From Streptomyces sp. NBC_01551 (GTDB lineage: Bacteria; Actinomycetota; Actinomycetes; Streptomycetales; Streptomycetaceae): a stretch of 64,000 bases of DNA. This document shows positions 1 to 64,000 of the stretch, in pieces. Made by a program: the position numbers and the translations under genes. The notes beneath the pieces are model-generated. The model saw only the letters and a program-made list of their open reading frames with translations, did no database searches and was not told where the DNA came from. Position 1 is the first letter of the stretch. Each line of letters begins with the position of its first letter. The stretch spans positions 5,173,501-5,237,500 of the forward strand of contig NZ_JAPEPX010000001.1 of NCBI RefSeq assembly GCF_026339935.1, written 5' to 3'.

Positions 1-739
<739 letters not shown>

Positions 740-743
<4 letters not shown>

Positions 744-2599
744 GACGCGACTCCCATCCGGTCGAGTACGGAGGACAGCACGGCGACCGCGTCGCAGCCC
801 GCGAAGACGTACTCGTCCACGGAGGCCTGGGCGGTGCCCGGCTTGCCGGCGAGGAACAGGGTCGTGGCGCCCGCCGAGCGCAGCGCCGCGGCCACGGCCT
901 CGGCCTGCTCCTCGTACAGCGCGTCACTGGAGCACAGCACGGCCATCCCGTCCGCGCCGCTGGCGGCGTACGCCTCGGCGGCCGTCGCCGGGTCCACGGA
1001 CACCGGGTCGTGCACGGGCTCGATGCCGCCGGCCTGGAACAGGTTCGAGGCGAAGGTGGCCCGCGCGGTGTGCGCGGCCGCCGGGCCCAGCGCGGCGAGG
1101 AAGATCCGCGGGCGGTTCCCGGTCGCCGTCAGGTGCGCGTCGCTGCGGGCGCGCAGCGCCTCGTACGCCTCGTCACGCCGTACCCGCGGCAGTCCGCCGG
1201 TCGGCGCGGCGGGCGCGGGCTCGCGGACGACGGGCTTCTCGGACAGCAGCGGGAACTCGCTGACGCCGGTGATCGGTTCGCGGCGCTTGGCCAGCTTCTT
1301 GGAGCGGGCCGCCCAGGTGGTGGCGAGGCGCTCCGCGACCAGGCCGGAGCGCAGGGCCTCGGGCAGGCCGCCCGCCTTCTCCACCGTCTGGAAGAACTCC
1401 CAGGCGGCGTCGGCGAGTTCGGCGGTGAGGCGCTCCACGTAGTACGAGCCGCCCGCCGGGTCGATGACCCGGGCGAGGTGCGACTCCTCCAGCAGGATGG
1501 TGGAGGTGTTGCGGGCGACGCGGCGCGCGAAGGCGTCCGGCAGGCCGAGCTCGTTGTCGAAGGGGAGCACGGTCACCGAGTCCGCGCCGCCCACGCCGGC
1601 CGCCATGCAGGCGACGGTGGTGCGGAGCATGTTCACCCAGGGGTCGCGCCGCGTCATCATCACCGGCGAGGTGACGGCGTGCTGGCGCTGGGCGCCGGCC
1701 TCGGGGGCCCCGCAGGCCTCGGCGACGCGGGCCCACAGGCGGCGGGCGGCGCGCAGCTTGGAGATGGTGAGGAACTGGTCGGCGGTCGCGGCGTAGCGGA
1801 ACTCCAGCTGGCCGAGGGCCGCTTCGATGCCGAGCCCGCCGTCCGTGAGGGCGCGCAGGTACGCGACGCCGGTGGCCAGGGACAGCCCCAGCTCCTCGGC
1901 GGCGCTGCCGCCGGCCTCGTGGTACGGCAGGGCGTCCACCGTCAGGGTGCGTACGTGCGGCCAGGCGCCGGCCGTCTCGCGGGCCAGGGCGGCGGCCTCG
2001 GCGAGGTCCAGGGCCTCACCCGTGCGGGCCTCGTGGCCCAGCGGGTCGGCGCCGAGCGAGGCGCGGGCGGCGTCGGGGGCGACCTCGCGCTCCGCGTACA
2101 GGGCCAGCAGCGCGCGGGCGGCCTCGGCGTAGTCGGCCCCGGCGTCGAGGGCGACGGGTGCGAGGTCGAGGTAGACCCCTTCGAGGGCGCGCCCGAGGCC
2201 GTCGGCGGGAAGACCCGTCCGGCCGACGGTGAGCCACAGCGAGGTGGTGCCGTTCTCGAGGTCGGCGAGGGCCGCCTCGTTCACCCGTACGGGGTCGGTG
2301 CCCGCGAGCAGCTGGCGCACGTCCCAGCCGGAGACGGAGGTGCCCTCGGGCCGGCCGCCCCGTACAAAGGGGGCGAACCCGGGGAAACCGGTGTCGGCGG
2401 CGTTCTCGCGCGCGGTGTAGAGCGGGCGGGTGCTGAGCCCGTCCTCTAGCTGGGTGGACAACGCGTCTTCAGCTGCCTCGCCGGATACTTCCTTGCCCGA
2501 CTTGCGCAGTACGCCTTCAACCAGGCGCTGCCACTGCTCATGTGTCGCGTCAGGGAACTCGGCGGCCAGGGAAAGCCCGTCATCAGGCAGGACCGTCAT
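740..2599 (-). CDS. mutA: methylmalonyl-CoA mutase small subunit
   Basis: This 619-residue protein is the small, non-catalytic subunit of the methylmalonyl-CoA mutase heterodimer. It matches the family along its length: a mutase barrel domain (roughly residues 40-450) and a C-terminal Rossmann-like domain related to the cobalamin-binding domain. As expected for MutA, the C-terminal domain lacks the DxHxxG cobalamin-ligand motif; I see [15 protein letters not shown] where it would lie. I chose ATG at 2599 ([11 protein letters not shown]); an upstream in-frame ATG at 2665 would add 22 residues unlike the family and run into the ROK gene's stop. The downstream mutB overlaps by four bases. A 62-bp gap separates it from the upstream ROK gene, which has the same orientation. 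Confidence 0.93.
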
Positions 2600-2661
2600 G
2601 GCTCGAATGCTAGGGGGGTGCTCTGAGATGAACCATAACCACTGGATGTGATCTCCCCCTC

Positions 2662-3900
2662 TCAACTGAGGCGGGAGGGGTCACGGAAGAGCGGACCCAG
2701 CAGCACGGTCGCCGCGGCGCACGGGAGGACGGCGGGGCCGGCGTGGGGGGTGGCGATCCGGGACGGTGCGGGGGCGGGTGTGGTGGGACCCCCCGTCCGA
2801 CCCTCCGACGGTGAAGCCGTCGGTGACGCCGACGCGGCCGCCTCGCGGATCTCCTCCAGGTAGCCGTCGTGGAGCACGCTGGAGAGTTCCGTGATCACCA
2901 TCACGGCGGGGTTGAAGACGTCCAGCAGCAGGGCGGCGGCCCGGCCGACGGCTCGGGCGCGCTCGCGCAGCAGCCGGTCCGCGCGGGGGTCGCCGGTCGC
3001 GGCGGCGTCGACCAGCAGGCCGACCGAGGGTTCGGGGACGATCCCGCGGCGTACGGCCTCGGCGCCGAGCACGGTGTCGGAGGCGGTGGCCTGCAGGCAG
3101 CCGGTGCGTCCGCACGGGCAGGGCGTGCGGGACCCGGGGACCGGGAGGTGGGCCACGTCCCCGGCGGCGGCGCCGGGGCCCTGGTGGACGGTGCCCCCGA
3201 TGCCGAAGGCGGCGTCGACGACGTTGCCGATGAAGAGGTGGACGAGGCTGCGGCAGGCGTCGGGGTGCCCGAACAGGATCTCGGCGCCGGCGACGGCGCG
3301 GGCGTGGTTGTCGATGTGGACGGGGAGTCCGAGGGCGTCGGACAGCTCGGCGGCCAGGGGGCGGTCGTGCCAGCCGAGTGCCTCGTGGCGTACGACGGTG
3401 CCTTCGTCGGGGCGCACCCAGCCGCCGAGGGCCGCGCCGACGCCGAGGAGGGGGCGGTGGCCGGTGTCGAACTCGGTCAGGAAGCGGCGGAGTTGCTCCG
3501 CGATCTGCTGCGGCAACCGGTCCGGACGCCGTCCCTCGTGCGGCATGGAGCGGCGTGCGAGGACCTGGCCGCGGAGGTCGACGAGGCTGAAGGTGGAGGC
3601 GGGCACGCCGATGTGGAGCCCGGCGGTGACGGGCCCGGAGACGGCGCCGGTGTTGACGTCGAGCGGTACCAGCGGGCGTCCCAGGCCGCCGGCGGGCCCG
3701 GGCAGCTCGCGCAGCAGTCCGGCGCGGAGCAGGCCGGTGGTCTGCCGCGACACGGCCGCGGGGCTCAGCCCGCACAGCGGCGGGATCCCGCTGCGGGCCA
3801 CGGGGCCGTGCTCCAGTACGGCCCGCAGCACGGCGGCGGCGTTGGCGGAGGCCCTGCTGTCGCCGGCCATCCGTGGGGTCGGGGAGGTGTCGGGGGGCAT
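2662..3900 (-). CDS. ROK-family transcriptional regulator
   Basis: ROK-family (repressor, ORF, kinase) protein of about 412 residues. The N-terminus has a MarR-like winged helix (SGIPPLCGLSPAAVSRQ), followed by the ROK sugar-kinase fold with the cysteine cluster PCPCGRTGCLQ and the preceding histidine typical of the zinc site. ROK repressors usually sense sugars and control carbohydrate uptake or use; no sugar gene lies next to it here, so its target is unknown. It reads towards mutA-mutB with a 62-bp gap and might be co-transcribed with them. I chose ATG 3900 (MPPDTSPTPRM); ATG 3870 is also possible. An Ala/Ser/Pro-rich insertion near the C-terminus (SASPTASPSEG) looks like poorly conserved sequence. 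Confidence 0.8.
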   Translation of the reverse strand: MPPDTSPTPRMAGDSRASANAAAVLRAVLEHGPVARSGIPPLCGLSPAAVSRQTTGLLRAGLLRELPGPAGGLGRPLVPLDVNTGAVSGPVTAGLHIGVPASTFSLVDLRGQVLARRSMPHEGRRPDRLPQQIAEQLRRFLTEFDTGHRPLLGVGAALGGWVRPDEGTVVRHEALGWHDRPLAAELSDALGLPVHIDNHARAVAGAEILFGHPDACRSLVHLFIGNVVDAAFGIGGTVHQGPGAAAGDVAHLPVPGSRTPCPCGRTGCLQATASDTVLGAEAVRRGIVPEPSVGLLVDAAATGDPRADRLLRERARAVGRAAALLLDVFNPAVMVITELSSVLHDGYLEEIREAAASASPTASPSEGRTGGPTTPAPAPSRIATPHAGPAVLPCAAATVLLGPLFRDPSRLS

Positions 3901-3911
3901 GCGCCGATCAT

Positions 3912-4265
3912 GCCGGGCCGCTCCGCCGGGTCGCTCCGCTGGGTGGGGCCGGTGCACGTGGTGCCGGTGCGCGGGGCCGCTCCGCCGGGTGGGGCCGGCG
4001 TACGTGGGGCCGGTGCGCGGGGCGCCGGGGCGCTCCGCTGGGGGGCGGGGGCCGCTGGGTGGGGGCCTCCGAGCCGCTCCGCTGGGTGGGGTTGGCGCAC
4101 GTGGGGCCGGTGTGCGGGGTCGGCGCCGGTGTGCGTGGCGCCGGGCCGCTCCGCCAGGTGGGAGCCGCTGGGTGGGCCCGCCGGGCCGCTTTGCCGGGTG
4201 GCGCCGGTGCGTGGGGCCGGTGCGAGGGTCGGCGCCGGTGCGTGTGGCGCCAGGGCGCGGGGTGG
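3912..4265. repeat. degenerate G-rich intergenic repeat array
   Basis: This ~350-bp stretch upstream of the ROK gene is built from imperfect copies of GCTCCGC(C/T)GGGTGGGG followed by GCCGGTGCGCG-like blocks, with clear copies near 3934, 3977, 4076 and 4146. Long open frames on both strands come from extreme GC without stops and encode only Pro/Arg/Gly/Ala-rich strings, so I do not call a gene. The runs of G could form quadruplexes on the plus strand. No recognisable mobile element borders it. Confidence 0.6.
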
Positions 4266-4885
4266 GGTGTCTGGCCGGGACCGCGTGCTTGATGGCGTTC
4301 CAGGGCGAGCTGTCGCCATGCGGCCGCGCCCCGCGGCGCCATCACCTTGACGTCCCGGCTGACACCCCGCCCCCGACACCGGCCCCTGCGGCGGCCTCCG
4401 TCGAAATCCAGCCTCGCCGGCGATTGAGGCGTGGGGGCTGGGGGCCGGGGCCTGGCCCGGGGAGCGGCGGAAGGGCGGGGCGGAGCCCGAGGGTGGCGGG
4501 GCGCGTGGCGGGCGCGTTGCGGGACCGTGAAATCCAGCCACGCTTTTCGGCCGCCGCAGGCGATCGGCGGCGCCGGGTGGAAACCCGGGAAAGCGCAGGT
4601 GGCGGGGCTGGGGGAGGTCCCTGGCTACCTCCGGCGGTGGCGCTCGGAGGGGGTTGACCCCTCGCGGAGCCGCTGCCAGGCTCCGAGTCATGTCCGCGAT
4701 CGCACTCCTCGCCCCGCGGCTCCACACCCCCGGCCCCTTTGTCGCGCCGGGCGAGTGTCAGGGCCGCTGTCCGGCCCCCCGCCGCGCCTGAGCGCGCCCG
4801 GCCCCGCCGCGCCGCGCCCGGCCCCGCCGCATTCCCGGATTCCCGTACCCCGCCGTGCCGTGCGCACGTCCGCGTACCCCATTTC
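4266..4885. other. non-coding stretch with two GAAATCCAGCC elements and a hairpin
   Basis: No convincing gene lies here. The string GAAATCCAGCC occurs twice in the same orientation, at 4403-4413 and 4529-4539. The first copy continues into a GCCGGCGATTGAGGC stretch that I recall as a widespread streptomycete intergenic element (not checked). At 4647-4663 there is a short hairpin (6-bp stem, GTTGA loop) nested within a larger CTCGGAG/CTCCGAG inverted repeat (4643-4687). The 3' part is GC-rich and is probably leader or promoter DNA for the sulfonate operon. Confidence 0.4.
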
Positions 4886-4898
4886 TTCCGCTGCGGAA
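4886..4898. promoter_or_regulatory. perfect palindrome TTCCGC-T-GCGGAA before the sulfonate operon
   Basis: A 13-bp perfect palindrome in a locally AT-rich patch lies 19 bp before the ATG of the dioxygenase gene and just upstream of its AAGGAG ribosome-binding site. The position suits an operator that controls the operon in response to sulfur supply. No regulator gene is adjacent and I do not recognise the element as a published site. Confidence 0.35.
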
Positions 4899-4917
4899 AT
4901 AAATCCAAGGAGCCCCC

Positions 4918-5853
4918 ATGTCCACGGCCACCACCCCCGTCACCGTCACCCGCCTCGGCGGCCGCATCGGTGCCGAACTCACCGGCGTCCGTCTGACCGG
5001 CGAGCTGCCCGCCGCCGTCGTCACCGAGATCCGCGACGCCCTCCTCGCCCACAAGGTCGTCTTCTTCCGTGGCCAGGACCACCTCGACGAGGCCGGCCAC
5101 GAGGCCTTCGCCCAGCTGCTCGGCGCCCCGGTCGCGCACCCCACCGTCCCCTCCGCCGACGGCCGGTACGCCCTCGGCATCGACTCCCACCACGGCGCCC
5201 GCGCCAACCAGTGGCACACCGACGTCACCTTCGTCCCCGCCTACCCCGCCTTCTCCATCCTCCGCGCCGTCACCGTCCCCCCGTACGGCGGCAACACCCT
5301 CTGGGCCAGCACCGCCGCCGCCTACGCCCACCTCCCCGAGCCGCTCCGCGTACTCGCCGACAGCCTGCGCGCCGTTCACTCCAACGAGTACGACTACGCC
5401 GCCCTCAGGCCGGACGCGCTCCCCGAGGCCCTCGCCCAGTACCGCGAGGTGTTCACGTCCACGAAGTTCCTCACCGAGCACCCCGTCGTGCGCGTCCACC
5501 CCGAGACCGGCGAACGGACCCTGCTCCTCGGCAACTTCGTCCAGCGGATCCAGGGCCTCACCGGCCAGGACTCCCGCGCACTGCTCGACCTCTTCCAGGC
5601 GCACATCGAGCGCCCCGAGAACACCGTCCGCTGGCAGTGGCGGGCCGGGGACGTCGCGATCTGGGACAACCGCGCCACCCAGCACTACGGCGTCGACGAC
5701 TCCGACGACCACGAGCGCACCCTGCGCCGCGTGACGGTCGACGGCGACGTCCCGGTCGGTCCCGACGGGGTTCCGTCCCGCCTGATCAGCCCCGAGACCG
5801 TCCCGGACCCGGCCTTCGGCATTCCCTCCGGCGCCTCGACCGCCTCCGTCTGA
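4918..5853 (+). CDS. TauD/AtsK-type alpha-ketoglutarate-dependent dioxygenase
   Basis: Fe(II)/alpha-ketoglutarate dioxygenase (311 residues) of the TauD/TfdA family, which releases sulfite or sulfate from taurine, alkylsulfonates or alkyl sulfates. The iron triad is visible as H100 and D102 in NQWHTDVTF and H256 in [11 protein letters not shown], with a conserved arginine shortly after for the co-substrate carboxylate. It is the first gene of an operon with a flavin reductase, a sulfonate-type ABC importer and a flavin monooxygenase, so a sulfur-scavenging role is well supported; taurine versus alkyl sulfate cannot be decided. AAGGAG precedes the ATG. The remaining operon genes follow with gaps of 9-44 bp or overlaps. 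Confidence 0.88.
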
Positions 5854-5880
5854 CCGCCCGCTCCCCAAGGAGAGAGTCCC

Positions 5881-6447
5881 GTGCCCCGACTGCTCGCCCT
5901 CACCGGCAGCCCCTCCGTTCACTCCCGTACCACCGTCGTGGCCGACCACGTGCTGCGTCGCCTCTCCCACGCCGGGTTCGAGACCACCCACCTCGCCGTA
6001 CGGGACCTCCCCGCCGCCGACCTCCTCGCCGCCCGCCGCGGCGAGCCCGAGATCCGCCGGGCCCTCGAAGCCGTCGCCGAGGCCGACGGGGTGGTCATCG
6101 CGACCCCGGTCTACAAGGCCTCGTACACCGGCCTGCTCAAGGCCTTCCTCGACCTGCTCCCGCAGGACGGCCTGGCCGGCAAAACGGTTCTGCCGCTCGC
6201 CACCGGCGGCAGCCTCGCCCATGTCCTGACCATCGACTACGCCCTGCGCCCGGTGCTCGCCGCGCTCGGCGCCCGGCACGTCACCGCCGGCCGGTTCATC
6301 CTCGACTCCTCCGTCGAGCGCGGGGACGGCCCCGACCGGTTGCGGCCCGAGGCCGAGCTGGACCTGTTCCAGGCCGTCGACGAGTTCGCCGACGCCCTGC
6401 GCGCCGCGGCCACCGCCGACGCCGCCACCCTCACCACCGCGCTCTGA
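5881..6447 (+). CDS. ssuE: NADPH-dependent FMN reductase, SsuE type
   Basis: Flavodoxin-fold reductase (188 residues) that supplies reduced FMN to a two-component sulfonate monooxygenase. The N-terminal GSPS phosphate loop (residues 9-12) and the SsuE signature around TPVYKASYTGLLK (residues 75-87) are both present, as is a GGSLAH loop. The start is GTG at 5881, eight bases or so after an AAGGAGAGAG ribosome-binding site. Its partner here is most likely the flavin monooxygenase at the end of the operon, because no canonical SsuD gene is present in the window. Confidence 0.88.
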   Translation: MPRLLALTGSPSVHSRTTVVADHVLRRLSHAGFETTHLAVRDLPAADLLAARRGEPEIRRALEAVAEADGVVIATPVYKASYTGLLKAFLDLLPQDGLAGKTVLPLATGGSLAHVLTIDYALRPVLAALGARHVTAGRFILDSSVERGDGPDRLRPEAELDLFQAVDEFADALRAAATADAATLTTAL

Positions 6448-6491
6448 CCCGTACCCCTCGTACCTCCCGTACGTACCGACAAGGACCCGTC

Positions 6492-7532
6492 ATGCCCGCA
6501 GCGATCACCTCGACCACCACCTCCCGACGCCAGTTCCTCGCCCTGCTCGGCATCTCGGCGGCCGCGGTGAGCTGCGGCACGGCCACCGCCACCGGCGGCT
6601 CCGGCGGTTCCGGCAAGCAGGTCACCAGCCTCAAGTACCAGGGCGCGGTGGGCGCCGTCACCCTGCCCGAACTGGCCGCGGACCTCGGATACCTCGGGGG
6701 GCTCACCCTCGACTGGGTCGGCAACACCATCAGCGGCCCCCAGGACATCCAGTCCGCGGCCACCGGCCAGACTCACTTCGGCGGGGCCTTCAACGGCGCG
6801 GTCGTCAAGCTGGCCGCGAGCAAGGCCCAGATCCAGGCCGTCATCTCCTACTACGGCTCCGACCGGGACACCTACCTCGGCTACTACGTCCTGGAGGACA
6901 GCCCGATCCGGTCCGCCCGCGACCTGATCGGCAAGAAGGTCGGCATGAACACCCTGGGCGCCCACGCCCAGGCGCTCCTCGACATCTACCTGGAGCGCAA
7001 CGGCCTCTCCAAGGCCGACGCGGGCAAGGTCGAGGCCCTCGTGGTCCCGCCCGTCAACACCGAACAGGCCCTGCGGCAGAAGCAGATCGAGGTCGGCGTG
7101 CTCAGCGGCGTGCTGCGCGACAAGGCCCTGGCGGCCGGCGGGATACGCCCGCTCTTCAACGACTTCGAACTGCTGGGCGCGTTCAGCGCCGGGACGTACG
7201 TGATGACGCGGCGCTTCATCAAGGAGAACCCCGACACCGTGCGCACCTTCACCACCGGCGTGGCCAAGGCCATCGAGTGGTCGCGCACCACCCCGCGCGA
7301 GGAGGTCATCGCCCGCATGACGCAGATCGTGAAGAAGCGCGGACGCAACGAGGACACCTCGACCCTCCAGTACTGGCGCTCGTACGGGGTCGCCGAGACC
7401 GGCGGCCGGATCGCCGACAAGGAGTTCCAGCTCTGGCTCGACTGGCTCGGCGAGCGCGGCGAGATCAAGAAGGGCCGGCTCAAGGCCGGCGACCTCTACA
7501 CCAACGAGTTCAACGGACAGGGAAAGGGCTGA
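6492..7532 (+). CDS. ssuA: sulfonate/nitrate-type ABC transporter substrate-binding lipoprotein
   Basis: Extracellular substrate-binding protein (346 residues) of the SsuA/TauA/NrtA family. The N-terminus has a twin-arginine-like SRRQFL followed by a hydrophobic stretch and a lipobox-like AAVSC, so it is probably exported (perhaps by Tat) and lipid-anchored. The mature part includes DIQSAATGQTHFGGAFNGA, typical of the family. ATG 6492 is preceded by AAGGAC. It lies directly upstream of the ATPase and permease of the same importer, with a 9-bp gap. Ligand specificity cannot be read from the sequence; sulfonate is inferred from neighbours. Confidence 0.88.
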   Translation: MPAAITSTTTSRRQFLALLGISAAAVSCGTATATGGSGGSGKQVTSLKYQGAVGAVTLPELAADLGYLGGLTLDWVGNTISGPQDIQSAATGQTHFGGAFNGAVVKLAASKAQIQAVISYYGSDRDTYLGYYVLEDSPIRSARDLIGKKVGMNTLGAHAQALLDIYLERNGLSKADAGKVEALVVPPVNTEQALRQKQIEVGVLSGVLRDKALAAGGIRPLFNDFELLGAFSAGTYVMTRRFIKENPDTVRTFTTGVAKAIEWSRTTPREEVIARMTQIVKKRGRNEDTSTLQYWRSYGVAETGGRIADKEFQLWLDWLGERGEIKKGRLKAGDLYTNEFNGQGKG

Positions 7533-7541
7533 GCGGCCGCC

Positions 7542-8378
7542 ATGGCGAAGATCGTGTTCGACTCCGTGACGAAGACCTTCCCGACGAAGGGCAAGAAGTC
7601 GGGGCGGGACAAGACGGAGTTCACCGCACTCGACGGCATCGACCTGGAGATCGAGGCGGGCGAGTTCGTGGTCGTCGTCGGCCCCAGCGGCTGCGGCAAG
7701 TCCACGCTCCTGGACCTCCTCGGCGGCCTGACCCGACCCACCTCCGGCCGGACCCTGCTCGACGGCCGCCCCGTCACCGGGCCGGGGCTGGACCGGGGCA
7801 TCGTCTTCCAGCAGTACGCGCTGCTGCCGTGGCGCACCGCGCTCGGCAACATCGAGTTCGGCCTGGAGGCGACCGGGGTACCGCGACGTGAACGGACGGA
7901 GCGGGCCCGGGAGTTCCTGGACCTGGTCGGCCTGAGCGGCTTCGGGGACCGGCATCCGCACGAGCTCTCGGGCGGCATGCGCCAGCGGGTCGCGATCGCG
8001 CGCTCGCTGGCGTACGACCCGGACGTGCTGCTGATGGACGAGCCGTTCGCGGCGCTCGACGCGCAGACCCGCGAGTCCCTGCAGGACGAGCTGCGGCGGA
8101 TCTGGCAGCGCACCGGCAAGACGGTCGTGTTCATCACCCACGGCATCGAGGAAGCGGTGTACCTCGGCCAGCGGGTGGCCGTCATGACCTCGCGCCCCGG
8201 CCGCGTGAAGGAGGTCGTCCCCGTCTCCCTCGGCCCGCGCACCCGCGACGGCGGGGCCACGGGGGAGGACCTGCGCTCCAGCCCGGAGTTCGCCCGCTAC
8301 CGCCACGAGATCTGGAGCCTGCTCCACGACGAGGTGGCCCGCGCCCAGCAACTGGAGAAGGAGGAAGCCACCGTATGA
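7542..8378 (+). CDS. ssuB: sulfonate ABC transporter ATP-binding protein
   Basis: ABC ATPase (278 residues) of the SsuB/TauB type that powers the importer. Walker A is GPSGCGKST (residues 47-55, K53), the signature is LSGGMRQRVAIAR, Walker B is VLLMDEPFAALD, and the switch histidine lies in VFITHGIEE. The 3' end overlaps the permease start by four bases (ATGA, 8375-8378), which indicates translational coupling. Confidence 0.93.
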   Translation: MAKIVFDSVTKTFPTKGKKSGRDKTEFTALDGIDLEIEAGEFVVVVGPSGCGKSTLLDLLGGLTRPTSGRTLLDGRPVTGPGLDRGIVFQQYALLPWRTALGNIEFGLEATGVPRRERTERAREFLDLVGLSGFGDRHPHELSGGMRQRVAIARSLAYDPDVLLMDEPFAALDAQTRESLQDELRRIWQRTGKTVVFITHGIEEAVYLGQRVAVMTSRPGRVKEVVPVSLGPRTRDGGATGEDLRSSPEFARYRHEIWSLLHDEVARAQQLEKEEATV

Positions 8379-9364
8379 GTACCGGAACCGACACCACCGC
8401 CCGGGCCCTGGCGGGCCTGGCCCCGCCGGCGGACACCGCTACCGCCACCGCCCTGCCCGATGCACCCGCCGTACCCGATGCACCCGCCGCACCCGCCGCA
8501 CCCGGCGCGCGAACTCCCGAGCGCCTGGCGACGACACCGGAGCCGCCGCCGTCACCGACGCCGAGGTCCGCCCGCTCCTCCCGCTCCGGCGGACCGCTGC
8601 GGCTGCTGCGGCTGCTGCGCGCGGCGGGGCTCCGCTCGGCGGCGATCCTGGTACTGCTCGCCCTGTGGGAGGCCGCTCCCCGGCTGGGGCTGGTGGACGC
8701 GACCTTCCTGCCGCCGGTCAGCGAGGTCGCCGCCGCCTGGTGGGAACTCCTCGCCGACGGCGAGCTCGGGGAACACGCCCGGGCCAGCCTGGTCCGCTCC
8801 TTCGGGGGCTTCGGGATCGCGGTCGTGGTCGCCGTCCCGCTAGGCCTGCTCATCGGCTGGTACCGCCCGGTCGCCGCGCTGCTCGGCCCGCTGCTGGAGG
8901 TCTTCCGCAACACGGCGGCCCTCGCCCTGCTGCCGGTCTTCGTCCTCCTCCTCGGCATCGGCGAGACCTCGAAGGTGTCGATCGTCGTCTACGCCTGCGT
9001 GTGGCCGGTGCTGCTGAACACGATCAGCGCGGTGGGCAACGCGGATCCCACCCTGGTGAAACTGGCTCGCTCGATGGACCTGTCCACGCCGCGGCTGTTC
9101 CAGAAGGTGATCCTCCCGGCATCGGTGCCGGCCATCTTCACCGGCATCCGGCTGGCCGGCGCGGTCTCGATCCTGGTCCTCGTCGCCGCCGAGATGATCG
9201 GCGCCAAGGCGGGCCTCGGCTACCTGATCAACGCGTCGCAGTTCAACTTCGCGATCCCCCAGATGTACGCGGGCATCGTCACGATCTCCGCCATCGGCGT
9301 GGCCTTCAACCAGCTCCTGGTCACGATCGAACGCCGCCTCTCCCTCTGGCGCGTCCCTTCCTGA
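8375..9364 (+). CDS. ssuC: sulfonate ABC transporter permease
   Basis: Membrane permease (329 residues) of the SsuC/TauC/NrtB type. After a ~70-residue Ala/Pro/Thr-rich cytoplasmic extension, several hydrophobic segments follow, with the EAA-loop-like region around LARSMDLSTPRLFQKVILPA that contacts the ATPase. The extension includes near-repeats (PDAPAVPDAPAAPAAP) encoded by tandem DNA near 8460-8510, an expansion without obvious function. The start overlaps the ATPase stop (ATGA). Confidence 0.9.
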   Translation: MSTGTDTTARALAGLAPPADTATATALPDAPAVPDAPAAPAAPGARTPERLATTPEPPPSPTPRSARSSRSGGPLRLLRLLRAAGLRSAAILVLLALWEAAPRLGLVDATFLPPVSEVAAAWWELLADGELGEHARASLVRSFGGFGIAVVVAVPLGLLIGWYRPVAALLGPLLEVFRNTAALALLPVFVLLLGIGETSKVSIVVYACVWPVLLNTISAVGNADPTLVKLARSMDLSTPRLFQKVILPASVPAIFTGIRLAGAVSILVLVAAEMIGAKAGLGYLINASQFNFAIPQMYAGIVTISAIGVAFNQLLVTIERRLSLWRVPS

Positions 9365-9393
9365 ACCGCTCCCCCCAAGACCGAGGAACCGAC

Positions 9394-10731
9394 ATGTCCG
9401 CTCCCCGTACGCTGCACCTCAACGCCTTCCTCATGAACGCCGGTCACCACGACGCCGCCTGGCGGCACCCCGACTCCACTCCCGAGCGCGTCACCGACCT
9501 GCGCTACTTCCAGGAGCTCGCCCGGACCGCCGAGCGCGGGCGGCTCGACTCCATCTTCTTCGCCGACGGGCTCGCCCTGTGGGGCAAGGCCCGCTACAAC
9601 GCCCTCGGCGGGTTCGAACCGCTCACGCTGCTCTCCGCGATCGCGGCCGTCACCGAGCACATCGGGCTCATCGCCACTGTCTCCACGACCTTCAACGAGC
9701 CCTTCCACACGGCCCGGAAGTTCGCCTCCCTCGACCACATCAGCAACGGCCGTGCCGGCTGGAACATCGTCACCTCCGGCACCGTCGACGAGGCCCGCAA
9801 CTTCAACCAGGACGAGCACCTGGAGCACCGTCTGCGCTACGACCGCGCCCGCGAGTTCCTCGACGTCGCCACCAAGCTCTGGGACAGCTGGGAGGACGAC
9901 GCGATCGTCCTCGACAAGGAGCGCGGCGTCTACGCCGACACCGACAAGCTCCACCCGGCCGCCCACCGCGGCGAGTACTTCGGCGTCGCCGGACCGCTGA
10001 ACGTCCCGCGCTCCCCGCAGGGGCACCCGCTCCTCGTGCAGGCCGGCTCCTCCGAGGACGGCAAGGAGTTCGCCGCCCAGTACGCCGAGGCCGTCTTCAC
10101 CGCCCAGCAGACCCTCGCGGACGGGCAGACCTTCTACAAGGACCTCAAGTCCCGCCTCGCCAAGTACGGCCGCGCGGAGTCCGACCTCCTCGTCCTGCCC
10201 GGCATCGCACCCGTCATCGGGTCCACCGAGGCCGAGGCGAAGGCCCTGGAGCAGCAGCTCACCGACCTCCAGGTGCCCGAGTACGGCCTCGCCCAGCTCT
10301 CCGGGATGCTGAACGTGGACCTCACCGGCCTCCCGCTCGACGGCCCGCTGCCCGACCTCCCCGAGGAGCGGGACGTCAACGGCAACAAGAGCCGGTTCAC
10401 CCTCGTCGCCGAACTCGCCCGCCGCGACGGCCTCACCCTGCGCGAGCTGATCGCCCGCCTCGGCGCCGGCCGCGGCCACCGCGTCTTCGCCGGGACCCCC
10501 GAGCAGATCGCCGACCAGCTGGAGGAGTGGTTCACCCAGGGCGCCGCCGACGGTTTCAACATCATGGCGCCCGTACTGCCCACCGGCCTCACCGCCTTCG
10601 TCGACCACGTCGTGCCGATCCTCCAGCGACGCGGCCTCTTCCGCACCGAGTACACCGGTACGACCCTGCGCGAGAACTACGGCCTGGCGCGCCCGGCGAA
10701 CCGCCACGCGCCGCAGCCGCAGCCCGCCTGA
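9394..10731 (+). CDS. NtaA/SnaA/DszA-type FMN-dependent monooxygenase (LLM class)
   Basis: Bacterial-luciferase-like flavin monooxygenase (445 residues) of the NtaA/SnaA/SoxA (DszA) branch; members use FMNH2 from a partner reductase to oxidise nitrogen- or sulfur-containing organics. Visible family blocks include HHDAAWRHP, SIFFADGLALWG, STTFNEPFHTARKF and GRAGWNIVTS. As last gene of the sulfonate operon it probably cleaves a C-S bond using FMNH2 from the SsuE-like protein. It belongs to a different branch from SsuD, so the natural substrate may be an aryl- or cyclic organosulfur compound (inference). A GAGGAAC ribosome-binding site precedes ATG 9394, and a hairpin follows the stop. Confidence 0.85.
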   Translation: MSAPRTLHLNAFLMNAGHHDAAWRHPDSTPERVTDLRYFQELARTAERGRLDSIFFADGLALWGKARYNALGGFEPLTLLSAIAAVTEHIGLIATVSTTFNEPFHTARKFASLDHISNGRAGWNIVTSGTVDEARNFNQDEHLEHRLRYDRAREFLDVATKLWDSWEDDAIVLDKERGVYADTDKLHPAAHRGEYFGVAGPLNVPRSPQGHPLLVQAGSSEDGKEFAAQYAEAVFTAQQTLADGQTFYKDLKSRLAKYGRAESDLLVLPGIAPVIGSTEAEAKALEQQLTDLQVPEYGLAQLSGMLNVDLTGLPLDGPLPDLPEERDVNGNKSRFTLVAELARRDGLTLRELIARLGAGRGHRVFAGTPEQIADQLEEWFTQGAADGFNIMAPVLPTGLTAFVDHVVPILQRRGLFRTEYTGTTLRENYGLARPANRHAPQPQPA

Positions 10732-10746
10732 GCGACCGCGCGCCGA

Positions 10747-10787
10747 CGGCGAGGCCCGCGTCCCGGGATCCGCTCGGGGCCTCGCCG
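10747..10787 (+). terminator. hairpin terminator after the sulfonate operon
   Basis: An 11-bp perfect stem, CGGCGAGGCCC (10747-10757) with GGGCCTCGCCG (10777-10787), and a 19-nt loop. It lies 15 bp after the last operon gene and between convergent genes, so it can end transcription from either side. There is no U tract, as is common in streptomycetes. Confidence 0.6.
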
Positions 10788-10797
10788 CCGGTCAGGC

Positions 10798-10833
10798 CCG
10801 GTCAGACGGTGAGGCCCCGGTCAGACGGTGAGG
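10798..10833. repeat. 19-bp-period direct duplication across a stop codon
   Basis: The 17-bp string CCGGTCAGACGGTGAGG occurs at 10798-10814 and again at 10817-10833. The second copy covers the end of the minus-strand oxidoreductase gene (…LTV stop), so the first is a duplicated stop region left in the 3' flank, probably from replication slippage. Confidence 0.7.
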
Positions 10834-11741
10834 ACGATCTTGCCCCGCGTACGGCCCGCGGCACTCAGCTCCCAGGCCTTCGCGGCCTCGGCGAGCGGCA
10901 GCGCGTGCTCCACGTTCACGGTGAGCTTGCCGGCGTCGGCGAGCTCGGCCAGGAAGGTCAGGTCGGCGTGGTCCGGCCGTACCCACAGCTGGTGCGCGCC
11001 CTGAGCGGCGGCGTTGTAGTCGGCGATGGAGGCCACCCGGTGGCGCTCCTTGACCAGCGACTGGAGGGTCGCGATGACGTCGTCCCCGTAGAAGTCGAGG
11101 GCGGCGTCCACGCCGTCGGGCGCCAGCTCGCGCACCCGGTCCGCGAGCCCCTCGCCGTACAGCACCGGCTCGGCGCCGAGCGAGCGCAGGTAGTCGTGGT
11201 TGTGGGCGCCGGCGGTGCCGATGACCCGCAGGCCGAGGGCGACGGCGATCTGCACGCCCAAGGAGCCGGTGCCGCCGGCCGCGGAGTGGATGAGGACGCT
11301 CTCGCCGGCCGTGAGGCCCACGCGGGTGATCGACTGGTAGGCCGTCAGGCCGGCCAGCGGGATGCCCGCCGCCTGCTCGAAGGTCAGCTCGCGCGGCTTG
11401 CGGGCCAGCGTCCGGACGGGGGCGCTGACCAGTTCGGCGTACGTGCCGAGCTCCACCCACTCCTTGCGGACGTACCCGTACACCTCGTCGCCGACGGCGT
11501 AGTCGAACGTGTCGGGTCCGACGGCCTCGACGACGCCCGCCACGTCCCAGCCGGGTATGACGGGGTAGCGGACCTCCAGGATCGAGTCGAGGTATCCGGC
11601 GGCGAGCTTCCAGTCCACGGGGTTGACTCCGGCGGCCTTGACGCGGACGAGCACCTCGCCCGGACCCACCTTGGGCTCGGGGACGTCAACGAGCGTGAGG
11701 GAGTCGGACGTTCCGTATGCGCTGTATGTGATGGCCTTCAT
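10821..11741 (-). CDS. NADP-dependent medium-chain oxidoreductase (quinone-oxidoreductase-like)
   Basis: Zinc-independent MDR-family reductase (306 residues). The N-terminal GroES-like domain (ITYSAYGTSDSLTLVDVPEP, GVNPVDWKL) is followed by a Rossmann domain with SAAGGTGSLGVQIA, the AxxGxxG nucleotide motif of quinone oxidoreductases. The catalytic zinc cysteines of alcohol dehydrogenases are absent, which fits a quinone or enone reductase using NADPH. It stands alone between a terminator-like hairpin and the DUF2470 gene on the same strand (69-bp gap). The physiological substrate cannot be predicted. Confidence 0.85.
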   Translation of the reverse strand: MKAITYSAYGTSDSLTLVDVPEPKVGPGEVLVRVKAAGVNPVDWKLAAGYLDSILEVRYPVIPGWDVAGVVEAVGPDTFDYAVGDEVYGYVRKEWVELGTYAELVSAPVRTLARKPRELTFEQAAGIPLAGLTAYQSITRVGLTAGESVLIHSAAGGTGSLGVQIAVALGLRVIGTAGAHNHDYLRSLGAEPVLYGEGLADRVRELAPDGVDAALDFYGDDVIATLQSLVKERHRVASIADYNAAAQGAHQLWVRPDHADLTFLAELADAGKLTVNVEHALPLAEAAKAWELSAAGRTRGKIVLTV

Positions 11742-11810
11742 GATCGGTCCAACCGGACCGGGTCCGGGGCTATTCCGGTGTCGCGGGCCCGCCTTCGCCG
11801 CTCACCGGGC

Positions 11811-12530
11811 CTACGCCGGAAGGGTGTTGTGGTGCGAACGCCGCCGGGCCGCGCTGAACAGGGCCTGGATCTGGGCCCCCGACTGCTCCACGCTCTCCAG
11901 CGGGGACGGGAACGCCAGCCGCACGTCGCGGTGCCCGCGCGCCTCCTCCAGGCGCAGGGTGATCCCGTACCGGTCCATGGCGAGCGGCAGCGCGCGCAGG
12001 ACGGCGGCGCTCTCCCGGGCGGGCGGCCGGACCAGCCGCAGCAGCAGGGTGACCAGCTCGGTGTGGTCGTCGAGGAGGTGCGTGAGCATGCCCGCCTCGT
12101 ACGGGGCGAGCGGGTCGGGGCAGGCGGCGTCCAGCTCCTGCAGGCCGATGTACGAGCGGCCCTCGTCGGTCTCCAGGACGGCCTCGACGAATTCCACACA
12201 GGTGGAGTCGGAGCCTTCGTCGGTGTACGGGGTCAGCAGCCGGCCCACGACGGTGACGCGGGCGCGCACCCGCTCGCGCACCGGGGTCGGGGCGATGTCG
12301 GTGAACTCCATGCGGATCACGGGCCGGTCCTCGAAGTCCCCGCCGGGCTCGCCGGGGTGCAGGTGCACCCGGCCCATCGGGTCGCTGCCGTCGAGGTGGC
12401 GCACCTCGGTGTGCAGGCCGCCGGTGATGACGGTCATGGAGTGGGCGGCGGCCAGGATCGACCGGACCCGCTCGGCGTCGGTGGGCCGGTCGGCGGCGGC
12501 CGGGGTGGCAGGGGCACCGGACATGCGCAT
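11811..12530 (-). CDS. DUF2470 domain protein behind an iron box
   Basis: Protein of 239 residues with an N-terminal DUF2470-type domain (TDAERVRSILAAAHSMTVIT, followed by a TEVRHLDG block) and a C-terminal part ending SGAQIQALFSAARRRS. DUF2470 is also found at the C-terminus of HugZ/HutZ-like haem-handling proteins (family knowledge), so a haem or iron link is plausible but unproven. That is strengthened by an IdeR/DmdR-like iron box 33 bp upstream of the start. ATG 12530 (MRMSGAP) was chosen; ATG 12524 is possible. No signal peptide or membrane segment is seen. Confidence 0.75.
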   Translation of the reverse strand: MRMSGAPATPAAADRPTDAERVRSILAAAHSMTVITGGLHTEVRHLDGSDPMGRVHLHPGEPGGDFEDRPVIRMEFTDIAPTPVRERVRARVTVVGRLLTPYTDEGSDSTCVEFVEAVLETDEGRSYIGLQELDAACPDPLAPYEAGMLTHLLDDHTELVTLLLRLVRPPARESAAVLRALPLAMDRYGITLRLEEARGHRDVRLAFPSPLESVEQSGAQIQALFSAARRRSHHNTLPA

Positions 12531-12562
12531 GCGGATCTCTCCATCGTCCTGGGGCGATTGAC

Positions 12563-12581
12563 TTAGGTATGCCTAACCTAA
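12563..12581 (-). promoter_or_regulatory. IdeR/DmdR1-type iron box
   Basis: The 19-bp sequence TTAGGTATGCCTAACCTAA matches the actinobacterial iron-box consensus TTAGGTTAGGCTAACCTAA at 16 of 19 positions, with differences only near the centre. It lies in the promoter region of the DUF2470 gene, which should therefore be repressed by Fe-loaded IdeR/DmdR1. The site is 110 bp upstream of the divergent SepF-like gene, less likely to be its target. Confidence 0.75.
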
Positions 12582-12693
12582 CCTATTGCACTTGGGGGGA
12601 GTACCCCGCCTCGGTCGTGTCGTTGTTGGGCTGAACGGGTGAAACGCGAGAGGATGGGGGGATGCACAAGAAGCGCGCGGCCGAGGCGGCCCG

Positions 12694-13089
12694 GTGAGCA
12701 GGTACGACGTCACCGACGAACAGTGGGAGGGGCTCGCGCAGGTGGTGCCGCTGCGCAGTCGCAACGAATGGCCCTCCCGGGTGGACCACCGCACGATCCC
12801 CGCGACGCCGGGCGCGACCGCGGCGGAGCAGCGGCGCTTCGTGGTGATCCGCGTCCAGATCTTCGCGGACGCCCGGGAGGTGGCCGAATACCTGATCGCG
12901 CAGATCCCGGTGCTGCTCGACCTCACCGGCGCGGACAGCGAAGTGGCCAAGCGGATCCTGGACTTCAGCAGTGGCGTCGTCTTCGGACTGGGCAGCGGGA
13001 TGCACCGGGTGGACCGGAACGTCTTCCTGCTGGCGCCCGTCGGGACCGAGGTCGAGGGGATCGCGGCCGCGGCCGTCCCCCGATCGTAG
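12694..13089 (+). CDS. SepF-like cell division protein
   Basis: Small protein (131 residues) of the SepF family, which tethers FtsZ to the membrane in Gram-positives. The C-terminal SepF domain is clear: VIRVQIFADAREVAEYLI, VLLDLTGADSEVAKRILDF, SGVVFGLGSGMHRVDRNVFLLAP. The N-terminal membrane-binding amphipathic helix of classical SepF is not obvious, so this is a SepF-like paralogue; I recall two such paralogues (SflA, SflB) in S. coelicolor but cannot tell which this is. The only in-frame start after an upstream stop is GTG 12694. An 11-codon ORF (12662-12697) ends across it with a GTGA overlap. Confidence 0.78.
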   Translation: MSRYDVTDEQWEGLAQVVPLRSRNEWPSRVDHRTIPATPGATAAEQRRFVVIRVQIFADAREVAEYLIAQIPVLLDLTGADSEVAKRILDFSSGVVFGLGSGMHRVDRNVFLLAPVGTEVEGIAAAAVPRS

Positions 13090-13155
13090 GAAGGTCGCCA
13101 CGAGGGAACGGTTCGCCGGGTCCACCGGGGCTCGGCGGCCCGTAGCGTCCGCCGC

Positions 13156-14409
13156 ATGGACGCCCTCGCCGCTCCCGGAGCTCCCGCCGCCCCCGCAGCC
13201 TCGGCCGATGAGCGCCCGGCTCATGCCCCCGCTCCCGCCGCGCCGGAAGCCGGGGCCGCGGCCGGGCCGGCGCCGTCGGCGCACGCCCCGCAGCGGCCCG
13301 CCCTCACCGAACTGCGGCTCTCGGCCTTCGCCTCGCACCGCGGCGCCGCCTTCCCGCTCGGGCCCGTCACGCTCTTCACCGGGCCCAGCGGCAGCGGCAA
13401 GTCCCAGGCCCTGGGCGCCTACGAGGCGCTGGCCGGGCTGGCTTCCGGAGCCACCCTGGGGGAGGTGTTCCCGCAGCCGAGCGCCCTGGTCCCCGAACGC
13501 GCCCTCCCCGACGCCGACCGGCGCCGCGGATTCCGCATCGGCTGCACGGTCGACGGGCCCGTCGGGCCGGTCCGGCTCGACCTGGCCGTACAGGCCGAGC
13601 CGGCGCTCCGCGTCGTCGGCGAACGCCTCTCGGTGGGCGGCGAGATCCTGCTCAGCACCGCCCTGCGCGATCCCGGCCGGCGCTCCGTACAGGCCGCCTG
13701 GCTGACCGGCGGCGCCATCGGCGTCACCCGGGCCCCGCTGCCCGACGACCGGCTCGGCACCGCCCTGCTCCCGCTCCGGGTGGCCGGCGCGACCGCGGGA
13801 CAGCGGCGCGTCCTGGCCGCCGCCGAGCAGGCGGTGGTCGCCCTGCGCTCGGTGTTCGCCTGCGATCCCCGTCCGGACCGGATGCGCGACCCCGTCCCGC
13901 CGGGGGCCGGGCGGCTGCTGGGCGACTGCGCCAACCTGGCCGACGTACTGCGCCGGACCCGCCACGAATGCGGCACCCGGCACGCGCTGCTGGCGCAGGC
14001 GGCCCGGACCGGCTGCGCGGGCGAGGTCGCCGGGCTGGACGTGCGGGCCCCGGCCGGCGGCCCGGTCGCCGCGCTGCTCGACCGCGGCCCCGGTCGGCCC
14101 GGCACCGAACTCGGCCGGCTCGGCGCGGGCGAGCTGCGCTTCCTCGCCCTGGCGCTCGTCCTGCTGACCGGGCCGGGGGTGCTGGAGGTGGACCCGGCCG
14201 CCGAACTGCTCTCCGCCCGGCAGGCGCTGACCGTGCTCGCCGACGGGTTCGACCGCGACCTGGACCGGAGCCAGCGCGCCGAGCTGCTGCGGCTGGCCCT
14301 CATGGCGTGCGGGCGCGGACACGTCCGGCTGGTGGCCGCCGTGGGGGAGGAGTACGCGGGAACCGCCCGGCGGGTGCCCGGCGTCTCGGTGGTAGACCTG
14401 ACGTCATGA
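13156..14409 (+). CDS. AAA-type ATPase (RecF/SMC-like), function unknown
   Basis: Predicted ATPase of 417 residues. A ~48-residue Ala/Pro-rich leader precedes a RecF/SMC-like core: LTELRLSAFASHRGAAFPLG, then Walker A GPSGSGKS (residues 76-83, K82). Towards the C-terminus LGAGELRFLALALVLL resembles an ABC-signature region and GVLEVDPA sits where Walker B should be, with a weakened acidic pair. The fold suggests an ATP-dependent DNA- or RNA-associated protein; no partner nuclease is adjacent. The stop overlaps the ATG of the MazG-like gene (ATGA, 14406-14409). The exact role is not assigned. Confidence 0.7.
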   Translation: MDALAAPGAPAAPAASADERPAHAPAPAAPEAGAAAGPAPSAHAPQRPALTELRLSAFASHRGAAFPLGPVTLFTGPSGSGKSQALGAYEALAGLASGATLGEVFPQPSALVPERALPDADRRRGFRIGCTVDGPVGPVRLDLAVQAEPALRVVGERLSVGGEILLSTALRDPGRRSVQAAWLTGGAIGVTRAPLPDDRLGTALLPLRVAGATAGQRRVLAAAEQAVVALRSVFACDPRPDRMRDPVPPGAGRLLGDCANLADVLRRTRHECGTRHALLAQAARTGCAGEVAGLDVRAPAGGPVAALLDRGPGRPGTELGRLGAGELRFLALALVLLTGPGVLEVDPAAELLSARQALTVLADGFDRDLDRSQRAELLRLALMACGRGHVRLVAAVGEEYAGTARRVPGVSVVDLTS

Positions 14410-14816
14410 GCGACGCAGGGGACACGAGTAGGCAGAGCGACGAGGGCGCCGCGGCCGCGGCGGGGGAGGAGCGGCTGTGGCAACTGCGGCGGCGGCTCGT
14501 CGAGTTCGCGGCGGCACGGGACTGGGGGCAGTACCACACGCCGAAGAACCTGGCCGTGGCGCTGAGCGTGGAGGCGTCGGAACTGGTCGAGATCTTCCAG
14601 TGGCTGACGCCGGAACAGTCGGCGAAGGTCATGGAGAAGCCGGAGACCGCACACCGAGTGACCGACGAGGTCGCCGATGTGCTCGCGTATCTCCTGCAGT
14701 TCTGCGAGGTCCTCGGGGTGGATGTGCTGGATGCGCTCGCCGCGAAGATCGAGAGGAATGAGCTGCGCTTCCCGGTACCGGGTACTCCGGACGCAAATTG
14801 TCACTCTTCGGAGTGA
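14406..14816 (+). CDS. MazG-like nucleotide pyrophosphohydrolase
   Basis: Protein of 136 residues in the all-alpha NTP pyrophosphatase (MazG/RS21-C6) superfamily, which hydrolyses non-canonical or excess (d)NTPs to NMP and pyrophosphate. The metal-binding residues are visible: E56, E59 and E62 in VEASELVEIF, and E88 with D91 in TDEVADVLAYLL. Its ATG overlaps the stop of the upstream ATPase gene, so the two are probably translationally coupled. A hairpin with a UUCG loop covers its own stop codon. Confidence 0.85.
   Translation: MSDAGDTSRQSDEGAAAAAGEERLWQLRRRLVEFAAARDWGQYHTPKNLAVALSVEASELVEIFQWLTPEQSAKVMEKPETAHRVTDEVADVLAYLLQFCEVLGVDVLDALAAKIERNELRFPVPGTPDANCHSSE
14801..14816 (+). terminator. 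UUCG-tetraloop hairpin on the mazG-like stop codon
   Basis: TCACTC-TTCG-GAGTGA forms a 6-bp stem with the very stable UUCG tetraloop, and its last three bases are the TGA stop. It could protect the mRNA 3' end or assist termination. No U tract follows. Confidence 0.35.
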
Positions 14817-14938
14817 TGGCGTCGTCCACAACCATGTCTCTGTCCAGAGATTTCCGAATACCCCTGGCTTTACTGGCTCGTTGCCTTCACTCTGGGTAGT
14901 GGAGAACAGCAGGATGTCGTGCGGACGGGGGACGGCAT

Positions 14939-15424
14939 ATGGACGCGGTACGGCTCATCGCAGCCGGCCGGCACGCGCTGGCACAGAGCGGGGCTGCGTG
15001 GGACATCGTGGGCGAGGCCTGGCAGGCCCAGGCGCTCGCGCAGGGGATAGGGAGCTGGCTGGCGGTCACCGGGCCGCCGGAGCTGAGATCGGAGGCACGG
15101 GGGCTGGGTGAAGCCGGGGGCAGAGGCTGTGGGGTGCTCGACAGAGCGGCCCTGCGCGGAGAGGGCAACGCGCCCGACCATCCGCCGCGGGCGGCGCAGC
15201 TGACCGAGGTGGCGGATGTCCGCCAGGCACTGCTCGGACTTCAGGCGTTGCTGGGCGAGGTCGGCATAGCCCTGGTCGGGGTGGCCTGCGGGACGGACGA
15301 CGAGAGCCTGTACTGGCAGTGCATAGAGTCGATCGACGCGGCCGACGAGTCGAGCGATCGGGTACGGGCGCTGCTGCGCCGGATGACGGTCCGCGAGCGG
15401 GGGTCCGCCTCGGGCGTGGCCTGA
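14939..15424 (+). CDS. DUF6099-like conserved hypothetical protein
   Basis: Protein of 161 residues, mostly helical, beginning MDAVRLIAAGRHALAQS. I recall this sequence type as DUF6099, a streptomycete family without known function, but could not check. It has no signal peptide, membrane segment or catalytic motif I recognise. The ATG follows an AT-richer 122-bp gap likely to hold its promoter. The end is followed by GC-rich degenerate repeats. Confidence 0.6.
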   Translation: MDAVRLIAAGRHALAQSGAAWDIVGEAWQAQALAQGIGSWLAVTGPPELRSEARGLGEAGGRGCGVLDRAALRGEGNAPDHPPRAAQLTEVADVRQALLGLQALLGEVGIALVGVACGTDDESLYWQCIESIDAADESSDRVRALLRRMTVRERGSASGVA

Positions 15425-15587
15425 GGGACGGCCGCTGCGGGAGCCTGGTCCCTCGGGGCAGGTTCTCCGGGACAGGTCCCTTCGGGTCGGGTTCCGCGTC
15501 GGGGCAGGTTCCGCTTGGGGTCAGGGGCCGCCTCGGGTCGGTCCCGCTTCGGATCGGGTCCCGCCGCGCGCGACGGGACCCGCGCGG
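15425..15587. repeat. degenerate GGTTCCG/GGGTC repeats in the gap
   Basis: The 163-bp gap between convergent genes consists of imperfect short repeats such as GGGTCGGGTTCCG, GGGGCAGGTTCCG and GGTCGGTCCCG. I see no gene and no clean terminator hairpin. Confidence 0.4.
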
Positions 15588-15875
15588 TCAGAACGACCGG
15601 TCGCAGTGGTGCCCGCTGTCGGTGCCCGGGGCCGGGCTGCCCGGGGCCGGCGCGGCCGCGGTGGGGGCGCGGTCGGCGGAGTGCTGGAGGTCGGCGTCGA
15701 GCTGGGACAGGTCGGCGTTGAGCGCGGCCATCAGCTCTTCCATCTGCTGCAGCAGGCCCTTCGGCGCGCCGCCGCCCTGGGCGGGTACCGCGGACTCCTG
15801 GCGTACTTGGTCGTGTGCTGCCTGTCCGGTCTGTTCGTGCGGTCGGCGGGTCTCCGGCACGGCCTCGTGGGACAT
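15588..15875 (-). CDS. small hypothetical protein with C-terminal helix
   Basis: Protein of about 95 residues starting MSHEAVPETRRP, with an internal amphipathic helix (GLLQQMEELMAALNADLSQLD) that could form a coiled coil and an Ala/Pro-rich tail. The start at 15875 has a strong AGGAGG ribosome-binding site just upstream on the minus strand, which makes a real gene likely. It is divergent from the F420-type oxidoreductase. I do not recognise the family. Confidence 0.5.
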   Translation of the reverse strand: MSHEAVPETRRPHEQTGQAAHDQVRQESAVPAQGGGAPKGLLQQMEELMAALNADLSQLDADLQHSADRAPTAAAPAPGSPAPGTDSGHHCDRSF

Positions 15876-16078
15876 GGCGGCCTCCTCGGCCCTGGCCCTT
15901 CCAAGGCGGAAGGGGGCGGTGGACGCACCGGCGAAAGGCCGCCGGCGCGCGGGCCGGGCGGTCCGGCTCCGTCCGAGCCAACGATCTCCGTCCGCGCTGG
16001 TCACTGGCGGGGGCGGCGGTGGACCGTCCGGTTGACGGAGATTCACCCGGCAGGGGCGGGCGAGGCAGGATGGAGGGC

Positions 16079-17002
16079 ATGGATCTCCGTATTTTCACCG
16101 AGCCCCAGCAGGGCGCGAGCTACGACACCCTCCTGAGCGTCGCCAAAGCCACCGAGGACCTGGGCTTCGACGCGTTCTTCCGGTCGGACCACTACCTGCG
16201 GATGGGATCCGTGGACGGTCTGCCCGGGCCCACCGACGCGTGGATCACGCTCGCGGGCCTGGCCCGTGAGACCAAGCGGATCCGGCTGGGCACGCTCATG
16301 ACGGCCGGTACCTTCCGGCTGCCCGGCGTGCTCGCCATCCAGGTGGCCCAGGTCGACCAGATGTCCGGCGGCCGCATCGAGCTCGGCCTGGGCGCGGGCT
16401 GGTTCGAGGAGGAGCACAAGGCGTACGGGATTCCCTTCCCGGCGGAGCGGATGGCCCGGCTGGAGGAGCAGCTGGCCATCGTCACCGGCCTGTGGGCCAC
16501 CGAGCCCGGCGCCACCTTCGACTACGCGGGCACCCACTACCAGGTGGAGAACTCGCCGGCGCTGCCCAAGCCGGCCCAGGCCAAGGTGCCCGTGCTGGTC
16601 GGCGGGCACGGCGCGAAGCGCACCCCGCGCCTGGCCGCCCGGTACGCGGACGAGTTCAACATGCCGTTCGCGTCGATCGCGGACAGCCGGCGCCAGTTCT
16701 CCCGCGTCAAGGAGGCCGTCGCGGAGGCCGGGCGCAAGGCGGACGAACTCCTCTACTCCAACGCCCTCGTGGTGTGCGTCGGCAAGAACGACGCCGAGGT
16801 GGCCCGCCGGGCCGCCGCCATCGGCCGCGAGGTGGACGAGCTCAAGGCGAACGGCCTGGCCGGGTCCCCTGCCGAGGTCGTGGAGAAGATCGGCACCTAC
16901 GGCGCCATCGGCTCCTCGCGCGTCTACCTCCAGCTCCTCGACCTCGACGACCTGGACCACCTGGAGCTGATCTCCACCCAGGTGCTGTCCCAGCTCGGCT
17001 GA
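16079..17002 (+). CDS. F420-dependent LLM-class oxidoreductase
   Basis: Luciferase-like oxidoreductase of 307 residues. Features typical of the F420-dependent branch are MDLRIFTEPQQG, the AFFRSDHYLRMG segment, RIRLGTLMTAGTFRLPG and GRIELGLGAGWFEEEHKAYG. Such enzymes use reduced or oxidised coenzyme F420 on varied small molecules; no substrate can be assigned. ATG 16079 was chosen because the family begins MDLRIFTEP; ATG 16070 would add three residues. The gene is followed after 25 bp by the homocysteine methyltransferase gene. Confidence 0.85.
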   Translation: MDLRIFTEPQQGASYDTLLSVAKATEDLGFDAFFRSDHYLRMGSVDGLPGPTDAWITLAGLARETKRIRLGTLMTAGTFRLPGVLAIQVAQVDQMSGGRIELGLGAGWFEEEHKAYGIPFPAERMARLEEQLAIVTGLWATEPGATFDYAGTHYQVENSPALPKPAQAKVPVLVGGHGAKRTPRLAARYADEFNMPFASIADSRRQFSRVKEAVAEAGRKADELLYSNALVVCVGKNDAEVARRAAAIGREVDELKANGLAGSPAEVVEKIGTYGAIGSSRVYLQLLDLDDLDHLELISTQVLSQLG

Positions 17003-17027
17003 GCCCCGGCCGACGGAGGAGGAAACC

Positions 17028-17927
17028 GTGCCGCGTGCGTCCGGCCCGCTCGCCGAGGCCCTGGCCCACCGGACCGTGCTCCTGGACGGCGGGCTGAGCA
17101 ACCAGCTCGCCGACCAGGGCTGCGACCTGTCCGGCGGCCTCTGGACGGGCCGGGTGCTCGCCGAACGCCCCGACCAGGTGGCGGCGGCGCACGCGGCGTA
17201 CGCCCGGGCCGGCGCCGAGGTGCTGATCACCGCGAGCTACCAGGTCGGGCACGCGGCCTTGGCCGCCCGGGGCCACGGGCGAGCCGAGACGGCCGACCTC
17301 CTGGCCCGGAGTGTGCGCCTGGCCGCCGGGGCGGCGCGGGCCGCGGACCACGGGGTCTGGGTGGCCGCCTCGGTCGGGCCGTACGGGGCGGTGCTCGCCG
17401 ACGGCTCCGAGTACCGCGGCCGGTACGGCCTGACCGTGCGCGAGCTGGCGGACTTCCACCGCCCCCGCGTCGAGGCGCTGCTGGCCGCGGGACCCGACGT
17501 ACTGGCCCTGGAGACCGTCCCGGACGCCGAGGAGGCCGAGGCCCTGCTCGGGGTCCTCGCCGAGACCGGCGCCCCGGCCTGGCTGAGCTACACGGTGGCG
17601 GGCGGCCGCACCCGGGCCGGCCAGCCGCTCGCCGAGGCCTTCGCGCTCGCGGCCGCCGCCCCGCAGGTCATCGCGGTCGGCGTCAACTGCTGCGACCCCC
17701 AGGACGTGCTGCCCGCCCTCGAAGCGGCCGCCGCCGTCACCGGGAAACCGCTGCTGGCGTACCCCAACGACGGCTCGGTGTGGGAGGCCGCCACCGGGAC
17801 CTGGCACGCCCCCGGGCACCCGGCGCCCTGGCCCGTGGCGGACTGGCGGCGCGCCGGCGCCCGCCTGATCGGGGGCTGCTGCCGCATCGGCCCGGACCGC
17901 ATCGCCGCGCTGGCGGCAGGAGGCTGA
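17028..17927 (+). CDS. mmuM: homocysteine S-methyltransferase
   Basis: Zinc-dependent homocysteine methyltransferase (299 residues) that makes methionine from homocysteine with S-methylmethionine or SAM as donor. The three zinc cysteines are in place: C221 in VGVNCCDP and C284/C285 in GGCCRIGPD. The start is GTG 17028 behind a strong GGAGGAGG ribosome-binding site. It probably shares a transcript with the preceding oxidoreductase. No S-methylmethionine permease (MmuP) is adjacent. Confidence 0.9.
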   Translation: MPRASGPLAEALAHRTVLLDGGLSNQLADQGCDLSGGLWTGRVLAERPDQVAAAHAAYARAGAEVLITASYQVGHAALAARGHGRAETADLLARSVRLAAGAARAADHGVWVAASVGPYGAVLADGSEYRGRYGLTVRELADFHRPRVEALLAAGPDVLALETVPDAEEAEALLGVLAETGAPAWLSYTVAGGRTRAGQPLAEAFALAAAAPQVIAVGVNCCDPQDVLPALEAAAAVTGKPLLAYPNDGSVWEAATGTWHAPGHPAPWPVADWRRAGARLIGGCCRIGPDRIAALAAGG

Positions 17928-17940
17928 GGGGAGCCGGGCG

Positions 17941-18213
17941 TCAGCCGTCGTCCATCACGGCGGCGCACGCGGTGCAGACCAGCGCCGCGTACGCCGGGTC
18001 GTACCAGGTGGAGCCCGGCTGCCCGGAGGGCTGCCACTCGGCCGCCTCCATCGCGAACGTGTCCCGCCCGCACATGGTCCTCGGACCGCGCACCGAGCTG
18101 CTGCCCGGGGCGGCGGGAGCCGCGTGCACCCGGCGGACCGGCAGCTTCTCACCCGGCGGCGAACCCGCGAGCACCGGCTCGTCGAGCTCGTACACCACCA
18201 CGACGCCGCTCAT
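17941..18213 (-). CDS. small conserved hypothetical protein, possible metal site
   Basis: Protein of 90 residues starting MSGVVVVYELDEPVLAG. It contains a cysteine in RTMCGRDTF and a C-terminal CTAC pair, which together might bind a metal, and the phrase STWYDPAYAALVC. I do not recognise a named family. It is convergent with mmuM (13-bp gap) and divergent from hen1 (77-bp gap), so its promoter region is shared with the RNA-repair operon. Confidence 0.55.
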   Translation of the reverse strand: MSGVVVVYELDEPVLAGSPPGEKLPVRRVHAAPAAPGSSSVRGPRTMCGRDTFAMEAAEWQPSGQPGSTWYDPAYAALVCTACAAVMDDG

Positions 18214-18290
18214 GCCTCCACGGTAGACGCGGTCCGGGCCGCCCGAAAACCGGAGGCGCCCAGGGGCCGTGACCAGCCACAATCGCTCGT

Positions 18291-19799
18291 GTGTTCCTGA
18301 CGATCTCCACCACCGGCACCCCTGAACGACCCGCGACCGACCTGGGCTTCCTGCTGCACAAGCATCCCGACAAGGCGCAGACGTTCTCCACCTCCCACGG
18401 CACCGCCCACGTGTTCTACCCCGAGGCCTCGGCCGAGCGGTGCACGGCGGCACTGCTGCTGGAGGTGGACCCCGTCGCGCTCGTGCGCCGGGGTCAGGGC
18501 AAGGGCCGGGGCGGAGCGCCCGACGCCGCGCTCGCGCAGTACGTCAACGACCGGCCCTACGCCGCGTCCTCACTGCTCGCCGTCGCGCTGAGCGGGGTGT
18601 TCGGCAGCGCCCTGAACGGCCGCTGCACCGCCCGCCCGGAGCTCCCGGAGCAGGCGCGTCCGCTGCGCGTCGAGATCCCGGCGCTGCCCGCCCGGGGCGG
18701 CGCCGAGCTTGTGCGCGGGCTGTTCGGCCCGCTGGGCTGGGACCGCGTGGAGGTGACGTCCGTACCTCTCGACGAGCAGTTCCCCGAATGGGGCGACTCC
18801 CGGTACGTACGCCTCGTACTGGAGGGCGAGGCCAAGCTCGCCGACGCCCTGCGCCAGCTGTACGTGCTGCTGCCCGTGCTGGACGACGCCAAGCACTACT
18901 GGGTCGCCCCCGACGAGGTGGACAAGCTGCTCCGCGCCGGAGACGGCTGGCTCGCCGCGCACCCCGAGAACGCGCTGATCACCTCCCGCTACCTGGCCCG
19001 GCTGGGGCACCTCACCCGGGACGCCATGGAGCGCCTGGAGCTGGTCCGGCTCGCCGAGGCGGACGGCCGCGAGGTGGAGGAGGTCGACAACGCCGTCGAC
19101 GAGAGCAGCGACACCGAGGAGAAGCCGGTCCCGCTCGCGGTGCACCGGCGCGAGGCGATCCTCGCCGCCCTGCGCGACGCCGGCGCGGCCCGGGTCCTCG
19201 ACCTCGGCTGCGGGCAGGGCCAGCTGGTGCAGGCGCTGCTGGGGGACGTCTCCTTCACGGAGATCGTCGGCGTCGACGTGTCCATGCGCGCCCTGGGCTT
19301 CGCCGCCAAGCGGCTGCGGCTGGACCGGCTGGGAGAGCGGCAGAGCGAGCGCGTCCGGCTGCTCCAGGGCTCACTCGCCTACACCGACAAGCGGCTGACC
19401 GGGTACGACGCGGCCGTGCTCAGCGAGGTCATCGAGCACCTGGACCTGCCGCGGCTGCCCGCGCTGGAGTACGCGGTGTTCGGCTCCGCCCGCCCGCGCA
19501 CCGTCCTCGTCACCACCCCGAACGTCGAGTACAACGTCCGCTGGGAGTCTCTGCCCGCCGGGCACGTCCGGCACGGCGACCACCGCTTCGAGTGGACCCG
19601 CGCGCAGTTCCGCACCTGGGCGGCCGAGGTCGCGGGGCGCTACGGGTACGCCGTCGCGTTCGTTCCCGTCGGGGACGACGACCCCGAGGTGGGGCCGCCG
19701 ACCCAGATGGCCGTCTTCACGCAGACGGGCACGGCCGACAGCACCGGCACCACTACCAGCACCACGACCGACACCCCGAAGGAGGGCGAGGCAGCATGA
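18291..19799 (+). CDS. hen1: Hen1: 3'-terminal RNA ribose 2'-O-methyltransferase
   Basis: Bacterial Hen1 (502 residues), the methyltransferase of the Pnkp-Hen1 RNA-repair complex. It methylates the 2'-OH at the 3' end of a cleaved RNA before ligation, so the repaired site resists the same ribotoxin. The N-terminal Hen1-N domain (about 1-245) activates the Pnkp ligase. The C-terminal methyltransferase has SAM motif VLDLGCGQGQ (302-311) and metal ligands E379, E382, H383 (SEVIEH) and H431. A Thr/Ser-rich tail follows residue ~475. The start is GTG 18291. The stop overlaps the pnkp start by four bases (ATGA), so both subunits should be made together. Confidence 0.92.
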   Translation: MFLTISTTGTPERPATDLGFLLHKHPDKAQTFSTSHGTAHVFYPEASAERCTAALLLEVDPVALVRRGQGKGRGGAPDAALAQYVNDRPYAASSLLAVALSGVFGSALNGRCTARPELPEQARPLRVEIPALPARGGAELVRGLFGPLGWDRVEVTSVPLDEQFPEWGDSRYVRLVLEGEAKLADALRQLYVLLPVLDDAKHYWVAPDEVDKLLRAGDGWLAAHPENALITSRYLARLGHLTRDAMERLELVRLAEADGREVEEVDNAVDESSDTEEKPVPLAVHRREAILAALRDAGAARVLDLGCGQGQLVQALLGDVSFTEIVGVDVSMRALGFAAKRLRLDRLGERQSERVRLLQGSLAYTDKRLTGYDAAVLSEVIEHLDLPRLPALEYAVFGSARPRTVLVTTPNVEYNVRWESLPAGHVRHGDHRFEWTRAQFRTWAAEVAGRYGYAVAFVPVGDDDPEVGPPTQMAVFTQTGTADSTGTTTSTTTDTPKEGEAA

Positions 19800-22351
19800 C
19801 CACCACCGAATCCAATACCCACCGCGTGCTTCCCGTCACCGACCTGTCCCTCGTCGTCCTGATCGGGGCCACCGGATCGGGCAAGTCCACCTTCGCCCGC
19901 AAGCACTTCAAGGCGACCGAGGTCATCTCCTCCGACTACTGCCGGGGCCTGGTCGCCGACGACGAGAACGACCAGAGCGCCAGCAAGGACGCCTTCGAGG
20001 TCCTGCACTACATCGCGGGCAAGCGCCTGGCCGCCGGCCGCCTCACGGTGGTCGACGCCACCAGCGTCCAGCAGGAGGCGCGCCGCCAGCTGGTCCAGCT
20101 GGCCCGCGCGCACGACGTGCTGCCCATCGCCATCGTCCTCGACATGCCCGAGGAGGTCTGCGCCGAGCGCAACGCCGCCCGCCCCGACCGGTCCGGGCTG
20201 CCCCGCGCCGTCATCCAGCGCCACCGCCGTGATCTGCGGCGTTCGCTGCGCGGCCTGGAGCGCGAGGGCTTCCGCAAGGTGCACGTGCTGCGCACGCCCG
20301 AGGAGGCCGAGGCCGCCGAGGTCGTCCTGGAGAAGCGCTTCAACGACCTCACCCACCTCACCGGCCCCTTCGACATCATCGGCGACATCCACGGCTGCGC
20401 CTCCGAGCTGGAGACCCTGCTCGCCAAGCTCGGCTACGAGGACGGCGCGCACCCCGAGGGCCGCACCGCCGTCTTCGTCGGCGACCTCGTCGACCGGGGC
20501 CCGGACAGCCCCGGCGTGCTGCGCCGGGTGATGGGCATGGCCAAGTCCGGCAACGCCCTGTGCGTCCCCGGGAACCACGAGAACAAGCTCGGCCGTTACC
20601 TCAAGGGATCCAAGGTCCAGCAGACGCACGGCCTCGCCGAGACCATCGAGCAGCTGGGGCGGGAGCCGGAGGAATTCGTCCGGGAGGTCCGGGAGTTCAT
20701 CGCGGGCCTCGTCAGCCACTACGTGCTCGACGGCGGCAGGCTGGTCGTCGCCCACGCCGGGCTGCCCGAGAAGTACCACGGCCGCACCTCCGGACGGGTC
20801 CGCTCGCACGCCCTGTACGGGGACACCACCGGGGAGACCGACGAGTTCGGCCTGCCCGTGCGCTACCCGTGGGCCGAGGACTACCGGGGCAAGGCCGTCG
20901 TGGTCTACGGCCACACCCCGGTCCCGAACACCGCGTGGATCAACAACACCATCTGCCTCGACACCGGCGCCGTCTTCGGCGGGAAGATGACGGCCCTGCG
21001 CTGGCCCGAGCGCGAACTGGTCGACGTACCGGCCGAGAAGGTCTGGTACGAGCCCACGCGCCCCCTCGCCGCCGAGGCGCCCGGGGGCCACGAGGGCCGT
21101 CCGCTCGACCTGGCCGACGTCCACGGGCGCCGGATCGTGGAGACCCGGCACCTGGGCAACGTCAACGTGCGCGAGGAGAACGCGGCGGCGGCCCTGGAGG
21201 TCATGAGCCGCTTCGCGGTGGACCCGCGCCTGGTGCCGTACCTGCCGCCGACCATGGCTCCGACGGCCACCTCCCGGATCGAGGGCTACCTCGAACACCC
21301 GGCGGAGGCCTTCGCGCAGTACCGCAAGGACGGCATCGCGACGGTCGTGTGCGAGGAGAAGCACATGGGCTCCCGCGCCACCGTCCTGGTCTGCAAGGAC
21401 GCCGACGCCGCACGCGAGCGCTTCGGGGTCGACGGGGTGACCGGTTCCGTCTACACCCGTACCGGGCGGGCCTTCTTCAACGACCCCGAGGTCACCGAGG
21501 AGGTCCTCGCCCGGCTCCGCTCGGCGATCGCCGGCGCCGGCCTCTGGGAGGAACTGGACACCGACTGGCTGCTGCTCGACGGGGAACTGCTGCCCTGGTC
21601 GCTGAAGTCCGCCGGCCTGCTGCGCAACCAGTACGCCGCCGTGGGCGCGGCCTCGCGCGCCGTCTTCCCGGACGCCATCGCGGCCCTCGCGGCGGCCGGC
21701 GCCCGGGGCGTCGACACCGGGGAGCTGCTGGAGCGCCAGCGCGGCCGGGCCGCCGACGCGGCCAGGTTCACCGACGCGTACCGGCGCTACTGCTGGAGCA
21801 CCGACGGGCTGGACGGCGTCCGGTTCGCACCGTTCCAGCTGCTCGCGGCCGCTGGGCGCTCGCTGGCCGCCGTTCCGCACGACGAGCAGCTGGCCTGGCT
21901 GGACCGGCTCGTAGGGGCGGACGAGGCGGCCGGGACCGGGCTGCTGCGCCGCACCGGCCGGATCCTCGTCGACACCGGGGACGAGGACTCCGTCCGCGCG
22001 GGCACCGACTGGTGGCTGGAGCTGACGGCGGCGGGCGGCGAGGGCATGGTCGTCAAGCCGCTCCAGGCGTACGCCAAGGACGGCAAGGGGCGGCTCGTCC
22101 AGCCGGGCGTCAAGGTGCGCGGCCGCGAGTACCTGCGGATCATCTACGGCCCGGAGTACACGCGTGCGGACCACCTGGAGCGGCTGCGCGAGCGCTTCCT
22201 CGGGCACAAGCGCTCGCTGGCCCTGCGCGAGTACGCGCTCGGGCTGGAGGCGCTGGACCGGCTGGCGGCCGACGAGCCGCTGTGGCGGGTGCACGAGGCC
22301 GTGTTCGCGGTGCTCGCCCTGGAGTCGGAGCCGGTCGACCCCCGGCTCTGA
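19796..22351 (+). CDS. pnkp: Pnkp: polynucleotide kinase-phosphatase-ligase for RNA repair
   Basis: Three-domain RNA end-healing and sealing enzyme of 851 residues, close to the length of characterised Pnkp. The N-terminal kinase carries the P-loop GATGSGKST (24-32) and phosphorylates 5'-OH ends. The central metallophosphatase has GDIHG (D197, H199), GDLVDRG (D230, D233) and GNHE (260-262) and removes 2',3'-cyclic phosphate. The C-terminal ligase/adenylyltransferase has the nucleophilic lysine K522 in EEKHMGSR. Known Pnkp needs Hen1 for ligation, and hen1 overlaps directly upstream. A strong hairpin follows 29 bp after the stop. Trigger and ribotoxin are unknown. Confidence 0.93.
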   Translation: MTTTESNTHRVLPVTDLSLVVLIGATGSGKSTFARKHFKATEVISSDYCRGLVADDENDQSASKDAFEVLHYIAGKRLAAGRLTVVDATSVQQEARRQLVQLARAHDVLPIAIVLDMPEEVCAERNAARPDRSGLPRAVIQRHRRDLRRSLRGLEREGFRKVHVLRTPEEAEAAEVVLEKRFNDLTHLTGPFDIIGDIHGCASELETLLAKLGYEDGAHPEGRTAVFVGDLVDRGPDSPGVLRRVMGMAKSGNALCVPGNHENKLGRYLKGSKVQQTHGLAETIEQLGREPEEFVREVREFIAGLVSHYVLDGGRLVVAHAGLPEKYHGRTSGRVRSHALYGDTTGETDEFGLPVRYPWAEDYRGKAVVVYGHTPVPNTAWINNTICLDTGAVFGGKMTALRWPERELVDVPAEKVWYEPTRPLAAEAPGGHEGRPLDLADVHGRRIVETRHLGNVNVREENAAAALEVMSRFAVDPRLVPYLPPTMAPTATSRIEGYLEHPAEAFAQYRKDGIATVVCEEKHMGSRATVLVCKDADAARERFGVDGVTGSVYTRTGRAFFNDPEVTEEVLARLRSAIAGAGLWEELDTDWLLLDGELLPWSLKSAGLLRNQYAAVGAASRAVFPDAIAALAAAGARGVDTGELLERQRGRAADAARFTDAYRRYCWSTDGLDGVRFAPFQLLAAAGRSLAAVPHDEQLAWLDRLVGADEAAGTGLLRRTGRILVDTGDEDSVRAGTDWWLELTAAGGEGMVVKPLQAYAKDGKGRLVQPGVKVRGREYLRIIYGPEYTRADHLERLRERFLGHKRSLALREYALGLEALDRLAADEPLWRVHEAVFAVLALESEPVDPRL

Positions 22352-22380
22352 CCCCGACCCCCCGGCCCGTAAAGCCGCCG

Positions 22381-22414
22381 CCCCCATACGGCCTGGAATT
22401 AGGTCGTATGGGGG
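22381..22414 (+). terminator. 14-bp hairpin after pnkp
   Basis: CCCCCATACG (22381-22390) pairs with CGTATGGGGG (22405-22414), extended inward by one G-T and three Watson-Crick pairs, closing a GGAATT loop. With 14 pairs it is a strong rho-independent-like terminator for the hen1-pnkp transcript, though without a U tract. Confidence 0.65.
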
Positions 22415-22507
22415 AACTTTCGCGGAGAACTCCGGGAAAACCACCGGCGGGATCGTTCATCCAGGGCAGCGGAGTGTCCGCGACCCTGGAAGGACGGAAC
22501 GTCACCT

Positions 22508-23020
22508 ATGAAGATGACCGCGCGCGGAAGCATTGCGGCGCTCATGACCTGTATGGCGGCGGCCGGCGCGGCCTCCCCGGCCGTGGCCGACGCGGTGCCG
22601 GTGGGTGTCCCGCTGGACGCCGTGGAGACCACGCTCGGCGTGGACACGCCGCGCGTGGCCACCGGGGTTCCCGTGCCGATGGTCGGCGCGCCCGAGGCGC
22701 CCCGGCACCACACCGGCGACATGCTTCCGACCCCGCTCCTCCCGGTGGTGCCGGTCAGCACCGACCTCGGCCGGACCCTCGTCACCTCGCCGGTGCCGAA
22801 CCTGCTGGGCAAGGAGGAGACGGACGGCGAGGGTTCCGTGGAGGCGCCGGCGACCACCCTGGTCACCCGCACCCCGGGCGCGGTGCTCGGCTCCCCGCTG
22901 ACCATGCCGGACGGGAGCAACCACGGGATCCCGAACCTGACCACGCCCAAGCTGGGGCTGACCACCCCGGAACTCATCGGCGCCCCGACGGCGCTTCTCG
23001 GCCTCGGTACCCCGCGCTGA
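22508..23020 (+). CDS. small secreted protein of unknown function
   Basis: Protein of 170 residues with a clear signal peptide ([29 protein letters not shown], split here by residues 1-29) and a Pro/Val/Thr-rich mature region with recurring P-L/P-V pairs and no cysteines. No domain is recognised; composition suggests an extended, wall-associated protein. It ends 46 bp before the arginine deiminase start but a functional link is not evident. Confidence 0.6.
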
Positions 23021-23066
23021 GCGGACCCCCGGTCAAAAGGCCGTCCGGTCTGGGAATGTGTACGGC

Positions 23067-24293
23067 ATGGGATTCCATGTCGACTCCGAGACCGGGCGGC
23101 TTCGCCGCGTCATCCTCCACCGGCCCGACCTGGAGCTGAAGCGGCTCACACCAACCAACAAGGACGCCCTCCTCTTCGACGACGTGCTGTGGGTCCGCCG
23201 GGCCCGCCAGGAGCACGACGGTTTCGCGGACGTGCTGCGCGACCGGGGCGTGGACGTGCACCTCTTCGGCGACCTGCTCGCCGAGGCCCTCGACATCCCG
23301 GAGGCGAGACACCTCGTACTGGACCGGGTCTTCGACGAGAAGGAGTACGGGCCGCTCGCCACCGACCACCTGCGTTCCGTGTTCGACGTGCTGCCCTCGG
23401 CCGAGCTCGCCGAGGCCCTGGTCGGCGGGATGACCAAGCGGGAGTACCTGGAGCGGCACGCGGAGCCGGTGTCGGTCCGCTTCCACGCCATGGAGCTGGA
23501 CGACTTCCTGCTCGGGCCGCTGCCCAACCACCTGTTCACCCGGGACACCTCCGCCTGGATCTACGACGGGGTGTCCATCAACGCGATGCGCTGGCCGGCC
23601 CGGCAGCGCGAGACCGTGCACTTCGAGGCGATCTACCGGCACCACCCGCTCTTCACCACCTCCGGCGCCTTCCACTACTGGTCGCAGGGTCAGGCGGACT
23701 ACCCCTCGACCATCGAGGGCGGGGACGTGCTCGTCATCGGCAACGGCGCGGTGCTCATCGGGATGAGCGAGCGCACCACGCCGCAGGCGGTGGAGATGCT
23801 CGCGCGGGGCCTGTTCGCCGCCGGGTCCGCCACCAGCATCGTGGCGCTGGACATGCCCAAGCGGCGGGCCTTCATGCACCTGGACACGGTCATGACGATG
23901 GTCGATGGAGATACGTTTACTCAGTACGCGGGGCTCGGCATGCTGCGCTCCTACACGATCGAGCCGGGCGACGGGGCGAGCGAGCTGAAGGTGACCGACC
24001 ACCCGCCGGAGCACATGCACCGGGCGATCGCCAAGGCCCTCGACCTCGACGCGATCCGGGTGCTGACCCCGACGCAGGACGTGCACTCGGCGGAGCGCGA
24101 ACAGTGGGACGACGGCTGCAACGTGCTGGCCGTGGAACCGGGGGTGGTGGTCGCGTACGAGCGGAACGTCACGACCAACACCCACCTGCGCAAGCAGGGC
24201 ATCGAGGTCATCGAGATCCCGGGCAGCGAGCTGGGCCGGGGGCGGGGCGGGCCGCGGTGCATGAGCTGTCCGGTGGAGCGGGACGCCGTGTGA
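23067..24293 (+). CDS. arcA: arginine deiminase
   Basis: Guanidine-group-modifying enzyme (408 residues) converting arginine to citrulline and ammonia. Catalytic residues are visible: D160 in LFTRDTS, E217 in TIEGGD, H271 in FMHLDTVM and nucleophile C398 in [10 protein letters not shown] chose ATG 23067 ([10 protein letters not shown]), which matches the family start; an upstream ATG at 23058 would add three residues. The next gene is ornithine carbamoyltransferase, but no carbamate kinase (arcC) lies nearby, so a fermentative ATP-generating ADI operon is not complete here. Confidence 0.92.
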
Positions 24294-24356
24294 GGCGCTG
24301 ACGGCGGCCGGCGGGGGAGGGTGTGAGGGAGGCCTCTCCACGAGGGGGCTCATAGG

Positions 24357-24374
24357 TCTGTATATCAATACAGA
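24357..24374. promoter_or_regulatory. 18-bp palindrome upstream of ornithine carbamoyltransferase
   Basis: TCTGTAT-ATCA-ATACAGA is a perfect 7+4+7 inverted repeat in an AT-rich island, followed by a -10-like TATAGACT near 24380. It has the length of an ARG box (18 bp) but not its usual core bases. It lies about 54 bp before the ATG and is a likely operator, perhaps for ArgR. Confidence 0.5.
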
Positions 24375-24427
24375 GGATCGTATAGACTTCCAACATCCCC
24401 TGTCAGATGCGACTCTGGAGCGCCCTC

Positions 24428-25441
24428 ATGGCCACCGACCTCGTCGGCCGCAGTTTCCTCAAGGAGCTCGACTTCACCGCCGCCGAGTTCCGCGGCCTCG
24501 TCGAGCTCGCCGCCGAACTCAAGGCGGCGAAGAAGGCCGGAATCGAACAGCGGCGGCTCCAGGGCAAGAGCATCGCCCTGATCTTCGAGAAGACCTCCAC
24601 CCGCACCCGCTGCGCCTTCGAGGTGGCCGCCGCCGACCAGGGGGCCCACACCACCTACCTCGACCCCTCCGGCTCCCAGATGGGCCACAAGGAGTCGGTC
24701 AAGGACACCGCCCGGGTGCTCGGCCGGATGTTCGACGGGATCGAGTACCGGGGCGACAGTCAGGAGGCCGTGGAGGAACTCGCCGCGTTCTCCGGCGTGC
24801 CCGTCTTCAACGGCCTCACCGACGACTGGCACCCCACCCAGATGCTGGCCGACGTGCTCACCATGACCGAGCACTGCGCCAAGCCGCTGGACCGGATCGC
24901 CTTCGCCTACCTCGGCGACGCCCGCTTCAACATGGGCAACTCCTACCTGGTGACCGGTGCGCTGCTGGGCATGGACGTACGGATCGTCGCGCCCAAGGCG
25001 TACTGGCCCGCCGAGGCCGTGGTCGCGCGGGCCCGTGAGCTCGCCGCCGCCAGCGGGGCCCGGATCACGTTGACGGAGGAGGTCGCGGAGGGCGTGGCGC
25101 AGGCCGACTTCGTCGCCACCGACGTGTGGGTGTCCATGGGCGAGCCCAAGGAGGTCTGGGACGAGCGGATCGAGGCCCTGGCCCCGTACGCGGTCACCAT
25201 GGACGTGCTCCGCGCCACCGGGAACCCGGACGTGAAGTTCCTGCACTGCCTGCCGGCCTTCCACGACCTGGGCACCAAGGTCGCCCGGGAGATCCACGAG
25301 CGCCACGGGCTGGAGTCGCTGGAGGTGACGGGCGAGGTGTTCGAGTCCGCGCACTCGGTCGTCTTCGACGAGGCCGAGAACCGGCTGCACACCATCAAGG
25401 CCGTGCTGGTCGCGACGCTCGCGAAGCAGCCGGCCGTCTAG
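24428..25441 (+). CDS. argF: ornithine carbamoyltransferase
   Basis: Enzyme of 337 residues joining carbamoyl phosphate and ornithine to citrulline. Motifs are the carbamoyl-phosphate loop STRTR (57-61), HPTQ (135-138) and [10 protein letters not shown] with the ornithine-binding cysteine. The family start [13 protein letters not shown] places ATG at 24428. Adjacent arginine deiminase suggests a catabolic role, but in streptomycetes the OTC near arcA is, as I recall, the biosynthetic enzyme, since argF is absent from the main arg cluster; direction of the reaction is therefore open. A palindromic operator candidate lies in its promoter. Confidence 0.92.
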
Positions 25442-25492
25442 GGCGCCGTCTCGCTCGCCGTGTTCACCGTGTTCACGGGGTTCACCGCATAG

Positions 25493-25969
25493 TCATACGG
25501 CCGTTCCCTGGCGGGGAACGGTGGCGGGCCGGGCCGGCAGGGTGAACCACACCGCCTTGCCCCGCTCGGTGCGGCGGTGGCCGCAGCCGGAGCTCAGGGC
25601 GCGGATCAGCAGCAGGCCGCGGCCGTGCTCCTGCCAGGGGTCGGGGTGTGCGTCGTCGTGGCGGCCGGTGAGATCGCCCGGCGGGCGGGGATCGCCGTCG
25701 TGCACCTCGACCTGACAGCCGTCCGTCAGCAGCTCCACCACCAGCTCGATCGGCGCGCCGGGGCGGGTGTGCTCGACCGCGTTGGCGACCAGCTCGGCCG
25801 TCAGCAGCTCCGCGGTGTCGCGGTCGGCGGGCGCCCCGCTGTCGGTCAGCGCGGTCCGGACGAGGGCGCGGGCCATCGGGACGGCGGCCGCCGTGTGGGG
25901 CAGGGCGATCCGCCAGGCGCAGGCGCCGGGCGGGGCGGAGGCGCCGGGCAGGGCCGAGGCGTCGGACAA
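25493..25969 (-). CDS. anti-sigma-factor-like ATP-binding protein (HATPase_c, RsbW type)
   Basis: Small GHKL ATPase domain protein like the many RsbW/SpoIIAB-type regulators of streptomycetes. N-box ELVANAVEHT, G1-like VHDGDPR and G2-like GRGLLLI are present; the body begins RIALPHTAAAVPMARALV. I prefer TTG 25969 because it has a GGAGGG ribosome-binding site and leaves a free promoter region; a GTG at 26140 would add 57 residues without family resemblance. No sigma factor or anti-anti-sigma gene is adjacent, so its target is unknown. Confidence 0.7.
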   Translation of the reverse strand: MSDASALPGASAPPGACAWRIALPHTAAAVPMARALVRTALTDSGAPADRDTAELLTAELVANAVEHTRPGAPIELVVELLTDGCQVEVHDGDPRPPGDLTGRHDDAHPDPWQEHGRGLLLIRALSSGCGHRRTERGKAVWFTLPARPATVPRQGTAV

Positions 25970-26126
25970 GGCGATCCCTCCGTTCCGGGGTGGGGGCCAA
26001 CGCGGGAGTACGGCTTTCAACCATACGAAAACGGAAGCGCGGCTTCGCAGGGCACCCCGGCGCGAGCCCCAGGGGCCGCGGCCCCGGCCGCCCAGGACCT
26101 TCGACCCCCGGCTCTCTCGCGTTTCT

Positions 26127-26140
26127 GTGACGGCAGTCAC
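26127..26140. promoter_or_regulatory. Crp-like palindrome GTG-N6-GTCAC
   Basis: GTGACGGCAGTCAC fits the streptomycete Crp pattern GTG-N6-GNCAC as I remember it, and is nine of ten at TGTGA-N6-TCACA. It lies 23 bp before the enoyl-CoA hydratase start, just upstream of a possible -10 TACCTT (26151-26156). Confidence 0.45.
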
Positions 26141-26163
26141 GACTGGGTGATACCTTCGGGAGC

Positions 26164-26991
26164 GTGAGCCCCTTCACCGGTTCCACCCCAGCGACCGAAC
26201 GGTGGCGCCACCTCCGGGTGGCCCGGCAGGACGGCGTGGCCACCGTCACCCTCGACCGCCCCGAGAAGCTGAACGCGCTCACCTTCGGCGCCTACGCCGA
26301 CCTGCGCGATCTGCTCGCCGAACTGTCCCGGGAGCGTTCCGTGCGCGCCCTCGTCCTCGGCGGCGAGGGGCGCGGCTTCTGCTCCGGCGGCGACGTGGAC
26401 GAGATCATCGGCGCCACGCTCGCCATGGACACCGCCCAGCTCCTGGACTTCAACCGGATGACCGGCCAGGTCGTGCGCGCGATCCGCGAATGCCCCTTCC
26501 CCGTGATCGCCGCCGTCCACGGGGTGGCCGCAGGCGCCGGCGCCGTCCTCGCGCTCGCCGCCGACTTCCGGATCGCCGACCCCACCGCCCGCTTCGCCTT
26601 CCTCTTCACCCGCGTCGGCCTCTCCGGCGGCGACATGGGCGCCGCGTACCTCCTGCCCCGCGTCGTCGGCCTCGGCCACGCCACCCGGCTGCTGATGCTC
26701 GGAGAGCCCGTACGCGCCCCGGAGGCGGAGCGCATCGGCCTGCTCAGCGAGGTCACCGAGGAGGGCAAGGCCCACCTGCGCGCCGCCGAGCTGGCCGCGC
26801 ACCTGGCCGCCGGGCCGGCCCTCGCGTACGCGCAGACCAAGGCGCTGCTCACGGCCGAACTCGACATGCCGCTGGCCGCGTCGGTGGAGCTGGACGCCAA
26901 CACCCAGGCGCTGCTGATGAACGGCCAGGACTACGCGGAGTTCCACGCCGCCTTCACCGCGAAGCGGCCCCCGGAGTGGAAGGGCAGGTAG
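26164..26991 (+). CDS. enoyl-CoA hydratase family protein of the aromatic-CoA cluster
   Basis: Crotonase-fold enzyme of 275 residues. Family blocks are LDRPEKLNALTF, the oxyanion segment GRGFCSGGDVDE (69-80), and VHGVAAGAGAVLALAADFRIAD. The start is GTG 26164. It sits 4 bp before the large bifunctional monooxygenase/reductase gene and on the same strand, so it should act on the ring-reduced or ring-opened CoA thioester made by that enzyme (hydration or hydrolysis). The exact reaction cannot be assigned. A Crp-like palindrome lies in the promoter. Confidence 0.85.
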   Translation: MSPFTGSTPATERWRHLRVARQDGVATVTLDRPEKLNALTFGAYADLRDLLAELSRERSVRALVLGGEGRGFCSGGDVDEIIGATLAMDTAQLLDFNRMTGQVVRAIRECPFPVIAAVHGVAAGAGAVLALAADFRIADPTARFAFLFTRVGLSGGDMGAAYLLPRVVGLGHATRLLMLGEPVRAPEAERIGLLSEVTEEGKAHLRAAELAAHLAAGPALAYAQTKALLTAELDMPLAASVELDANTQALLMNGQDYAEFHAAFTAKRPPEWKGR

Positions 26992-26995
26992 CCCC

Positions 26996-29287
26996 ATGTC
27001 CGTGCCCATGTCCATGTCCGTGTCCGCGGGCGCCCTGCGGGTCGCCGTCGTCGGAGGGGGACCGGGCGGGCTGTACGCCGCCGCCCTGCTCGCCCGCCAA
27101 GGGCACACCGTCGAGGTCTGGGAACGCAACGCACCCGATGACACGTTCGGATTCGGGGTGGTGCTCTCCGACGAGACCCTCGGCGGCATCGAGCGCGCCG
27201 ACACCGTCGTCTACGCCGCCCTCTGCGCGGAGTTCGTGCGCTGGGACGACGTGGACATCGTGCACCGGGGACGGCTGCTGACCTCCGGCGGGCACGGCTT
27301 CGCCGCCCTCGGTCGGCGCCGGCTCCTGGAGATCCTGCACGAGCGCTGCGCCGGCCTCGGGGTCCGGCTCCGGTTCCGCGCCGGGGCCCCCGACGCCTTC
27401 GCGCTCGCGGACTCCTACGACCTGGTGGTCGCCGCCGACGGGGTGCACAGTGCGACCCGGGAGCGCGGCGCCGCGCACTTCGGGCCGGCGCTGACGGCCG
27501 GGAACTGCCGCTACATCTGGCTCGCCGCCGACTTCGCCTTCGACTCCTTCCGCTTCGAGATCGCGGAGACCGAGTACGGGGTGATGCAGCTGCACGCCTA
27601 CCCGTACGCGGCCGACGCCTCCACGGTGATCGTGGAGATGCGTGAGGAGGTGTGGCGCGCGGCGGGCCTCGACCTGTGCGACGAGGGCGAGTCGGCGGCC
27701 CGCTGCGCCAAGATCTTCAGCGAGGCCCTGCGCGGGCGGCCGCTGGTGGGCAACCGCTCGGCGTGGACGAGCTTCCGCACGGTCGTCAACGCGCGCTGGT
27801 CGCACGGCAACGTGGCGCTGCTCGGCGACGCGGCGCACACCGCGCACTTCTCCATCGGCTCCGGTACCAAACTGGCCGTCGAGGACGCCCTCGCGCTGGC
27901 CGAGGCGGTGGCCGCGGAGCCCGGTGTCCCGGCGGCCCTGGCCGCGTACGAGGCGGCGCGGCGACCGGCCGTGGCCAGCACCCAGCGCGCCGCGGCCGCC
28001 AGCATGCGCTGGTTCGAGGAGATCGCCGGGTACGTGGACCAGCCCGCCCGGCAGTTCGCCTTCAACCTGCTCACCCGCAGCCGCCGCGTCACCCACGACA
28101 ACCTCCGGCTGCGCGACGAACGGTTCACGCGGGCGGTGGAGCGGGACTTCGGCTGCCCGCAGGACGGAACTCCGCCGATGTTCACGCCGTTCACGCTGCG
28201 CGGGCTGACCTTGCGCAACCGGGTCGTGGTCTCCCCGATGGACATGTACTCGGCCGAGGGCGGGGATCTCGAAGGCAGCGGCCTGCCCGGGGACTTCCAC
28301 CTGGTCCACCTCGGCGCCCGGGCACTCGGCGGGGCCGGGCTGGTGATGACCGAGATGGTCTGCGTCAGCGCCGACGGCCGCATCACCCCCGGCTGCACCG
28401 GCCTGTACACGGCCGAACAGGCGGCCGCCTGGACCCGCATCGCGGACTTCGTCCACACCTCCGCGCCCGGCACGGCCCTCGGCGTCCAGCTCGGCCACTC
28501 GGGCCGCAAGGGCTCGACGCGGCGGATGTGGGAGGGCATGGACGACCCGCTGCCCGAGGGCAACTGGCCGCTGGTCGCCGCCTCCGCGCTGCCGTACCGG
28601 CCGGGCGTCTCCGCCGTCCCGCGCGCCCTGACGACGGCCGACCTCGCGGCGGTCCGCTCCGACTTCGCGGCCGCCGCCGTACGGGCCGCCGACTGCGGCT
28701 TCGACCTGCTGGAGCTGCACTGCGCGCACGGCTACCTGCTGTCCGGGTTCCTGTCCCCGCTGACCAACCACCGCACCGACGCGTACGGCGGCTCGCTGGA
28801 GAACCGGCTCCGGTTCCCGCTGGAGGTCTTCGACGCGGTCCGCGAGGTGTGGCCCGACGACCGGCCCATGACGGTCCGCCTGTCCGCCACCGACTGGGCG
28901 CCCGGCGGCACCACGCCCGAGGACGCCGAGCGGATCGCCGCCGCCTTCGCCGCCCGCGGGGCCGACGCCATCGACGTCTCCACCGGCCAGGTGGTGGCCG
29001 ACGAGACCCCGGAGTACGGGCGCTCGTACCAGACGCCCTACGCGGACCGGATCCGCAACGCCCTCGGCGTCCCGGTGATCGCCGTCGGCGCCATCTCCTC
29101 CTGGGACGACGTCAACTCCCTGCTGCTGGCGGGCCGCGCCGACCTCTGCGCGTTGGGCCGCCCGCACCTGTACGACCCGCACTGGACCCTGCACGCGGCC
29201 GCCGACCAGTCCTACGAGGGCCCGGCCGCGCCCTGGCCGGCCCCCTACCGCGCGGGCAGCCGCAAACCGCCGACCGGGCGGGGGTGA
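26996..29287 (+). CDS. bifunctional aromatic acyl-CoA monooxygenase/reductase (2-aminobenzoyl-CoA or salicylyl-CoA type)
   Basis: Fusion enzyme of 763 residues. The N-terminal half is an FAD monooxygenase with GGGPGG (20-25), the DG-type motif LVVAADGVHSATR and LLGDAAHTAHF. The C-terminal half, from about residue 395 (FTPFTLRGLTLRNRVVVSPM), is an old-yellow-enzyme-like barrel with MDMYSAEGGD and HCAHGYLLSGFLSPLTN. This architecture is that of 2-aminobenzoyl-CoA monooxygenase/reductase, which hydroxylates and dearomatises anthraniloyl-CoA in one protein; automatic annotations often call it salicylyl-CoA 5-hydroxylase/oxidoreductase. Three ATGs cluster at the start (26996, 27008, 27014); the first is listed. 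A CoA ligase and a RidA protein nearby support an amino-aromatic substrate. Confidence 0.85.
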   Translation: MSVPMSMSVSAGALRVAVVGGGPGGLYAAALLARQGHTVEVWERNAPDDTFGFGVVLSDETLGGIERADTVVYAALCAEFVRWDDVDIVHRGRLLTSGGHGFAALGRRRLLEILHERCAGLGVRLRFRAGAPDAFALADSYDLVVAADGVHSATRERGAAHFGPALTAGNCRYIWLAADFAFDSFRFEIAETEYGVMQLHAYPYAADASTVIVEMREEVWRAAGLDLCDEGESAARCAKIFSEALRGRPLVGNRSAWTSFRTVVNARWSHGNVALLGDAAHTAHFSIGSGTKLAVEDALALAEAVAAEPGVPAALAAYEAARRPAVASTQRAAAASMRWFEEIAGYVDQPARQFAFNLLTRSRRVTHDNLRLRDERFTRAVERDFGCPQDGTPPMFTPFTLRGLTLRNRVVVSPMDMYSAEGGDLEGSGLPGDFHLVHLGARALGGAGLVMTEMVCVSADGRITPGCTGLYTAEQAAAWTRIADFVHTSAPGTALGVQLGHSGRKGSTRRMWEGMDDPLPEGNWPLVAASALPYRPGVSAVPRALTTADLAAVRSDFAAAAVRAADCGFDLLELHCAHGYLLSGFLSPLTNHRTDAYGGSLENRLRFPLEVFDAVREVWPDDRPMTVRLSATDWAPGGTTPEDAERIAAAFAARGADAIDVSTGQVVADETPEYGRSYQTPYADRIRNALGVPVIAVGAISSWDDVNSLLLAGRADLCALGRPHLYDPHWTLHAAADQSYEGPAAPWPAPYRAGSRKPPTGRG

Positions 29288-29318
29288 GGGGGCCTTCGCT
29301 CAGACGGCCACGAACAGG

Positions 29319-29369
29319 CCCCGCGGTGGTTGTGTAGCGGGCCAGGTCTGCGGTGAAGGTCCAGGTCAT
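29319..29369 (-). pseudogene. possible N-terminal remnant of a GNAT-like protein
   Basis: The minus strand encodes MTWTFTADLARYTTTAG, resembling the start of a streptomycete GNAT acetyltransferase family (MTWT-x-TxDL...). The rest of such a protein is absent; the frame runs into GC-rich shadow sequence. It lies in the gap between the monooxygenase and the PaaX gene. The call rests on a short stretch and may be chance. Confidence 0.2.
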
Positions 29370-29456
29370 GAACATCCTGGCGCGCCCCGGACCCGCACCG
29401 CAGCCGCTTTTGCGGCGCCCCGGAGGTCACGCCGACGGCGGACGCCACCGAGTGGA

Positions 29457-30257
29457 TCACGGTTGCAGGAACGACGCCCCGATGTCCCGCAGCCGGGCGT
29501 GCAGCTCGGCGAAGACCGCCGCCGCCCGGTCGCCCGGCCAGTCGGCGGGCAGCAGCTCGCGCGGCAGGCCCGGGTCCGCGTACGGGAGTCGCCGCCAGGT
29601 GTCCAGGGCCATCAGGTAACCCCGGTACGCCTCCTGCGGAGTCGGCTCGGGGCCCGACTGGAGGCCGCGCAGGGCGGGTTCGTGCAGGTCGAGGAATTCC
29701 TCGTGCTGCTTGGCCAGCGCGGTCAGGTCCCACCAGCGGGCCACCGCCTCGGCGGTCGGGGCGAAGCCGAGGTGGGCGCCGCGGAAGAGCTCGACGTACG
29801 CGGTCAGGTGCAGCCGGTCCAGGGTGTGACCGGTCTCCTCGGCGATGTGGGCCGGGGCGATCCACACGCCGGGCGCCACGTTGCCGAAGCCGAGCCGTGC
29901 CAGCCGGGAGCGCAGCAGGTGCCGCTTGCTGCGCTCCTGCTCCGGTACGGAGAACACCGCGACGAGCCACTCGTCCGACACGTCGGCGGCCCCGTAGATC
30001 CGCCGGTCGCCGTCGTCCAGCAGCTGCCGGGCCTCGCCGGAGAGCTCGTACGCCGCCGAGCCGTCCGCCGCGCGGGCGGGCAGCAGGAAGCCCCGCCGCT
30101 TCAGCCGGGACACCGAAGAGCGGACCGACGGGGCGTCCACGCCGGCCGCGCCCAGCAGGCGCACCAGCGCGGACACCGGGACGGGGCCCTCGAAGGCCCG
30201 TCCGTAGGCGCCGTAGAAGGTGACGATCAACGATCGCGGAGTGTGCTGCTCGGCCAC
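29457..30257 (-). CDS. PaaX-family transcriptional regulator
   Basis: PaaX-like repressor of 266 residues: N-terminal winged helix (SVRSSVSRLKRRGFL), a central PaaX domain, and the C-terminal PaaX-C region (YRGYLMALDTWRRLPYADPGLP). PaaX proteins sense aromatic acyl-CoAs such as phenylacetyl-CoA and repress their degradation genes. The start is GTG 30257, four bases downstream of the ligase stop, so it shares the ligase transcript. The likely effector is the CoA thioester made by that ligase. Confidence 0.88.
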   Translation of the reverse strand: MAEQHTPRSLIVTFYGAYGRAFEGPVPVSALVRLLGAAGVDAPSVRSSVSRLKRRGFLLPARAADGSAAYELSGEARQLLDDGDRRIYGAADVSDEWLVAVFSVPEQERSKRHLLRSRLARLGFGNVAPGVWIAPAHIAEETGHTLDRLHLTAYVELFRGAHLGFAPTAEAVARWWDLTALAKQHEEFLDLHEPALRGLQSGPEPTPQEAYRGYLMALDTWRRLPYADPGLPRELLPADWPGDRAAAVFAELHARLRDIGASFLQP

Positions 30258-30261
30258 GGGC

Positions 30262-31881
30262 CTACTGTAGATCGCGCAGCCGGAACCGCTGTAGTTTCCC
30301 GGTCGCGGTCCTCGGCAGGGCGGGCAGGAAGACGAAGGAGCGCGGGCACTTGTGCGGGGCCAGCTCGGAGCGCATGAAGGCGCGCAGGGCCTCCTCCGTG
30401 AGCACCACACCCTCACGCGTGACGGTGTACGCGACCACGATCTGCCCCCGCCGCTCGTCCGGTCGGCCGACCACCGCCGCCTCCACCACGTCAGGGTGGC
30501 GCAGCAGGGCCTCTTCGACCTCGGGTCCGGCGATGTTGTAACCCGAAGAGATGATCATGTCGTCGGCCCGGGCGACATAGCGGAAGTACCCCTGCGGATC
30601 GCGTACGTACGTGTCGCCGGTCAGGTTCCAGCCGTCCCGTACGTACTCCGCCTGCCGCGGGTCGGCCAGGTAGCGGCAGCCCACCGGGCCCCGCACCGCC
30701 AGCAGCCCCGGCTCGTTGTCGGCGACCGGCCGCCCCGCCGGGTCCACCACGCGGGCCTGCCAGCCCGGGACCACCCGGCCGGTCGTGCCCGGGCGGATGT
30801 CCTCGTCGGCGGCGGAGATGAAGATGTGCAGCAGTTCCGTGGCCCCGATGCCGTTGATGATCCGCAGCCCGGTGCGCTCGTACCAGGCCTGCCAGGTGGC
30901 CTCCGGCAGGTTCTCGCCCGCCGAGACGCAGCGGCGCAGCGACGACAGGTCGTGGGCGCCGACGTCGTACGGGCCCAGGGCGTCCAGCATCGACCGGTAC
31001 GCGGTGGGGGCGGTGAACAGGACGGTGACCCGGTGCTCGGAGACGGCCGGCAGCAGCAGCCTCGGCGTGGCCTGCTCCAGCAGCAGCGCCGAGGCCCCGG
31101 CGCGCAGCGGGAAGACGACGAGCCCGCCGAGACCGAAGGTGAACCCGAGCGGCGGGCTGCCGGCGAACACGTCGTCGGGGCGGGGTCTGAGCACCTCTCG
31201 GGAGAAGGTGTCGGCGACGGCCAGCAGGTCGCGGTGGAAGTGCATGCAGCCCTTGGGGCGCCCGGTGGTGCCGGAGGTGAAGGCGATCAGGGCGACGTCG
31301 TCGGCGGAGGTCTCGACGGCGGTGTAGGGCTCGGGGTGGGCCTCGGCCAGGCGCAGCAGGTCGTCCGGGTCGGAGCCGCCGTACGGGGTGATCCGCAGCC
31401 CCGGCACCTCGGCCTTGACCAGATCGTCCAGGACCGTCACATGGCACAGCGCGTGCCGTACCCGGGCCATCGAGCACACCGTGGCCAGCTCCTGCGCCCG
31501 CTGCTGCGCCAGTACGGTGACGGCCACCGCGCCCGCCTTCATCACCGCGAGCCACGCCGCCGCCAGCCACGGTCCGGTGGGCCCCCGCAGCAGCACCCGG
31601 TTGCCGGGGACCACTCCCAGATCGGCCGTGAGCACGTGCGCGAGGCGGTCGACGCGCTCGCGCAGCCCGCCGTACGTCCACACCTCGCCGTCCCCGCTCC
31701 GAAACGCCGGGCGGTCGCCGCCGAAGCGGGCGATGGTGGCGTCGAGCAGCTCGGCCCCGCAGTTCAACCGGTCCGGATACGCCAGCCCGGGCAGCTCGAA
31801 GAGCAGCTCCGGCCAGGCGTGGGCGGGCGGCAGATGATCGCGGGAGAAGGTGTCGGCGTGAGCGGAAGGCTTGAGCTCCAA
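30262..31881 (-). CDS. benzoate/2-aminobenzoate-CoA ligase family protein
   Basis: Acyl-AMP-forming CoA ligase (539 residues) of the benzoate-CoA ligase family. The adenylate motif TSGTTGRPKG spans 202-211, NGIGATELLHIFISA gives the A5 region, and the C-terminal lysine is in TGKLQRF (K529). It should activate an aromatic acid to its CoA thioester and so start the pathway encoded on both sides. Co-transcribed with the PaaX regulator. Benzoate, anthranilate or salicylate cannot be distinguished from sequence alone; context favours 2-aminobenzoate. Confidence 0.87.
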   Translation of the reverse strand: MELKPSAHADTFSRDHLPPAHAWPELLFELPGLAYPDRLNCGAELLDATIARFGGDRPAFRSGDGEVWTYGGLRERVDRLAHVLTADLGVVPGNRVLLRGPTGPWLAAAWLAVMKAGAVAVTVLAQQRAQELATVCSMARVRHALCHVTVLDDLVKAEVPGLRITPYGGSDPDDLLRLAEAHPEPYTAVETSADDVALIAFTSGTTGRPKGCMHFHRDLLAVADTFSREVLRPRPDDVFAGSPPLGFTFGLGGLVVFPLRAGASALLLEQATPRLLLPAVSEHRVTVLFTAPTAYRSMLDALGPYDVGAHDLSSLRRCVSAGENLPEATWQAWYERTGLRIINGIGATELLHIFISAADEDIRPGTTGRVVPGWQARVVDPAGRPVADNEPGLLAVRGPVGCRYLADPRQAEYVRDGWNLTGDTYVRDPQGYFRYVARADDMIISSGYNIAGPEVEEALLRHPDVVEAAVVGRPDERRGQIVVAYTVTREGVVLTEEALRAFMRSELAPHKCPRSFVFLPALPRTATGKLQRFRLRDLQ

Positions 31882-31966
31882 GGCGGGTTCGCCCCCTTGC
31901 GACGGTCCGGGCCCCTGGGTGTGGGACCGAGTGGGTCGAGCCGGCCGTGCGATTGCCCCCCGAGCG

Positions 31967-32002
31967 TATCGTGATGGTGACGGTAGTCAACAGGACGCGA
32001 TA
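31967..32002. promoter_or_regulatory. nested inverted repeat in the ligase/acyl-CoA dehydrogenase divergent promoter
   Basis: TATCG (31967-31971) and CGATA (31998-32002) flank TGAC-GGTA-GTCA (31978-31989); the two inverted repeats are concentric to within one base. Located in the 190-bp divergent gap, this is the best candidate PaaX operator for both transcripts. Confidence 0.4.
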
Positions 32003-32071
32003 GTGCGGGTGTCGTCGGCTTCGAGGAACCGGCGCACTCGATGGATTCGATGGAATGCGGGGACGACTCGG

Positions 32072-33196
32072 ATGACCGGATTCGCGCTCGGAACGGAACA
32101 AGAGGAATGGTGCGCGCGGCTGCGGGCGCTCTCGGCGGACCTGCTCAAACCCCTGGCGGAGAAGGGGGAGCCGGGCCGGGTCAACCGGCCGCTGCTCGCC
32201 GCGCTCGGCGCGCAGGGCCTGCTGGAACGGGTCTTCACCTCCGGGGCCCTGGAGCTGTGCCTGCTGCGCGAATCCCTCGCGTACGGCTGCACCGAGGCCG
32301 AGACCGCACTGGCCCTCCAGGGGCTGGGATCGTACGCGGTGCTGCGCGAGGGGAGCGCCGCGCAGCGCGAGCGGTGGCTGCCGGGGGTCCGTGCGGGAAC
32401 GGCCGTGGCGGCCTTCGCGCTCAGCGAGCCGGGGGCCGGCTCCGACGCGGCCGCCCTCGCCCTGCAGGCCCGGCGGGACGGGGCCGGCTGGCGGCTCAGC
32501 GGGGAGAAGTGCTGGATCTCCAACGCGCCGGAAGCGGATTTCTACACCGTGTTCGCCCGAACGGGTGAGGGGGCGGGCGCCAAGGGGGTGACGGCCTTCC
32601 TGATTCCGGCGGACCGCCCGGGCCTGTCGGGGGAGCCCCTCGACATGCTCTCCCCGCACCCGATCGGCTCGCTCGCCTTCGACGGGGTGCCGGCCGGCCC
32701 CGAGGACCTGCTGGGCGAGCCCGGGCGCGGCTTCCGGGTCGCCATGGACACCCTGAACCTGTTCCGGCCGAGCGTCGGCGCCTTCGCGGTCGGCATGGCC
32801 CGCGCCGCGCTGGACGCCACCCTGGCGCACACGGCGGGCCGCACCGCCTTCGGCGGGGTGCTCGGCGACCTCCAGGCCGTGGCGCACCGGGTGGCCGAGA
32901 TGGCCACCCGTACCGAGGCCGCGCGGCTCCTGGTCTACGCGGCGGCAGGGGCGTACGACAGCGGCGCCCCGGACGTACCGCGCCGGGCGGCGATGGCCAA
33001 GCTCCTGGCGACCGAGACGGCGCAGTACGTGGTGGACCATGCCGTCCAGCTGCACGGCGCCGTCGCCCTGCGCCGAGGCCACCTGCTGGAACACCTCTAC
33101 CGGGAGGTGCGGGCGCCGCGGATCTACGAGGGGGCGAGCGAAGTGCAGCGCACCATCATTGCGAAGGAGCTGTACCGGGGGGTGGCGGCGCGATGA
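32072..33196 (+). CDS. acyl-CoA dehydrogenase of the aromatic-CoA cluster
   Basis: FAD-dependent acyl-CoA dehydrogenase, 374 residues. Family blocks are AFALSEPGAGSDAAAL, GEKCWISNAPEAD and the C-terminal RIYEGASEVQRTIIAKEL. It would introduce a double bond into an alicyclic or aliphatic CoA intermediate. The start ATG 32072 begins MTGFALGTEQEEW. Its stop overlaps the RidA ATG (ATGA, 33193-33196). It is transcribed divergently from the CoA ligase, sharing the regulatory region with the nested inverted repeat. Confidence 0.88.
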   Translation: MTGFALGTEQEEWCARLRALSADLLKPLAEKGEPGRVNRPLLAALGAQGLLERVFTSGALELCLLRESLAYGCTEAETALALQGLGSYAVLREGSAAQRERWLPGVRAGTAVAAFALSEPGAGSDAAALALQARRDGAGWRLSGEKCWISNAPEADFYTVFARTGEGAGAKGVTAFLIPADRPGLSGEPLDMLSPHPIGSLAFDGVPAGPEDLLGEPGRGFRVAMDTLNLFRPSVGAFAVGMARAALDATLAHTAGRTAFGGVLGDLQAVAHRVAEMATRTEAARLLVYAAAGAYDSGAPDVPRRAAMAKLLATETAQYVVDHAVQLHGAVALRRGHLLEHLYREVRAPRIYEGASEVQRTIIAKELYRGVAAR

Positions 33197-33591
33197 GCCT
33201 GGAGCGGGTCAATCCGGCGGAACTCTCCCCGCCGACCGGCTTTTCCCACGCGGTGACGGCCACCGGCGGCCGGCTGGTCTTCCTGGCCGGCCAGACCGCG
33301 CTGGACGGCGCCGGGAAGGTCGTCGGCGAGACCCTGCCCGAGCAGTTCGAGCAGGCCCTGGCCAACCTGTTGGCGGCGCTCGCGGCCGCCGGCGGCGCCC
33401 CGGCCGACCTGGCCCGGGTCACGGTCTACGCCGTCGACGTGGCCGCGTACCGGGAGCACGCCCGCGAACTCGGCCGGATCTGGCACAGGTTGGCGGGGCG
33501 CGACTACCCGGCGATGGCGGTGATCGGCGCGGTCCGGCTGTGGGACGAGCAGGCGATGGTCGAGCTGGACGGCATCGCTGTCGTCGACTAG
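33193..33591 (+). CDS. RidA family enamine/imine deaminase
   Basis: RidA/YjgF/YER057c family protein of 132 residues. The conserved arginine needed for imine deaminase activity is present (R115 in GAVRLWDE), with the usual HAVTATGGRLVFLAGQ start region. RidA proteins hydrolyse reactive enamines and imines to ketones with loss of ammonia. Its coupling to the acyl-CoA dehydrogenase suggests it removes the amino group from the dearomatised 2-amino intermediate, which is the main reason to favour an amino-aromatic over a phenolic substrate. Confidence 0.85.
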   Translation: MSLERVNPAELSPPTGFSHAVTATGGRLVFLAGQTALDGAGKVVGETLPEQFEQALANLLAALAAAGGAPADLARVTVYAVDVAAYREHARELGRIWHRLAGRDYPAMAVIGAVRLWDEQAMVELDGIAVVD

Positions 33592-33670
33592 CCCGCTTTG
33601 ACAGGCGGCCAGGGGCGAGGGAATGTGGAAATGCCCGTTTTGTAGTCTCCCTTTCCATACTCGGAGGTGC

Positions 33671-34090
33671 ATGGATATGCGCCGTGGGATCGTTGTGGCA
33701 GCCGTGGCAGGGGCCGCCGGCCTCGCGCTCGGCCTGATGCCTGTCAGTGGCGCCGCCGCAGCGGGTCTTCCGCAGACCTACCGGTGCTCCGATGAGTGGC
33801 GCGGGAACTGGAGCGAGTGCTGCGACTCCTACCGCTACCGAAACGACGTGCCCAGTTGGTGCTGGGACCAGTCGGACGCCTCCCGGTACCGGAACGACCC
33901 GTACTGGAACAACAGCTGGAACAACGACAACTGGAACGACGGCCGCTGGAACAACGACGGTTGGAACAACCGCTACGACAACGGCAACTGGAACAACGAC
34001 AACGACAACGGCAACTGGAACGGGAACTGGAACAACGACCGCGGCAACTGGAACAACGACGGCGGGAACTGGAACAACGGCGGCTGGTGA
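33671..34090 (+). CDS. secreted Trp-Asn repeat protein
   Basis: Protein of 139 residues, unrecognised. It has a signal peptide (residues 1-31, ending SGAAAA), a short cysteine-containing domain (C39, C50, C51, C64) and then, from about residue 79 to the end, an array of W-N-N-D/G-type repeats with ten WN dipeptides (such as SWNNDNWND and GNWNNDRGNWNND). Asn, Trp, Asp and Gly make up almost the entire repeat region, very unlike the surrounding proteome. The GGAGG ribosome-binding site precedes ATG 33671. Low-complexity aromatic/Asn repeats suggest an extracellular, self-associating or surface-binding protein (inference). A bidirectional hairpin follows immediately. Confidence 0.75.
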   Translation: MDMRRGIVVAAVAGAAGLALGLMPVSGAAAAGLPQTYRCSDEWRGNWSECCDSYRYRNDVPSWCWDQSDASRYRNDPYWNNSWNNDNWNDGRWNNDGWNNRYDNGNWNNDNDNGNWNGNWNNDRGNWNNDGGNWNNGGW

Positions 34091-34113
34091 TCCGGCCGGC
34101 GGGCCGGCCGGAT
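34090..34113. terminator. bidirectional hairpin between convergent genes
   Basis: ATCCGGCCGGC (34090-34100) and GCCGGCCGGAT (34103-34113) are perfectly complementary over 11 bp, with a minimal loop. It begins at the last base of the Trp-Asn repeat gene and ends 5 bp before the aminopeptidase gene's end. Confidence 0.6.
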
Positions 34114-34118
34114 GACGG

Positions 34119-35504
34119 TCAGCGGCTCTCCAGCAGGTTCCCCATCCAGTCCTCGATGCCCGTGACCGTGCGCGGCAGGGCGCCCGACAGCAGTCGGGCG
34201 CCCGTCGCCGTGATCACAAGGTCGTCCTCGATGCGCACGCCGATGCCCCGCAGTTCCGCCGGGAGCGTCTCGTCGTCCGGCTGGAGGTACAGGCCGGGCT
34301 CCACGGTCAGCACCTGACCCTCCTCCAGCACGCCGTCCAGGTACGTCTGCGCCCGCGCCTGCGCGCAGTCGTGCACGTCCATGCCGAGCATGTGCCCGCT
34401 GGCGCACAGCGTGTAGCGCCGGTGCAGGTCGCCCTCGGCGTTCTTCAGGACGCCCCACTCCGCGAGCCCCTCCGCCATGACGCGCATCCCGGCCCGGTGG
34501 AAGTCCCGGAAGGTCGCGCCCGGGCGGAGCGCGGCGATGCCCGCCTCCTGGGCGGCGAGGACCAGTTCGTAGACCTGCCGCTGGACGGGGGAGAACCGCC
34601 CCGACAGCGGCAGCGTGCGGGTGATGTCCGCCGTGTAGAGGGTGTCCGTCTCCACGCCCGCGTCGAGCAGCAGCAGCTCGTTCGGGTCGAGCCGGCCGTC
34701 GTTGTGGATCCAGTGCAGCATGCAGGCGTGGGCGCCCGACGCCGCGATGGTGTTGTAGCCCAGGCCGTTGCCCTCAGCGCGGGCGCGCAGGCCGAAGACG
34801 CCCTCGATCCAGCGCTCCCCGCGCGGGTGGGCCAGGGCCTGCGGCAGGGCCCGTACGACGTCCTCGAATCCGGCCGCCGTGTGGTCCACGGCCAGCTGGA
34901 GCTGGTCGACCTCCCAGGCCTCCTTCACCAGGCGCAGCTCCGAGAGCACCGAGGCGAGCTGCCGGTCCTTGGCGGCGTCGCGCCCCCGCGGTGAGCCCAG
35001 CGCGTCCAGATGGGCGCAGCGCAGGCCGGTCAGGCGCTCCGCCTCCGCCAGGTCGGGGCGGCGGCCGACCCAGAACTCCCCGTACCGGCGGTCCCGGTAG
35101 AACTCCTCGTTCCCGTCGGCGCGCGGCGAGCGCGGGCGCAGGTAGAGCACCGGCTCGTGGCCGTGCGGGCCGGACGGCTCCAGCACCAGCACGTGGCCCG
35201 CCTGGTCCTCACCCGTCAGCCCGGTCAGCCAGGCGTACGCGCTGTGCGGGCGGAAGCGGTGGTCGGCGTCGTTGGAGCGGACCTGGAGCTCCCCGGCGGG
35301 GATGATCAGTCGCTCGCCCGGGAAGTGCGCGGAGAGCCGTTCGCGACGCGCGGGCGTGGCGGCGTACGCGGGGACCCGGTCGGTGGCGGGCAGCGGCGAG
35401 GCGGCCCAGTTGCCCGCCATGTACCGGGTCAGCTCGGGGGACACGGGCAGGTCGTGGCTGCCGGTGTTCAGGCCGGAGGTGGGGCCTGAAGGGGTGTCGG
35501 TCAT
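34119..35504 (-). CDS. Xaa-Pro aminopeptidase (aminopeptidase P)
   Basis: M24 family metallopeptidase, 461 residues, which removes the N-terminal residue in front of proline. N-terminal creatinase-like domain, then the pita-bread fold with the dinuclear metal ligands: LLLDAGVE and TADITRTLPL (Asp pair), GHMLGMDVHD (His), TVEPGLY (Glu) and GVRIEDD (Glu). No signal peptide, so it acts in the cytoplasm on imported peptides. It is divergent from the secreted collagenase and shares the intergenic region with the regulon operator at 35555. This fits digestion of Gly-Pro-Hyp-rich collagen peptides. Confidence 0.92.
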   Translation of the reverse strand: MTDTPSGPTSGLNTGSHDLPVSPELTRYMAGNWAASPLPATDRVPAYAATPARRERLSAHFPGERLIIPAGELQVRSNDADHRFRPHSAYAWLTGLTGEDQAGHVLVLEPSGPHGHEPVLYLRPRSPRADGNEEFYRDRRYGEFWVGRRPDLAEAERLTGLRCAHLDALGSPRGRDAAKDRQLASVLSELRLVKEAWEVDQLQLAVDHTAAGFEDVVRALPQALAHPRGERWIEGVFGLRARAEGNGLGYNTIAASGAHACMLHWIHNDGRLDPNELLLLDAGVETDTLYTADITRTLPLSGRFSPVQRQVYELVLAAQEAGIAALRPGATFRDFHRAGMRVMAEGLAEWGVLKNAEGDLHRRYTLCASGHMLGMDVHDCAQARAQTYLDGVLEEGQVLTVEPGLYLQPDDETLPAELRGIGVRIEDDLVITATGARLLSGALPRTVTGIEDWMGNLLESR

Positions 35505-35547
35505 CGGGGCTCCCTACAAGAAGACACGAACTGGTGGGCGCACAGGT

Positions 35548-35579
35548 CTTGTCAGTGCAATTTCACATTACTATGTTAC
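35548..35579 (+). promoter_or_regulatory. promoter plus operator for collagenase (copy 1 of a 32-bp duplicated block)
   Basis: TTGTCA (-35, 35549-35554), exactly 17 bp, then TATGTT (-10, 35572-35577), a good housekeeping-type promoter reading towards the collagenase. The spacer holds the regulon element ATGTGAAATTGCAC in reverse (35555-35568). An identical 32-bp block lies at 47239-47270 before the peptide importer. Expected leader is about 95 nt. Confidence 0.7.
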
Positions 35580-35678
35580 AGCTCACACCGCGGCACGTTA
35601 ATCCCCGTCAAACGCCGCGTGACGCAGGGCAGTTCACGCACCACTTCCCCCACCTCCCCTCCCAACCAGGAGTTCTTG

Positions 35679-38078
35679 GTGTCTCAGCACAGAGCTGTGC
35701 GTACGTCCCTTCTCTCCGCCGCCGTGGCGGTGACCCTCCTGGCCTCCGCCGGCCAGGCCGTCAGCCAGGCCGCCGAGAACGGCGCCCCGGCCACCCCGGT
35801 CCCCGCCACCTTCGCGGCCGCCGCCCCCGCCGCGGGGCCCGCCGCCCCCGGCGGGAACCCGTTCGACGAGGTCGACCGCCTCGCGAACGCCAAGGAGGCC
35901 GTCCCGGCCCCCGCCCCGGCCCCGGGCGGCAAGGCCGTCACCGACGCCCGGGTGCCCGGCGCCGCCACGGCCGCGGCCGCGCCCGCCGAACGCACCGAGA
36001 AGAGCCGCAAGTCGGCGTCCGCCGCGCCCACCGCGCGCGGCGTCGCCGCGGGCGTCCCCTGCACCCTTGACGGGATCACGGCCCTTTCCCCCGAGCAGTT
36101 CGCCGACTTCCTCGGCGACCAGGCCGTCCTCGCCGACGGCTGCCTGCGCGGGCTGATCTGGACCTGGGACGCGCGCCTCGCGCCCGTCATGTCCGACGCC
36201 CACGTGCAGGCCGTCTCCCGCCGGATATCCAGCCTGGCCGCCGCCCACGACGGCCGTAACTCCTCGCACCTGGAGGAGATGTTCACGTACCTGCACGCCG
36301 TCGCCTACCACGACTACTCGCGCGACGAGATCGACGTCACCGACGCCCCGACCGTCGACGCCATGCGCCGGGCCGTCGCCGACTTCGGTGACGCCGCCCG
36401 CACCTTCGACGCCACCGGCTCCAACGCCCGGACCCTGCGCGAGGCCCTCTACGCCGCCAGCGCGCCGGGCCTGCGCCAGCACCAGCTCGGCCTGATCAAG
36501 AAGGTCCTGGCCACCATGGACGCGTCGCACTCCGCGACGAACCAGGACCCGGCCTGGGGCGGCGCGGCCCTCGCCGCCCTCTCCGTCAACTACCTCGGCG
36601 TCTACCCGGGCAACCAGGACGCCGCCTTCCACGCGGCGGTGGCCGGGGACGCCTCGTACCGCGCCGCCTTCAAGGCCTTCGCCGGGTACACCCACCTCAA
36701 GGGCACCACCAACGCCTGGGTGGTCCGCGACGCCCTCGGCGAGTACGGCCGCTTCGGCCAGGTCGACGCCCTCAAGGGCCAGACCGTCGCCGACCTCGGC
36801 GCCCTGCTGGAGAGCGTGAAGGCCGGCTTCGGCAACGGCAGCGAGCCGTGGGCCAAGATCGTCTCCTGGCTCAACTTCTACGAGGCCTGCAAGCCGTACG
36901 GGGTGTGCAAGGAGGACATCGAGAAGCAGCTCTTCCCCTACACCTACTCCTACGACAACGGCGCCATCAAGGTCCGCACCGCCCTGGACCAGGCCACCGT
37001 CGACCAGCTCTACTACGCGAGCAAGCAGGTCAAGTCCCAGTACCACCGGGTCCTGGGCACCGAGCAGCCGCTCGCCGGGGACCCCAACACCACGCTGAAC
37101 ATCGTGCTGTACGCCTCCCGCGCCGACTACGAGAACTACCACCCGATCCTGACCGGCTACGGCACCAACAACGGCGGCATCTACATCGAGAACGGCGCCA
37201 CCTTCTACACCTACCAGCGCCGCGTGCCGCAGGACTCCTCCCTCACGCTGGAAGAGCTCTTCCGCCACGAGTACACGCACTACCTCAACGGCCGCTACGC
37301 CGTCCCCGGCTTCTTCGGCGAGGGCCCCTGGTACGAGGGCGACCGCACCACCGCCATGGACGAGGGCACCGCCGAGTTCTTCGACGGCGCCACCCGCGAC
37401 AACGGCATCGCCGTCCGCAAGTCCCTGGTCAAGAGCGTCATCAGCGACACCGCCGGCGGCGGCCCGCGCATGAGCGTCGAGCAGCTGCTGAACGCCACCT
37501 ACGACGGCGACGGCTTCCGCTTCTACAGCTACGCCGGCACCTTCTTCGAGTTCCTGTGGACCGAGAAGCCCTCGCTGCTGCGCGAGATGTACACCCACCT
37601 GCGCGCGGGCGACGTCGCCGGCTACGACGCCTGGCGCCACCGGATGGGCGCCGACAGCTACCTCCAGCGCGACTACGACCGCTTCCTGGACGCGCAGATC
37701 GCCAAGGTGGACCAGCTCTACGTCCCGAACACCACCTTCACGCCCAACGGCCAGCTGCGCGACTCCGCGCTCGCCTCGGTGAAGTCGAGCTTCGCGACGG
37801 CCACCTACAACACCCCGGACTGCGTGGAGAACGGCGCGGCCGGCAAGCGCCGGTTCGTCTGTACGGGGCGCATCACCGCGAACCTGAAGAACTGGCGCAG
37901 CGACGACCAGAACTTCAAGGACATGTCCGAGACGGTCGACTACTTCATCCTCGACCGGGCGGGCGCGGCCTCCAACAACCTGGCCGACATGAACTGCTCC
38001 TTCGGCCCGGTGGAGATCTGGGACAACAAGAAGGCGGGCACGTCGAGTTACAGCTGCGACGGCCCGCTGCGCGGCTGA
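35679..38078 (+). CDS. secreted M9-family collagenase
   Basis: Extracellular zinc metalloprotease of 799 residues in the microbial collagenase family M9, which cleaves triple-helical collagen. After a signal peptide (MSQHRAVRTSLLSAAVAV...) and an Ala/Pro-rich linker, the N-terminal activator domain and catalytic domain follow. The zinc motif is HEYTH (H530, E531, H534) in LFRHEYTHYLNGRY, with the third ligand Glu in MDEGTAEFFDGA about 28 residues later. I see no typical C-terminal PKD repeat; a cysteine-containing tail ends the protein. GTG 35679 was chosen for its AGGAG site and the signal peptide. It heads the collagen-use island and carries its own regulated promoter. Confidence 0.9.
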   Translation: MSQHRAVRTSLLSAAVAVTLLASAGQAVSQAAENGAPATPVPATFAAAAPAAGPAAPGGNPFDEVDRLANAKEAVPAPAPAPGGKAVTDARVPGAATAAAAPAERTEKSRKSASAAPTARGVAAGVPCTLDGITALSPEQFADFLGDQAVLADGCLRGLIWTWDARLAPVMSDAHVQAVSRRISSLAAAHDGRNSSHLEEMFTYLHAVAYHDYSRDEIDVTDAPTVDAMRRAVADFGDAARTFDATGSNARTLREALYAASAPGLRQHQLGLIKKVLATMDASHSATNQDPAWGGAALAALSVNYLGVYPGNQDAAFHAAVAGDASYRAAFKAFAGYTHLKGTTNAWVVRDALGEYGRFGQVDALKGQTVADLGALLESVKAGFGNGSEPWAKIVSWLNFYEACKPYGVCKEDIEKQLFPYTYSYDNGAIKVRTALDQATVDQLYYASKQVKSQYHRVLGTEQPLAGDPNTTLNIVLYASRADYENYHPILTGYGTNNGGIYIENGATFYTYQRRVPQDSSLTLEELFRHEYTHYLNGRYAVPGFFGEGPWYEGDRTTAMDEGTAEFFDGATRDNGIAVRKSLVKSVISDTAGGGPRMSVEQLLNATYDGDGFRFYSYAGTFFEFLWTEKPSLLREMYTHLRAGDVAGYDAWRHRMGADSYLQRDYDRFLDAQIAKVDQLYVPNTTFTPNGQLRDSALASVKSSFATATYNTPDCVENGAAGKRRFVCTGRITANLKNWRSDDQNFKDMSETVDYFILDRAGAASNNLADMNCSFGPVEIWDNKKAGTSSYSCDGPLRG

Positions 38079-38090
38079 TCCGGCGCCCGG

Positions 38091-38124
38091 GACGGCCCCG
38101 TACCCGACGGGGGGCGGGGCCGTC
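38091..38124 (+). terminator. hairpin terminator after collagenase
   Basis: GACGGCCCCG (38091-38100) pairs perfectly with CGGGGCCGTC (38115-38124); additional inner pairs are possible in the 14-nt loop. It lies 12 bp after the stop and isolates the collagenase from the downstream oxidase gene. Confidence 0.6.
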
Positions 38125-38173
38125 ACGGGCGAGCACGCGGCCCGCCTGGGCGACCCTAGGCACTGACTAAAGA

Positions 38174-38187
38174 ATGTGACATATTAC
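38174..38187 (+). promoter_or_regulatory. regulon element before the D-hydroxyproline oxidase gene
   Basis: ATGTGACATATTAC, a copy of the shared 14-bp element, ends only 4 bp before the GTG start. With no ribosome-binding site in between, the mRNA is probably leaderless and the element covers the core promoter. Confidence 0.6.
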
Positions 38188-38191
38188 TGCC

Positions 38192-39400
38192 GTGCCCAAG
38201 AGACATCCCCTGGACGTCGTGATCATCGGCGCCGGCGTCGTCGGCGCCGCGTGCGCGTACTACGCCGGGCGTGCCGGACTCGCCGCGGCCGTCGTGGACC
38301 GCGGCCCCGTCGCGGGCGGCACGACCGGTGCCGGGGAAGGCAACCTGCTCGTCTCCGACAAGGAGGCGGGACCCGAGCTGGACCTCGCGCTGTGGTCGGC
38401 GGGGCTGTGGCGGGAACTCGCCGCCGTGCTCCCGGAGCGGATCGAGTACGAGGCCAAGGGCGGCCTCGTCGTCGCCCCGGACGAGACCACCCTCACGGCG
38501 CTGCGCACCTTCGCCGACGGCCAGCGCGCCGCCGGGGTGGAGGCCGTCGAGGTCGGGGCGGGCGAACTCCGCGAGCTGGAGCCGCATCTGGCCCCGGGGC
38601 CGGCCGGCGGCTTCCACTACCCGCAGGACTCCCAGGTGCAGCCCGCCCAGGCGGCGGCGCGACTGCTGGCGGCGTCGGGGGCCGAGGTGTACCTGGGGGA
38701 GGAGGTCACGGGCTTCCTGCTGGAGCGCGGGGCGGTACGGGGGGTGCGGACCGGGAAGCGGGAGCTGCGGGCCCCGGCCGTGGTCAACGCCGCCGGCACC
38801 TGGGGCGGCCGGATCGCCGAACTCGCCGGGGTGGGCCTGCCGGTGCTGCCGCGCCGGGGCTTCGTCCTGGTGACCGAACCGCTGCCGCGGGTGGTGCGGC
38901 ACAAGGTGTACGCCGCCGACTACATCGCGGACGTGGCCAGCGGCTCCGCCGCGCTGCAGTCCTCGGCGGTGGTCGAGGGCACGCCGTCGGGGCCGGTGCT
39001 GATCGGCGCGACCCGGGAGCGGGTGGGCTTCGACCGGAGTCTGTCGGTGGAGGCGCTGCGCCGGCTCGCCGGCCAGGCGGCGGCGCTGTTCCCGGTGCTG
39101 GCCGACGTCCGGGTGATGCGGGCCTACCACGGGTTCAGGCCCTACCTTCCGGACCACCTCCCGGCGATCGGGCCCGACCCGCGGGTGCCGGGGCTGCTGC
39201 ACGCCTGTGGCCACGAGGGCGCGGGCATCGGTCTGGCCCCCGCGACGGGGCTGCTGATCGCGGCCGCCCTCACCGGCGCCGAACCCCCGGTACCCCTGCT
39301 GCCGTTCCGCCCGAACCGCTTCGGCCCGGCCGCCTCGGGTCCGGACCGTCCAGGCCCGGCCGGGTCCGGCCCGGCCGCCGGTCAGGGCTCCGTCCGATGA
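38192..39400 (+). CDS. FAD-dependent oxidase/dehydrogenase, D-hydroxyproline dehydrogenase beta-like
   Basis: DAO-superfamily flavoprotein of 402 residues. FAD motif VVIIGAGVVGAACAYY is at the N-terminus; a second DAO block, AAALFPVLADVRVMRAYHGFRPYLPD, and HACGHEGAGIGLAPATG lie near the C-terminus. With the small ferredoxin-like and the large FAD/NAD-type subunits encoded next, it matches the three-part bacterial D-hydroxyproline dehydrogenase that oxidises cis-4-hydroxy-D-proline to 1-pyrroline-4-hydroxy-2-carboxylate. The start is GTG 38192, right behind the regulon element. The ferredoxin-like gene follows after 85 bp. Confidence 0.85.
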   Translation: MPKRHPLDVVIIGAGVVGAACAYYAGRAGLAAAVVDRGPVAGGTTGAGEGNLLVSDKEAGPELDLALWSAGLWRELAAVLPERIEYEAKGGLVVAPDETTLTALRTFADGQRAAGVEAVEVGAGELRELEPHLAPGPAGGFHYPQDSQVQPAQAAARLLAASGAEVYLGEEVTGFLLERGAVRGVRTGKRELRAPAVVNAAGTWGGRIAELAGVGLPVLPRRGFVLVTEPLPRVVRHKVYAADYIADVASGSAALQSSAVVEGTPSGPVLIGATRERVGFDRSLSVEALRRLAGQAAALFPVLADVRVMRAYHGFRPYLPDHLPAIGPDPRVPGLLHACGHEGAGIGLAPATGLLIAAALTGAEPPVPLLPFRPNRFGPAASGPDRPGPAGSGPAAGQGSVR

Positions 39401-39485
39401 GCCGGTCCGGTGGGGAGAAGGCTCCGCGCGGCGGGATCCCGTACCGGTCCGCCGAAGTCCACACGATGCCGAAGGAGAACGGCCG

Positions 39486-39815
39486 ATGAGCCAGAACCCG
39501 CGCAACCGCTCGCCCCGCGCCCTCGTCGGTGGGGACCCGGAAGCCACGTACATGCTCCGCTTCGACGGCCGGGACCTGCCCGCACAGACGGGCCAGAGCA
39601 TCGCCGCCGTGCTGTGGAGCGCCGGGATCCTCGCCTGGCGCACCACCCGCGAGACCGGCGCCCCGCGCGGCGCCTTCTGCGGGATCGGGAGCTGTTACGA
39701 CTGCCTCGTCATCGTCAACGGCCGTCCGAACCAGCGCGCCTGCCTGGTGCCCGCCCGGCCCGGGGACACCGTCACCACCCAGGAGGGAACCGGCCGTGCC
39801 GACCTCGCCGTCTGA
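39486..39815 (+). CDS. [2Fe-2S] subunit of D-hydroxyproline dehydrogenase
   Basis: Ferredoxin-like protein of 109 residues with the plant-type [2Fe-2S] pattern C65-x4-C70-x2-C73 and C86 (FCGIGSCYDCLV, QRACLVPA). Such small subunits (HcnA/OoxA-like) pass electrons between the two flavin subunits of opine and hydroxyproline dehydrogenases. The 3' end overlaps the next gene by 20 bp, so subunit synthesis is coupled. AAGGAGAACGG precedes the ATG. Confidence 0.88.
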   Translation: MSQNPRNRSPRALVGGDPEATYMLRFDGRDLPAQTGQSIAAVLWSAGILAWRTTRETGAPRGAFCGIGSCYDCLVIVNGRPNQRACLVPARPGDTVTTQEGTGRADLAV

Positions 39816-41226
39816 CCGGGAAGCCGACCTCGTCGGCCTCGCCGACCTCGCCGTCGTCGGCGCCGGCCCCGCCGGGCTCGCCGCCGCCGTCGCGGCCGCC
39901 GGGCTCGGCCTGCGCGTCACCGTCCTCGACGCCGGGGAGCGCCCCGGCGGCCAGTACTACCGCCACCCCGCCCCCGGCCTCGGCGCCGCCCGCCCCGAGG
40001 CCCTGCACCACGACTGGGCCGACTTCGCCTCCCGCGAAGCCGCCCTGCGCGCCCACGAGGCGGCGGGCCGCATCACGTACCTCCCCTTCCACCACGTCTG
40101 GACCGTGGTCCAGGACCGGCAGCGCTGGACCCTGCACGCCGTCGCCGGCCCCGAGGAGAGCGCCGCCGCCGTCCACGCCGAGGCCGTGCTGATCGCCACC
40201 GGGGCCTACGAGCGCCAACTGCCCTTCCCGGGCTGGACCCTGCCCGGCGTGGTCGGGGCCGGCGGCGCCCAGGCCATGCTCAAGGGCGGCCTCGTCCTGC
40301 CGGGGCGGCGGGTGGTCGTCGCCGGGAGCGGGCCGCTGCTGCTCGCCGTCGCCGGATCCCTCGCGGCCGCCGGGGCGCGGGTGCCCGCGGTCGTCGAGGC
40401 CGCCTCGTACTCCGGGTACGCCGGGCAGGCCCCCGCCCTGCTCCGCAACCCCGGCAAGATCGCCGAGGCGGCCACGTACGGCGGCGCGCTGCTGCGCCAC
40501 CACGTCCGGCTGCTCACCCGGCACGCCGTGACCGAGGCGCACGGCGCCGACCGGGTCGAGGCCGTGACGGTGGCCCGGCTGGACCGGGACTGGCGTCCGC
40601 TGCCGGGCACCGCCCGCCGGATCCCCTGCGACGCGGTCGCCGTCGGCCACGGCCTGGTGCCCCAACTGGAGCTGGCCACCGGGCTGGGCTGCGCCACCGC
40701 GCCCGCCGCCGACGGCACCGCCGCGCTGGAACTGGACGCCCGGCAGCGGACCTCCGTACCCGGCATCTGGTCCGCCGGGGAGACCGGAGGCATCGGCGGG
40801 GCCCAACTGGCCATGACCGAAGGGGAGATCGCCGCCTTCGCGATCGCCGGGGTGCCCGTCCCGGCCGCGCTGGTGCGCCGCCGCGCCCGGCTGCGCGCCT
40901 TCGCCGCCGCGATGGGCGCCGCGCACCGCCCCGGCGACGGCTGGACCGGCTGGCTGCGGGACGACACCGACGTGTGCCGCTGCGAGGAGGTCCCGGCCGG
41001 CTGTATCCGGGAGGCCGTCGAAGACCTCGGCGCCGGGGACGCCCGTACCGTCAAACTGCTCACCCGCGCCGGAATGGGCTGGTGCCAGGGCCGGATGTGC
41101 GGCCCGGCCGTCGCCGCCCTCGCGGGCGAAGCGTCGTCCTCCCCGGGCGCCGCGCCCGACCGGCGGCCGCTGTCCTGCCCGGTCCCGCTGCGCCACCTCG
41201 CCGAACTTCCGGCCACGGAGGCCTGA
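39796..41226 (+). CDS. FAD/NAD(P)-binding subunit of D-hydroxyproline dehydrogenase
   Basis: Flavoprotein of 476 residues similar to HcnB/OoxA-type subunits. FAD motif DLAVVGAGPAGLAAAVAA is near the N-terminus; a second nucleotide motif, VVVAGSGPLLLAVAGSLA, lies mid-protein. The C-terminus has a BFD-like [2Fe-2S] cysteine set (VCRCEEVPAG and WCQGRMCGP). I chose GTG 39796, which lies inside the previous gene and has an AGGAGG site. This completes the three-subunit dehydrogenase with the two upstream genes. Confidence 0.86.
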   Translation: MPTSPSDREADLVGLADLAVVGAGPAGLAAAVAAAGLGLRVTVLDAGERPGGQYYRHPAPGLGAARPEALHHDWADFASREAALRAHEAAGRITYLPFHHVWTVVQDRQRWTLHAVAGPEESAAAVHAEAVLIATGAYERQLPFPGWTLPGVVGAGGAQAMLKGGLVLPGRRVVVAGSGPLLLAVAGSLAAAGARVPAVVEAASYSGYAGQAPALLRNPGKIAEAATYGGALLRHHVRLLTRHAVTEAHGADRVEAVTVARLDRDWRPLPGTARRIPCDAVAVGHGLVPQLELATGLGCATAPAADGTAALELDARQRTSVPGIWSAGETGGIGGAQLAMTEGEIAAFAIAGVPVPAALVRRRARLRAFAAAMGAAHRPGDGWTGWLRDDTDVCRCEEVPAGCIREAVEDLGAGDARTVKLLTRAGMGWCQGRMCGPAVAALAGEASSSPGAAPDRRPLSCPVPLRHLAELPATEA

Positions 41227-41244
41227 TCCGGCACGCGCGGACCC

Positions 41245-41281
41245 TTGTGGCCGCCTCACACCGCCAAGTAAAATGTCACAC
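41245..41281 (+). promoter_or_regulatory. promoter with regulon element before the deaminase-epimerase operon
   Basis: TTGTGG (-35, 41245-41250), 18 bp, TAAAAT (-10, 41269-41274). The shared element, GTGTGACATTTTAC in reverse (41268-41281), overlaps the -10 and the expected start site, so binding would block transcription. The gene starts at 41303 behind GGGAG. Confidence 0.65.
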
Positions 41282-41302
41282 ACCACTCTAGGGAGCTCTC
41301 TC

Positions 41303-42220
41303 ATGACCCACGCGCCCACCCCCGCGCCCACCCGCACCCGCCCCTGGCACGGCATCATGGTCGCCACCGCGCTGCCGCTGCGCGAGGACCTCAGCGTCGA
41401 CCACGACGCGTACGCCGAGCACGTGGCCTGGCTGATCGCCAACGGCTGCGACGGCGTCGTCCCCAACGGCTCCCTCGGCGAGTACCAGACCCTCACCGAC
41501 GCCGAACGCGCCCAGGTCGTCCGCACCGCCGTCGAGGCGGCGGGCGACGGCGCCCGCGTCATGCCCGGCGTCGCCGCCTACGGCAGCGCCGAGGCCCGCC
41601 GCTGGGCCGACCAGGCCGCCGAGGCCGGCGCCGGCTCCGTCCTGCTGCTGCCCCCCAACGCCTTCCGCGCCGACGAGGCGACCGTCCGCGCCCACTACGC
41701 CGAGGTCGCCGCGGCCGGGCTGCCCGTCGTCGCGTACAACAACCCCATCGACACCAAGGTGGACCTGACCCCGGCGCTCCTGGCCCGGCTCCACGCAGAC
41801 GGCAGCATCGTCGCCGTCAAGGAGTTCAGCGGCGACGTGCGCCGCGCCTACGAGATCGCCGAACTCGCCCCGGGCCTCGACCTGCTCATCGGCGCCGACG
41901 ACGTCCTCCTCGAACTCGCCCTCGCCGGCGCCGTCGGCTGGATCGCCGGCTACCCCAACGCGCTCCCGAACTCCTGCGCCACCCTCTACCGGGCCGCCGT
42001 CGCCGGGGACCTCGACACCGCGCTGCCGCTCTACAAGTCCCTGCACTCGCTGCTGCGCTGGGACTCCAAGACCGAGTTCGTCCAGGCCATCAAGCTCTCC
42101 ATGGACCTGGCCGGCCGCCCCGGCGGCGCCACCCGCCCGCCGCGCTTCCCGCTCACCGGCGAGATCGAGGCCGCCGTCCGCGCCGCCACCGAGAAGGCCC
42201 TCGCCGAGGGCCTCAACTAG
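41303..42220 (+). CDS. 1-pyrroline-4-hydroxy-2-carboxylate deaminase (DHDPS superfamily)
   Basis: Class I aldolase-fold enzyme of the dihydrodipicolinate synthase superfamily, 305 residues. Schiff-base lysine K173 in IVAVKEFSGD and tyrosine Y145 in VAYNNP are present; GDGVVPNGSLGE-like GCDGVVPNGSLGE marks the substrate loop. In hydroxyproline catabolism this member deaminates the product of D-hydroxyproline oxidation to alpha-ketoglutarate semialdehyde. It is followed 17 bp later by the epimerase and shares a transcript. Context, rather than sequence alone, separates it from true DapA. Confidence 0.88.
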   Translation: MTHAPTPAPTRTRPWHGIMVATALPLREDLSVDHDAYAEHVAWLIANGCDGVVPNGSLGEYQTLTDAERAQVVRTAVEAAGDGARVMPGVAAYGSAEARRWADQAAEAGAGSVLLLPPNAFRADEATVRAHYAEVAAAGLPVVAYNNPIDTKVDLTPALLARLHADGSIVAVKEFSGDVRRAYEIAELAPGLDLLIGADDVLLELALAGAVGWIAGYPNALPNSCATLYRAAVAGDLDTALPLYKSLHSLLRWDSKTEFVQAIKLSMDLAGRPGGATRPPRFPLTGEIEAAVRAATEKALAEGLN

Positions 42221-42237
42221 CCCCCGGGGGAACTGGA

Positions 42238-43242
42238 ATGCGTACGCGCCACATCTACCACGCGGTGGACTCGCACACCGAGGGCATGCCGACCCGGGTC
42301 ATCACCGGGGGAGTCGGGGTGGTCCCCGGCGCCACCATGGCCGAGAAGCGGCTCCACTTCATCGAGCACATGGACCAGGTCCGGACCCTGCTCATGTACG
42401 AGCCGCGCGGGCACGCCGCGATGAGTGGCGCCATCCTGCAGCCCCCCACCCGGCCCGACGCCGACTTCGGCGTGCTCTACATCGAGGTGTCGGGCCTGCT
42501 GCCGATGTGCGGACACGGCACCATCGGCGTCGCCACCGTGCTCGTCGAGACCGGCATGGTGCCCGTGGTCGAGCCGGTCACCACCGTCCGGCTCGACACC
42601 CCCGCCGGCCTGGTCAGCGTGGACGTCCGCGTGGAGGACGGGGCGGCCACCGCCGTCACCCTCACCAACGTCCCGTCCTTCTGCGCCGGGCTCGACCTGA
42701 AGGCCGAGGTGCCCGGCTTCGGCACGGTCACCTACGACCTCGCCTACGGCGGCAACTTCTACGCCTTCGTCGAACTCGAAGCCCTCGGCCTGCCCTTCGA
42801 CCGCGCCCGCAAGGACGACCTGATCGCCGCCGGGCTCGCGATCATGGAAGCGGTCAACGCCTCCGACGACCGCCCCGTGCACCCCGAGGAACCCTCCATC
42901 GCCGGGGTCAAGCACGTCTACCTCGCCGCCCCCGGCTCCGACGCCCGCCGCTCCCGGCACGCCATGGCCATCCACCCCGGCTGGTTCGACCGCTCGCCCT
43001 GCGGTACGGGGACCAGCGCCCGGATGGCCCAGCTGCACGCCCGCGGCCTGCTGGAGACCGGAGCCGACTTCGTCAACGAGTCCTTCATCGGCACCGAGTT
43101 CACCGGCCGGCTGATCGCGGAGACCACCGTCGGCGGCCTCCCGGCCGTCGTCCCCACCGTCACCGGGCGGGCCTGGATCACCGGCACCGCCCAGTACTTC
43201 CTCGACCCGGCCGACCCCTTCCCCGGAGGGTTCCTGCTGTGA
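42238..43242 (+). CDS. 4-hydroxyproline 2-epimerase
   Basis: Proline-racemase-superfamily enzyme, 334 residues. Both catalytic cysteines are present: C91 in LLPMCGHGTIG and C255 in DRSPCGTGTS, as required for racemases and epimerases. In this setting it converts trans-4-hydroxy-L-proline to cis-4-hydroxy-D-proline, the substrate of the upstream dehydrogenase. GGGGGAACTGG precedes the ATG. The stop overlaps the next paralogue's start (GTGA, 43239-43242). Confidence 0.9.
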   Translation: MRTRHIYHAVDSHTEGMPTRVITGGVGVVPGATMAEKRLHFIEHMDQVRTLLMYEPRGHAAMSGAILQPPTRPDADFGVLYIEVSGLLPMCGHGTIGVATVLVETGMVPVVEPVTTVRLDTPAGLVSVDVRVEDGAATAVTLTNVPSFCAGLDLKAEVPGFGTVTYDLAYGGNFYAFVELEALGLPFDRARKDDLIAAGLAIMEAVNASDDRPVHPEEPSIAGVKHVYLAAPGSDARRSRHAMAIHPGWFDRSPCGTGTSARMAQLHARGLLETGADFVNESFIGTEFTGRLIAETTVGGLPAVVPTVTGRAWITGTAQYFLDPADPFPGGFLL

Positions 43243-44264
43243 CCGCCGTCCGCACCACCGACTACCACACCGCGGGCGAGCCGTTCCGGATCGTCTCCGA
43301 AGGCCTTCCCCTGGTCCCGGGGGACACCGTCGCCGAGCGCTGCGCCACCGCCGTCGGACCGGGAGGTTCCGGGACCGCCCCGCGCCGGGGCGCGCTGGAC
43401 GACGTACGGCGGCTCTTGGTGCAGGAGCCGCGCGGGCACGCCGGGATGTACGGGGGGTTCGTCGTGCCCCCGGACGACGACGGGGCCCACTTCGGGGTGC
43501 TGTTCTGGCACAAGGACGGCTACTCCACCGCCTGCGGGCACGGCACCATGGCGCTGGGCGCCTGGGCCGTGGACACCGGCCGGGTCGCCGCCCCCGACGA
43601 CGGGGACGCCCGGGTGCGGATCGACGTGCCGTCCGGGCGGGTCACCGCGACCGTGCACCGCAGCCGGGGCCGCACCACCGGGGTCACCTTCCGCAACGTC
43701 CCGGCCCGGGTGGGCGCCCGCAAGGTGCCCGTCGCCACCTCGCTGGGGATCGCGGAGGTGGACATCGCGCACGCCGGTGCCTGTTACGCCGTCGTCCGCT
43801 CGCGGGACCTCGGCCTGGAGGTCACCCGGACCGCGCTCCCCTCGCTGGTACGGGCCGGGCGGGAGATCCGCTCCGCCCTGGCCACCCACCCCGCGACCTG
43901 GCACGCCGGCGGACCGCTGCTCTCCGGGGTGTACGGGGTGGTCCTGTACGAGGAGCTGCCCGACACCCCGTTCGGGCCGCACCACCGCAACGTCACCGTC
44001 TTCGCCGACGGGCAGGTCGACCGCTCGCCCTGTGGATCCGGCACCTCGGCGCGGCTCGCGCTGCTCGCACAGGACGGCGCTCTCGCGGCGGGGGAGGACC
44101 TGCTGCACGAGTCGGTCGTGGGCACCGTCTTCACGGGCCGGGTGGTTCCCGGGGACTCCGCCGACGGGCTGGTCACGGAGGTCACCGGCACCGCGTACCG
44201 CACCGGCGAGCACGCCTTCGAGGTCGATCCGCACGACCCGCTCGGCACCGGGTTCCTGCTGTGA
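43239..44264 (+). CDS. second proline-racemase-family protein, 3-hydroxyproline dehydratase-like
   Basis: Paralogue of the preceding epimerase, 341 residues. Its first catalytic region (HKDGYSTACGHGTMALG, C99) and EPRGHAGMYGGF resemble trans-3-hydroxy-L-proline dehydratases, but at the second site it has C265 (DRSPCGSGTSAR) where characterised dehydratases carry Thr. It may therefore be a dehydratase with an unusual active site or a second epimerase/racemase. The next gene, a likely 1-pyrroline-2-carboxylate reductase, is the usual partner of the dehydratase. Start GTG 43239; both ends overlap neighbours by GTGA. Confidence 0.82.
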   Translation: MTAVRTTDYHTAGEPFRIVSEGLPLVPGDTVAERCATAVGPGGSGTAPRRGALDDVRRLLVQEPRGHAGMYGGFVVPPDDDGAHFGVLFWHKDGYSTACGHGTMALGAWAVDTGRVAAPDDGDARVRIDVPSGRVTATVHRSRGRTTGVTFRNVPARVGARKVPVATSLGIAEVDIAHAGACYAVVRSRDLGLEVTRTALPSLVRAGREIRSALATHPATWHAGGPLLSGVYGVVLYEELPDTPFGPHHRNVTVFADGQVDRSPCGSGTSARLALLAQDGALAAGEDLLHESVVGTVFTGRVVPGDSADGLVTEVTGTAYRTGEHAFEVDPHDPLGTGFLL

Positions 44265-45205
44265 TCCCGCAGCTGTCGGGCGAGGACATGGCCGGGCTCC
44301 TCACCCCGGCCGCGGCGGCCGACGCGCTGGCCGACGCCCTGCGGTCCGGGCTCGACCCGGAGGGCTGCCCGCAGCGCACCACCCTGGACGTGCCCGGCGG
44401 GCAGCTGCTGCTGATGCCGGCCGCGACGGGGGCGTACGCGGGCGTGAAGATCGCCGGGGTGGCGCCGGGGAACGCGGCCCTCGGGCTGCCGCGCATCACC
44501 GGCTCGTACCTGCTCCTGGACGGCCCCACCCTGCGTCCGCTGGCCCTCCTCGACGGGGCGGCCCTGACCACGCTGCGCACCCCGGCCGTCTCCGCGCTGG
44601 CCCTGCGCCACCTGGCTCCGGCCGGGCGGCCGCTGCGGCTGGTGCTGTTCGGGTCGGGGCCGCAGGCGTACGGCCACCTCGAAGCGGTCGCGGCCGTACG
44701 GCGGCTCGCCTCGGTCGTGGTGGTGGCCCGGGGCGGCGAGGGCGCGGAGAAACTGGCCGCCCACGCGCGCGGGATGGGCATCGAGGCCCGGGTCGGCGCG
44801 GCGGGGGACGTCGCGGACGCCGACCTGGTGGTCTGCTGCACCACGGCCCGCGAACCCCTCTTCGACGGGCGGCTCGTCGCTCCGGGCGCCACCGTCGTCG
44901 CCGTCGGCTCGCACGAGCCCGACGCGCGGGAGACGGACACGGCGCTGGTGCGGCGCTCGGCGGTGTACGTGGAGTCCCGCGCGGCCGCGCTGCGCGAGGC
45001 CGGTGATCTGCTGGTTCCGGAGGCGGAGGGGGCCATTGGGCCCGGTCATATCAACGGCACTCTCGCTGACCTGGTCGCCGGCCGAATGCCGGCGGGTGGG
45101 CCGCCGGGTTGTCCACAGCTCTTCAAGAGCGTGGGCATGGCCTGGGAAGATCTCGCTGTGGCGGTCGCGCTGTTCAAGGCCGCTGGAGCGAGCAGCGAAA
45201 CGTGA
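44261..45205 (+). CDS. ornithine cyclodeaminase/mu-crystallin family, probable 1-pyrroline-2-carboxylate reductase
   Basis: NAD(P)H-binding enzyme of 314 residues. Features are the Rossmann segment LVLFGSGPQAYGHLEAVAAV, the ALLDGAALTTLRTPAVSALA block conserved in the family, and KIAGVAPGN. In hydroxyproline operons this family reduces 1-pyrroline-2-carboxylate to L-proline, completing trans-3-hydroxyproline use. The start is GTG 44261 overlapping the previous stop (GTGA). Its stop codon lies within the regulon element of the following GntR gene. Confidence 0.85.
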   Translation: MIPQLSGEDMAGLLTPAAAADALADALRSGLDPEGCPQRTTLDVPGGQLLLMPAATGAYAGVKIAGVAPGNAALGLPRITGSYLLLDGPTLRPLALLDGAALTTLRTPAVSALALRHLAPAGRPLRLVLFGSGPQAYGHLEAVAAVRRLASVVVVARGGEGAEKLAAHARGMGIEARVGAAGDVADADLVVCCTTAREPLFDGRLVAPGATVVAVGSHEPDARETDTALVRRSAVYVESRAAALREAGDLLVPEAEGAIGPGHINGTLADLVAGRMPAGGPPGCPQLFKSVGMAWEDLAVAVALFKAAGASSET

Positions 45206-45213
45206 CATTGTAC
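45200..45213 (+). promoter_or_regulatory. regulon element before the GntR gene
   Basis: ACGTGACATTGTAC, a copy of the shared element, sits 48 bp before the GntR start and overlaps a possible -10 TACGCT (45211-45216). This would give autoregulation. It also overlaps the last codons of the preceding reductase gene. Confidence 0.6.
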
Positions 45214-45261
45214 GCTGTTCCTCTGCTCGTCGGTGGTGTCGGGGGTGTCGGAGGAAATGCA

Positions 45262-45972
45262 ATGGGTGACCTGAAGCAGCACAGTCTCATCAAGGCCCAG
45301 GAACGGCTCCGCGACCAGGTCGGCCACGCCCTCCGAGCAGCGCTGATAGCGGGTGAACTCCGCCCGGGCAACGTCTACTCGGCGCCGGGACTCGCCGCCG
45401 AGCTCGGGGTCTCGGCCACGCCGGTGCGCGAGGCCATGCTCGACCTCGCCCGCGAGGGCCTGGTCGAGCCGGTCCGCAACAAGGGCTTCCGGATCACCGA
45501 GGTCAGCGAGCGCGACCTGGACCAGTACACCGAACTGCGCACGATGATCGAGGTCCCGACCATCGGCCGGATCACCAAGATCGCCACGGTGGAGCAGCTG
45601 GAGGCCCTGCGCCCCATCGCCGAGGAGATCGTCACCAGCGCGCGCGAGCACAACCTCATCGGCTACCTGGAGGCGGACCGCCGCTTCCACCTCAGCCTGT
45701 TGGCCCTCGCCGGGAACGACCGCCTGGTCGAGACCGTCGGCGACCTGCGCAAGCGCTCCCGCCTCTACGGCCTGACCGGCCTGGACGAGGCGGGCAAGCT
45801 GGTGTCCTCGGCGGAGGAGCACGTCGAACTGCTGGACCTGATGCTGAGCGGCGACGCGGCGGCGGCCGAGGAGTGCATGACGCGCCACCTCGGCCACGTC
45901 CGCTCGCTGTGGGCCCAGGGCCGTGACGAACCGGTCGGCCGCACCCCCGGAGGCCTCGGCTCGGGCCTCTAG
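45262..45972 (+). CDS. GntR/FadR-family regulator of the collagen/hydroxyproline island
   Basis: GntR-family repressor of 236 residues, FadR/FCD subclass. The winged helix occupies about residues 15-80 (LAAELGVSATPVREAMLDLAREGLVEP, recognition helix in two halves), and an FCD ligand-binding domain fills the rest, with the His-rich positions RRFHLSL, EEHVELL and MTRHLGHV that often bind a metal. ATG 45262 is preceded by GGAGGAAATGC. It is the only regulator in the island, and a shared 14-bp element before its own gene and five other units makes it the likely controller. The effector is probably a hydroxyproline pathway intermediate (inference). Confidence 0.88.
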   Translation: MGDLKQHSLIKAQERLRDQVGHALRAALIAGELRPGNVYSAPGLAAELGVSATPVREAMLDLAREGLVEPVRNKGFRITEVSERDLDQYTELRTMIEVPTIGRITKIATVEQLEALRPIAEEIVTSAREHNLIGYLEADRRFHLSLLALAGNDRLVETVGDLRKRSRLYGLTGLDEAGKLVSSAEEHVELLDLMLSGDAAAAEECMTRHLGHVRSLWAQGRDEPVGRTPGGLGSGL

Positions 45973-45990
45973 GGGTACGGCCGACCTCCG

Positions 45991-46020
45991 TCCGTCAGCC
46001 TCCGTCAGCCTCCGTCAGCC
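45991..46020. repeat. three tandem copies of TCCGTCAGCC
   Basis: Three exact 10-bp tandem copies fill 45991-46020, between convergent genes. The third copy contains the TGA of the minus-strand gene. Probably slippage; a length polymorphism between strains is likely. Confidence 0.7.
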
Positions 46021-46374
46021 GCCGAGGAGCTGGAGCAGGGCGCGGGCGGCGGCGAGGGCGGGCGCGCCGATCTCTCCCATGAGGGCGGCGACGCCGGCGA
46101 CGGTCCGCAGCGCGTTGCCCCGCTCCGCCGGGGCCGCGGCCGGGTCGGCCGTGATCGCGGGGAGGGCTTCGTCGATGCGCCGCACGTCCGCCTGTGGAGC
46201 GTGCGTGCGCAGGTCCGTCAGCAGGTCCACGAGCTCCCGGACGGCCCGCTCCAGCGCGGGGTCGGCCTGCCGGGGGCCGACGGACGTCCCGCCGTGGACG
46301 ACCATGCCGGTGTTGCCCTCGCCGTCGTGCATGTTCACGACGTTGCCGTAGTAGGTGTTGCCGTCCCCGCTCAC
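46015..46374 (-). CDS. small protein with N-terminal G/N/M motif
   Basis: Hypothetical protein of 119 residues. Residues 6-24 (NTYYGNVVNMHDGEGNTGM) repeat the motif at the C-terminus of the upstream membrane protein; the rest is helical and Ala-rich (ERAVRELVDLLTDLRTHAP, followed by a long predicted helix). No catalytic motif is seen. Start GTG 46374 overlaps the upstream TGA (GTGA), so the two are translated together. The shared motif suggests that the proteins interact through it. Confidence 0.65.
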   Translation of the reverse strand: MSGDGNTYYGNVVNMHDGEGNTGMVVHGGTSVGPRQADPALERAVRELVDLLTDLRTHAPQADVRRIDEALPAITADPAAAPAERGNALRTVAGVAALMGEIGAPALAAARALLQLLGG

Positions 46375-47093
46375 GCGTTGCTCATCCCCACGTTGCCGGT
46401 GCCGCCGTACATGTTGACGGCGTCGCCGAAGAAGTAGTTGCTCGGGTTGCTGATCGTCAGTCGCTGTACCTGGATGCGCAGTTCCGTGTCCGGGTGCTCG
46501 ATCGCGTAGGCGATCTGGTGGACGGCCGTGTTGAGGTGCTCCGGCCGGCCGGTGACCAGGGCCGTCGACTGGCCGTTCGACTCGACGGCCAGGACGTAGT
46601 GCGAGGAGGCGGTCAGCACGGTGAGCATCTCCGCCACGAAGTAGACGCCGGCGCACACGGCGCCGAACCAGAGGAACGAGATCAGGTTGCTGCCGTAGTT
46701 CTGCTCTTCCGGCCTTCGGGCCAGCATCCCGGCGATGGCGGCGAAGAAGGTGAAGCCCATCACCACCAGCAGCGTGAGCGCCGTCCGCCGAACGAAGAGG
46801 AACACGGCGTCCTTGCGCCGGGGGTGGAGGACGAACGTGTAGATGCGCGCGACGTTTTCGAGCGGGTACGCCGCGCCCCCCACCCACAGCAGCCTCTTGG
46901 TGATGGTGACGTCGAGCGTGGTCGCCAGGCCCGCCCCCGTGGCCGGCGGTGACCCCGGCGGGCCCTGTGGAACGTGCGGCTGCGGCGGTGTCGCCGGCTG
47001 GCGCCCCTCCCACGGTCTGCGCGGCTGCGGCTGTGCCGGCGGTGGTGTCGGTGGCTCGGCGGGTGGCCCGGCCGGTGGCTCAGTAGTGTCCAT
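46371..47093 (-). CDS. DUF6232-like membrane protein with C-terminal G/N/M motif
   Basis: Membrane protein of 240 residues that I recall as DUF6232 (not checked). A Pro-rich N-terminal tail (1-50) precedes a beta-rich region (LDVTITKRLLWVGGAAYPLENVARI), two hydrophobic helices (about 104-124 and 137-158), and a second soluble part. The last residues, 219-237 (NYFFGDAVNMYGGTGNVGM), match the N-terminus of the next gene's product at 10 of 19 positions. Start ATG 47093 (MDTTEPP). It interrupts the collagen island on the opposite strand, between the GntR gene and the peptide importer, and carries no regulon element of its own that I can see. Confidence 0.65.
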   Translation of the reverse strand: MDTTEPPAGPPAEPPTPPPAQPQPRRPWEGRQPATPPQPHVPQGPPGSPPATGAGLATTLDVTITKRLLWVGGAAYPLENVARIYTFVLHPRRKDAVFLFVRRTALTLLVVMGFTFFAAIAGMLARRPEEQNYGSNLISFLWFGAVCAGVYFVAEMLTVLTASSHYVLAVESNGQSTALVTGRPEHLNTAVHQIAYAIEHPDTELRIQVQRLTISNPSNYFFGDAVNMYGGTGNVGMSNA

Positions 47094-47238
47094 GCTTCCC
47101 CCTGAGATGGAACCGCTTCCGAGTGGAGACTCATTAAGCGGCGGCCACCTCAGGCCCGCAAGGCGAAAACCGGCCCCGCGCCAACTCGATGCGGCCGATG
47201 GGGTTTTGGACACGGCTGGATAACGGCGTTACCAACCC

Positions 47239-47270
47239 CTTGTCAGTGCAATTTCACATTACTATGTTAC
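47239..47270 (+). promoter_or_regulatory. promoter plus operator for the peptide importer (copy 2 of the 32-bp block)
   Basis: Identical over 32 bp to 35548-35579: -35 TTGTCA (47240-47245), 17 bp, -10 TATGTT (47263-47268), with the regulon element in reverse at 47246-47259. Similarity continues for a few bases beyond (TCACA). The importer ATG is 43 bp past the -10. Confidence 0.72.
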
Positions 47271-47310
47271 CGGTCACATCATAAAGCGCGGCCCTTCACT
47301 GGAGTGACCC

Positions 47311-49062
47311 ATGACCAAGCGCACCCAACTCGCCCTCGCCACCGGCCTGGTGGCGGCTCTCGCACTCGGTGCCTCCGGCTGCTCCGACCCCAAGAAGGGC
47401 TCCGCCAAGGGCAACGGCTCCGGTGCGAGCAACCCCGCCGCCGCCAACGACGGCAAGATCCTCGGCGGCACCCCGGTCAAGGGCGGGACCCTGACCGTCC
47501 TGTCCAACCAGGACTTCTCCCACCTCGACCCCGCCCGCAACTGGACGATGCCGACGATGGACTTCGGCACCCGCCTCCTCTACCGCACGCTCGTCACCTT
47601 CAAGGCCGAGCCCGGCAAGGCCGGCAGCGAGCTGGTCCCCGACCTCGCCACCGACCTCGGCACCTCCTCCGACGGCGGCAAGACCTGGACCTTCACCCTC
47701 AAGGAGGGCGTGAAGTACGAGGACGGCTCGCCCATCAAGGCGCAGGACATCAAGTACAACGTCGAGCGCTCCTTCGCCCCCGACCTCACCGGCGGCCCCG
47801 ACTACGCCGCCCAGTACCTGGCCGGCGGCGAGGGCTACAAGGGCCCCCTCCAGGGGCAGCACCTCGACTCCGTGAAGACCCCCGACGACCGCACGATCGT
47901 CTTCGAACTGAAGCGGCCCGTCGCCGAGTTCTCCGCGACCGCCACCCTCCCCACCTTCGCGCCCGTGCCCCAGTCGCAGGAGAAGGGCACCCAGTACGAC
48001 GCCCGCCCGTTCTCCTCCGGCCCGTACAAGATCGAGACGTACGACCGGGACAAGAAGCTCGTCCTGGTCCGCAACGAGCACTGGGACGCCAAGACCGACC
48101 CCGTCCGCAAGGCGTACCCGGACAAGTTCGTGGTCGTCATGGGCCTCAAGGGCGGCCAGATCGACGACCGGATCATCGCGGGCGAAGGCGCCGACGCCTC
48201 CGCCGTCCAGTACGCCGACATGCGCCCGGAGAGCGCGCCCAAGGTGCTCCCGAAGCCGGACGTCAAGTCTCGCCTGCTCGCCGAGTCCCAGGGCTGTACC
48301 GAGATGCTCCACCTCAACAACTCCCGCGCCCCCTTCGACGACCCCAAGGTCCGCGAGGCCATGCAGTACGCCGTCGACAAGGAGGCCGTGATCACCGCGG
48401 GCGGCGGTCCGGCCCTCAACGAGGTCGCCACCGCCTACCTGCCCCCGGCCCTCACCGGCGGCAAGCAGGCCGACACCCTGAAGATCGCGCCGTCGGGCGA
48501 CCCGGCCAAGGCCAAAGAACTCCTCAAGGCCGCCGGCAAGGACAAGCTCAAGGTCTCCCTCGCCGTCTCCACCGGGGACAAGGGCAAGGCCGAGGCCATC
48601 CAGCAGGGCCTGTCCCGGGCCGGCGTCGAGGTCGTCATCGACACCGTCGACCCGGGCGCGTACTACGACGTCATCGGCGACCTCTCCACCACCCCCGACA
48701 TGACCCTCACCGGCTGGTGCCCCGACTACCCCTCCGGCTCCACCTGGATCCCCTTCGTCTTCGACGGCCGCACCGTCAAGGACAAGGGCAACCAGGGCAA
48801 CTACAGCCAGTTCCGCGACGACGCGACGATGAAGCGCATCGACGAGATCAACGCCATGGCCGACGCCCGGCAGGCCAACGAGGCCTGGATGAACCTCGAC
48901 GCCGAGATCATGAAGAAGTCCCCGTCCATCCCGGTCCTGCTGGAGCGCAAGCCGCTGCTCGTCGGCCCCAACATCGCCGGCGCCTTCGGCCACCCGGTGT
49001 GGACCGGCACCGTCGACTACGGCACGGTCGGCCTCAAGGACCCCTCGAAGAGCCAGGGCTGA
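47311..49062 (+). CDS. oligopeptide ABC transporter substrate-binding lipoprotein
   Basis: SBP family 5 (DppA/OppA) protein, 583 residues. The lipobox LGASGC places the lipidated cysteine at C24. The family core is visible in DPARNWTMPTMDFGTRLLYRTL, split by lobes, and FSSGPYKIETYDRDKKLVLVRNEHWD. It captures peptides at the cell surface; here probably collagen-derived oligopeptides, because it shares an identical promoter/operator with the collagenase. The permease and ATPase genes follow after 22 bp. Confidence 0.9.
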   Translation: MTKRTQLALATGLVAALALGASGCSDPKKGSAKGNGSGASNPAAANDGKILGGTPVKGGTLTVLSNQDFSHLDPARNWTMPTMDFGTRLLYRTLVTFKAEPGKAGSELVPDLATDLGTSSDGGKTWTFTLKEGVKYEDGSPIKAQDIKYNVERSFAPDLTGGPDYAAQYLAGGEGYKGPLQGQHLDSVKTPDDRTIVFELKRPVAEFSATATLPTFAPVPQSQEKGTQYDARPFSSGPYKIETYDRDKKLVLVRNEHWDAKTDPVRKAYPDKFVVVMGLKGGQIDDRIIAGEGADASAVQYADMRPESAPKVLPKPDVKSRLLAESQGCTEMLHLNNSRAPFDDPKVREAMQYAVDKEAVITAGGGPALNEVATAYLPPALTGGKQADTLKIAPSGDPAKAKELLKAAGKDKLKVSLAVSTGDKGKAEAIQQGLSRAGVEVVIDTVDPGAYYDVIGDLSTTPDMTLTGWCPDYPSGSTWIPFVFDGRTVKDKGNQGNYSQFRDDATMKRIDEINAMADARQANEAWMNLDAEIMKKSPSIPVLLERKPLLVGPNIAGAFGHPVWTGTVDYGTVGLKDPSKSQG

Positions 49063-49084
49063 GGCATACGGGAACCCCGACACC

Positions 49085-50089
49085 ATGACCACCACCGCAT
49101 CCGGTGCCGGCGGCCGGCAGGCCCCGCCCCCGGCTCCGGGCGGGGCACCGGCCCCCGACGCCGTCAAGGGCGGTCGCGCGGAGGCGGCGACCGGCAGCAG
49201 CCCCTGGCGGCTCGCCCGGCGGGAACTGCGCCGCCGCCCCGCCGTCCGCGTCAGCCTCTGCGTCGTCCTCCTCTTCGTCCTGATGGCCGCCACCGCCCCC
49301 TGGCTGGGCGCGCTCGGCGGCTGGTCCCCCGAGGAGTTCGACAAGAGCGCCGTCGACCCCTACCTCGGGGGCCAGCCCCTCGGCTCCTTCGGCGGGATCA
49401 GCCCCGAGCACTGGCTCGGCGTCGAACCCGTCACCGGCCGCGACCTGTTCGCCCGCGTCGTCAGCGGAGCCCAGGTCTCCCTCCTGATCGCGTTCGCCGC
49501 CACCGCCATCGTCGTCCTCACCGGCACCGCCGCCGGAATCGCCGCCGGCTACTTCGGCGGCCGCACCGACGCCGCCCTGTCCCGGCTGATGGACCTGACC
49601 ATGTCCTTCCCCTCGCTGATCTTCATGATCGCGATGCTGTCCGTGGCCAAGGACGTCAACCGGATCGCCCTCATGACCGCCGTCATCGGCGTCTTCGGCT
49701 GGCCCGGCGTCGCCCGCGTCGTCCGCGGCCAGACCCTCTCCCTCAAACACCGCGAATACGTCGACGCCGCCCGCGTCGGCGGATCGACCTCCTGGCGGAT
49801 CCTCACCCGCGACATCCTCCCGGGCGTCAGCGGCCCGGTCATCGCCTACACCACCCTGCTGATCCCCGGCATGATCAGCACCGAGGCCGCGCTCAGCTAC
49901 CTCGGCGTCGGAGTCCGCCCGCCCACCCCGTCCTGGGGCCAGATGATCGCCGAGTCCGTGGCCTACTACGAGACCGACCCCATGTACTTCGTCATCCCGA
50001 GCGTCTTCCTCTTCCTCGCCGTCCTCGCCTTCACCCTGCTCGGCGACGCCCTGCGCGACATCCTCGACCCGAGGGGCGGCCGCACGTGA
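49085..50089 (+). CDS. peptide ABC transporter permease, DppC type
   Basis: Inner-membrane permease (334 residues) with a ~50-residue Pro/Ala-rich N-terminal extension, an N-terminal membrane segment (VSLCVVLLFVLMAATAPWLG), the EHWLGVEPVTGRDLFARVV block typical of DppC and the EAA loop EYVDAARVGGSTSWRILTRD. DppC precedes DppB here, the reverse of the common order. Its stop overlaps the next start (GTGA, 50086-50089). Confidence 0.9.
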   Translation: MTTTASGAGGRQAPPPAPGGAPAPDAVKGGRAEAATGSSPWRLARRELRRRPAVRVSLCVVLLFVLMAATAPWLGALGGWSPEEFDKSAVDPYLGGQPLGSFGGISPEHWLGVEPVTGRDLFARVVSGAQVSLLIAFAATAIVVLTGTAAGIAAGYFGGRTDAALSRLMDLTMSFPSLIFMIAMLSVAKDVNRIALMTAVIGVFGWPGVARVVRGQTLSLKHREYVDAARVGGSTSWRILTRDILPGVSGPVIAYTTLLIPGMISTEAALSYLGVGVRPPTPSWGQMIAESVAYYETDPMYFVIPSVFLFLAVLAFTLLGDALRDILDPRGGRT

Positions 50090-51072
50090 TCGTCTACCTC
50101 GCCCGCCGCCTGCTCGCCCTCGCCGGCGTGCTCCTCGCCATCGCCGCCGTCACGTTCCTCATCTTCTACGTCCTGCCCTCCGACCCGGCGGCCGCCGCCT
50201 GCGGCAAGACCTGCAGCGCCGAACGGCTGGCCGACGTACGCGAGTACCTCGGCCTCGACCAGCCGCTGTGGCGCCAGTTCGCCGACTTCCTCACCGGCAT
50301 CTTCACCGGCCGCACCCTCGGCAGCGGCCAGTACGCCGTCCAGTGCGACTTCCCGTGCCTGGGCTACTCCTACGAGAACTCCCTGCCCGTCTGGGACCTG
50401 CTCATGGACCGCCTCCCGGTCTCCGCCTCCCTCGCCGTCGGGGCCGCCGCCCTCTGGCTGGTCCTCGGCCTCGGCGCCGGTGTCACCGCCGCCCTGCGCA
50501 AGGACACCGTCACCGACAAGGCCCTGATGGTCGGCGCCGTCGCCGCCGCCTCCCTGCCCGTCTACTTCACCTCCGTGATGCTCATCTACGGGGTGATCCG
50601 CATCGCCGGACTCCTGCCCTACCCCACCTACCAGGCCTTCACCGACAACCCGCTCGGCTGGGCTTCCAACCTCCTGCTGCCCTGGACCGCGCTCGCCCTG
50701 CTCTACGCCGCCATGTACGCCCGCCAGAGCCGGGGTTCGATGATCGAGGCGATGGCCGAGCCGTACATCCGCACCGCCCGCGCCAAGGGCATGCCCGAGC
50801 GCACCGTCGTCGTCAAACACGGGCTGCGCTCCGGGATGACCCCGATCCTGACCATCTTCGGCATGGACCTCGGCAGCCTGCTCGCCGGAGCCGTCATCAC
50901 CGAGTCCATCTTCGGACTCCCCGGCATCGGGCGGCTGTTCTACGGGGCGCTGGTCAGCTCCGACCAGCCCGTCGTCCTCGGGGTGACCCTGCTCGCCGCC
51001 TTCTTCATCGTCGTCGCCAACCTCGCCGTCGACCTCCTGTACGCCGTCATCGACCCGAGGGTGAGGTACTGA
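50086..51072 (+). CDS. peptide ABC transporter permease, DppB type
   Basis: Second permease (328 residues). The N-terminal segment MIVYLARRLLALAGVLLAIA, FLIFYVLPSDPA and the EAA loop PYIRTARAKGMPERTVVVKH are typical of DppB. An insertion with cysteines (ACGKTCSAERL and VQCDFPCLGYS) in the external loop is unusual for the family and could form disulfides outside the cell. Start GTG 50086; the stop overlaps the ATPase start (TGATG). Confidence 0.9.
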   Translation: MIVYLARRLLALAGVLLAIAAVTFLIFYVLPSDPAAAACGKTCSAERLADVREYLGLDQPLWRQFADFLTGIFTGRTLGSGQYAVQCDFPCLGYSYENSLPVWDLLMDRLPVSASLAVGAAALWLVLGLGAGVTAALRKDTVTDKALMVGAVAAASLPVYFTSVMLIYGVIRIAGLLPYPTYQAFTDNPLGWASNLLLPWTALALLYAAMYARQSRGSMIEAMAEPYIRTARAKGMPERTVVVKHGLRSGMTPILTIFGMDLGSLLAGAVITESIFGLPGIGRLFYGALVSSDQPVVLGVTLLAAFFIVVANLAVDLLYAVIDPRVRY

Positions 51073-52145
51073 TGGCCGCCCTGCTCGAAGTACGCGATCT
51101 GCGCGTCACCTTCTCCACCCCGCGCGGCTCCGTACGGGCCGTCGACTCGCTCGGGTTCACCGTCGAGGCCGGGCGCACCCTCGGCATCGTCGGGGAATCC
51201 GGCTCCGGCAAGTCCGTCACCTCGCTCGCCGTCATGGGCCTGCACCGGGGCGCCGAGATCGGCGGCTCCATCGCCCTGGACGGCCAGGAGCTCACCGGCC
51301 TGTCCGAGAAGGAGCTGTCCCGGCTGCGCGGCCGGAAGATGGCCATGATCTTCCAGGACCCGCTCAGCAGCCTGCACCCCTATTACACGGTCGGCGAGCA
51401 GATCGCCGAGCACTTCCGGGTCCACTTCAAGGCCGGCCGGGCCGCCGCGCGCAAACGGGCCGTCGACATGCTCGGCGAGGTCGGCATCCCGCAGCCGGAA
51501 CGCCGGGCGGGGGAGTACCCCCACCAGTTCTCCGGCGGCATGCGCCAGCGCGCCATGATCGCGATGGCGCTGGCCTGCGAGCCCGAGCTGCTGATCGCCG
51601 ACGAGCCCACCACGGCCCTCGACGTCACCGTGCAGGCGCAGATCCTGGAGCTGATCGCCCGCCTCCAGCAGGAGCGCGGCCTCGGCGTCGTGATGATCAC
51701 CCATGACCTGGGTGTCGTCGCCCGCGTCGCCCACGAGGTGCTGGTCATGTACGGGGGCCGGGCCGCCGAACAGGCCCCGGTCGACGAGCTGTTCGCCGAC
51801 CCCGCCCACCCGTACACCCGGGGCCTGCTGGACTCGCTGCCCCGGCTCGACGACGCCGACGACGAACCCCTGCGGGCCATCCCCGGCTCCCCGCCGTCCT
51901 TGCTGGCCCCGGCCCCGGGCTGCGCGTTCGCCCCGCGCTGCCACGTCGCCGCCGCGGGCTCCCCCGAGCAGCGCCGCCGCTGTGCCACCGACCGCCCCGA
52001 GCTGCGGCCCCAGGGGACGGCCCGGCGCACCGCCGCATGCCATTTCGCGGGGCCCGGCGTCGCGCCGACCGCCTCGACCGCCTCGAACGCCTCGACCGCC
52101 CCGCGCGCCACGAGCGCTCCGACCGCCCCGGAGGCGTCCCGATGA
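51072..52145 (+). CDS. peptide ABC transporter ATP-binding protein, DppD type
   Basis: ABC ATPase of 357 residues. Walker A is GESGSGKS, the signature is [16 protein letters not shown], Walker B is [12 protein letters not shown], followed by [10 protein letters not shown]. The C-terminal oligopeptide-transporter domain carries the cysteine motif [13 protein letters not shown] plus later cysteines, which in this family can bind an Fe-S cluster. A Thr/Ala/Ser-rich tail ends the protein. The stop overlaps the next ATG (ATGA). Confidence 0.92.
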
Positions 52146-53164
52146 CCGTAGAGGCCCGCCCCCCGGACACCACCGCACGGCCCGACCGGGCCGGGACGGA
52201 TCCGGCAACGCCGACCGAGCCGCTGCTGCGGGTGCGGGACCTCACCATGACCTTCCCCGGCAGGCGATCGGCGCCCGTGCGCGCCGTGGACGGGGTCTCC
52301 TTCGACCTGGCGGCCGGCGAAACCCTCGGCCTCGTCGGGGAATCGGGCTGCGGGAAGTCCACCACCGGCCGGATGCTGGTGCGGCTGTTGGAACCCACCT
52401 CCGGCAGCATCCGCTTCGACGGCCGGGACATCAGCCGGCTCTCCCAGCGCGCCCTGCGGCCGCTGCGGCGGAACATCCAGATGGTGTTCCAGGACCCGCA
52501 CTCCTCCCTCAACCCCCGCCAGACGGTCGCCCGGATCATCTCCGACCCGCTGCTCGTGCGCGGTGTGAGCGCGGCCGACGCCCGCCGCCGGGCCGCCGAG
52601 CTGATGGAGCTCGTCGGACTGATCCCCGAACACATCGACCGCTACCCGCACGAGTTCTCCGGCGGCCAGGCACAGCGCATCGGCATCGCCCGCTCGCTCG
52701 CCACCAGCCCCCGGCTGATCGTCGCGGACGAACCGGTCTCCGCGCTCGACGTCTCCGTCCAGGCGCAGATCGTCAACCTGATGGAGCGGCTGCGCGCCGA
52801 ACTGGGCCTGGCCTACGTGTTCATCGCGCACGACCTGTCCGTCGTCAAACGGGTCAGCGACCGCGTCGCCGTCATGTACCTCGGCCGGATCGTCGAGATC
52901 GGCGACAAGAAGTCGCTGTACGAGAACCCCCAGCACCCGTACACCCGGGCGCTGTTGTCCGCCGTACCGCTGCCGGATCCGGCGGCCGAGCGGCGGCGCG
53001 AGCGGATCGTGCTGCTCGGCGACCCGCCGAGCCCGGCCGCCCCGCCTCCGGGCTGCACCTTCCACCCGAGGTGCCCCAAGGCGCAGGACATCTGCCGCAC
53101 GGAGCGCCCGCTGCTCCAGGTCACCGCCTCACGTGAGGTGGCATGTCACTTCCCCGGTGACTGA
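52142..53164 (+). CDS. peptide ABC transporter ATP-binding protein, DppF type
   Basis: Second ATPase (340 residues). Walker [10 protein letters not shown], signature [16 protein letters not shown], Walker [13 protein letters not shown] and IAHDLSVVK are visible, and the C-terminus has [20 protein letters not shown] 52142 overlaps the previous stop. It is the last gene of the importer operon; a perfect 15-bp hairpin follows 25 bp after the stop. Confidence 0.92.
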
Positions 53165-53189
53165 CGGGGATCCAGGGGAAGGAAGAGGA

Positions 53190-53224
53190 GGACCCCGGAG
53201 CCGACACGATCGGCTCCGGGGTCC
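53190..53224. terminator. perfect 15-bp bidirectional terminator hairpin
   Basis: GGACCCCGGAGCCGA (53190-53204) and TCGGCTCCGGGGTCC (53210-53224) form a perfect 15-bp stem with a CACGA loop, between the convergent importer operon and peptidase gene. It likely ends transcription from both directions. Confidence 0.8.
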
Positions 53225-53241
53225 TTCGCGTGCGTGACGCC

Positions 53242-55317
53242 TCAGAGGGCGAGTTCGCGGCGGAAGAACTCCAGCTCCAGGGCCATCAGCTTCTCCCGCG
53301 TCCCGCCCGGGGTCATGTGCGTGACACCGGGCAGCGCCAGCAGCTGGTGCGGGCGGCCCGCGTCCGTCAGGGCCTGGGACAGCCGCAGGGTGTGCGAGGG
53401 GTGGACGTTGTCGTCGGCCAGACCCGTGACCAGCAGCAGCGGCCGGGTCAGACGCGGGGCGTCCGGCACGAGCGAGTCCCGCTCGTAGACCTCGGGGTGG
53501 TCCTGGGGCAGGCCCAGGTACCGCTCGGTGTACGCCGTGTCGTACTGCCGGAAGTCGGTCGGCGCGGCCCCGGCGGCCGCCGCGTGGAAGACGTCCGGGC
53601 GGCGCAGCACCGCGAGCGCGGACAGGTAACCGCCGTAGGACCAGCCGCGGATCCCGACCCGGCCGAGGTCCATGTCCGGGTGGCGGGCGGCGAGCGCGTG
53701 CAGCGCCGCGACCTGGTCCTCCAGGGTGACCTCGGAGAAGCCGCGGTACATGGCGTGGGTGAAGGCGGGCGAGACGTACGGGGTGCCGCGGTTGTCGACG
53801 GTGACCACCGCGAAGCCCTGGTCGGCCCACCACTGGCGGGCCTGCCAGCGGCGCGGCTCCGCGCACACGTCCTGGAAGCCGGGGCCCCCGTACCCGTCCA
53901 CGAGCACCGGCAGCCGCTGCCCGGGCACGTGTCCGCGCGGCAGGACCAGCGCGGTCGGGATCCCGTGCTCGGTGACCCTCTCCAGCACCGGGACGACCCG
54001 GTAGGGCAGCGGCTCGCTCAGGTCGGCGGGAGCGGGCCGCTGCCGCCCGTCGGGGGCGCGCAGGGCGCGCCGTATCCCGTCCGCGTCGGCCGAGGTGAGC
54101 AGCAGCAGCTCCCCGGCGCAGGCGCTCACGGAGTGCACCCCGGGCCCGTCCGCGACCGGCGTCAGCGCACCGGTGCCGGGGTCCAGCAGCAGCACCTGCT
54201 GCTCGGCGGGGTCGCCCTGCCCGGCCTCGACCAGCAGCCCGCCCCGGTGGACGCCGGCCACGCGGCGGACCTGGATCCCGTTCCCGGTGCGCGGTTCGCC
54301 GTCCACGGCGAGGGCGCGGGCGGCCCCGCCCGGCGTGTCGGCGCTGGTGAGCATCCGCCCGTCGGGGAGCCGGGCCGGGGTGCCGGGCAGCGGGTCCACC
54401 CACTGGGGGTGCGTGGTGCGGGACAGCTCCCGGGTGCGCCCGGTGTCCGGGTCGGCGCTGAGCAGCAGCACGCTCCGCTGGAGCCGGTCCTGCACCGTCA
54501 GCAGGATCTCCCCGGCCGGTTCCCAGCTCACGTCGGAGACGTACGGGTGGCTCACCGCGTCCCAGTCGAGCCGGATCCGCCGCTCGCCGGGCCCGAGCAC
54601 CCACAGCTGGACCTCGGCGTTCGGACCGCCCGCCTCGGGGTACGCGAAGTCCTCGGCCGGGAGCTCGGGGTGCGCCGGGTCGGCGAAATGGCGCCGCTGG
54701 AGGGCGGATTCGTCGACCCGGGCGGCCAGCAGCGCGGTCCCGTCGGGGGACCACCAGTGCCCCCGGGAGCGGCCCAGCTCCTCGGCCGCGGCGAACTCGG
54801 CGACGCCCCAGCGGGCCCCGTCGTCGGGGCTGACCCGGCCGCCCGGCGCGGTGTACAGCGCGTCCGCGCTGACGTAGGCGACGCGGCCGCCGTCGGCGTC
54901 GGGCCGGGGGTCGAAGACGGGTCCGGCGGCGGGGATCTCCTTGGGCTCCCCGACGGGCCGTCCGCTCCCGTCGCAGGTGACCGCGTACAGCAGCCCGTAG
55001 AGCGCGAAGACGGCGGTGCGGCCGTCGCCGGAGAGCGCGTACGAGCCGATGCCCGCGGCGACGAGCCGGATCCGCTCGCGCAGCCGCCGCTCGGCGACGG
55101 GCAGGGTGCCGGGCTCGGGGCACAGTTCGCGGGGGTCGGCAAGGCGGGTCTCGGTGCCGGTCGCGGTGTCGAGGACCCAGAGGCCGTCGAAAGCGTCGGT
55201 GGGACCGGTGGAGCGGAGGAACCAGAGCAGCCGGCCGTCGTCCCCGAAGGAGAACGCGCGAGGCGCGCCGTACGTGAAGCGGGCGGTGCTCGCGGAGAGC
55301 CTGAGGAAATCATCCAT
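53242..55317 (-). CDS. S9-family prolyl oligopeptidase/dipeptidyl-peptidase-like protein
   Basis: Serine peptidase of 691 residues. An N-terminal beta-propeller-like part (DPPIV_N type) precedes an alpha/beta-hydrolase domain with catalytic S560 in RGWSYGGYL, D635 in GLADDNVH and H667 in PGVTHMTPG. There is no signal peptide, so it acts inside the cell and would release X-Pro dipeptides or cleave after proline in imported collagen peptides. ATG 55317 (MDDFLRLS) was chosen; there is no ribosome-binding site and the regulon element starts 8 bp upstream, so translation may be leaderless. Confidence 0.9.
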   Translation of the reverse strand: MDDFLRLSASTARFTYGAPRAFSFGDDGRLLWFLRSTGPTDAFDGLWVLDTATGTETRLADPRELCPEPGTLPVAERRLRERIRLVAAGIGSYALSGDGRTAVFALYGLLYAVTCDGSGRPVGEPKEIPAAGPVFDPRPDADGGRVAYVSADALYTAPGGRVSPDDGARWGVAEFAAAEELGRSRGHWWSPDGTALLAARVDESALQRRHFADPAHPELPAEDFAYPEAGGPNAEVQLWVLGPGERRIRLDWDAVSHPYVSDVSWEPAGEILLTVQDRLQRSVLLLSADPDTGRTRELSRTTHPQWVDPLPGTPARLPDGRMLTSADTPGGAARALAVDGEPRTGNGIQVRRVAGVHRGGLLVEAGQGDPAEQQVLLLDPGTGALTPVADGPGVHSVSACAGELLLLTSADADGIRRALRAPDGRQRPAPADLSEPLPYRVVPVLERVTEHGIPTALVLPRGHVPGQRLPVLVDGYGGPGFQDVCAEPRRWQARQWWADQGFAVVTVDNRGTPYVSPAFTHAMYRGFSEVTLEDQVAALHALAARHPDMDLGRVGIRGWSYGGYLSALAVLRRPDVFHAAAAGAAPTDFRQYDTAYTERYLGLPQDHPEVYERDSLVPDAPRLTRPLLLVTGLADDNVHPSHTLRLSQALTDAGRPHQLLALPGVTHMTPGGTREKLMALELEFFRRELAL

Positions 55318-55324
55318 GACAGAA

Positions 55325-55345
55325 GTGTGACATGTGAAATAGCAC
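55325..55345 (-). promoter_or_regulatory. regulon element before the prolyl peptidase gene
   Basis: ATGTGAAATAGCAC (55332-55345) differs from the collagenase element in one base; an overlapping GTGTGACATGTGAA (55325-55338) is a second, weaker copy. The pair overlaps the expected start region of the peptidase gene, and lies 57 bp from the divergent MFS gene, which may also respond. Confidence 0.65.
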
Positions 55346-55401
55346 ACTGTACATATCGTACGGGCATGCCCGGCACTAGGCCGTTCGAGTGGTGACCCCC
55401 G

Positions 55402-56973
55402 GTGCACGGGCTTAGCGTCGAAAAGGTGGACCCGAACGCGACGCCGACCAGGAACGGGACCTCCGGCAAGGTCCGAGGAAGCGGCAAAGGGGTGGCCCTC
55501 TTCGTCCTCGCTTCCTGCCAGCTGATGGTCGTTCTCGACATCACCATCGTGAACATCGCGCTGCCGCACATCCAGACCGCCCTCGGCTTCTCCACCGAGA
55601 GCCTGTCCTGGGTCGTCAGCGCCTACACCCTGACCTTCGGCGGACTGCTGCTCCTCGGCGGCCGCTCCGGCGACATCCTCGGCCGCCGGCGCGTCTTCAT
55701 GTTCGGCGTCCTGCTCTTCGGCCTGGCCTCGCTGCTGGGCGGACTCGCCCAGAACGAGGGCCAGTTGCTGGCGGCCCGCGCCCTCCAGGGCGTCGGCGGA
55801 GCCATCGCCTCCCCGACCGCCCTCGCCCTGATCACCACCACCTTCCCCGAAGGCCCCGAGCGCAACCGGGCCTTCGGCGTGTTCGCCGGCGTCTCGGCGG
55901 GCGGCGGCGCGATCGGGCTGCTCTTGGGCGGCGTCCTCGTCGAATGGCTCGACTGGCGCTGGGTGCTCTTCGTCAATGTCCCGATCGCCCTGCTGATCGC
56001 CCTGGCGACCCCGCGCGTCATCCGCGAGTCCGAACGCCACCCCGGACACTTCGACCTCGCCGGCGCGCTGCTGTCCACCGTCGGCATGGTCGCCCTCGTC
56101 TACGGATTCATCCGCGCCTCCCAGGAAGGCTGGAGCGATCCACTGACCCTGGTCTCCTTCGCCGTGGCCGTGGTCCTGCTGACCCTGTTCATCCTGAACG
56201 AGCGCCGCTCGCCGCAGCCGATCACCCCGCTGCACATGTTCGCCGACCGCAACCGGGCCGGGACCTACGCCATCATGCTGTTCTTCGCCTGCGCGATCTT
56301 CGGCATGTTCTTCTTCCTGACCCTGTTCGTGCAGAACGTGCTCGGCTTCAGCCCCCTCGAAGCCGGCCTCGCCTTCCTGCCGGTCAGCGCGATGATCGCG
56401 GTGATGGCCGGGATGACCTCCCAGCTCCTGCCGAGGTTCGGGCCGAAACCGTTCATGGTCACCGGCTCGCTGTGCGCGGCCGCCGGGCTCGGCTGGCTCA
56501 CCCAGACCGACATCCACTCGACGTACCTGGGCAGCATCCTGGGGCCGATGCTCCTGTTCAGCGCGGGCATGGGCATGCAGTTCGTGTCCCTGACCCTGAT
56601 GGCCCTCTCGAACGTCCCCGACCGGGAGTCCGGCGCGGCCTCCGGCCTGCTGAACTCGATGCAGCAGGTCGGCGGGTCCCTCGGCCTGTCCATCCTGGTC
56701 ACCGTGTTCGGCACGGCCAGCCGCAACGAGGCCAAGGAGCAGCAGGGCCCCTTCCTGAGTTCCGCCACCCCGGACGAGAAGCTGCTCTTCGCGAAGACCC
56801 ACCAGTTCCCGAAGCCGTGGAGCGATCAGATCCTCACCTCGGGCGTCAGCGCCTCCTTCGTCGCGGCGGCCGCGTTCACCCTGATCACGGCGCTGATCGC
56901 GCTGTTCGTCATCCAGGTCCGGCCCTCCGACCTCGCCCGCCTCCAGGGAAACCACACGCCGACGGCAGTCTGA
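55402..56973 (+). CDS. MFS transporter, DHA2 (14-TMS) family
   Basis: Membrane transporter of 523 residues with the 14-helix DHA2 pattern of drug:H+ antiporters. Motif A-like GGRSGDILGRRRVF and the motif C-like GGGAIGLLLGG segment are present, preceded by LDITIVNIALPHIQ (motif D1). Such proteins export antibiotics or toxic small molecules; substrate unknown. Start GTG 55402 or GTG 55426. It is divergent from the prolyl peptidase. Its 3' end overlaps the convergent hypothetical gene by 65 bp. Confidence 0.88.
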   Translation: MHGLSVEKVDPNATPTRNGTSGKVRGSGKGVALFVLASCQLMVVLDITIVNIALPHIQTALGFSTESLSWVVSAYTLTFGGLLLLGGRSGDILGRRRVFMFGVLLFGLASLLGGLAQNEGQLLAARALQGVGGAIASPTALALITTTFPEGPERNRAFGVFAGVSAGGGAIGLLLGGVLVEWLDWRWVLFVNVPIALLIALATPRVIRESERHPGHFDLAGALLSTVGMVALVYGFIRASQEGWSDPLTLVSFAVAVVLLTLFILNERRSPQPITPLHMFADRNRAGTYAIMLFFACAIFGMFFFLTLFVQNVLGFSPLEAGLAFLPVSAMIAVMAGMTSQLLPRFGPKPFMVTGSLCAAAGLGWLTQTDIHSTYLGSILGPMLLFSAGMGMQFVSLTLMALSNVPDRESGAASGLLNSMQQVGGSLGLSILVTVFGTASRNEAKEQQGPFLSSATPDEKLLFAKTHQFPKPWSDQILTSGVSASFVAAAAFTLITALIALFVIQVRPSDLARLQGNHTPTAV

Positions 56974-57544
56974 TCCCGGCCGCCGTCCTGGCCGGCCCCC
57001 TGGCCAGCGCCGCGCGCAGCCGAGCCGCGTCCTTGCGGGTGTTCATGCGCAGGGCCAGCCAGGAGCCGTCCGCGAAGGACAGGTCGACCCGCGCCCGGCG
57101 GCGGCGCGGGCGGGGGACGCGGCGCAGCATGCACGCGGCGGTGTACGAGGCGCGGTCCGGGGTCCCGCGCGCCCAGGCCGGGCGGACGGTGAGCTCGCCC
57201 TGCCGTGCGGCGAACGTCCCGTGCGGGCCCTCGGCCTCGGTCTGCCAGCGCGTCCAGTGGAACCCGTACAGGGCCAGCGCGAGCCGGCCCGCCTCGCTGT
57301 CCCAGCCGCCGGCGAGGGCCGGGCCGTGCGCGAGCCGCCCGAGCAGCCGGGCGGCCCGCTCGAACGGCTCGAACAGGGCGGCCGCCGCCTCCGCGAGATC
57401 GTCGGGCAGGGCGAGCAGGAACCGGACGAGGAAGAAGCCCCGGATCCGCGACCGCAGCCGCCTCCGGGGCGGGGAGCCGGGCAGCCGGGCGCGCGGTGGC
57501 CGACGTACGTACGGGGACAGCCTCCCCGGGAGTTCCTCGTCCAT
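56909..57544 (-). CDS. conserved hypothetical protein
   Basis: Protein of about 211 residues, Arg/Ala-rich, with a recognisable pattern of hydrophobic and aromatic residues (LALALYGFHWTRW) and an Arg-rich start. I do not recognise a domain or catalytic motif. It probably starts at ATG 57544 (GTG 57547 is the next in frame) and overlaps the end of the MFS gene tail-to-tail. The P450 gene lies 24 bp upstream on the same strand and may share its transcript. Confidence 0.5.
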   Translation of the reverse strand: MDEELPGRLSPYVRRPPRARLPGSPPRRRLRSRIRGFFLVRFLLALPDDLAEAAAALFEPFERAARLLGRLAHGPALAGGWDSEAGRLALALYGFHWTRWQTEAEGPHGTFAARQGELTVRPAWARGTPDRASYTAACMLRRVPRPRRRRARVDLSFADGSWLALRMNTRKDAARLRAALARGPARTAAGIRLPSACGFPGGGRGRRAGPG

Positions 57545-57568
57545 CACCCCATTTTGTCCGGAAATGCC

Positions 57569-58978
57569 CTACCCGGCCAAGCTCCGGAGCCGGCAGCGTG
57601 CCGGGCCGTTCGCCCGCAGGGTGATGCCGGTGCTGACCGGCACGTCGGCGTCGACGGCCTCGAACTCGTACGCCCGCAGTATCATCGCCAGCGCGATCAC
57701 CGACTCCAGCATCGAGAAGTGCTGCCCGATGCAGGCGCGCGGGCCGCCGCCGAAGGGGAACCAGGCGTAGCGCGGGCGGGCGGCCTCGGCCTCCGGGGTG
57801 AAGCGGTCGGGGTCGAAGCGGTCGGGATCCGGCCAGTGGAGCGGGTGGCGGTGCGTCACCCACGGGGCGATGATCACGTCAGCGCCCGCCGGGACGCCGT
57901 GCCCGTCGATCCGGGTCTCGGCCACGGCCTGCCGCCCGATGACGGGCGCCGCCGGATAGAGCCGCATCGCTTCCTTGAGCACCCGCGTGAGGTACGGGAG
58001 CCGGTCGAGGTCGGCGGCCTCGGGCGTACGGTCGCCCAGCACGCGGGAGACCTCCTCGCGGGCCCGCCCCTGCTGCTCGGGGTGGCGGGCGAGCAGGTGC
58101 AGGGCGAAGGCCAGGGAGGTGGCGGTCGTCTCGTGGCCCGCGAGCAGGAAGATCAGCACCTGCTCGCGCAGCTCGACGGCGTCGAACTCGGCGTCGTCCG
58201 CGCTCTTGGCCCCGGCGAGCAGGCTCAGCAGGTCGTCGCCCGCCGCGGCCCGCGCGCCCCGGGCGTCCTCGCTGCTGCTGCTGCCGCCGCTGCCGAGCCG
58301 CTCCGCCACGATCCTGTCGCACACCGCGTACAGCTCGTCCAGGGCGGCGGCCGCCCGCTTGTTCGCCGGGGTCGGCCAGGTGCGCGGCAGGTTGGCGGGG
58401 GAGTAGCCGCGGCGCAGCACGTACTCGGTGATGACCGGAAAGCACCGGTCGACGACGTCGACGGCGGTGTCCCCGTCGGTGCCGAAGAGGATCCGGGTCA
58501 CCGCGCGGAGCGCGAGGTGCGTCATCTCGTCGCAGACGTCGACGACTTCGGCCTCCCGCCAGGCGCACAGCGTCAGCTCCGTCTCGGCTGCGACCGCGCC
58601 GGCGTACCCGTCCACCCGGCGTTTGGTGAACAGCGGCTGGACCAGCCGGCGCTGGCGCAGGTAGTCCTCGTCCTGGCTGGTCAGCAGGCCGTTGCCGAAG
58701 GACTCGCGGACCTCCTGGTAGAAGGAGTTGTCCTTGCGGAAGTTGGCCGCCTGCGAACCGAGGACCTGCTGGGCGCCCTCCGGGGAGAACACGCAGTACA
58801 GCTCGGCGCGCAGCCCGGGCGGGCCGGCGGTGATCCGTACGACGTCGCCGTGCCGCTGCTGGGCCCGCAGATAGGTGCCGAGCGAGTCCGACTTGAGGTC
58901 GAGAAGCGACCCGAGCAGCGGGACTCCCGCGAGCTCGGGGACCTCCCTGCCGGCCCCTGCGTGTGATCCGACTGTCAT
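57569..58978 (-). CDS. cytochrome P450
   Basis: P450 of 469 residues, longer than most streptomycete CYPs and closer to the fatty-acid-hydroxylase-like group. Motifs: I-helix AGHETTA, K-helix ExxR in LKEAMRLYP, and heme loop FPFGGGPRACIG with axial C416. No N-terminal membrane anchor is visible. No ferredoxin or reductase gene is adjacent; electrons presumably come from elsewhere. Substrate unknown. An Ala/Ser/Gly-rich insertion (GSGGSSSSEDARGARAAAG) lies mid-protein. Confidence 0.9.
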   Translation of the reverse strand: MTVGSHAGAGREVPELAGVPLLGSLLDLKSDSLGTYLRAQQRHGDVVRITAGPPGLRAELYCVFSPEGAQQVLGSQAANFRKDNSFYQEVRESFGNGLLTSQDEDYLRQRRLVQPLFTKRRVDGYAGAVAAETELTLCAWREAEVVDVCDEMTHLALRAVTRILFGTDGDTAVDVVDRCFPVITEYVLRRGYSPANLPRTWPTPANKRAAAALDELYAVCDRIVAERLGSGGSSSSEDARGARAAAGDDLLSLLAGAKSADDAEFDAVELREQVLIFLLAGHETTATSLAFALHLLARHPEQQGRAREEVSRVLGDRTPEAADLDRLPYLTRVLKEAMRLYPAAPVIGRQAVAETRIDGHGVPAGADVIIAPWVTHRHPLHWPDPDRFDPDRFTPEAEAARPRYAWFPFGGGPRACIGQHFSMLESVIALAMILRAYEFEAVDADVPVSTGITLRANGPARCRLRSLAG

Positions 58979-59076
58979 GGCTCCCCCTCGACCGTGCCGA
59001 CGCGCCGATTGTGCCGGGTGGTCCCCACGGGCGGCGAGACCCGTCCCCCATTGGGCCTAAAGCCGCCGGTCCGGCG

Positions 59077-59745
59077 CTACTTGTCGCAGGCGATGCCGTC
59101 CTTGTCGCGGTCCAGGGCGTCGCGGTAGCCGGGCTGGCCGCGCCGGATGGGTGCCTTGCCGGCGGCCTTCGCGGCGTCGCAGTTCTTGAAGTAGACGGGC
59201 TCGTCGTTGGCCGGGGGCGGCGTCTGGGGCTTCTTGGGCTTCGGCGGGACCGGGGTCGGCACCTTCACCGGGTTCGAGCCAGGCTTGGCCGTCGGAGTCG
59301 GAGTCGGGGCCGGGGTCTTGGAGGCGCGCAGGGCGGTGCCGGCCCGCTCCGGGCACTGCGTACCGGGCGCGACGAGCGAGAGCTCGACGGAGGTGGCCGG
59401 CGTGACGGGGCTGTCAGCCGCCGGCGTCTGGAAGCACACCGTCCACGCCATGGGGTCGGCGGGGAGCGTGACGTCGCCGTACGCGCTCTCCAGGTCGACC
59501 GGCGCCTTGGTCACCTTCTGGACCATGACGGTGGCGTCGAGGAGTCGCTCGCCTACCACCTTCGGCATCATGCTCTGCCCGGCGGACGCCGACGGGGAGG
59601 CGCTGGGCGAGGGCGCCGCCGAGGCCGCGCCGGCGGCGGCCTTGTCCGAGCCGGTCTTCTTGGCGCCGGTGTCCTCACACCCCGCGCCCAGCAGGACGAC
59701 GACGCCTATGACGCCGGCCACGGCGAATCCCCGACGGTGGAACAT
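59077..59745 (-). CDS. excalibur-domain lipoprotein with PASTA-like region
   Basis: Surface lipoprotein of 222 residues. Lipobox LLGAGC puts the anchor at C23. A Ser/Ala-rich spacer is followed by a PASTA-like stretch (MPKVVGERLLDATVMVQKV), a Pro/Thr/Lys-rich linker and a C-terminal excalibur domain with the calcium-binding DRDKDGIACDK. The lone cysteines CFQ, QC and NC are conserved in this kind of protein. A role at the envelope, perhaps calcium-dependent, is likely; details unknown. Confidence 0.8.
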   Translation of the reverse strand: MFHRRGFAVAGVIGVVVLLGAGCEDTGAKKTGSDKAAAGAASAAPSPSASPSASAGQSMMPKVVGERLLDATVMVQKVTKAPVDLESAYGDVTLPADPMAWTVCFQTPAADSPVTPATSVELSLVAPGTQCPERAGTALRASKTPAPTPTPTAKPGSNPVKVPTPVPPKPKKPQTPPPANDEPVYFKNCDAAKAAGKAPIRRGQPGYRDALDRDKDGIACDK

Positions 59746-59824
59746 GGACGTACCCCCAAGAGCAGCAGTGCGCGGAACCGCCGCAGCATATGCCCAGCGC
59801 CGCCCGCGCGCCCCGGAAATCGGG

Positions 59825-60313
59825 TTATCGCTCCAGGTAGGCGACCGTGCCCGCGCGCCGGGCGGCGTCGACCTCCCGGAGCCGGTCGAAGTTGACGGGC
59901 GTCATGATCGCCTGCCACTGCGCCACCGTGTGGACCTGGACCTCGGTGTGCTCCGCCGGGTCGAGGACGAAGGAGGCGATCTGCTCGTCGGTGAGCGTGC
60001 CGCCGTCGAAGATGAACCCGATGTGGTTGGCGGGCCAGGCGGCGCCCTGGTGCCGGATGAAGTGCGTGCCGAGCAGCCTCGGTTCGCCCCGGAAGACCAT
60101 GCCGGTCTCCTCCCGGCACTCGCGGACCGCGCACTGCCAGGGGCTCTCGCCGGGGTCCATGTTCCCGCCCGGCCACTGCCAGGGCTCGGCCGCGCGGGTG
60201 GCCCGCAGCTGGACGGGGCGCCCGGCGGTGTCGGTGAAGTAGAGGCAGGCGTAACTGGTCGCCTGGGCAATCGTCTTGATGTACTCCGCGGGCGGGAGCC
60301 AGGTGCCGGTCAT
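59825..60313 (-). CDS. NUDIX hydrolase
   Basis: Protein of 162 residues with a full Nudix box (residues 50-72): G50-x5-E56-x7-R64-E65-x2-E68-E69-x-G71. The family hydrolyses nucleoside diphosphates linked to other moieties. The substrate cannot be predicted. It lies 9 bp after the hydrolase gene on the same strand and may be co-transcribed. Confidence 0.88.
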   Translation of the reverse strand: MTGTWLPPAEYIKTIAQATSYACLYFTDTAGRPVQLRATRAAEPWQWPGGNMDPGESPWQCAVRECREETGMVFRGEPRLLGTHFIRHQGAAWPANHIGFIFDGGTLTDEQIASFVLDPAEHTEVQVHTVAQWQAIMTPVNFDRLREVDAARRAGTVAYLER

Positions 60314-60322
60314 ACGGCGACG

Positions 60323-61141
60323 CTACCCGGCAGCCGCGACGCCCAGTCGCTCGCGGAGGAAGGCCGTGACGTCCTCGCGGGCCCGGAACGCGGGATGGTC
60401 CGGGCTCTCACGGACCTCCAGGGTCAGGACCGAATGGGCGAGGCGGCCGAACCCGTCGGGGTTGCCCGCTGCGGAGTCGAGCCGGATGAACCGGAACGCG
60501 TCGCCGAGCCGGGCCCGCAGGGTGGCGAACCGGTCCTCCGGCGACAGCGGGTCCCCGCTGAAGCGCAGGCCCAGCACGCACAGCCCCTCGTCCCGGGTGC
60601 GGTCGACGACCCGGCGCAGCTCGTCCTGCGAGACCCCCGCGTCCGCGCGGCGGGCGGCGCCGACGGGGACGGGGACCGAGGGCTGGCTCAGGACGGGCGC
60701 CAGCACGGAGTCGTCCACGGCGGCGGCCAGCGCGAAACCGCCGGTGAAGCAGAGGCCGATGACACCGACCCCGGCGGCGGGGGTCCGCGCCGCGAGGTCG
60801 CGGGCGAGCGCCCGCAGGTAATCGGCGATGGGCCTGCGGGCGTTGGTCGCGAAGGCCCGGAACTCCGAGGAGACGCACACGCGGGCGCTGACGAGCGCCG
60901 TCCGGGCGAGCGTGCCGGGCCGGCCCGGCACGCCGAACAGCGAGGGCATCACGACGGTGAACCCCGCGCCCACCAGGTGCTCCCCGAGCCCGATCACCTC
61001 GGGCGTGATCCCGGGCACCTCGGGCATCAGCACCACACCGGGCCCGTCCCCCTTCTCGTAACAGTCGTGGGCGAGTCCCCCGGCCGCGAAGCGCGCCCGG
61101 CGCCATCCGTCAAGGGTCGATACCGGTGCCGTGCCGCTCAT
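60323..61141 (-). CDS. dienelactone hydrolase family protein
   Basis: Alpha/beta hydrolase of 272 residues in the dienelactone hydrolase family, with the nucleophilic cysteine C131 in GLCFTGG, an Asp in GLRFSGDPLSPED and a C-terminal His in SPDHPAF. ATG 61141 (MSGTAPVSTLDG) was chosen. No aromatic-ring-cleavage genes are adjacent, so the true substrate is open. Confidence 0.85.
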   Translation of the reverse strand: MSGTAPVSTLDGWRRARFAAGGLAHDCYEKGDGPGVVLMPEVPGITPEVIGLGEHLVGAGFTVVMPSLFGVPGRPGTLARTALVSARVCVSSEFRAFATNARRPIADYLRALARDLAARTPAAGVGVIGLCFTGGFALAAAVDDSVLAPVLSQPSVPVPVGAARRADAGVSQDELRRVVDRTRDEGLCVLGLRFSGDPLSPEDRFATLRARLGDAFRFIRLDSAAGNPDGFGRLAHSVLTLEVRESPDHPAFRAREDVTAFLRERLGVAAAG

Positions 61142-61237
61142 ATGCCCCTGCCCCAGGTCGAGTTGAGGAACCCAGTCTGCCCCACCCGACCTGCCTGCCC
61201 GCCCGCCCCCCGCCGGGCCGTTTCGGGGAAACACGGA

Positions 61238-61269
61238 ACCCCGGCGTCCTCGGTGGAGGGCGCCGGGGT
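61238..61269 (-). terminator. hairpin terminator after the HTH-MurA gene
   Basis: ACCCCGGCG (61238-61246) pairs with CGCCGGGGT (61261-61269), a 9-bp stem with a 14-nt loop, located just past the end of the minus-strand HTH-MurA gene. Confidence 0.55.
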
Positions 61270-61297
61270 CCGTCGGCCGGGGTGGGCCGGAGCGGGG

Positions 61298-62827
61298 CTA
61301 GATGTCGCGGAAGATCTCGATCTGGGCGCCCACCGAGTTGAGGCGTTCGGCGAGTTCCTCGTAGCCGCGGTTGATGACGTACACGTTGCGCAGGACCGAG
61401 GTGCCCTCGGCCGCCATCATCGCGAGGAGGACGACCACCGCCGGGCGCAGGGCCGGCGGGCACATCATTTCCGCCGCGCGCCAGCGCGTGGGGCCCTCGA
61501 CCAGGACGCGGTGCGGGTCCAGGAGCTGGAGGCGGCCGCCGAGGCGGTTCAGGTCCGTCAGGTAGATGGCCCGGTTGTCGTACACCCAGTCGTGGATCAG
61601 GGTCTGGCCCTGGGCCGTGGCCGCGATCGCCGCGAAGAACGGGACGTTGTCGATGTTCAGCCCGGGGAACGGCATCGGGTGGATCTTGTCGATCGGCGCT
61701 TCGAGCTTCGACGGGCGGACCGTGAGGTCCACCAGCCGGGTGCGGCCGTTGTCGGCCACGTACTCCGGCGAGCGGTCGTGGTCGAGGCCCATCTCCTCCA
61801 GGACCGCGAGCTCGATCTCCATGAACTCGATCGGGACCCGGCGGATCGTCAGCTCCGACTCCGTGACCACCGCGGCCGCCAGCAGGCTCATCGCCTCGAC
61901 CGGGTCCTCGGAGGGGGAGTAGTCCACGTCCACGTCGATGTTCGGGACGCCGTGGACGGTCAGGGTCGTCGTGCCGATGCCGTCCACGCGGACGCCGAGC
62001 GCCTCCAGGAAGAAGCACAGGTCCTGGACCATGTAGTTGGAGGACGCGTTGCGGATGACGGTCGCGCCGTCGTGCCGGGCGGCGGCCAGCAGCGCGTTCT
62101 CGGTGACCGTGTCCCCGCGCTCGGTCAGCACGATGGGGCGGTCGGGGGAGACCCCGGTCGCGACCTTCGCGTGGTAGATGCCCTCGGTCGCGGTGATGTC
62201 CAGGCCGAAGCGGCGCAGGGCGATCATGTGCGGCTCGATGGTGCGGGTGCCGAGGTCGCAGCCGCCGGCGTACGGAAGCCGGAACTGGTCCATCCGGTGC
62301 AGCAGCGGGCCCAGGAACATGATGATGCTCCGGGTCCGGCGGGCCGCCTCCGCGTCCATGGCGTCCATGTCGAGGCTGGCCGGCGGGACGATCTCCAGGT
62401 CGACGCCGTCGTTGATCCAACGGGTGCGTACGCCGATCGAGTTGAGGACTTCGAGGAGGCGGTAGACCTCCTCGATGCGGGCGACCCGGCGCAGGACCGT
62501 GCGGCCCTTGTTCAGCAGCGACGCGCACAGCAGCGCCACGCAGGCGTTCTTGCTCGTCTTGACGTCGATGGCACCGGAGAGCCGGCGGCCGCCGACGACG
62601 CGCAGGTGCATCGGGCCGGCGTAGCCCAGAGAGACGATCTCGCTGTCGAGCGCTTCGCCGATTCGGGCGATCATCTCAAGGCTGATGTTCTGGTTGCCGC
62701 GCTCGATCCGGTTCACGGCGCTCTGGCTGGTGCCGAGCGCGTCCGCGAGCTGACTCTGTGTCCAGCCCCGGTGCTGACGGGCGTCACGGATGAGCTTGCC
62801 GATGCGTACGAGGTAGTCGTCTGCCAT
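61298..62827 (-). CDS. XRE-type HTH fused to UDP-N-acetylglucosamine enolpyruvyl transferase (MurA-like)
   Basis: Fusion protein of 509 residues. Residues 1-65 form a Cro/XRE helix-turn-helix (IGKLIRDARQHRGWTQSQLA, with TSQSAVNRIERG as recognition part). From about residue 75 the protein is a MurA/EPSP-synthase-fold enzyme. MurA's active-site residues are conserved: the K-N pair (K93, N94 in TSKNACVALL) and the PEP-reactive cysteine C190 in YAGGCDLGTRTIEPH. It could be both a cell-wall precursor enzyme and a DNA-binding autoregulator. Its promoter contains a 16-bp palindrome 12 bp before the ATG. Confidence 0.88.
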   Translation of the reverse strand: MADDYLVRIGKLIRDARQHRGWTQSQLADALGTSQSAVNRIERGNQNISLEMIARIGEALDSEIVSLGYAGPMHLRVVGGRRLSGAIDVKTSKNACVALLCASLLNKGRTVLRRVARIEEVYRLLEVLNSIGVRTRWINDGVDLEIVPPASLDMDAMDAEAARRTRSIIMFLGPLLHRMDQFRLPYAGGCDLGTRTIEPHMIALRRFGLDITATEGIYHAKVATGVSPDRPIVLTERGDTVTENALLAAARHDGATVIRNASSNYMVQDLCFFLEALGVRVDGIGTTTLTVHGVPNIDVDVDYSPSEDPVEAMSLLAAAVVTESELTIRRVPIEFMEIELAVLEEMGLDHDRSPEYVADNGRTRLVDLTVRPSKLEAPIDKIHPMPFPGLNIDNVPFFAAIAATAQGQTLIHDWVYDNRAIYLTDLNRLGGRLQLLDPHRVLVEGPTRWRAAEMMCPPALRPAVVVLLAMMAAEGTSVLRNVYVINRGYEELAERLNSVGAQIEIFRDI

Positions 62828-62838
62828 GGGTGCACCGT

Positions 62839-62854
62839 ATCTCAGATATGAGAT
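62839..62854 (-). promoter_or_regulatory. 16-bp palindrome before the HTH-MurA gene
   Basis: ATCTCA-GATA-TGAGAT, a perfect inverted repeat with a 4-bp spacer, lies 12 bp upstream of the start codon in an AT-rich patch. It is the obvious site for the encoded XRE domain, which suggests autoregulation. Confidence 0.55.
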
Positions 62855-63072
62855 GACGCCTGCGTCGGGTGTGGCAAACGGGTGTTACCGACCGTCAGAT
62901 TCCATCCCCGGGGCGGTGCGCGCGCGGTGGGCCGGCCCGGAGGGGCCGGGGTGACAAGTACCCTGTAACGCCATTTGTCCGAATCTGCAATTCCTGGCGG
63001 AAGGCCCTGCGTACGGGACCCGCGTACGGCCCCTGCTGCACAGGCCCGCGTACGGGGTCCGCGCACGGCCCC

Positions 63073-63189
63073 CGCGTGCGGGTGCGCGCAGGGGCACTGA
63101 CGGCCCCCGCGCACGGCCCCCGCGTACGGGACCCGCACGCGGGTCCCGCTCCCCGCCGCCGTCAGTGCCCCTGCGCGCACCCGCACGCG
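63073..63189. repeat. 32-bp perfect inverted repeat with nested hairpin
   Basis: Bases 63073-63104 are perfectly complementary to 63158-63189 (32 bp). The 53-nt loop contains an inner hairpin GGGACCCG-CACG-CGGGTCCC (63128-63147). The right arm covers the stop and the last codons of the amidohydrolase gene; the left arm is in the gap. Surrounding DNA (63010-63130) also has several CCCGCGTACGGG-like repeats. It could be a terminator or a cruciform-forming element. Confidence 0.7.
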
Positions 63190-64000
63190 CGGTGCCGCCC
63201 GCCGTGCACCGCGCTGTACGAGGCCGGGCGCGGCCCCGCCGCCCCGCGGGCCACGCGACCCGCGGCCGCCCGGCCCGCCGCCGAGTCCGCGTCGTGCACC
63301 ACGCGCCCGCCGACCAGGGTCATCCGTACGCCCGTCCCGCTGATGTCGGCCACCGGGCAGCGGGTCACGTCCCGGTCCAGCAGCACCAGGTCCGCCGCCT
63401 TGCCCGCCTCCACCGTCCCCGTCAGGGACTCCTGCCGCAGCTGCCACGCCGTCCCGGCGGTGTGCATCCGCAGAGCCGAGCCCCGGCTCAGCCCCTCCAG
63501 CTCCCGGTACAGCTCGCCCGCGCCGAACACGCCCTGCCTGTCGACCGCCGTCCGCAGCTGGTTCCACACCTGGAGGGCGTCCACCGGCCAGTCGGAGCCG
63601 CCCGTCAGCCGCGCGCCCGCCTTCTCCAGGCTGCGTGCCGGGTACATCCACCGGTGCCGCTCCGGGCCGATGTACGGGAGCAGCGCCTCCACGGTCCAGG
63701 TGTCGCGCGCCGCCCACTGGAGCTGCATGCAGGCCGCCACCCCGAGCTGTGCGAAGCGCCGCAGGTCCGCCGGGTCCACGATCTGCAAGTGGGCGATCGC
63801 GTTGCGCGGGTCCCGCTGCCCGGTCGCCCGCCGGGCGTACGCGTATCCGTCCAGGGCCGTCCGTACCGCCCGGTCTCCGAGTCCGTGGGCGTGCATCTGC
63901 CAGCCGGCCTTGTTGAACGCCGCCGTCAGCCGGCCGTAGTCGGTCGCCGAGGTGTACAGCTCGCCCCGGTTCGCGGTCGGCTTGCCGTTGCCGTCCAGAT
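63162..64000 (-). CDS. amidohydrolase family protein, C-terminal part (cut by window edge)
   Basis: About 279 C-terminal residues of an amidohydrolase of the YtcJ-like group (Amidohydro_3). Visible catalytic elements are WQMHAHGLGDRAV, IAHLQIVDP and GGSDWPVDALQV (metal or proton-transfer Asp). Substrate unknown; such enzymes hydrolyse cyclic amides or similar. The start lies beyond 64000. The final ~20 residues (Arg/His/Gly/Cys-rich, ending CGCAQGH) are encoded by the right arm of the large inverted repeat and are atypical. Confidence 0.8.
   Translation of the reverse strand, partial: LDGNGKPTANRGELYTSATDYGRLTAAFNKAGWQMHAHGLGDRAVRTALDGYAYARRATGQRDPRNAIAHLQIVDPADLRRFAQLGVAACMQLQWAARDTWTVEALLPYIGPERHRWMYPARSLEKAGARLTGGSDWPVDALQVWNQLRTAVDRQGVFGAGELYRELEGLSRGSALRMHTAGTAWQLRQESLTGTVEAGKAADLVLLDRDVTRCPVADISGTGVRMTLVGGRVVHDADSAAGRAAAGRVARGAAGPRPASYSAVHGGRHRACGCAQGH

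Follow-up and report, generated by a model that had tools for sequence, protein, structure and literature searches.

Putative HypR operators in a collagen- and hydroxyproline-use island of Streptomyces sp. NBC_01551

What binds a 14-bp element that recurs at six promoters of a single gene island? The island lies in a window of 64,000 bases from Streptomyces sp. NBC_01551 (whole genome G000, 7.05 Mb). The first-pass annotation placed the element at 35555, 38174, 41268, 45200, 47246 and 55332. All six copies were re-located at those coordinates and on the strands it gave, and every one of them falls at an island promoter, as claimed. The six elements are very probably operators of HypR, a FadR-subfamily GntR repressor encoded at 45262, which would shut off the island units and, when released, let them come on together. 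The basis for this reading is sequence, position, conservation and identity to a published footprint. By sequence, the regulator is one already described, HypR, as in Streptomyces coelicolor (Kotowska 2019). Its core targets were known as well; what is added is a longer list of targets and a model of the operator. Collagen digestion, peptide import and hydroxyproline breakdown appear to form one switchable gene set.

The element and the genes of the island

The pattern RYGTGAMATNNNAC has six exact matches in the window, all of them the known sites, so the remark that none lies elsewhere in the window holds. In 100 dinucleotide-preserving shuffles of the window, the mean was 0.03 and the maximum 1. 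When one mismatch is allowed, two extra window matches appear (expected mean 2.03): one at 53138, in the last codons of oppF, and one at 55325, which overlaps the 55332 site. The annotation had proposed a genome-wide motif scan as a check. G000 contains seven exact matches, six of them in the island, with no scatter of many copies, and the reversed pattern has none in the whole genome. The seventh, at C1:178127 in surroundings of 80% GC, is taken as chance. Because the pattern was fitted to the six sites themselves, the independent tests, namely the published footprint and the loci selected by HypR, weigh more. A tighter 14-mer, AYGTGAMATWKYAC, gives 85 genome matches with up to two mismatches (the six included) vs 59 for its reversed control, so weaker genome-wide sites are unusable. 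The position of the element relative to the promoter varies among the units, and both orientations occur.

The first putative operator, a 23-bp dyad (35553–35575, minus strand), lies within the spacer of a TTGTCA-17-TATGTT promoter, between two divergent genes. These genes encode an M24 peptidase of the aminopeptidase P type (pepP; 34119–35504, minus; Pfam PF00557 and PF05195) and an M9 collagenase (35679–38078, plus; PF01752 and PF08453; the ORF opens at 35619 and the start codon was chosen). A second box, GTGAGCTGTAAC (35575–35586, minus), stands 20 bp from the first. The putative operator of the hydroxyproline operon (38167–38189, plus) stops 2 bp short of the GTG start codon of the gene for a D-hydroxyproline dehydrogenase beta-like protein (DAO; 38192–39400, plus; PF01266). 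It is followed on the plus strand by genes for the gamma-like 2Fe-2S protein (39486–39815; PF13510 Fer2_4) and the alpha-like protein (39529–41226; PF07992 and PF04324) of the dehydrogenase. The alpha-like ORF opens within the gamma gene in another frame, and its true start is later. A putative operator at an internal promoter (41266–41288, minus) overlaps TAAAAT, a -10-like hexamer recognized by eye. The gene behind it encodes a pyrroline-4-hydroxy-2-carboxylate deaminase-like protein of the DHDPS family (41303–42220, plus; PF00701), and its start at 41303 is preferred because the ATG at 41273 sits inside the operator.

Three more plus-strand genes encode a 4-hydroxyproline epimerase-like protein with a Cys/Cys pair (42238–43242; PF05544), a second proline racemase family protein, also Cys/Cys (43239–44264; domain and active-site residues), and a pyrroline-2-carboxylate reductase-like protein of the ornithine cyclodeaminase/mu-crystallin family (44261–45205; below curated cut-offs). 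The operon, with the domains DAO, Fer2_4, Pyr_redox_2/Fer2_BFD, DHDPS and Pro_racemase, adjoins hypR (45262–45972, plus), whose putative operator is at 45193–45215 (plus). The second racemase-family protein has Cys at the tested active-site position in the window, and its motif DRSPCGSG is found in 44 of 45 relatives, the remaining one being missed by the regular expression. Its best NCBIfam score is to a dehydratase model, far below the cut-off. A trans-3-hydroxyproline branch is suggested by this gene and its reductase-like neighbour; given the Cys/Cys pair, it is not claimed.

Between hypR and the importer (45973–47243) there is an ORF, 46015–47013, without a Pfam match; in relatives, this gap is about 0.14 to 6 kb long. 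The putative operator of the peptide importer operon (47244–47266, minus) again lies in the spacer of a TTGTCA-17-TATGTT promoter, with a second box, GTGACCGGTAAC (47266–47277, minus), 20 bp from the first. The operon encodes an Opp/Dpp-type importer, with a peptide-binding protein (sbp), two permeases and two ATPases assigned by Pfam (47311–53164, plus). The last putative operator, a sequence match (55325–55347, plus), belongs to the divergent genes for an S9 peptidase of the prolyl oligopeptidase/DPP IV family (53242–55317, minus; PF00326 and PF00930 on the longer ORF 53242–56955) and an MFS transporter of the DHA2/EmrB type (55402–56973, plus; PF07690; TIGR00711 over its cut-off). Over about 20 kb, scanning for promoters gave four promoter-like sites vs a shuffle mean of 0.5, and in two of the four (pepP/collagenase and importer) the operator is inside the spacer. 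At 53189–53225, between the convergent oppF and S9 genes, there is a terminator-like hairpin of 17 pairs, an unusually long stem; the hairpin scan overall gave four matches vs 3.9 in shuffles.

The regulator and its predicted operator

The annotation had guessed at a FadR-type GntR protein whose gene carries one copy of the element, and it was right on both points. The 45262 protein contains PF00392 and PF07729 (FCD), the conserved contact residues are present, and the site at 45200 holds the footprint 11-mer TACAATGTCAC at 45202–45212 with no mismatch, its single occurrence in the window. PMC6608401 describes S. coelicolor HypR as a FadR-subfamily GntR protein whose footprint on its own promoter is 21 bp long, covers the -10 and includes TACAATGTCAC. 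The residues S51, T53, R56, R72 and N73 are present in the window HypR and in 80 of 80 relatives (best 80 of 325), and correspond, one position on, to the reported Ser50, Thr52, Arg55, Arg71 and Asn72. The closest solved sequences are 3fms and 3sxy, both GntR proteins; 3SXY is TM0439 (PMC4494728) and served as the modelling template in PMC6608401.

As described in PMC6608401, HypR of S. coelicolor A3(2) (SCO6294) represses the hydroxyproline operon SCO6289-93, the collagenase gene SCO5912, SCO5281 and itself. The two systems have in common the FadR-subfamily GntR gene beside the hydroxyproline operon, the identical 11-mer in the promoter of hypR, and the operon content of dehydrogenase beta, gamma and alpha, deaminase and epimerase. 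The collagenase gene and the hydroxyproline operon, targets there, are element-bearing here. Unlike S. coelicolor as presented in the parts of PMC6608401 drawn on here, collagenase, aminopeptidase P, importer, S9 peptidase and MFS genes are in one island with putative operators, and the operon has two extra genes, for the second racemase-family and the pyrroline-2-carboxylate reductase-like proteins. Also unlike S. coelicolor, kgd, the counterpart of SCO5281, has no site with up to two mismatches in a 3.5-kb stretch that takes in its start and the DNA upstream, and was rejected as a target in this genome. The annotation called the regulon local, and this stands for the present genome, where six of seven exact matches are in the island; it does not stand for S. 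coelicolor, where the collagenase target SCO5912 is not beside hypR. The hydroxyproline-linked regulon that it proposed fits the published footprint, the contact residues, the conserved orthologous promoters and the near-absence of exact matches elsewhere.

Outside the targets of the 2019 paper, the Opp importer, aminopeptidase P, S9 peptidase and MFS genes are new candidates. The main text of PMC6608401 does not contain "oligopeptide", and "peptidase" there refers to M9 collagenase domains only. SCO5911 shares the collagenase site with SCO5912 (PMC6608401), and aminopeptidase P might be the counterpart of SCO5911. HypR also bound promoter fragments of SCO7176, SCO7177, SCO7273 and SCO5315, where hypR loss had no effect or the promoter was inactive (PMC6608401), so a site alone is no proof of control. 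Among the matches listed (titles and abstract starts), no paper on the regulation of collagen use in Streptomyces was found beyond Kotowska 2019.

The 14-mer is an off-centre cut of a longer predicted operator, an imperfect 23-bp dyad. In 141 distinct 23-mers (45 after thinning), the best axis of symmetry is the G at the centre of ATGT-G-ACAT. Of the pairs formed between the outer arms (positions 5 to 11), 143 of 315 (45%) are complementary vs 20–31% in shifted controls. The ideal dyad CAGTGSTATGTGACATASCACTG is clearest in other Streptomyces; in this genome one arm is usually worn and the outer arms are weak. The published HypR logo from seven bound fragments, CTNTGC(A/C)ATGTCAC (PMC6608401), spans one arm and part of the core. 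The C-to-A form GTGAAAT, seen at four of the promoters (pepP/collagenase, importer and S9/MFS), is absent from the seven bound sequences tabulated there.

New here are the 23-bp dyad and, at the collagenase and importer promoters, the second box at a distance of 20 bp. In the class of collagenase, pepP and sbp sites, the second box has the form GTGA-N3-GTAAC exactly 20 bp away, with GTGA in 69 and GTAAC in 77 of 82 sites. In the window, the first box falls within the 17-bp spacer of TTGTCA-17-TATGTT, and the second overlaps the end of the -10. Operators of the FadR subfamily are likewise dyads with GT and AC boxes and an extra weaker box nearby. According to PMC4494728 (Suvorova et al. 2015), they are palindromes in which TKGT and ACMA boxes are usually 3 nt apart, or 2 nt in the HypR group, whereas the spacing here is 1 nt; the extra boxes lie 7–12 nt from the centre there vs 20 bp here. 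Like the HypR group, Sinorhizobium meliloti HypR is the same kind of GntR/FadR-like regulator of hydroxyproline genes, as cited in PMC6608401.

It can be proposed that a HypR dimer sits on the imperfect dyad, which in each unit overlaps the spacer between -35 and -10, the -10 itself or the region of the start; bound there, HypR would obstruct RNA polymerase at every one of the six promoters. The repressed set would comprise collagenase, aminopeptidase P, importer, S9 peptidase, MFS transporter, the hydroxyproline operon and hypR itself, with the operon held at two points, its start and the internal promoter. When hydroxyproline is in use, HypR would be released, and secreted collagenase, peptide import, prolyl peptidases and hydroxyproline breakdown would come on together. 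The whole collagen-use path would then be under one predicted operator set, and the sharper operator model (23-bp dyad, promoter-specific spelling and second box) could serve in finding HypR targets in Streptomyces; the remainder is a known regulator confirmed in another clade. As for the effector, L-Hyp in the medium induced the tested target promoters of S. coelicolor in the wild type only, yet L-Hyp, D-Hyp and L-Pro left in vitro binding unchanged (PMC6608401); our guess is therefore that a pathway intermediate is sensed. Zinc at 5 mM abolished HypR binding in vitro (PMC6608401).

Conservation among relatives and other explanations

The first sample was the best 80 of 325 confirmed loci, with the similarity of their HypR protein as the sole criterion. 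HypR is 77–97% identical in these close relatives, so part of the conservation is shared descent. The 14-mer has 289 matches in their 1,557,146 bases and the reversed pattern none; the orthologous regions, which the annotation had named as a place to look, do conserve the element. Each gene was scored with the motif GTGAMATNNNAC over the 300 bp before its start and the 60 bp after it; these gene counts, and those of the second sample below, omit genes that lie too close to the end of a locus or fall short of the limits set for identity and coverage. In the best 80 of 325 loci, the site is found before hypR in 79/80, D-Hyp dehydrogenase in 52/54, collagenase in 39/40, sbp in 37/38, pepP in 8/8, S9 peptidase in 16/18, deaminase in 52/64 and MFS in 10/16. 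An earlier assignment of sites to the nearest gene only gave lower counts in these loci (pepP 6/8, sbp 35/38). Six downstream gene kinds, scored in the same way in the same 80 loci, have the site in 0 of 264 cases (epimerase 0/66, second racemase 0/45, ocd 0/51, oppC 0/35, oppB 0/35 and oppF 0/32).

Each promoter maintains its own spelling. In these best 80 of 325 loci, it is ACGTGACATTGTAC in 79/79 hypR sites, ATGTGACATATTAC in 47/52 dehydrogenase sites and GTGTGACATTTTAC in 49/53 deaminase sites, and in the collagenase/pepP/sbp class it is ATGTGAAATTGCAC in 64 of 81 sites and ATGTGAAATTGTAC in the other 17. The gene order of the units differs between genomes and the sites are mostly kept: pepP is beside sbp in loci L149 and L157, and beside hypR in L073 and L083, where the sbp of L083 is without a site.

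In a wider sample of the genus, 98 of 121 genomes (own genome included) have a HypR match. Forty further loci were taken from these 98, 20 per strand, in descending ranking from 82% identity; earlier-fetched loci, contig-end matches, second HypR copies, G058 and G103 were left out, and L308 is still shortened by a contig end. The site is present before dehydrogenase in 22/22, collagenase in 6/6, sbp in 4/4 and pepP in 8/10, but only in 13/25 for deaminase and 19/40 for hypR. The lack of an exact site before hypR in 21/40 and deaminase in 12/25 of these loci is counted against the HypR reading. The controls are again without sites (epimerase 0/22, oppC 0/4, ocd 0/1), and 78 sites occur in 590,751 bases vs one for the reversed pattern.

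At position 72 of HypR in these 40 loci (L291–L330), sites of the GTGAAAT form are 20 of 46 with Arg and 0 of 32 with Pro. This co-variation of wing residue and operator is a lead only, confounded by relatedness and different target genes. Nine of the 121 sampled genomes have two strong HypR matches (G004, G015, G030, G057, G058, G103, G129, G131 and G135).

More distant genomes of the order contain ATGTGACATAGTAC before the dehydrogenase gene (L140–L145, a biased sample found by the pattern itself); HypR is 63–66% identical in L140–L143 and not in the fetched piece of L144 and L145. Loci L140–L159 were chosen for carrying the pattern, so their frequencies (hypR 9/16, pepP 3/7, deaminase 5/17 and dehydrogenase 19/20 with a site) are biased and not used as evidence.

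Another FadR-type GntR protein could bind or share the sites, so that the island would not be HypR's alone. One such protein is a 43%-identical paralogue at G000:C1:5359558, present in 11 of 12 genomes searched, with recognition-helix residues 51, 53, 54, 56, 57 and 73 the same as in HypR in all 11 copies compared. However, the wing residue corresponding to Arg72 is Pro in 11/11, no dyad within five mismatches lies near the paralogue in the regions scanned in five genomes, and the sites go together with hypR and the genes around it. S. coelicolor HypR has itself been shown to bind such a site (PMC6608401), and a share for the paralogue is quite improbable.

Similarly, the element might be merely a conserved promoter, i.e., a sigma factor site and not an operator. 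Two of the six elements are indeed in promoters whose hexamers are identical, and both hexamers are kept in 68 of 82 counted cases of the collagenase/pepP/sbp class. Yet the varying placement and both orientations of the element do not suit a sigma site, and the element equals the footprinted HypR site, so this explanation is extremely unlikely. For a global regulator such as Crp, the likeness is in TGTGA only, which resembles a Crp half-site. Seven exact matches per genome, six of them in one island, and a site presence that follows HypR targets across species make binding by Crp almost inconceivable. Operators of HypR, as stated at the outset, agree best with these observations.

Scattered dyads in other Streptomyces genomes

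A near-perfect 21–23-bp palindrome, AGTGSTATGTGACATASCACT, an ideal dyad of the HypR type, is found at tens of places in G354, G221, G300, G022, G314, G375 and G412, inside and between genes and often paired (e.g., L193, L197, L201, L203, L268 and L270). Of 392 genomes of the genus, 10 have exact ATGTGACATAGCAC: G354 has 24 copies, G221 11, G022 8, G300 7, G412 3, G375 2 and four more genomes one each; the reversed pattern occurs in none. Twelve genomes chosen after this survey were scanned for the 21-bp dyad with up to three mismatches. The strand-matches, which count each palindromic place about twice, are 82 in G354, 68 in G221, 48 in G300, 30 in G022, 28 in G314, 24 in G375 and 21 in G412, vs 1 in G000, 5 in G007, 1 in G013, 1 in G039 and 2 in G140. 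The reversed dyad gave none in all 12 genomes. Among 49 sites with up to two mismatches at 36 loci, 23 are within genes predicted by a crude codon-usage script, 16 are upstream within 400 bp and 10 are elsewhere. Some are paired 23–41 bp apart, and several neighbouring genes look by eye like ones for sugar transport or glycosidases.

With one mismatch, this dyad also matches the HypR site of the dehydrogenase gene in G354 and G221. A literature text search for ATGTGACATA, TATGTCACAT and GTGACATAGCAC within words returned only unrelated titles among the matches listed. It can be speculated, as an unlikely case, that HypR itself binds these dyads, in which event a dedicated collagen/hydroxyproline repressor would have turned into a genome-wide regulator within one group, or else that a second regulator has come to share its operator. 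The scattered dyads are the part that could surprise. In G007 (L285, C1:4200044), a long perfect inverted repeat with AGTGCAATGTTACATTGCACT lies just before a gene whose start looks by eye like that of the ornithine cyclodeaminase family.
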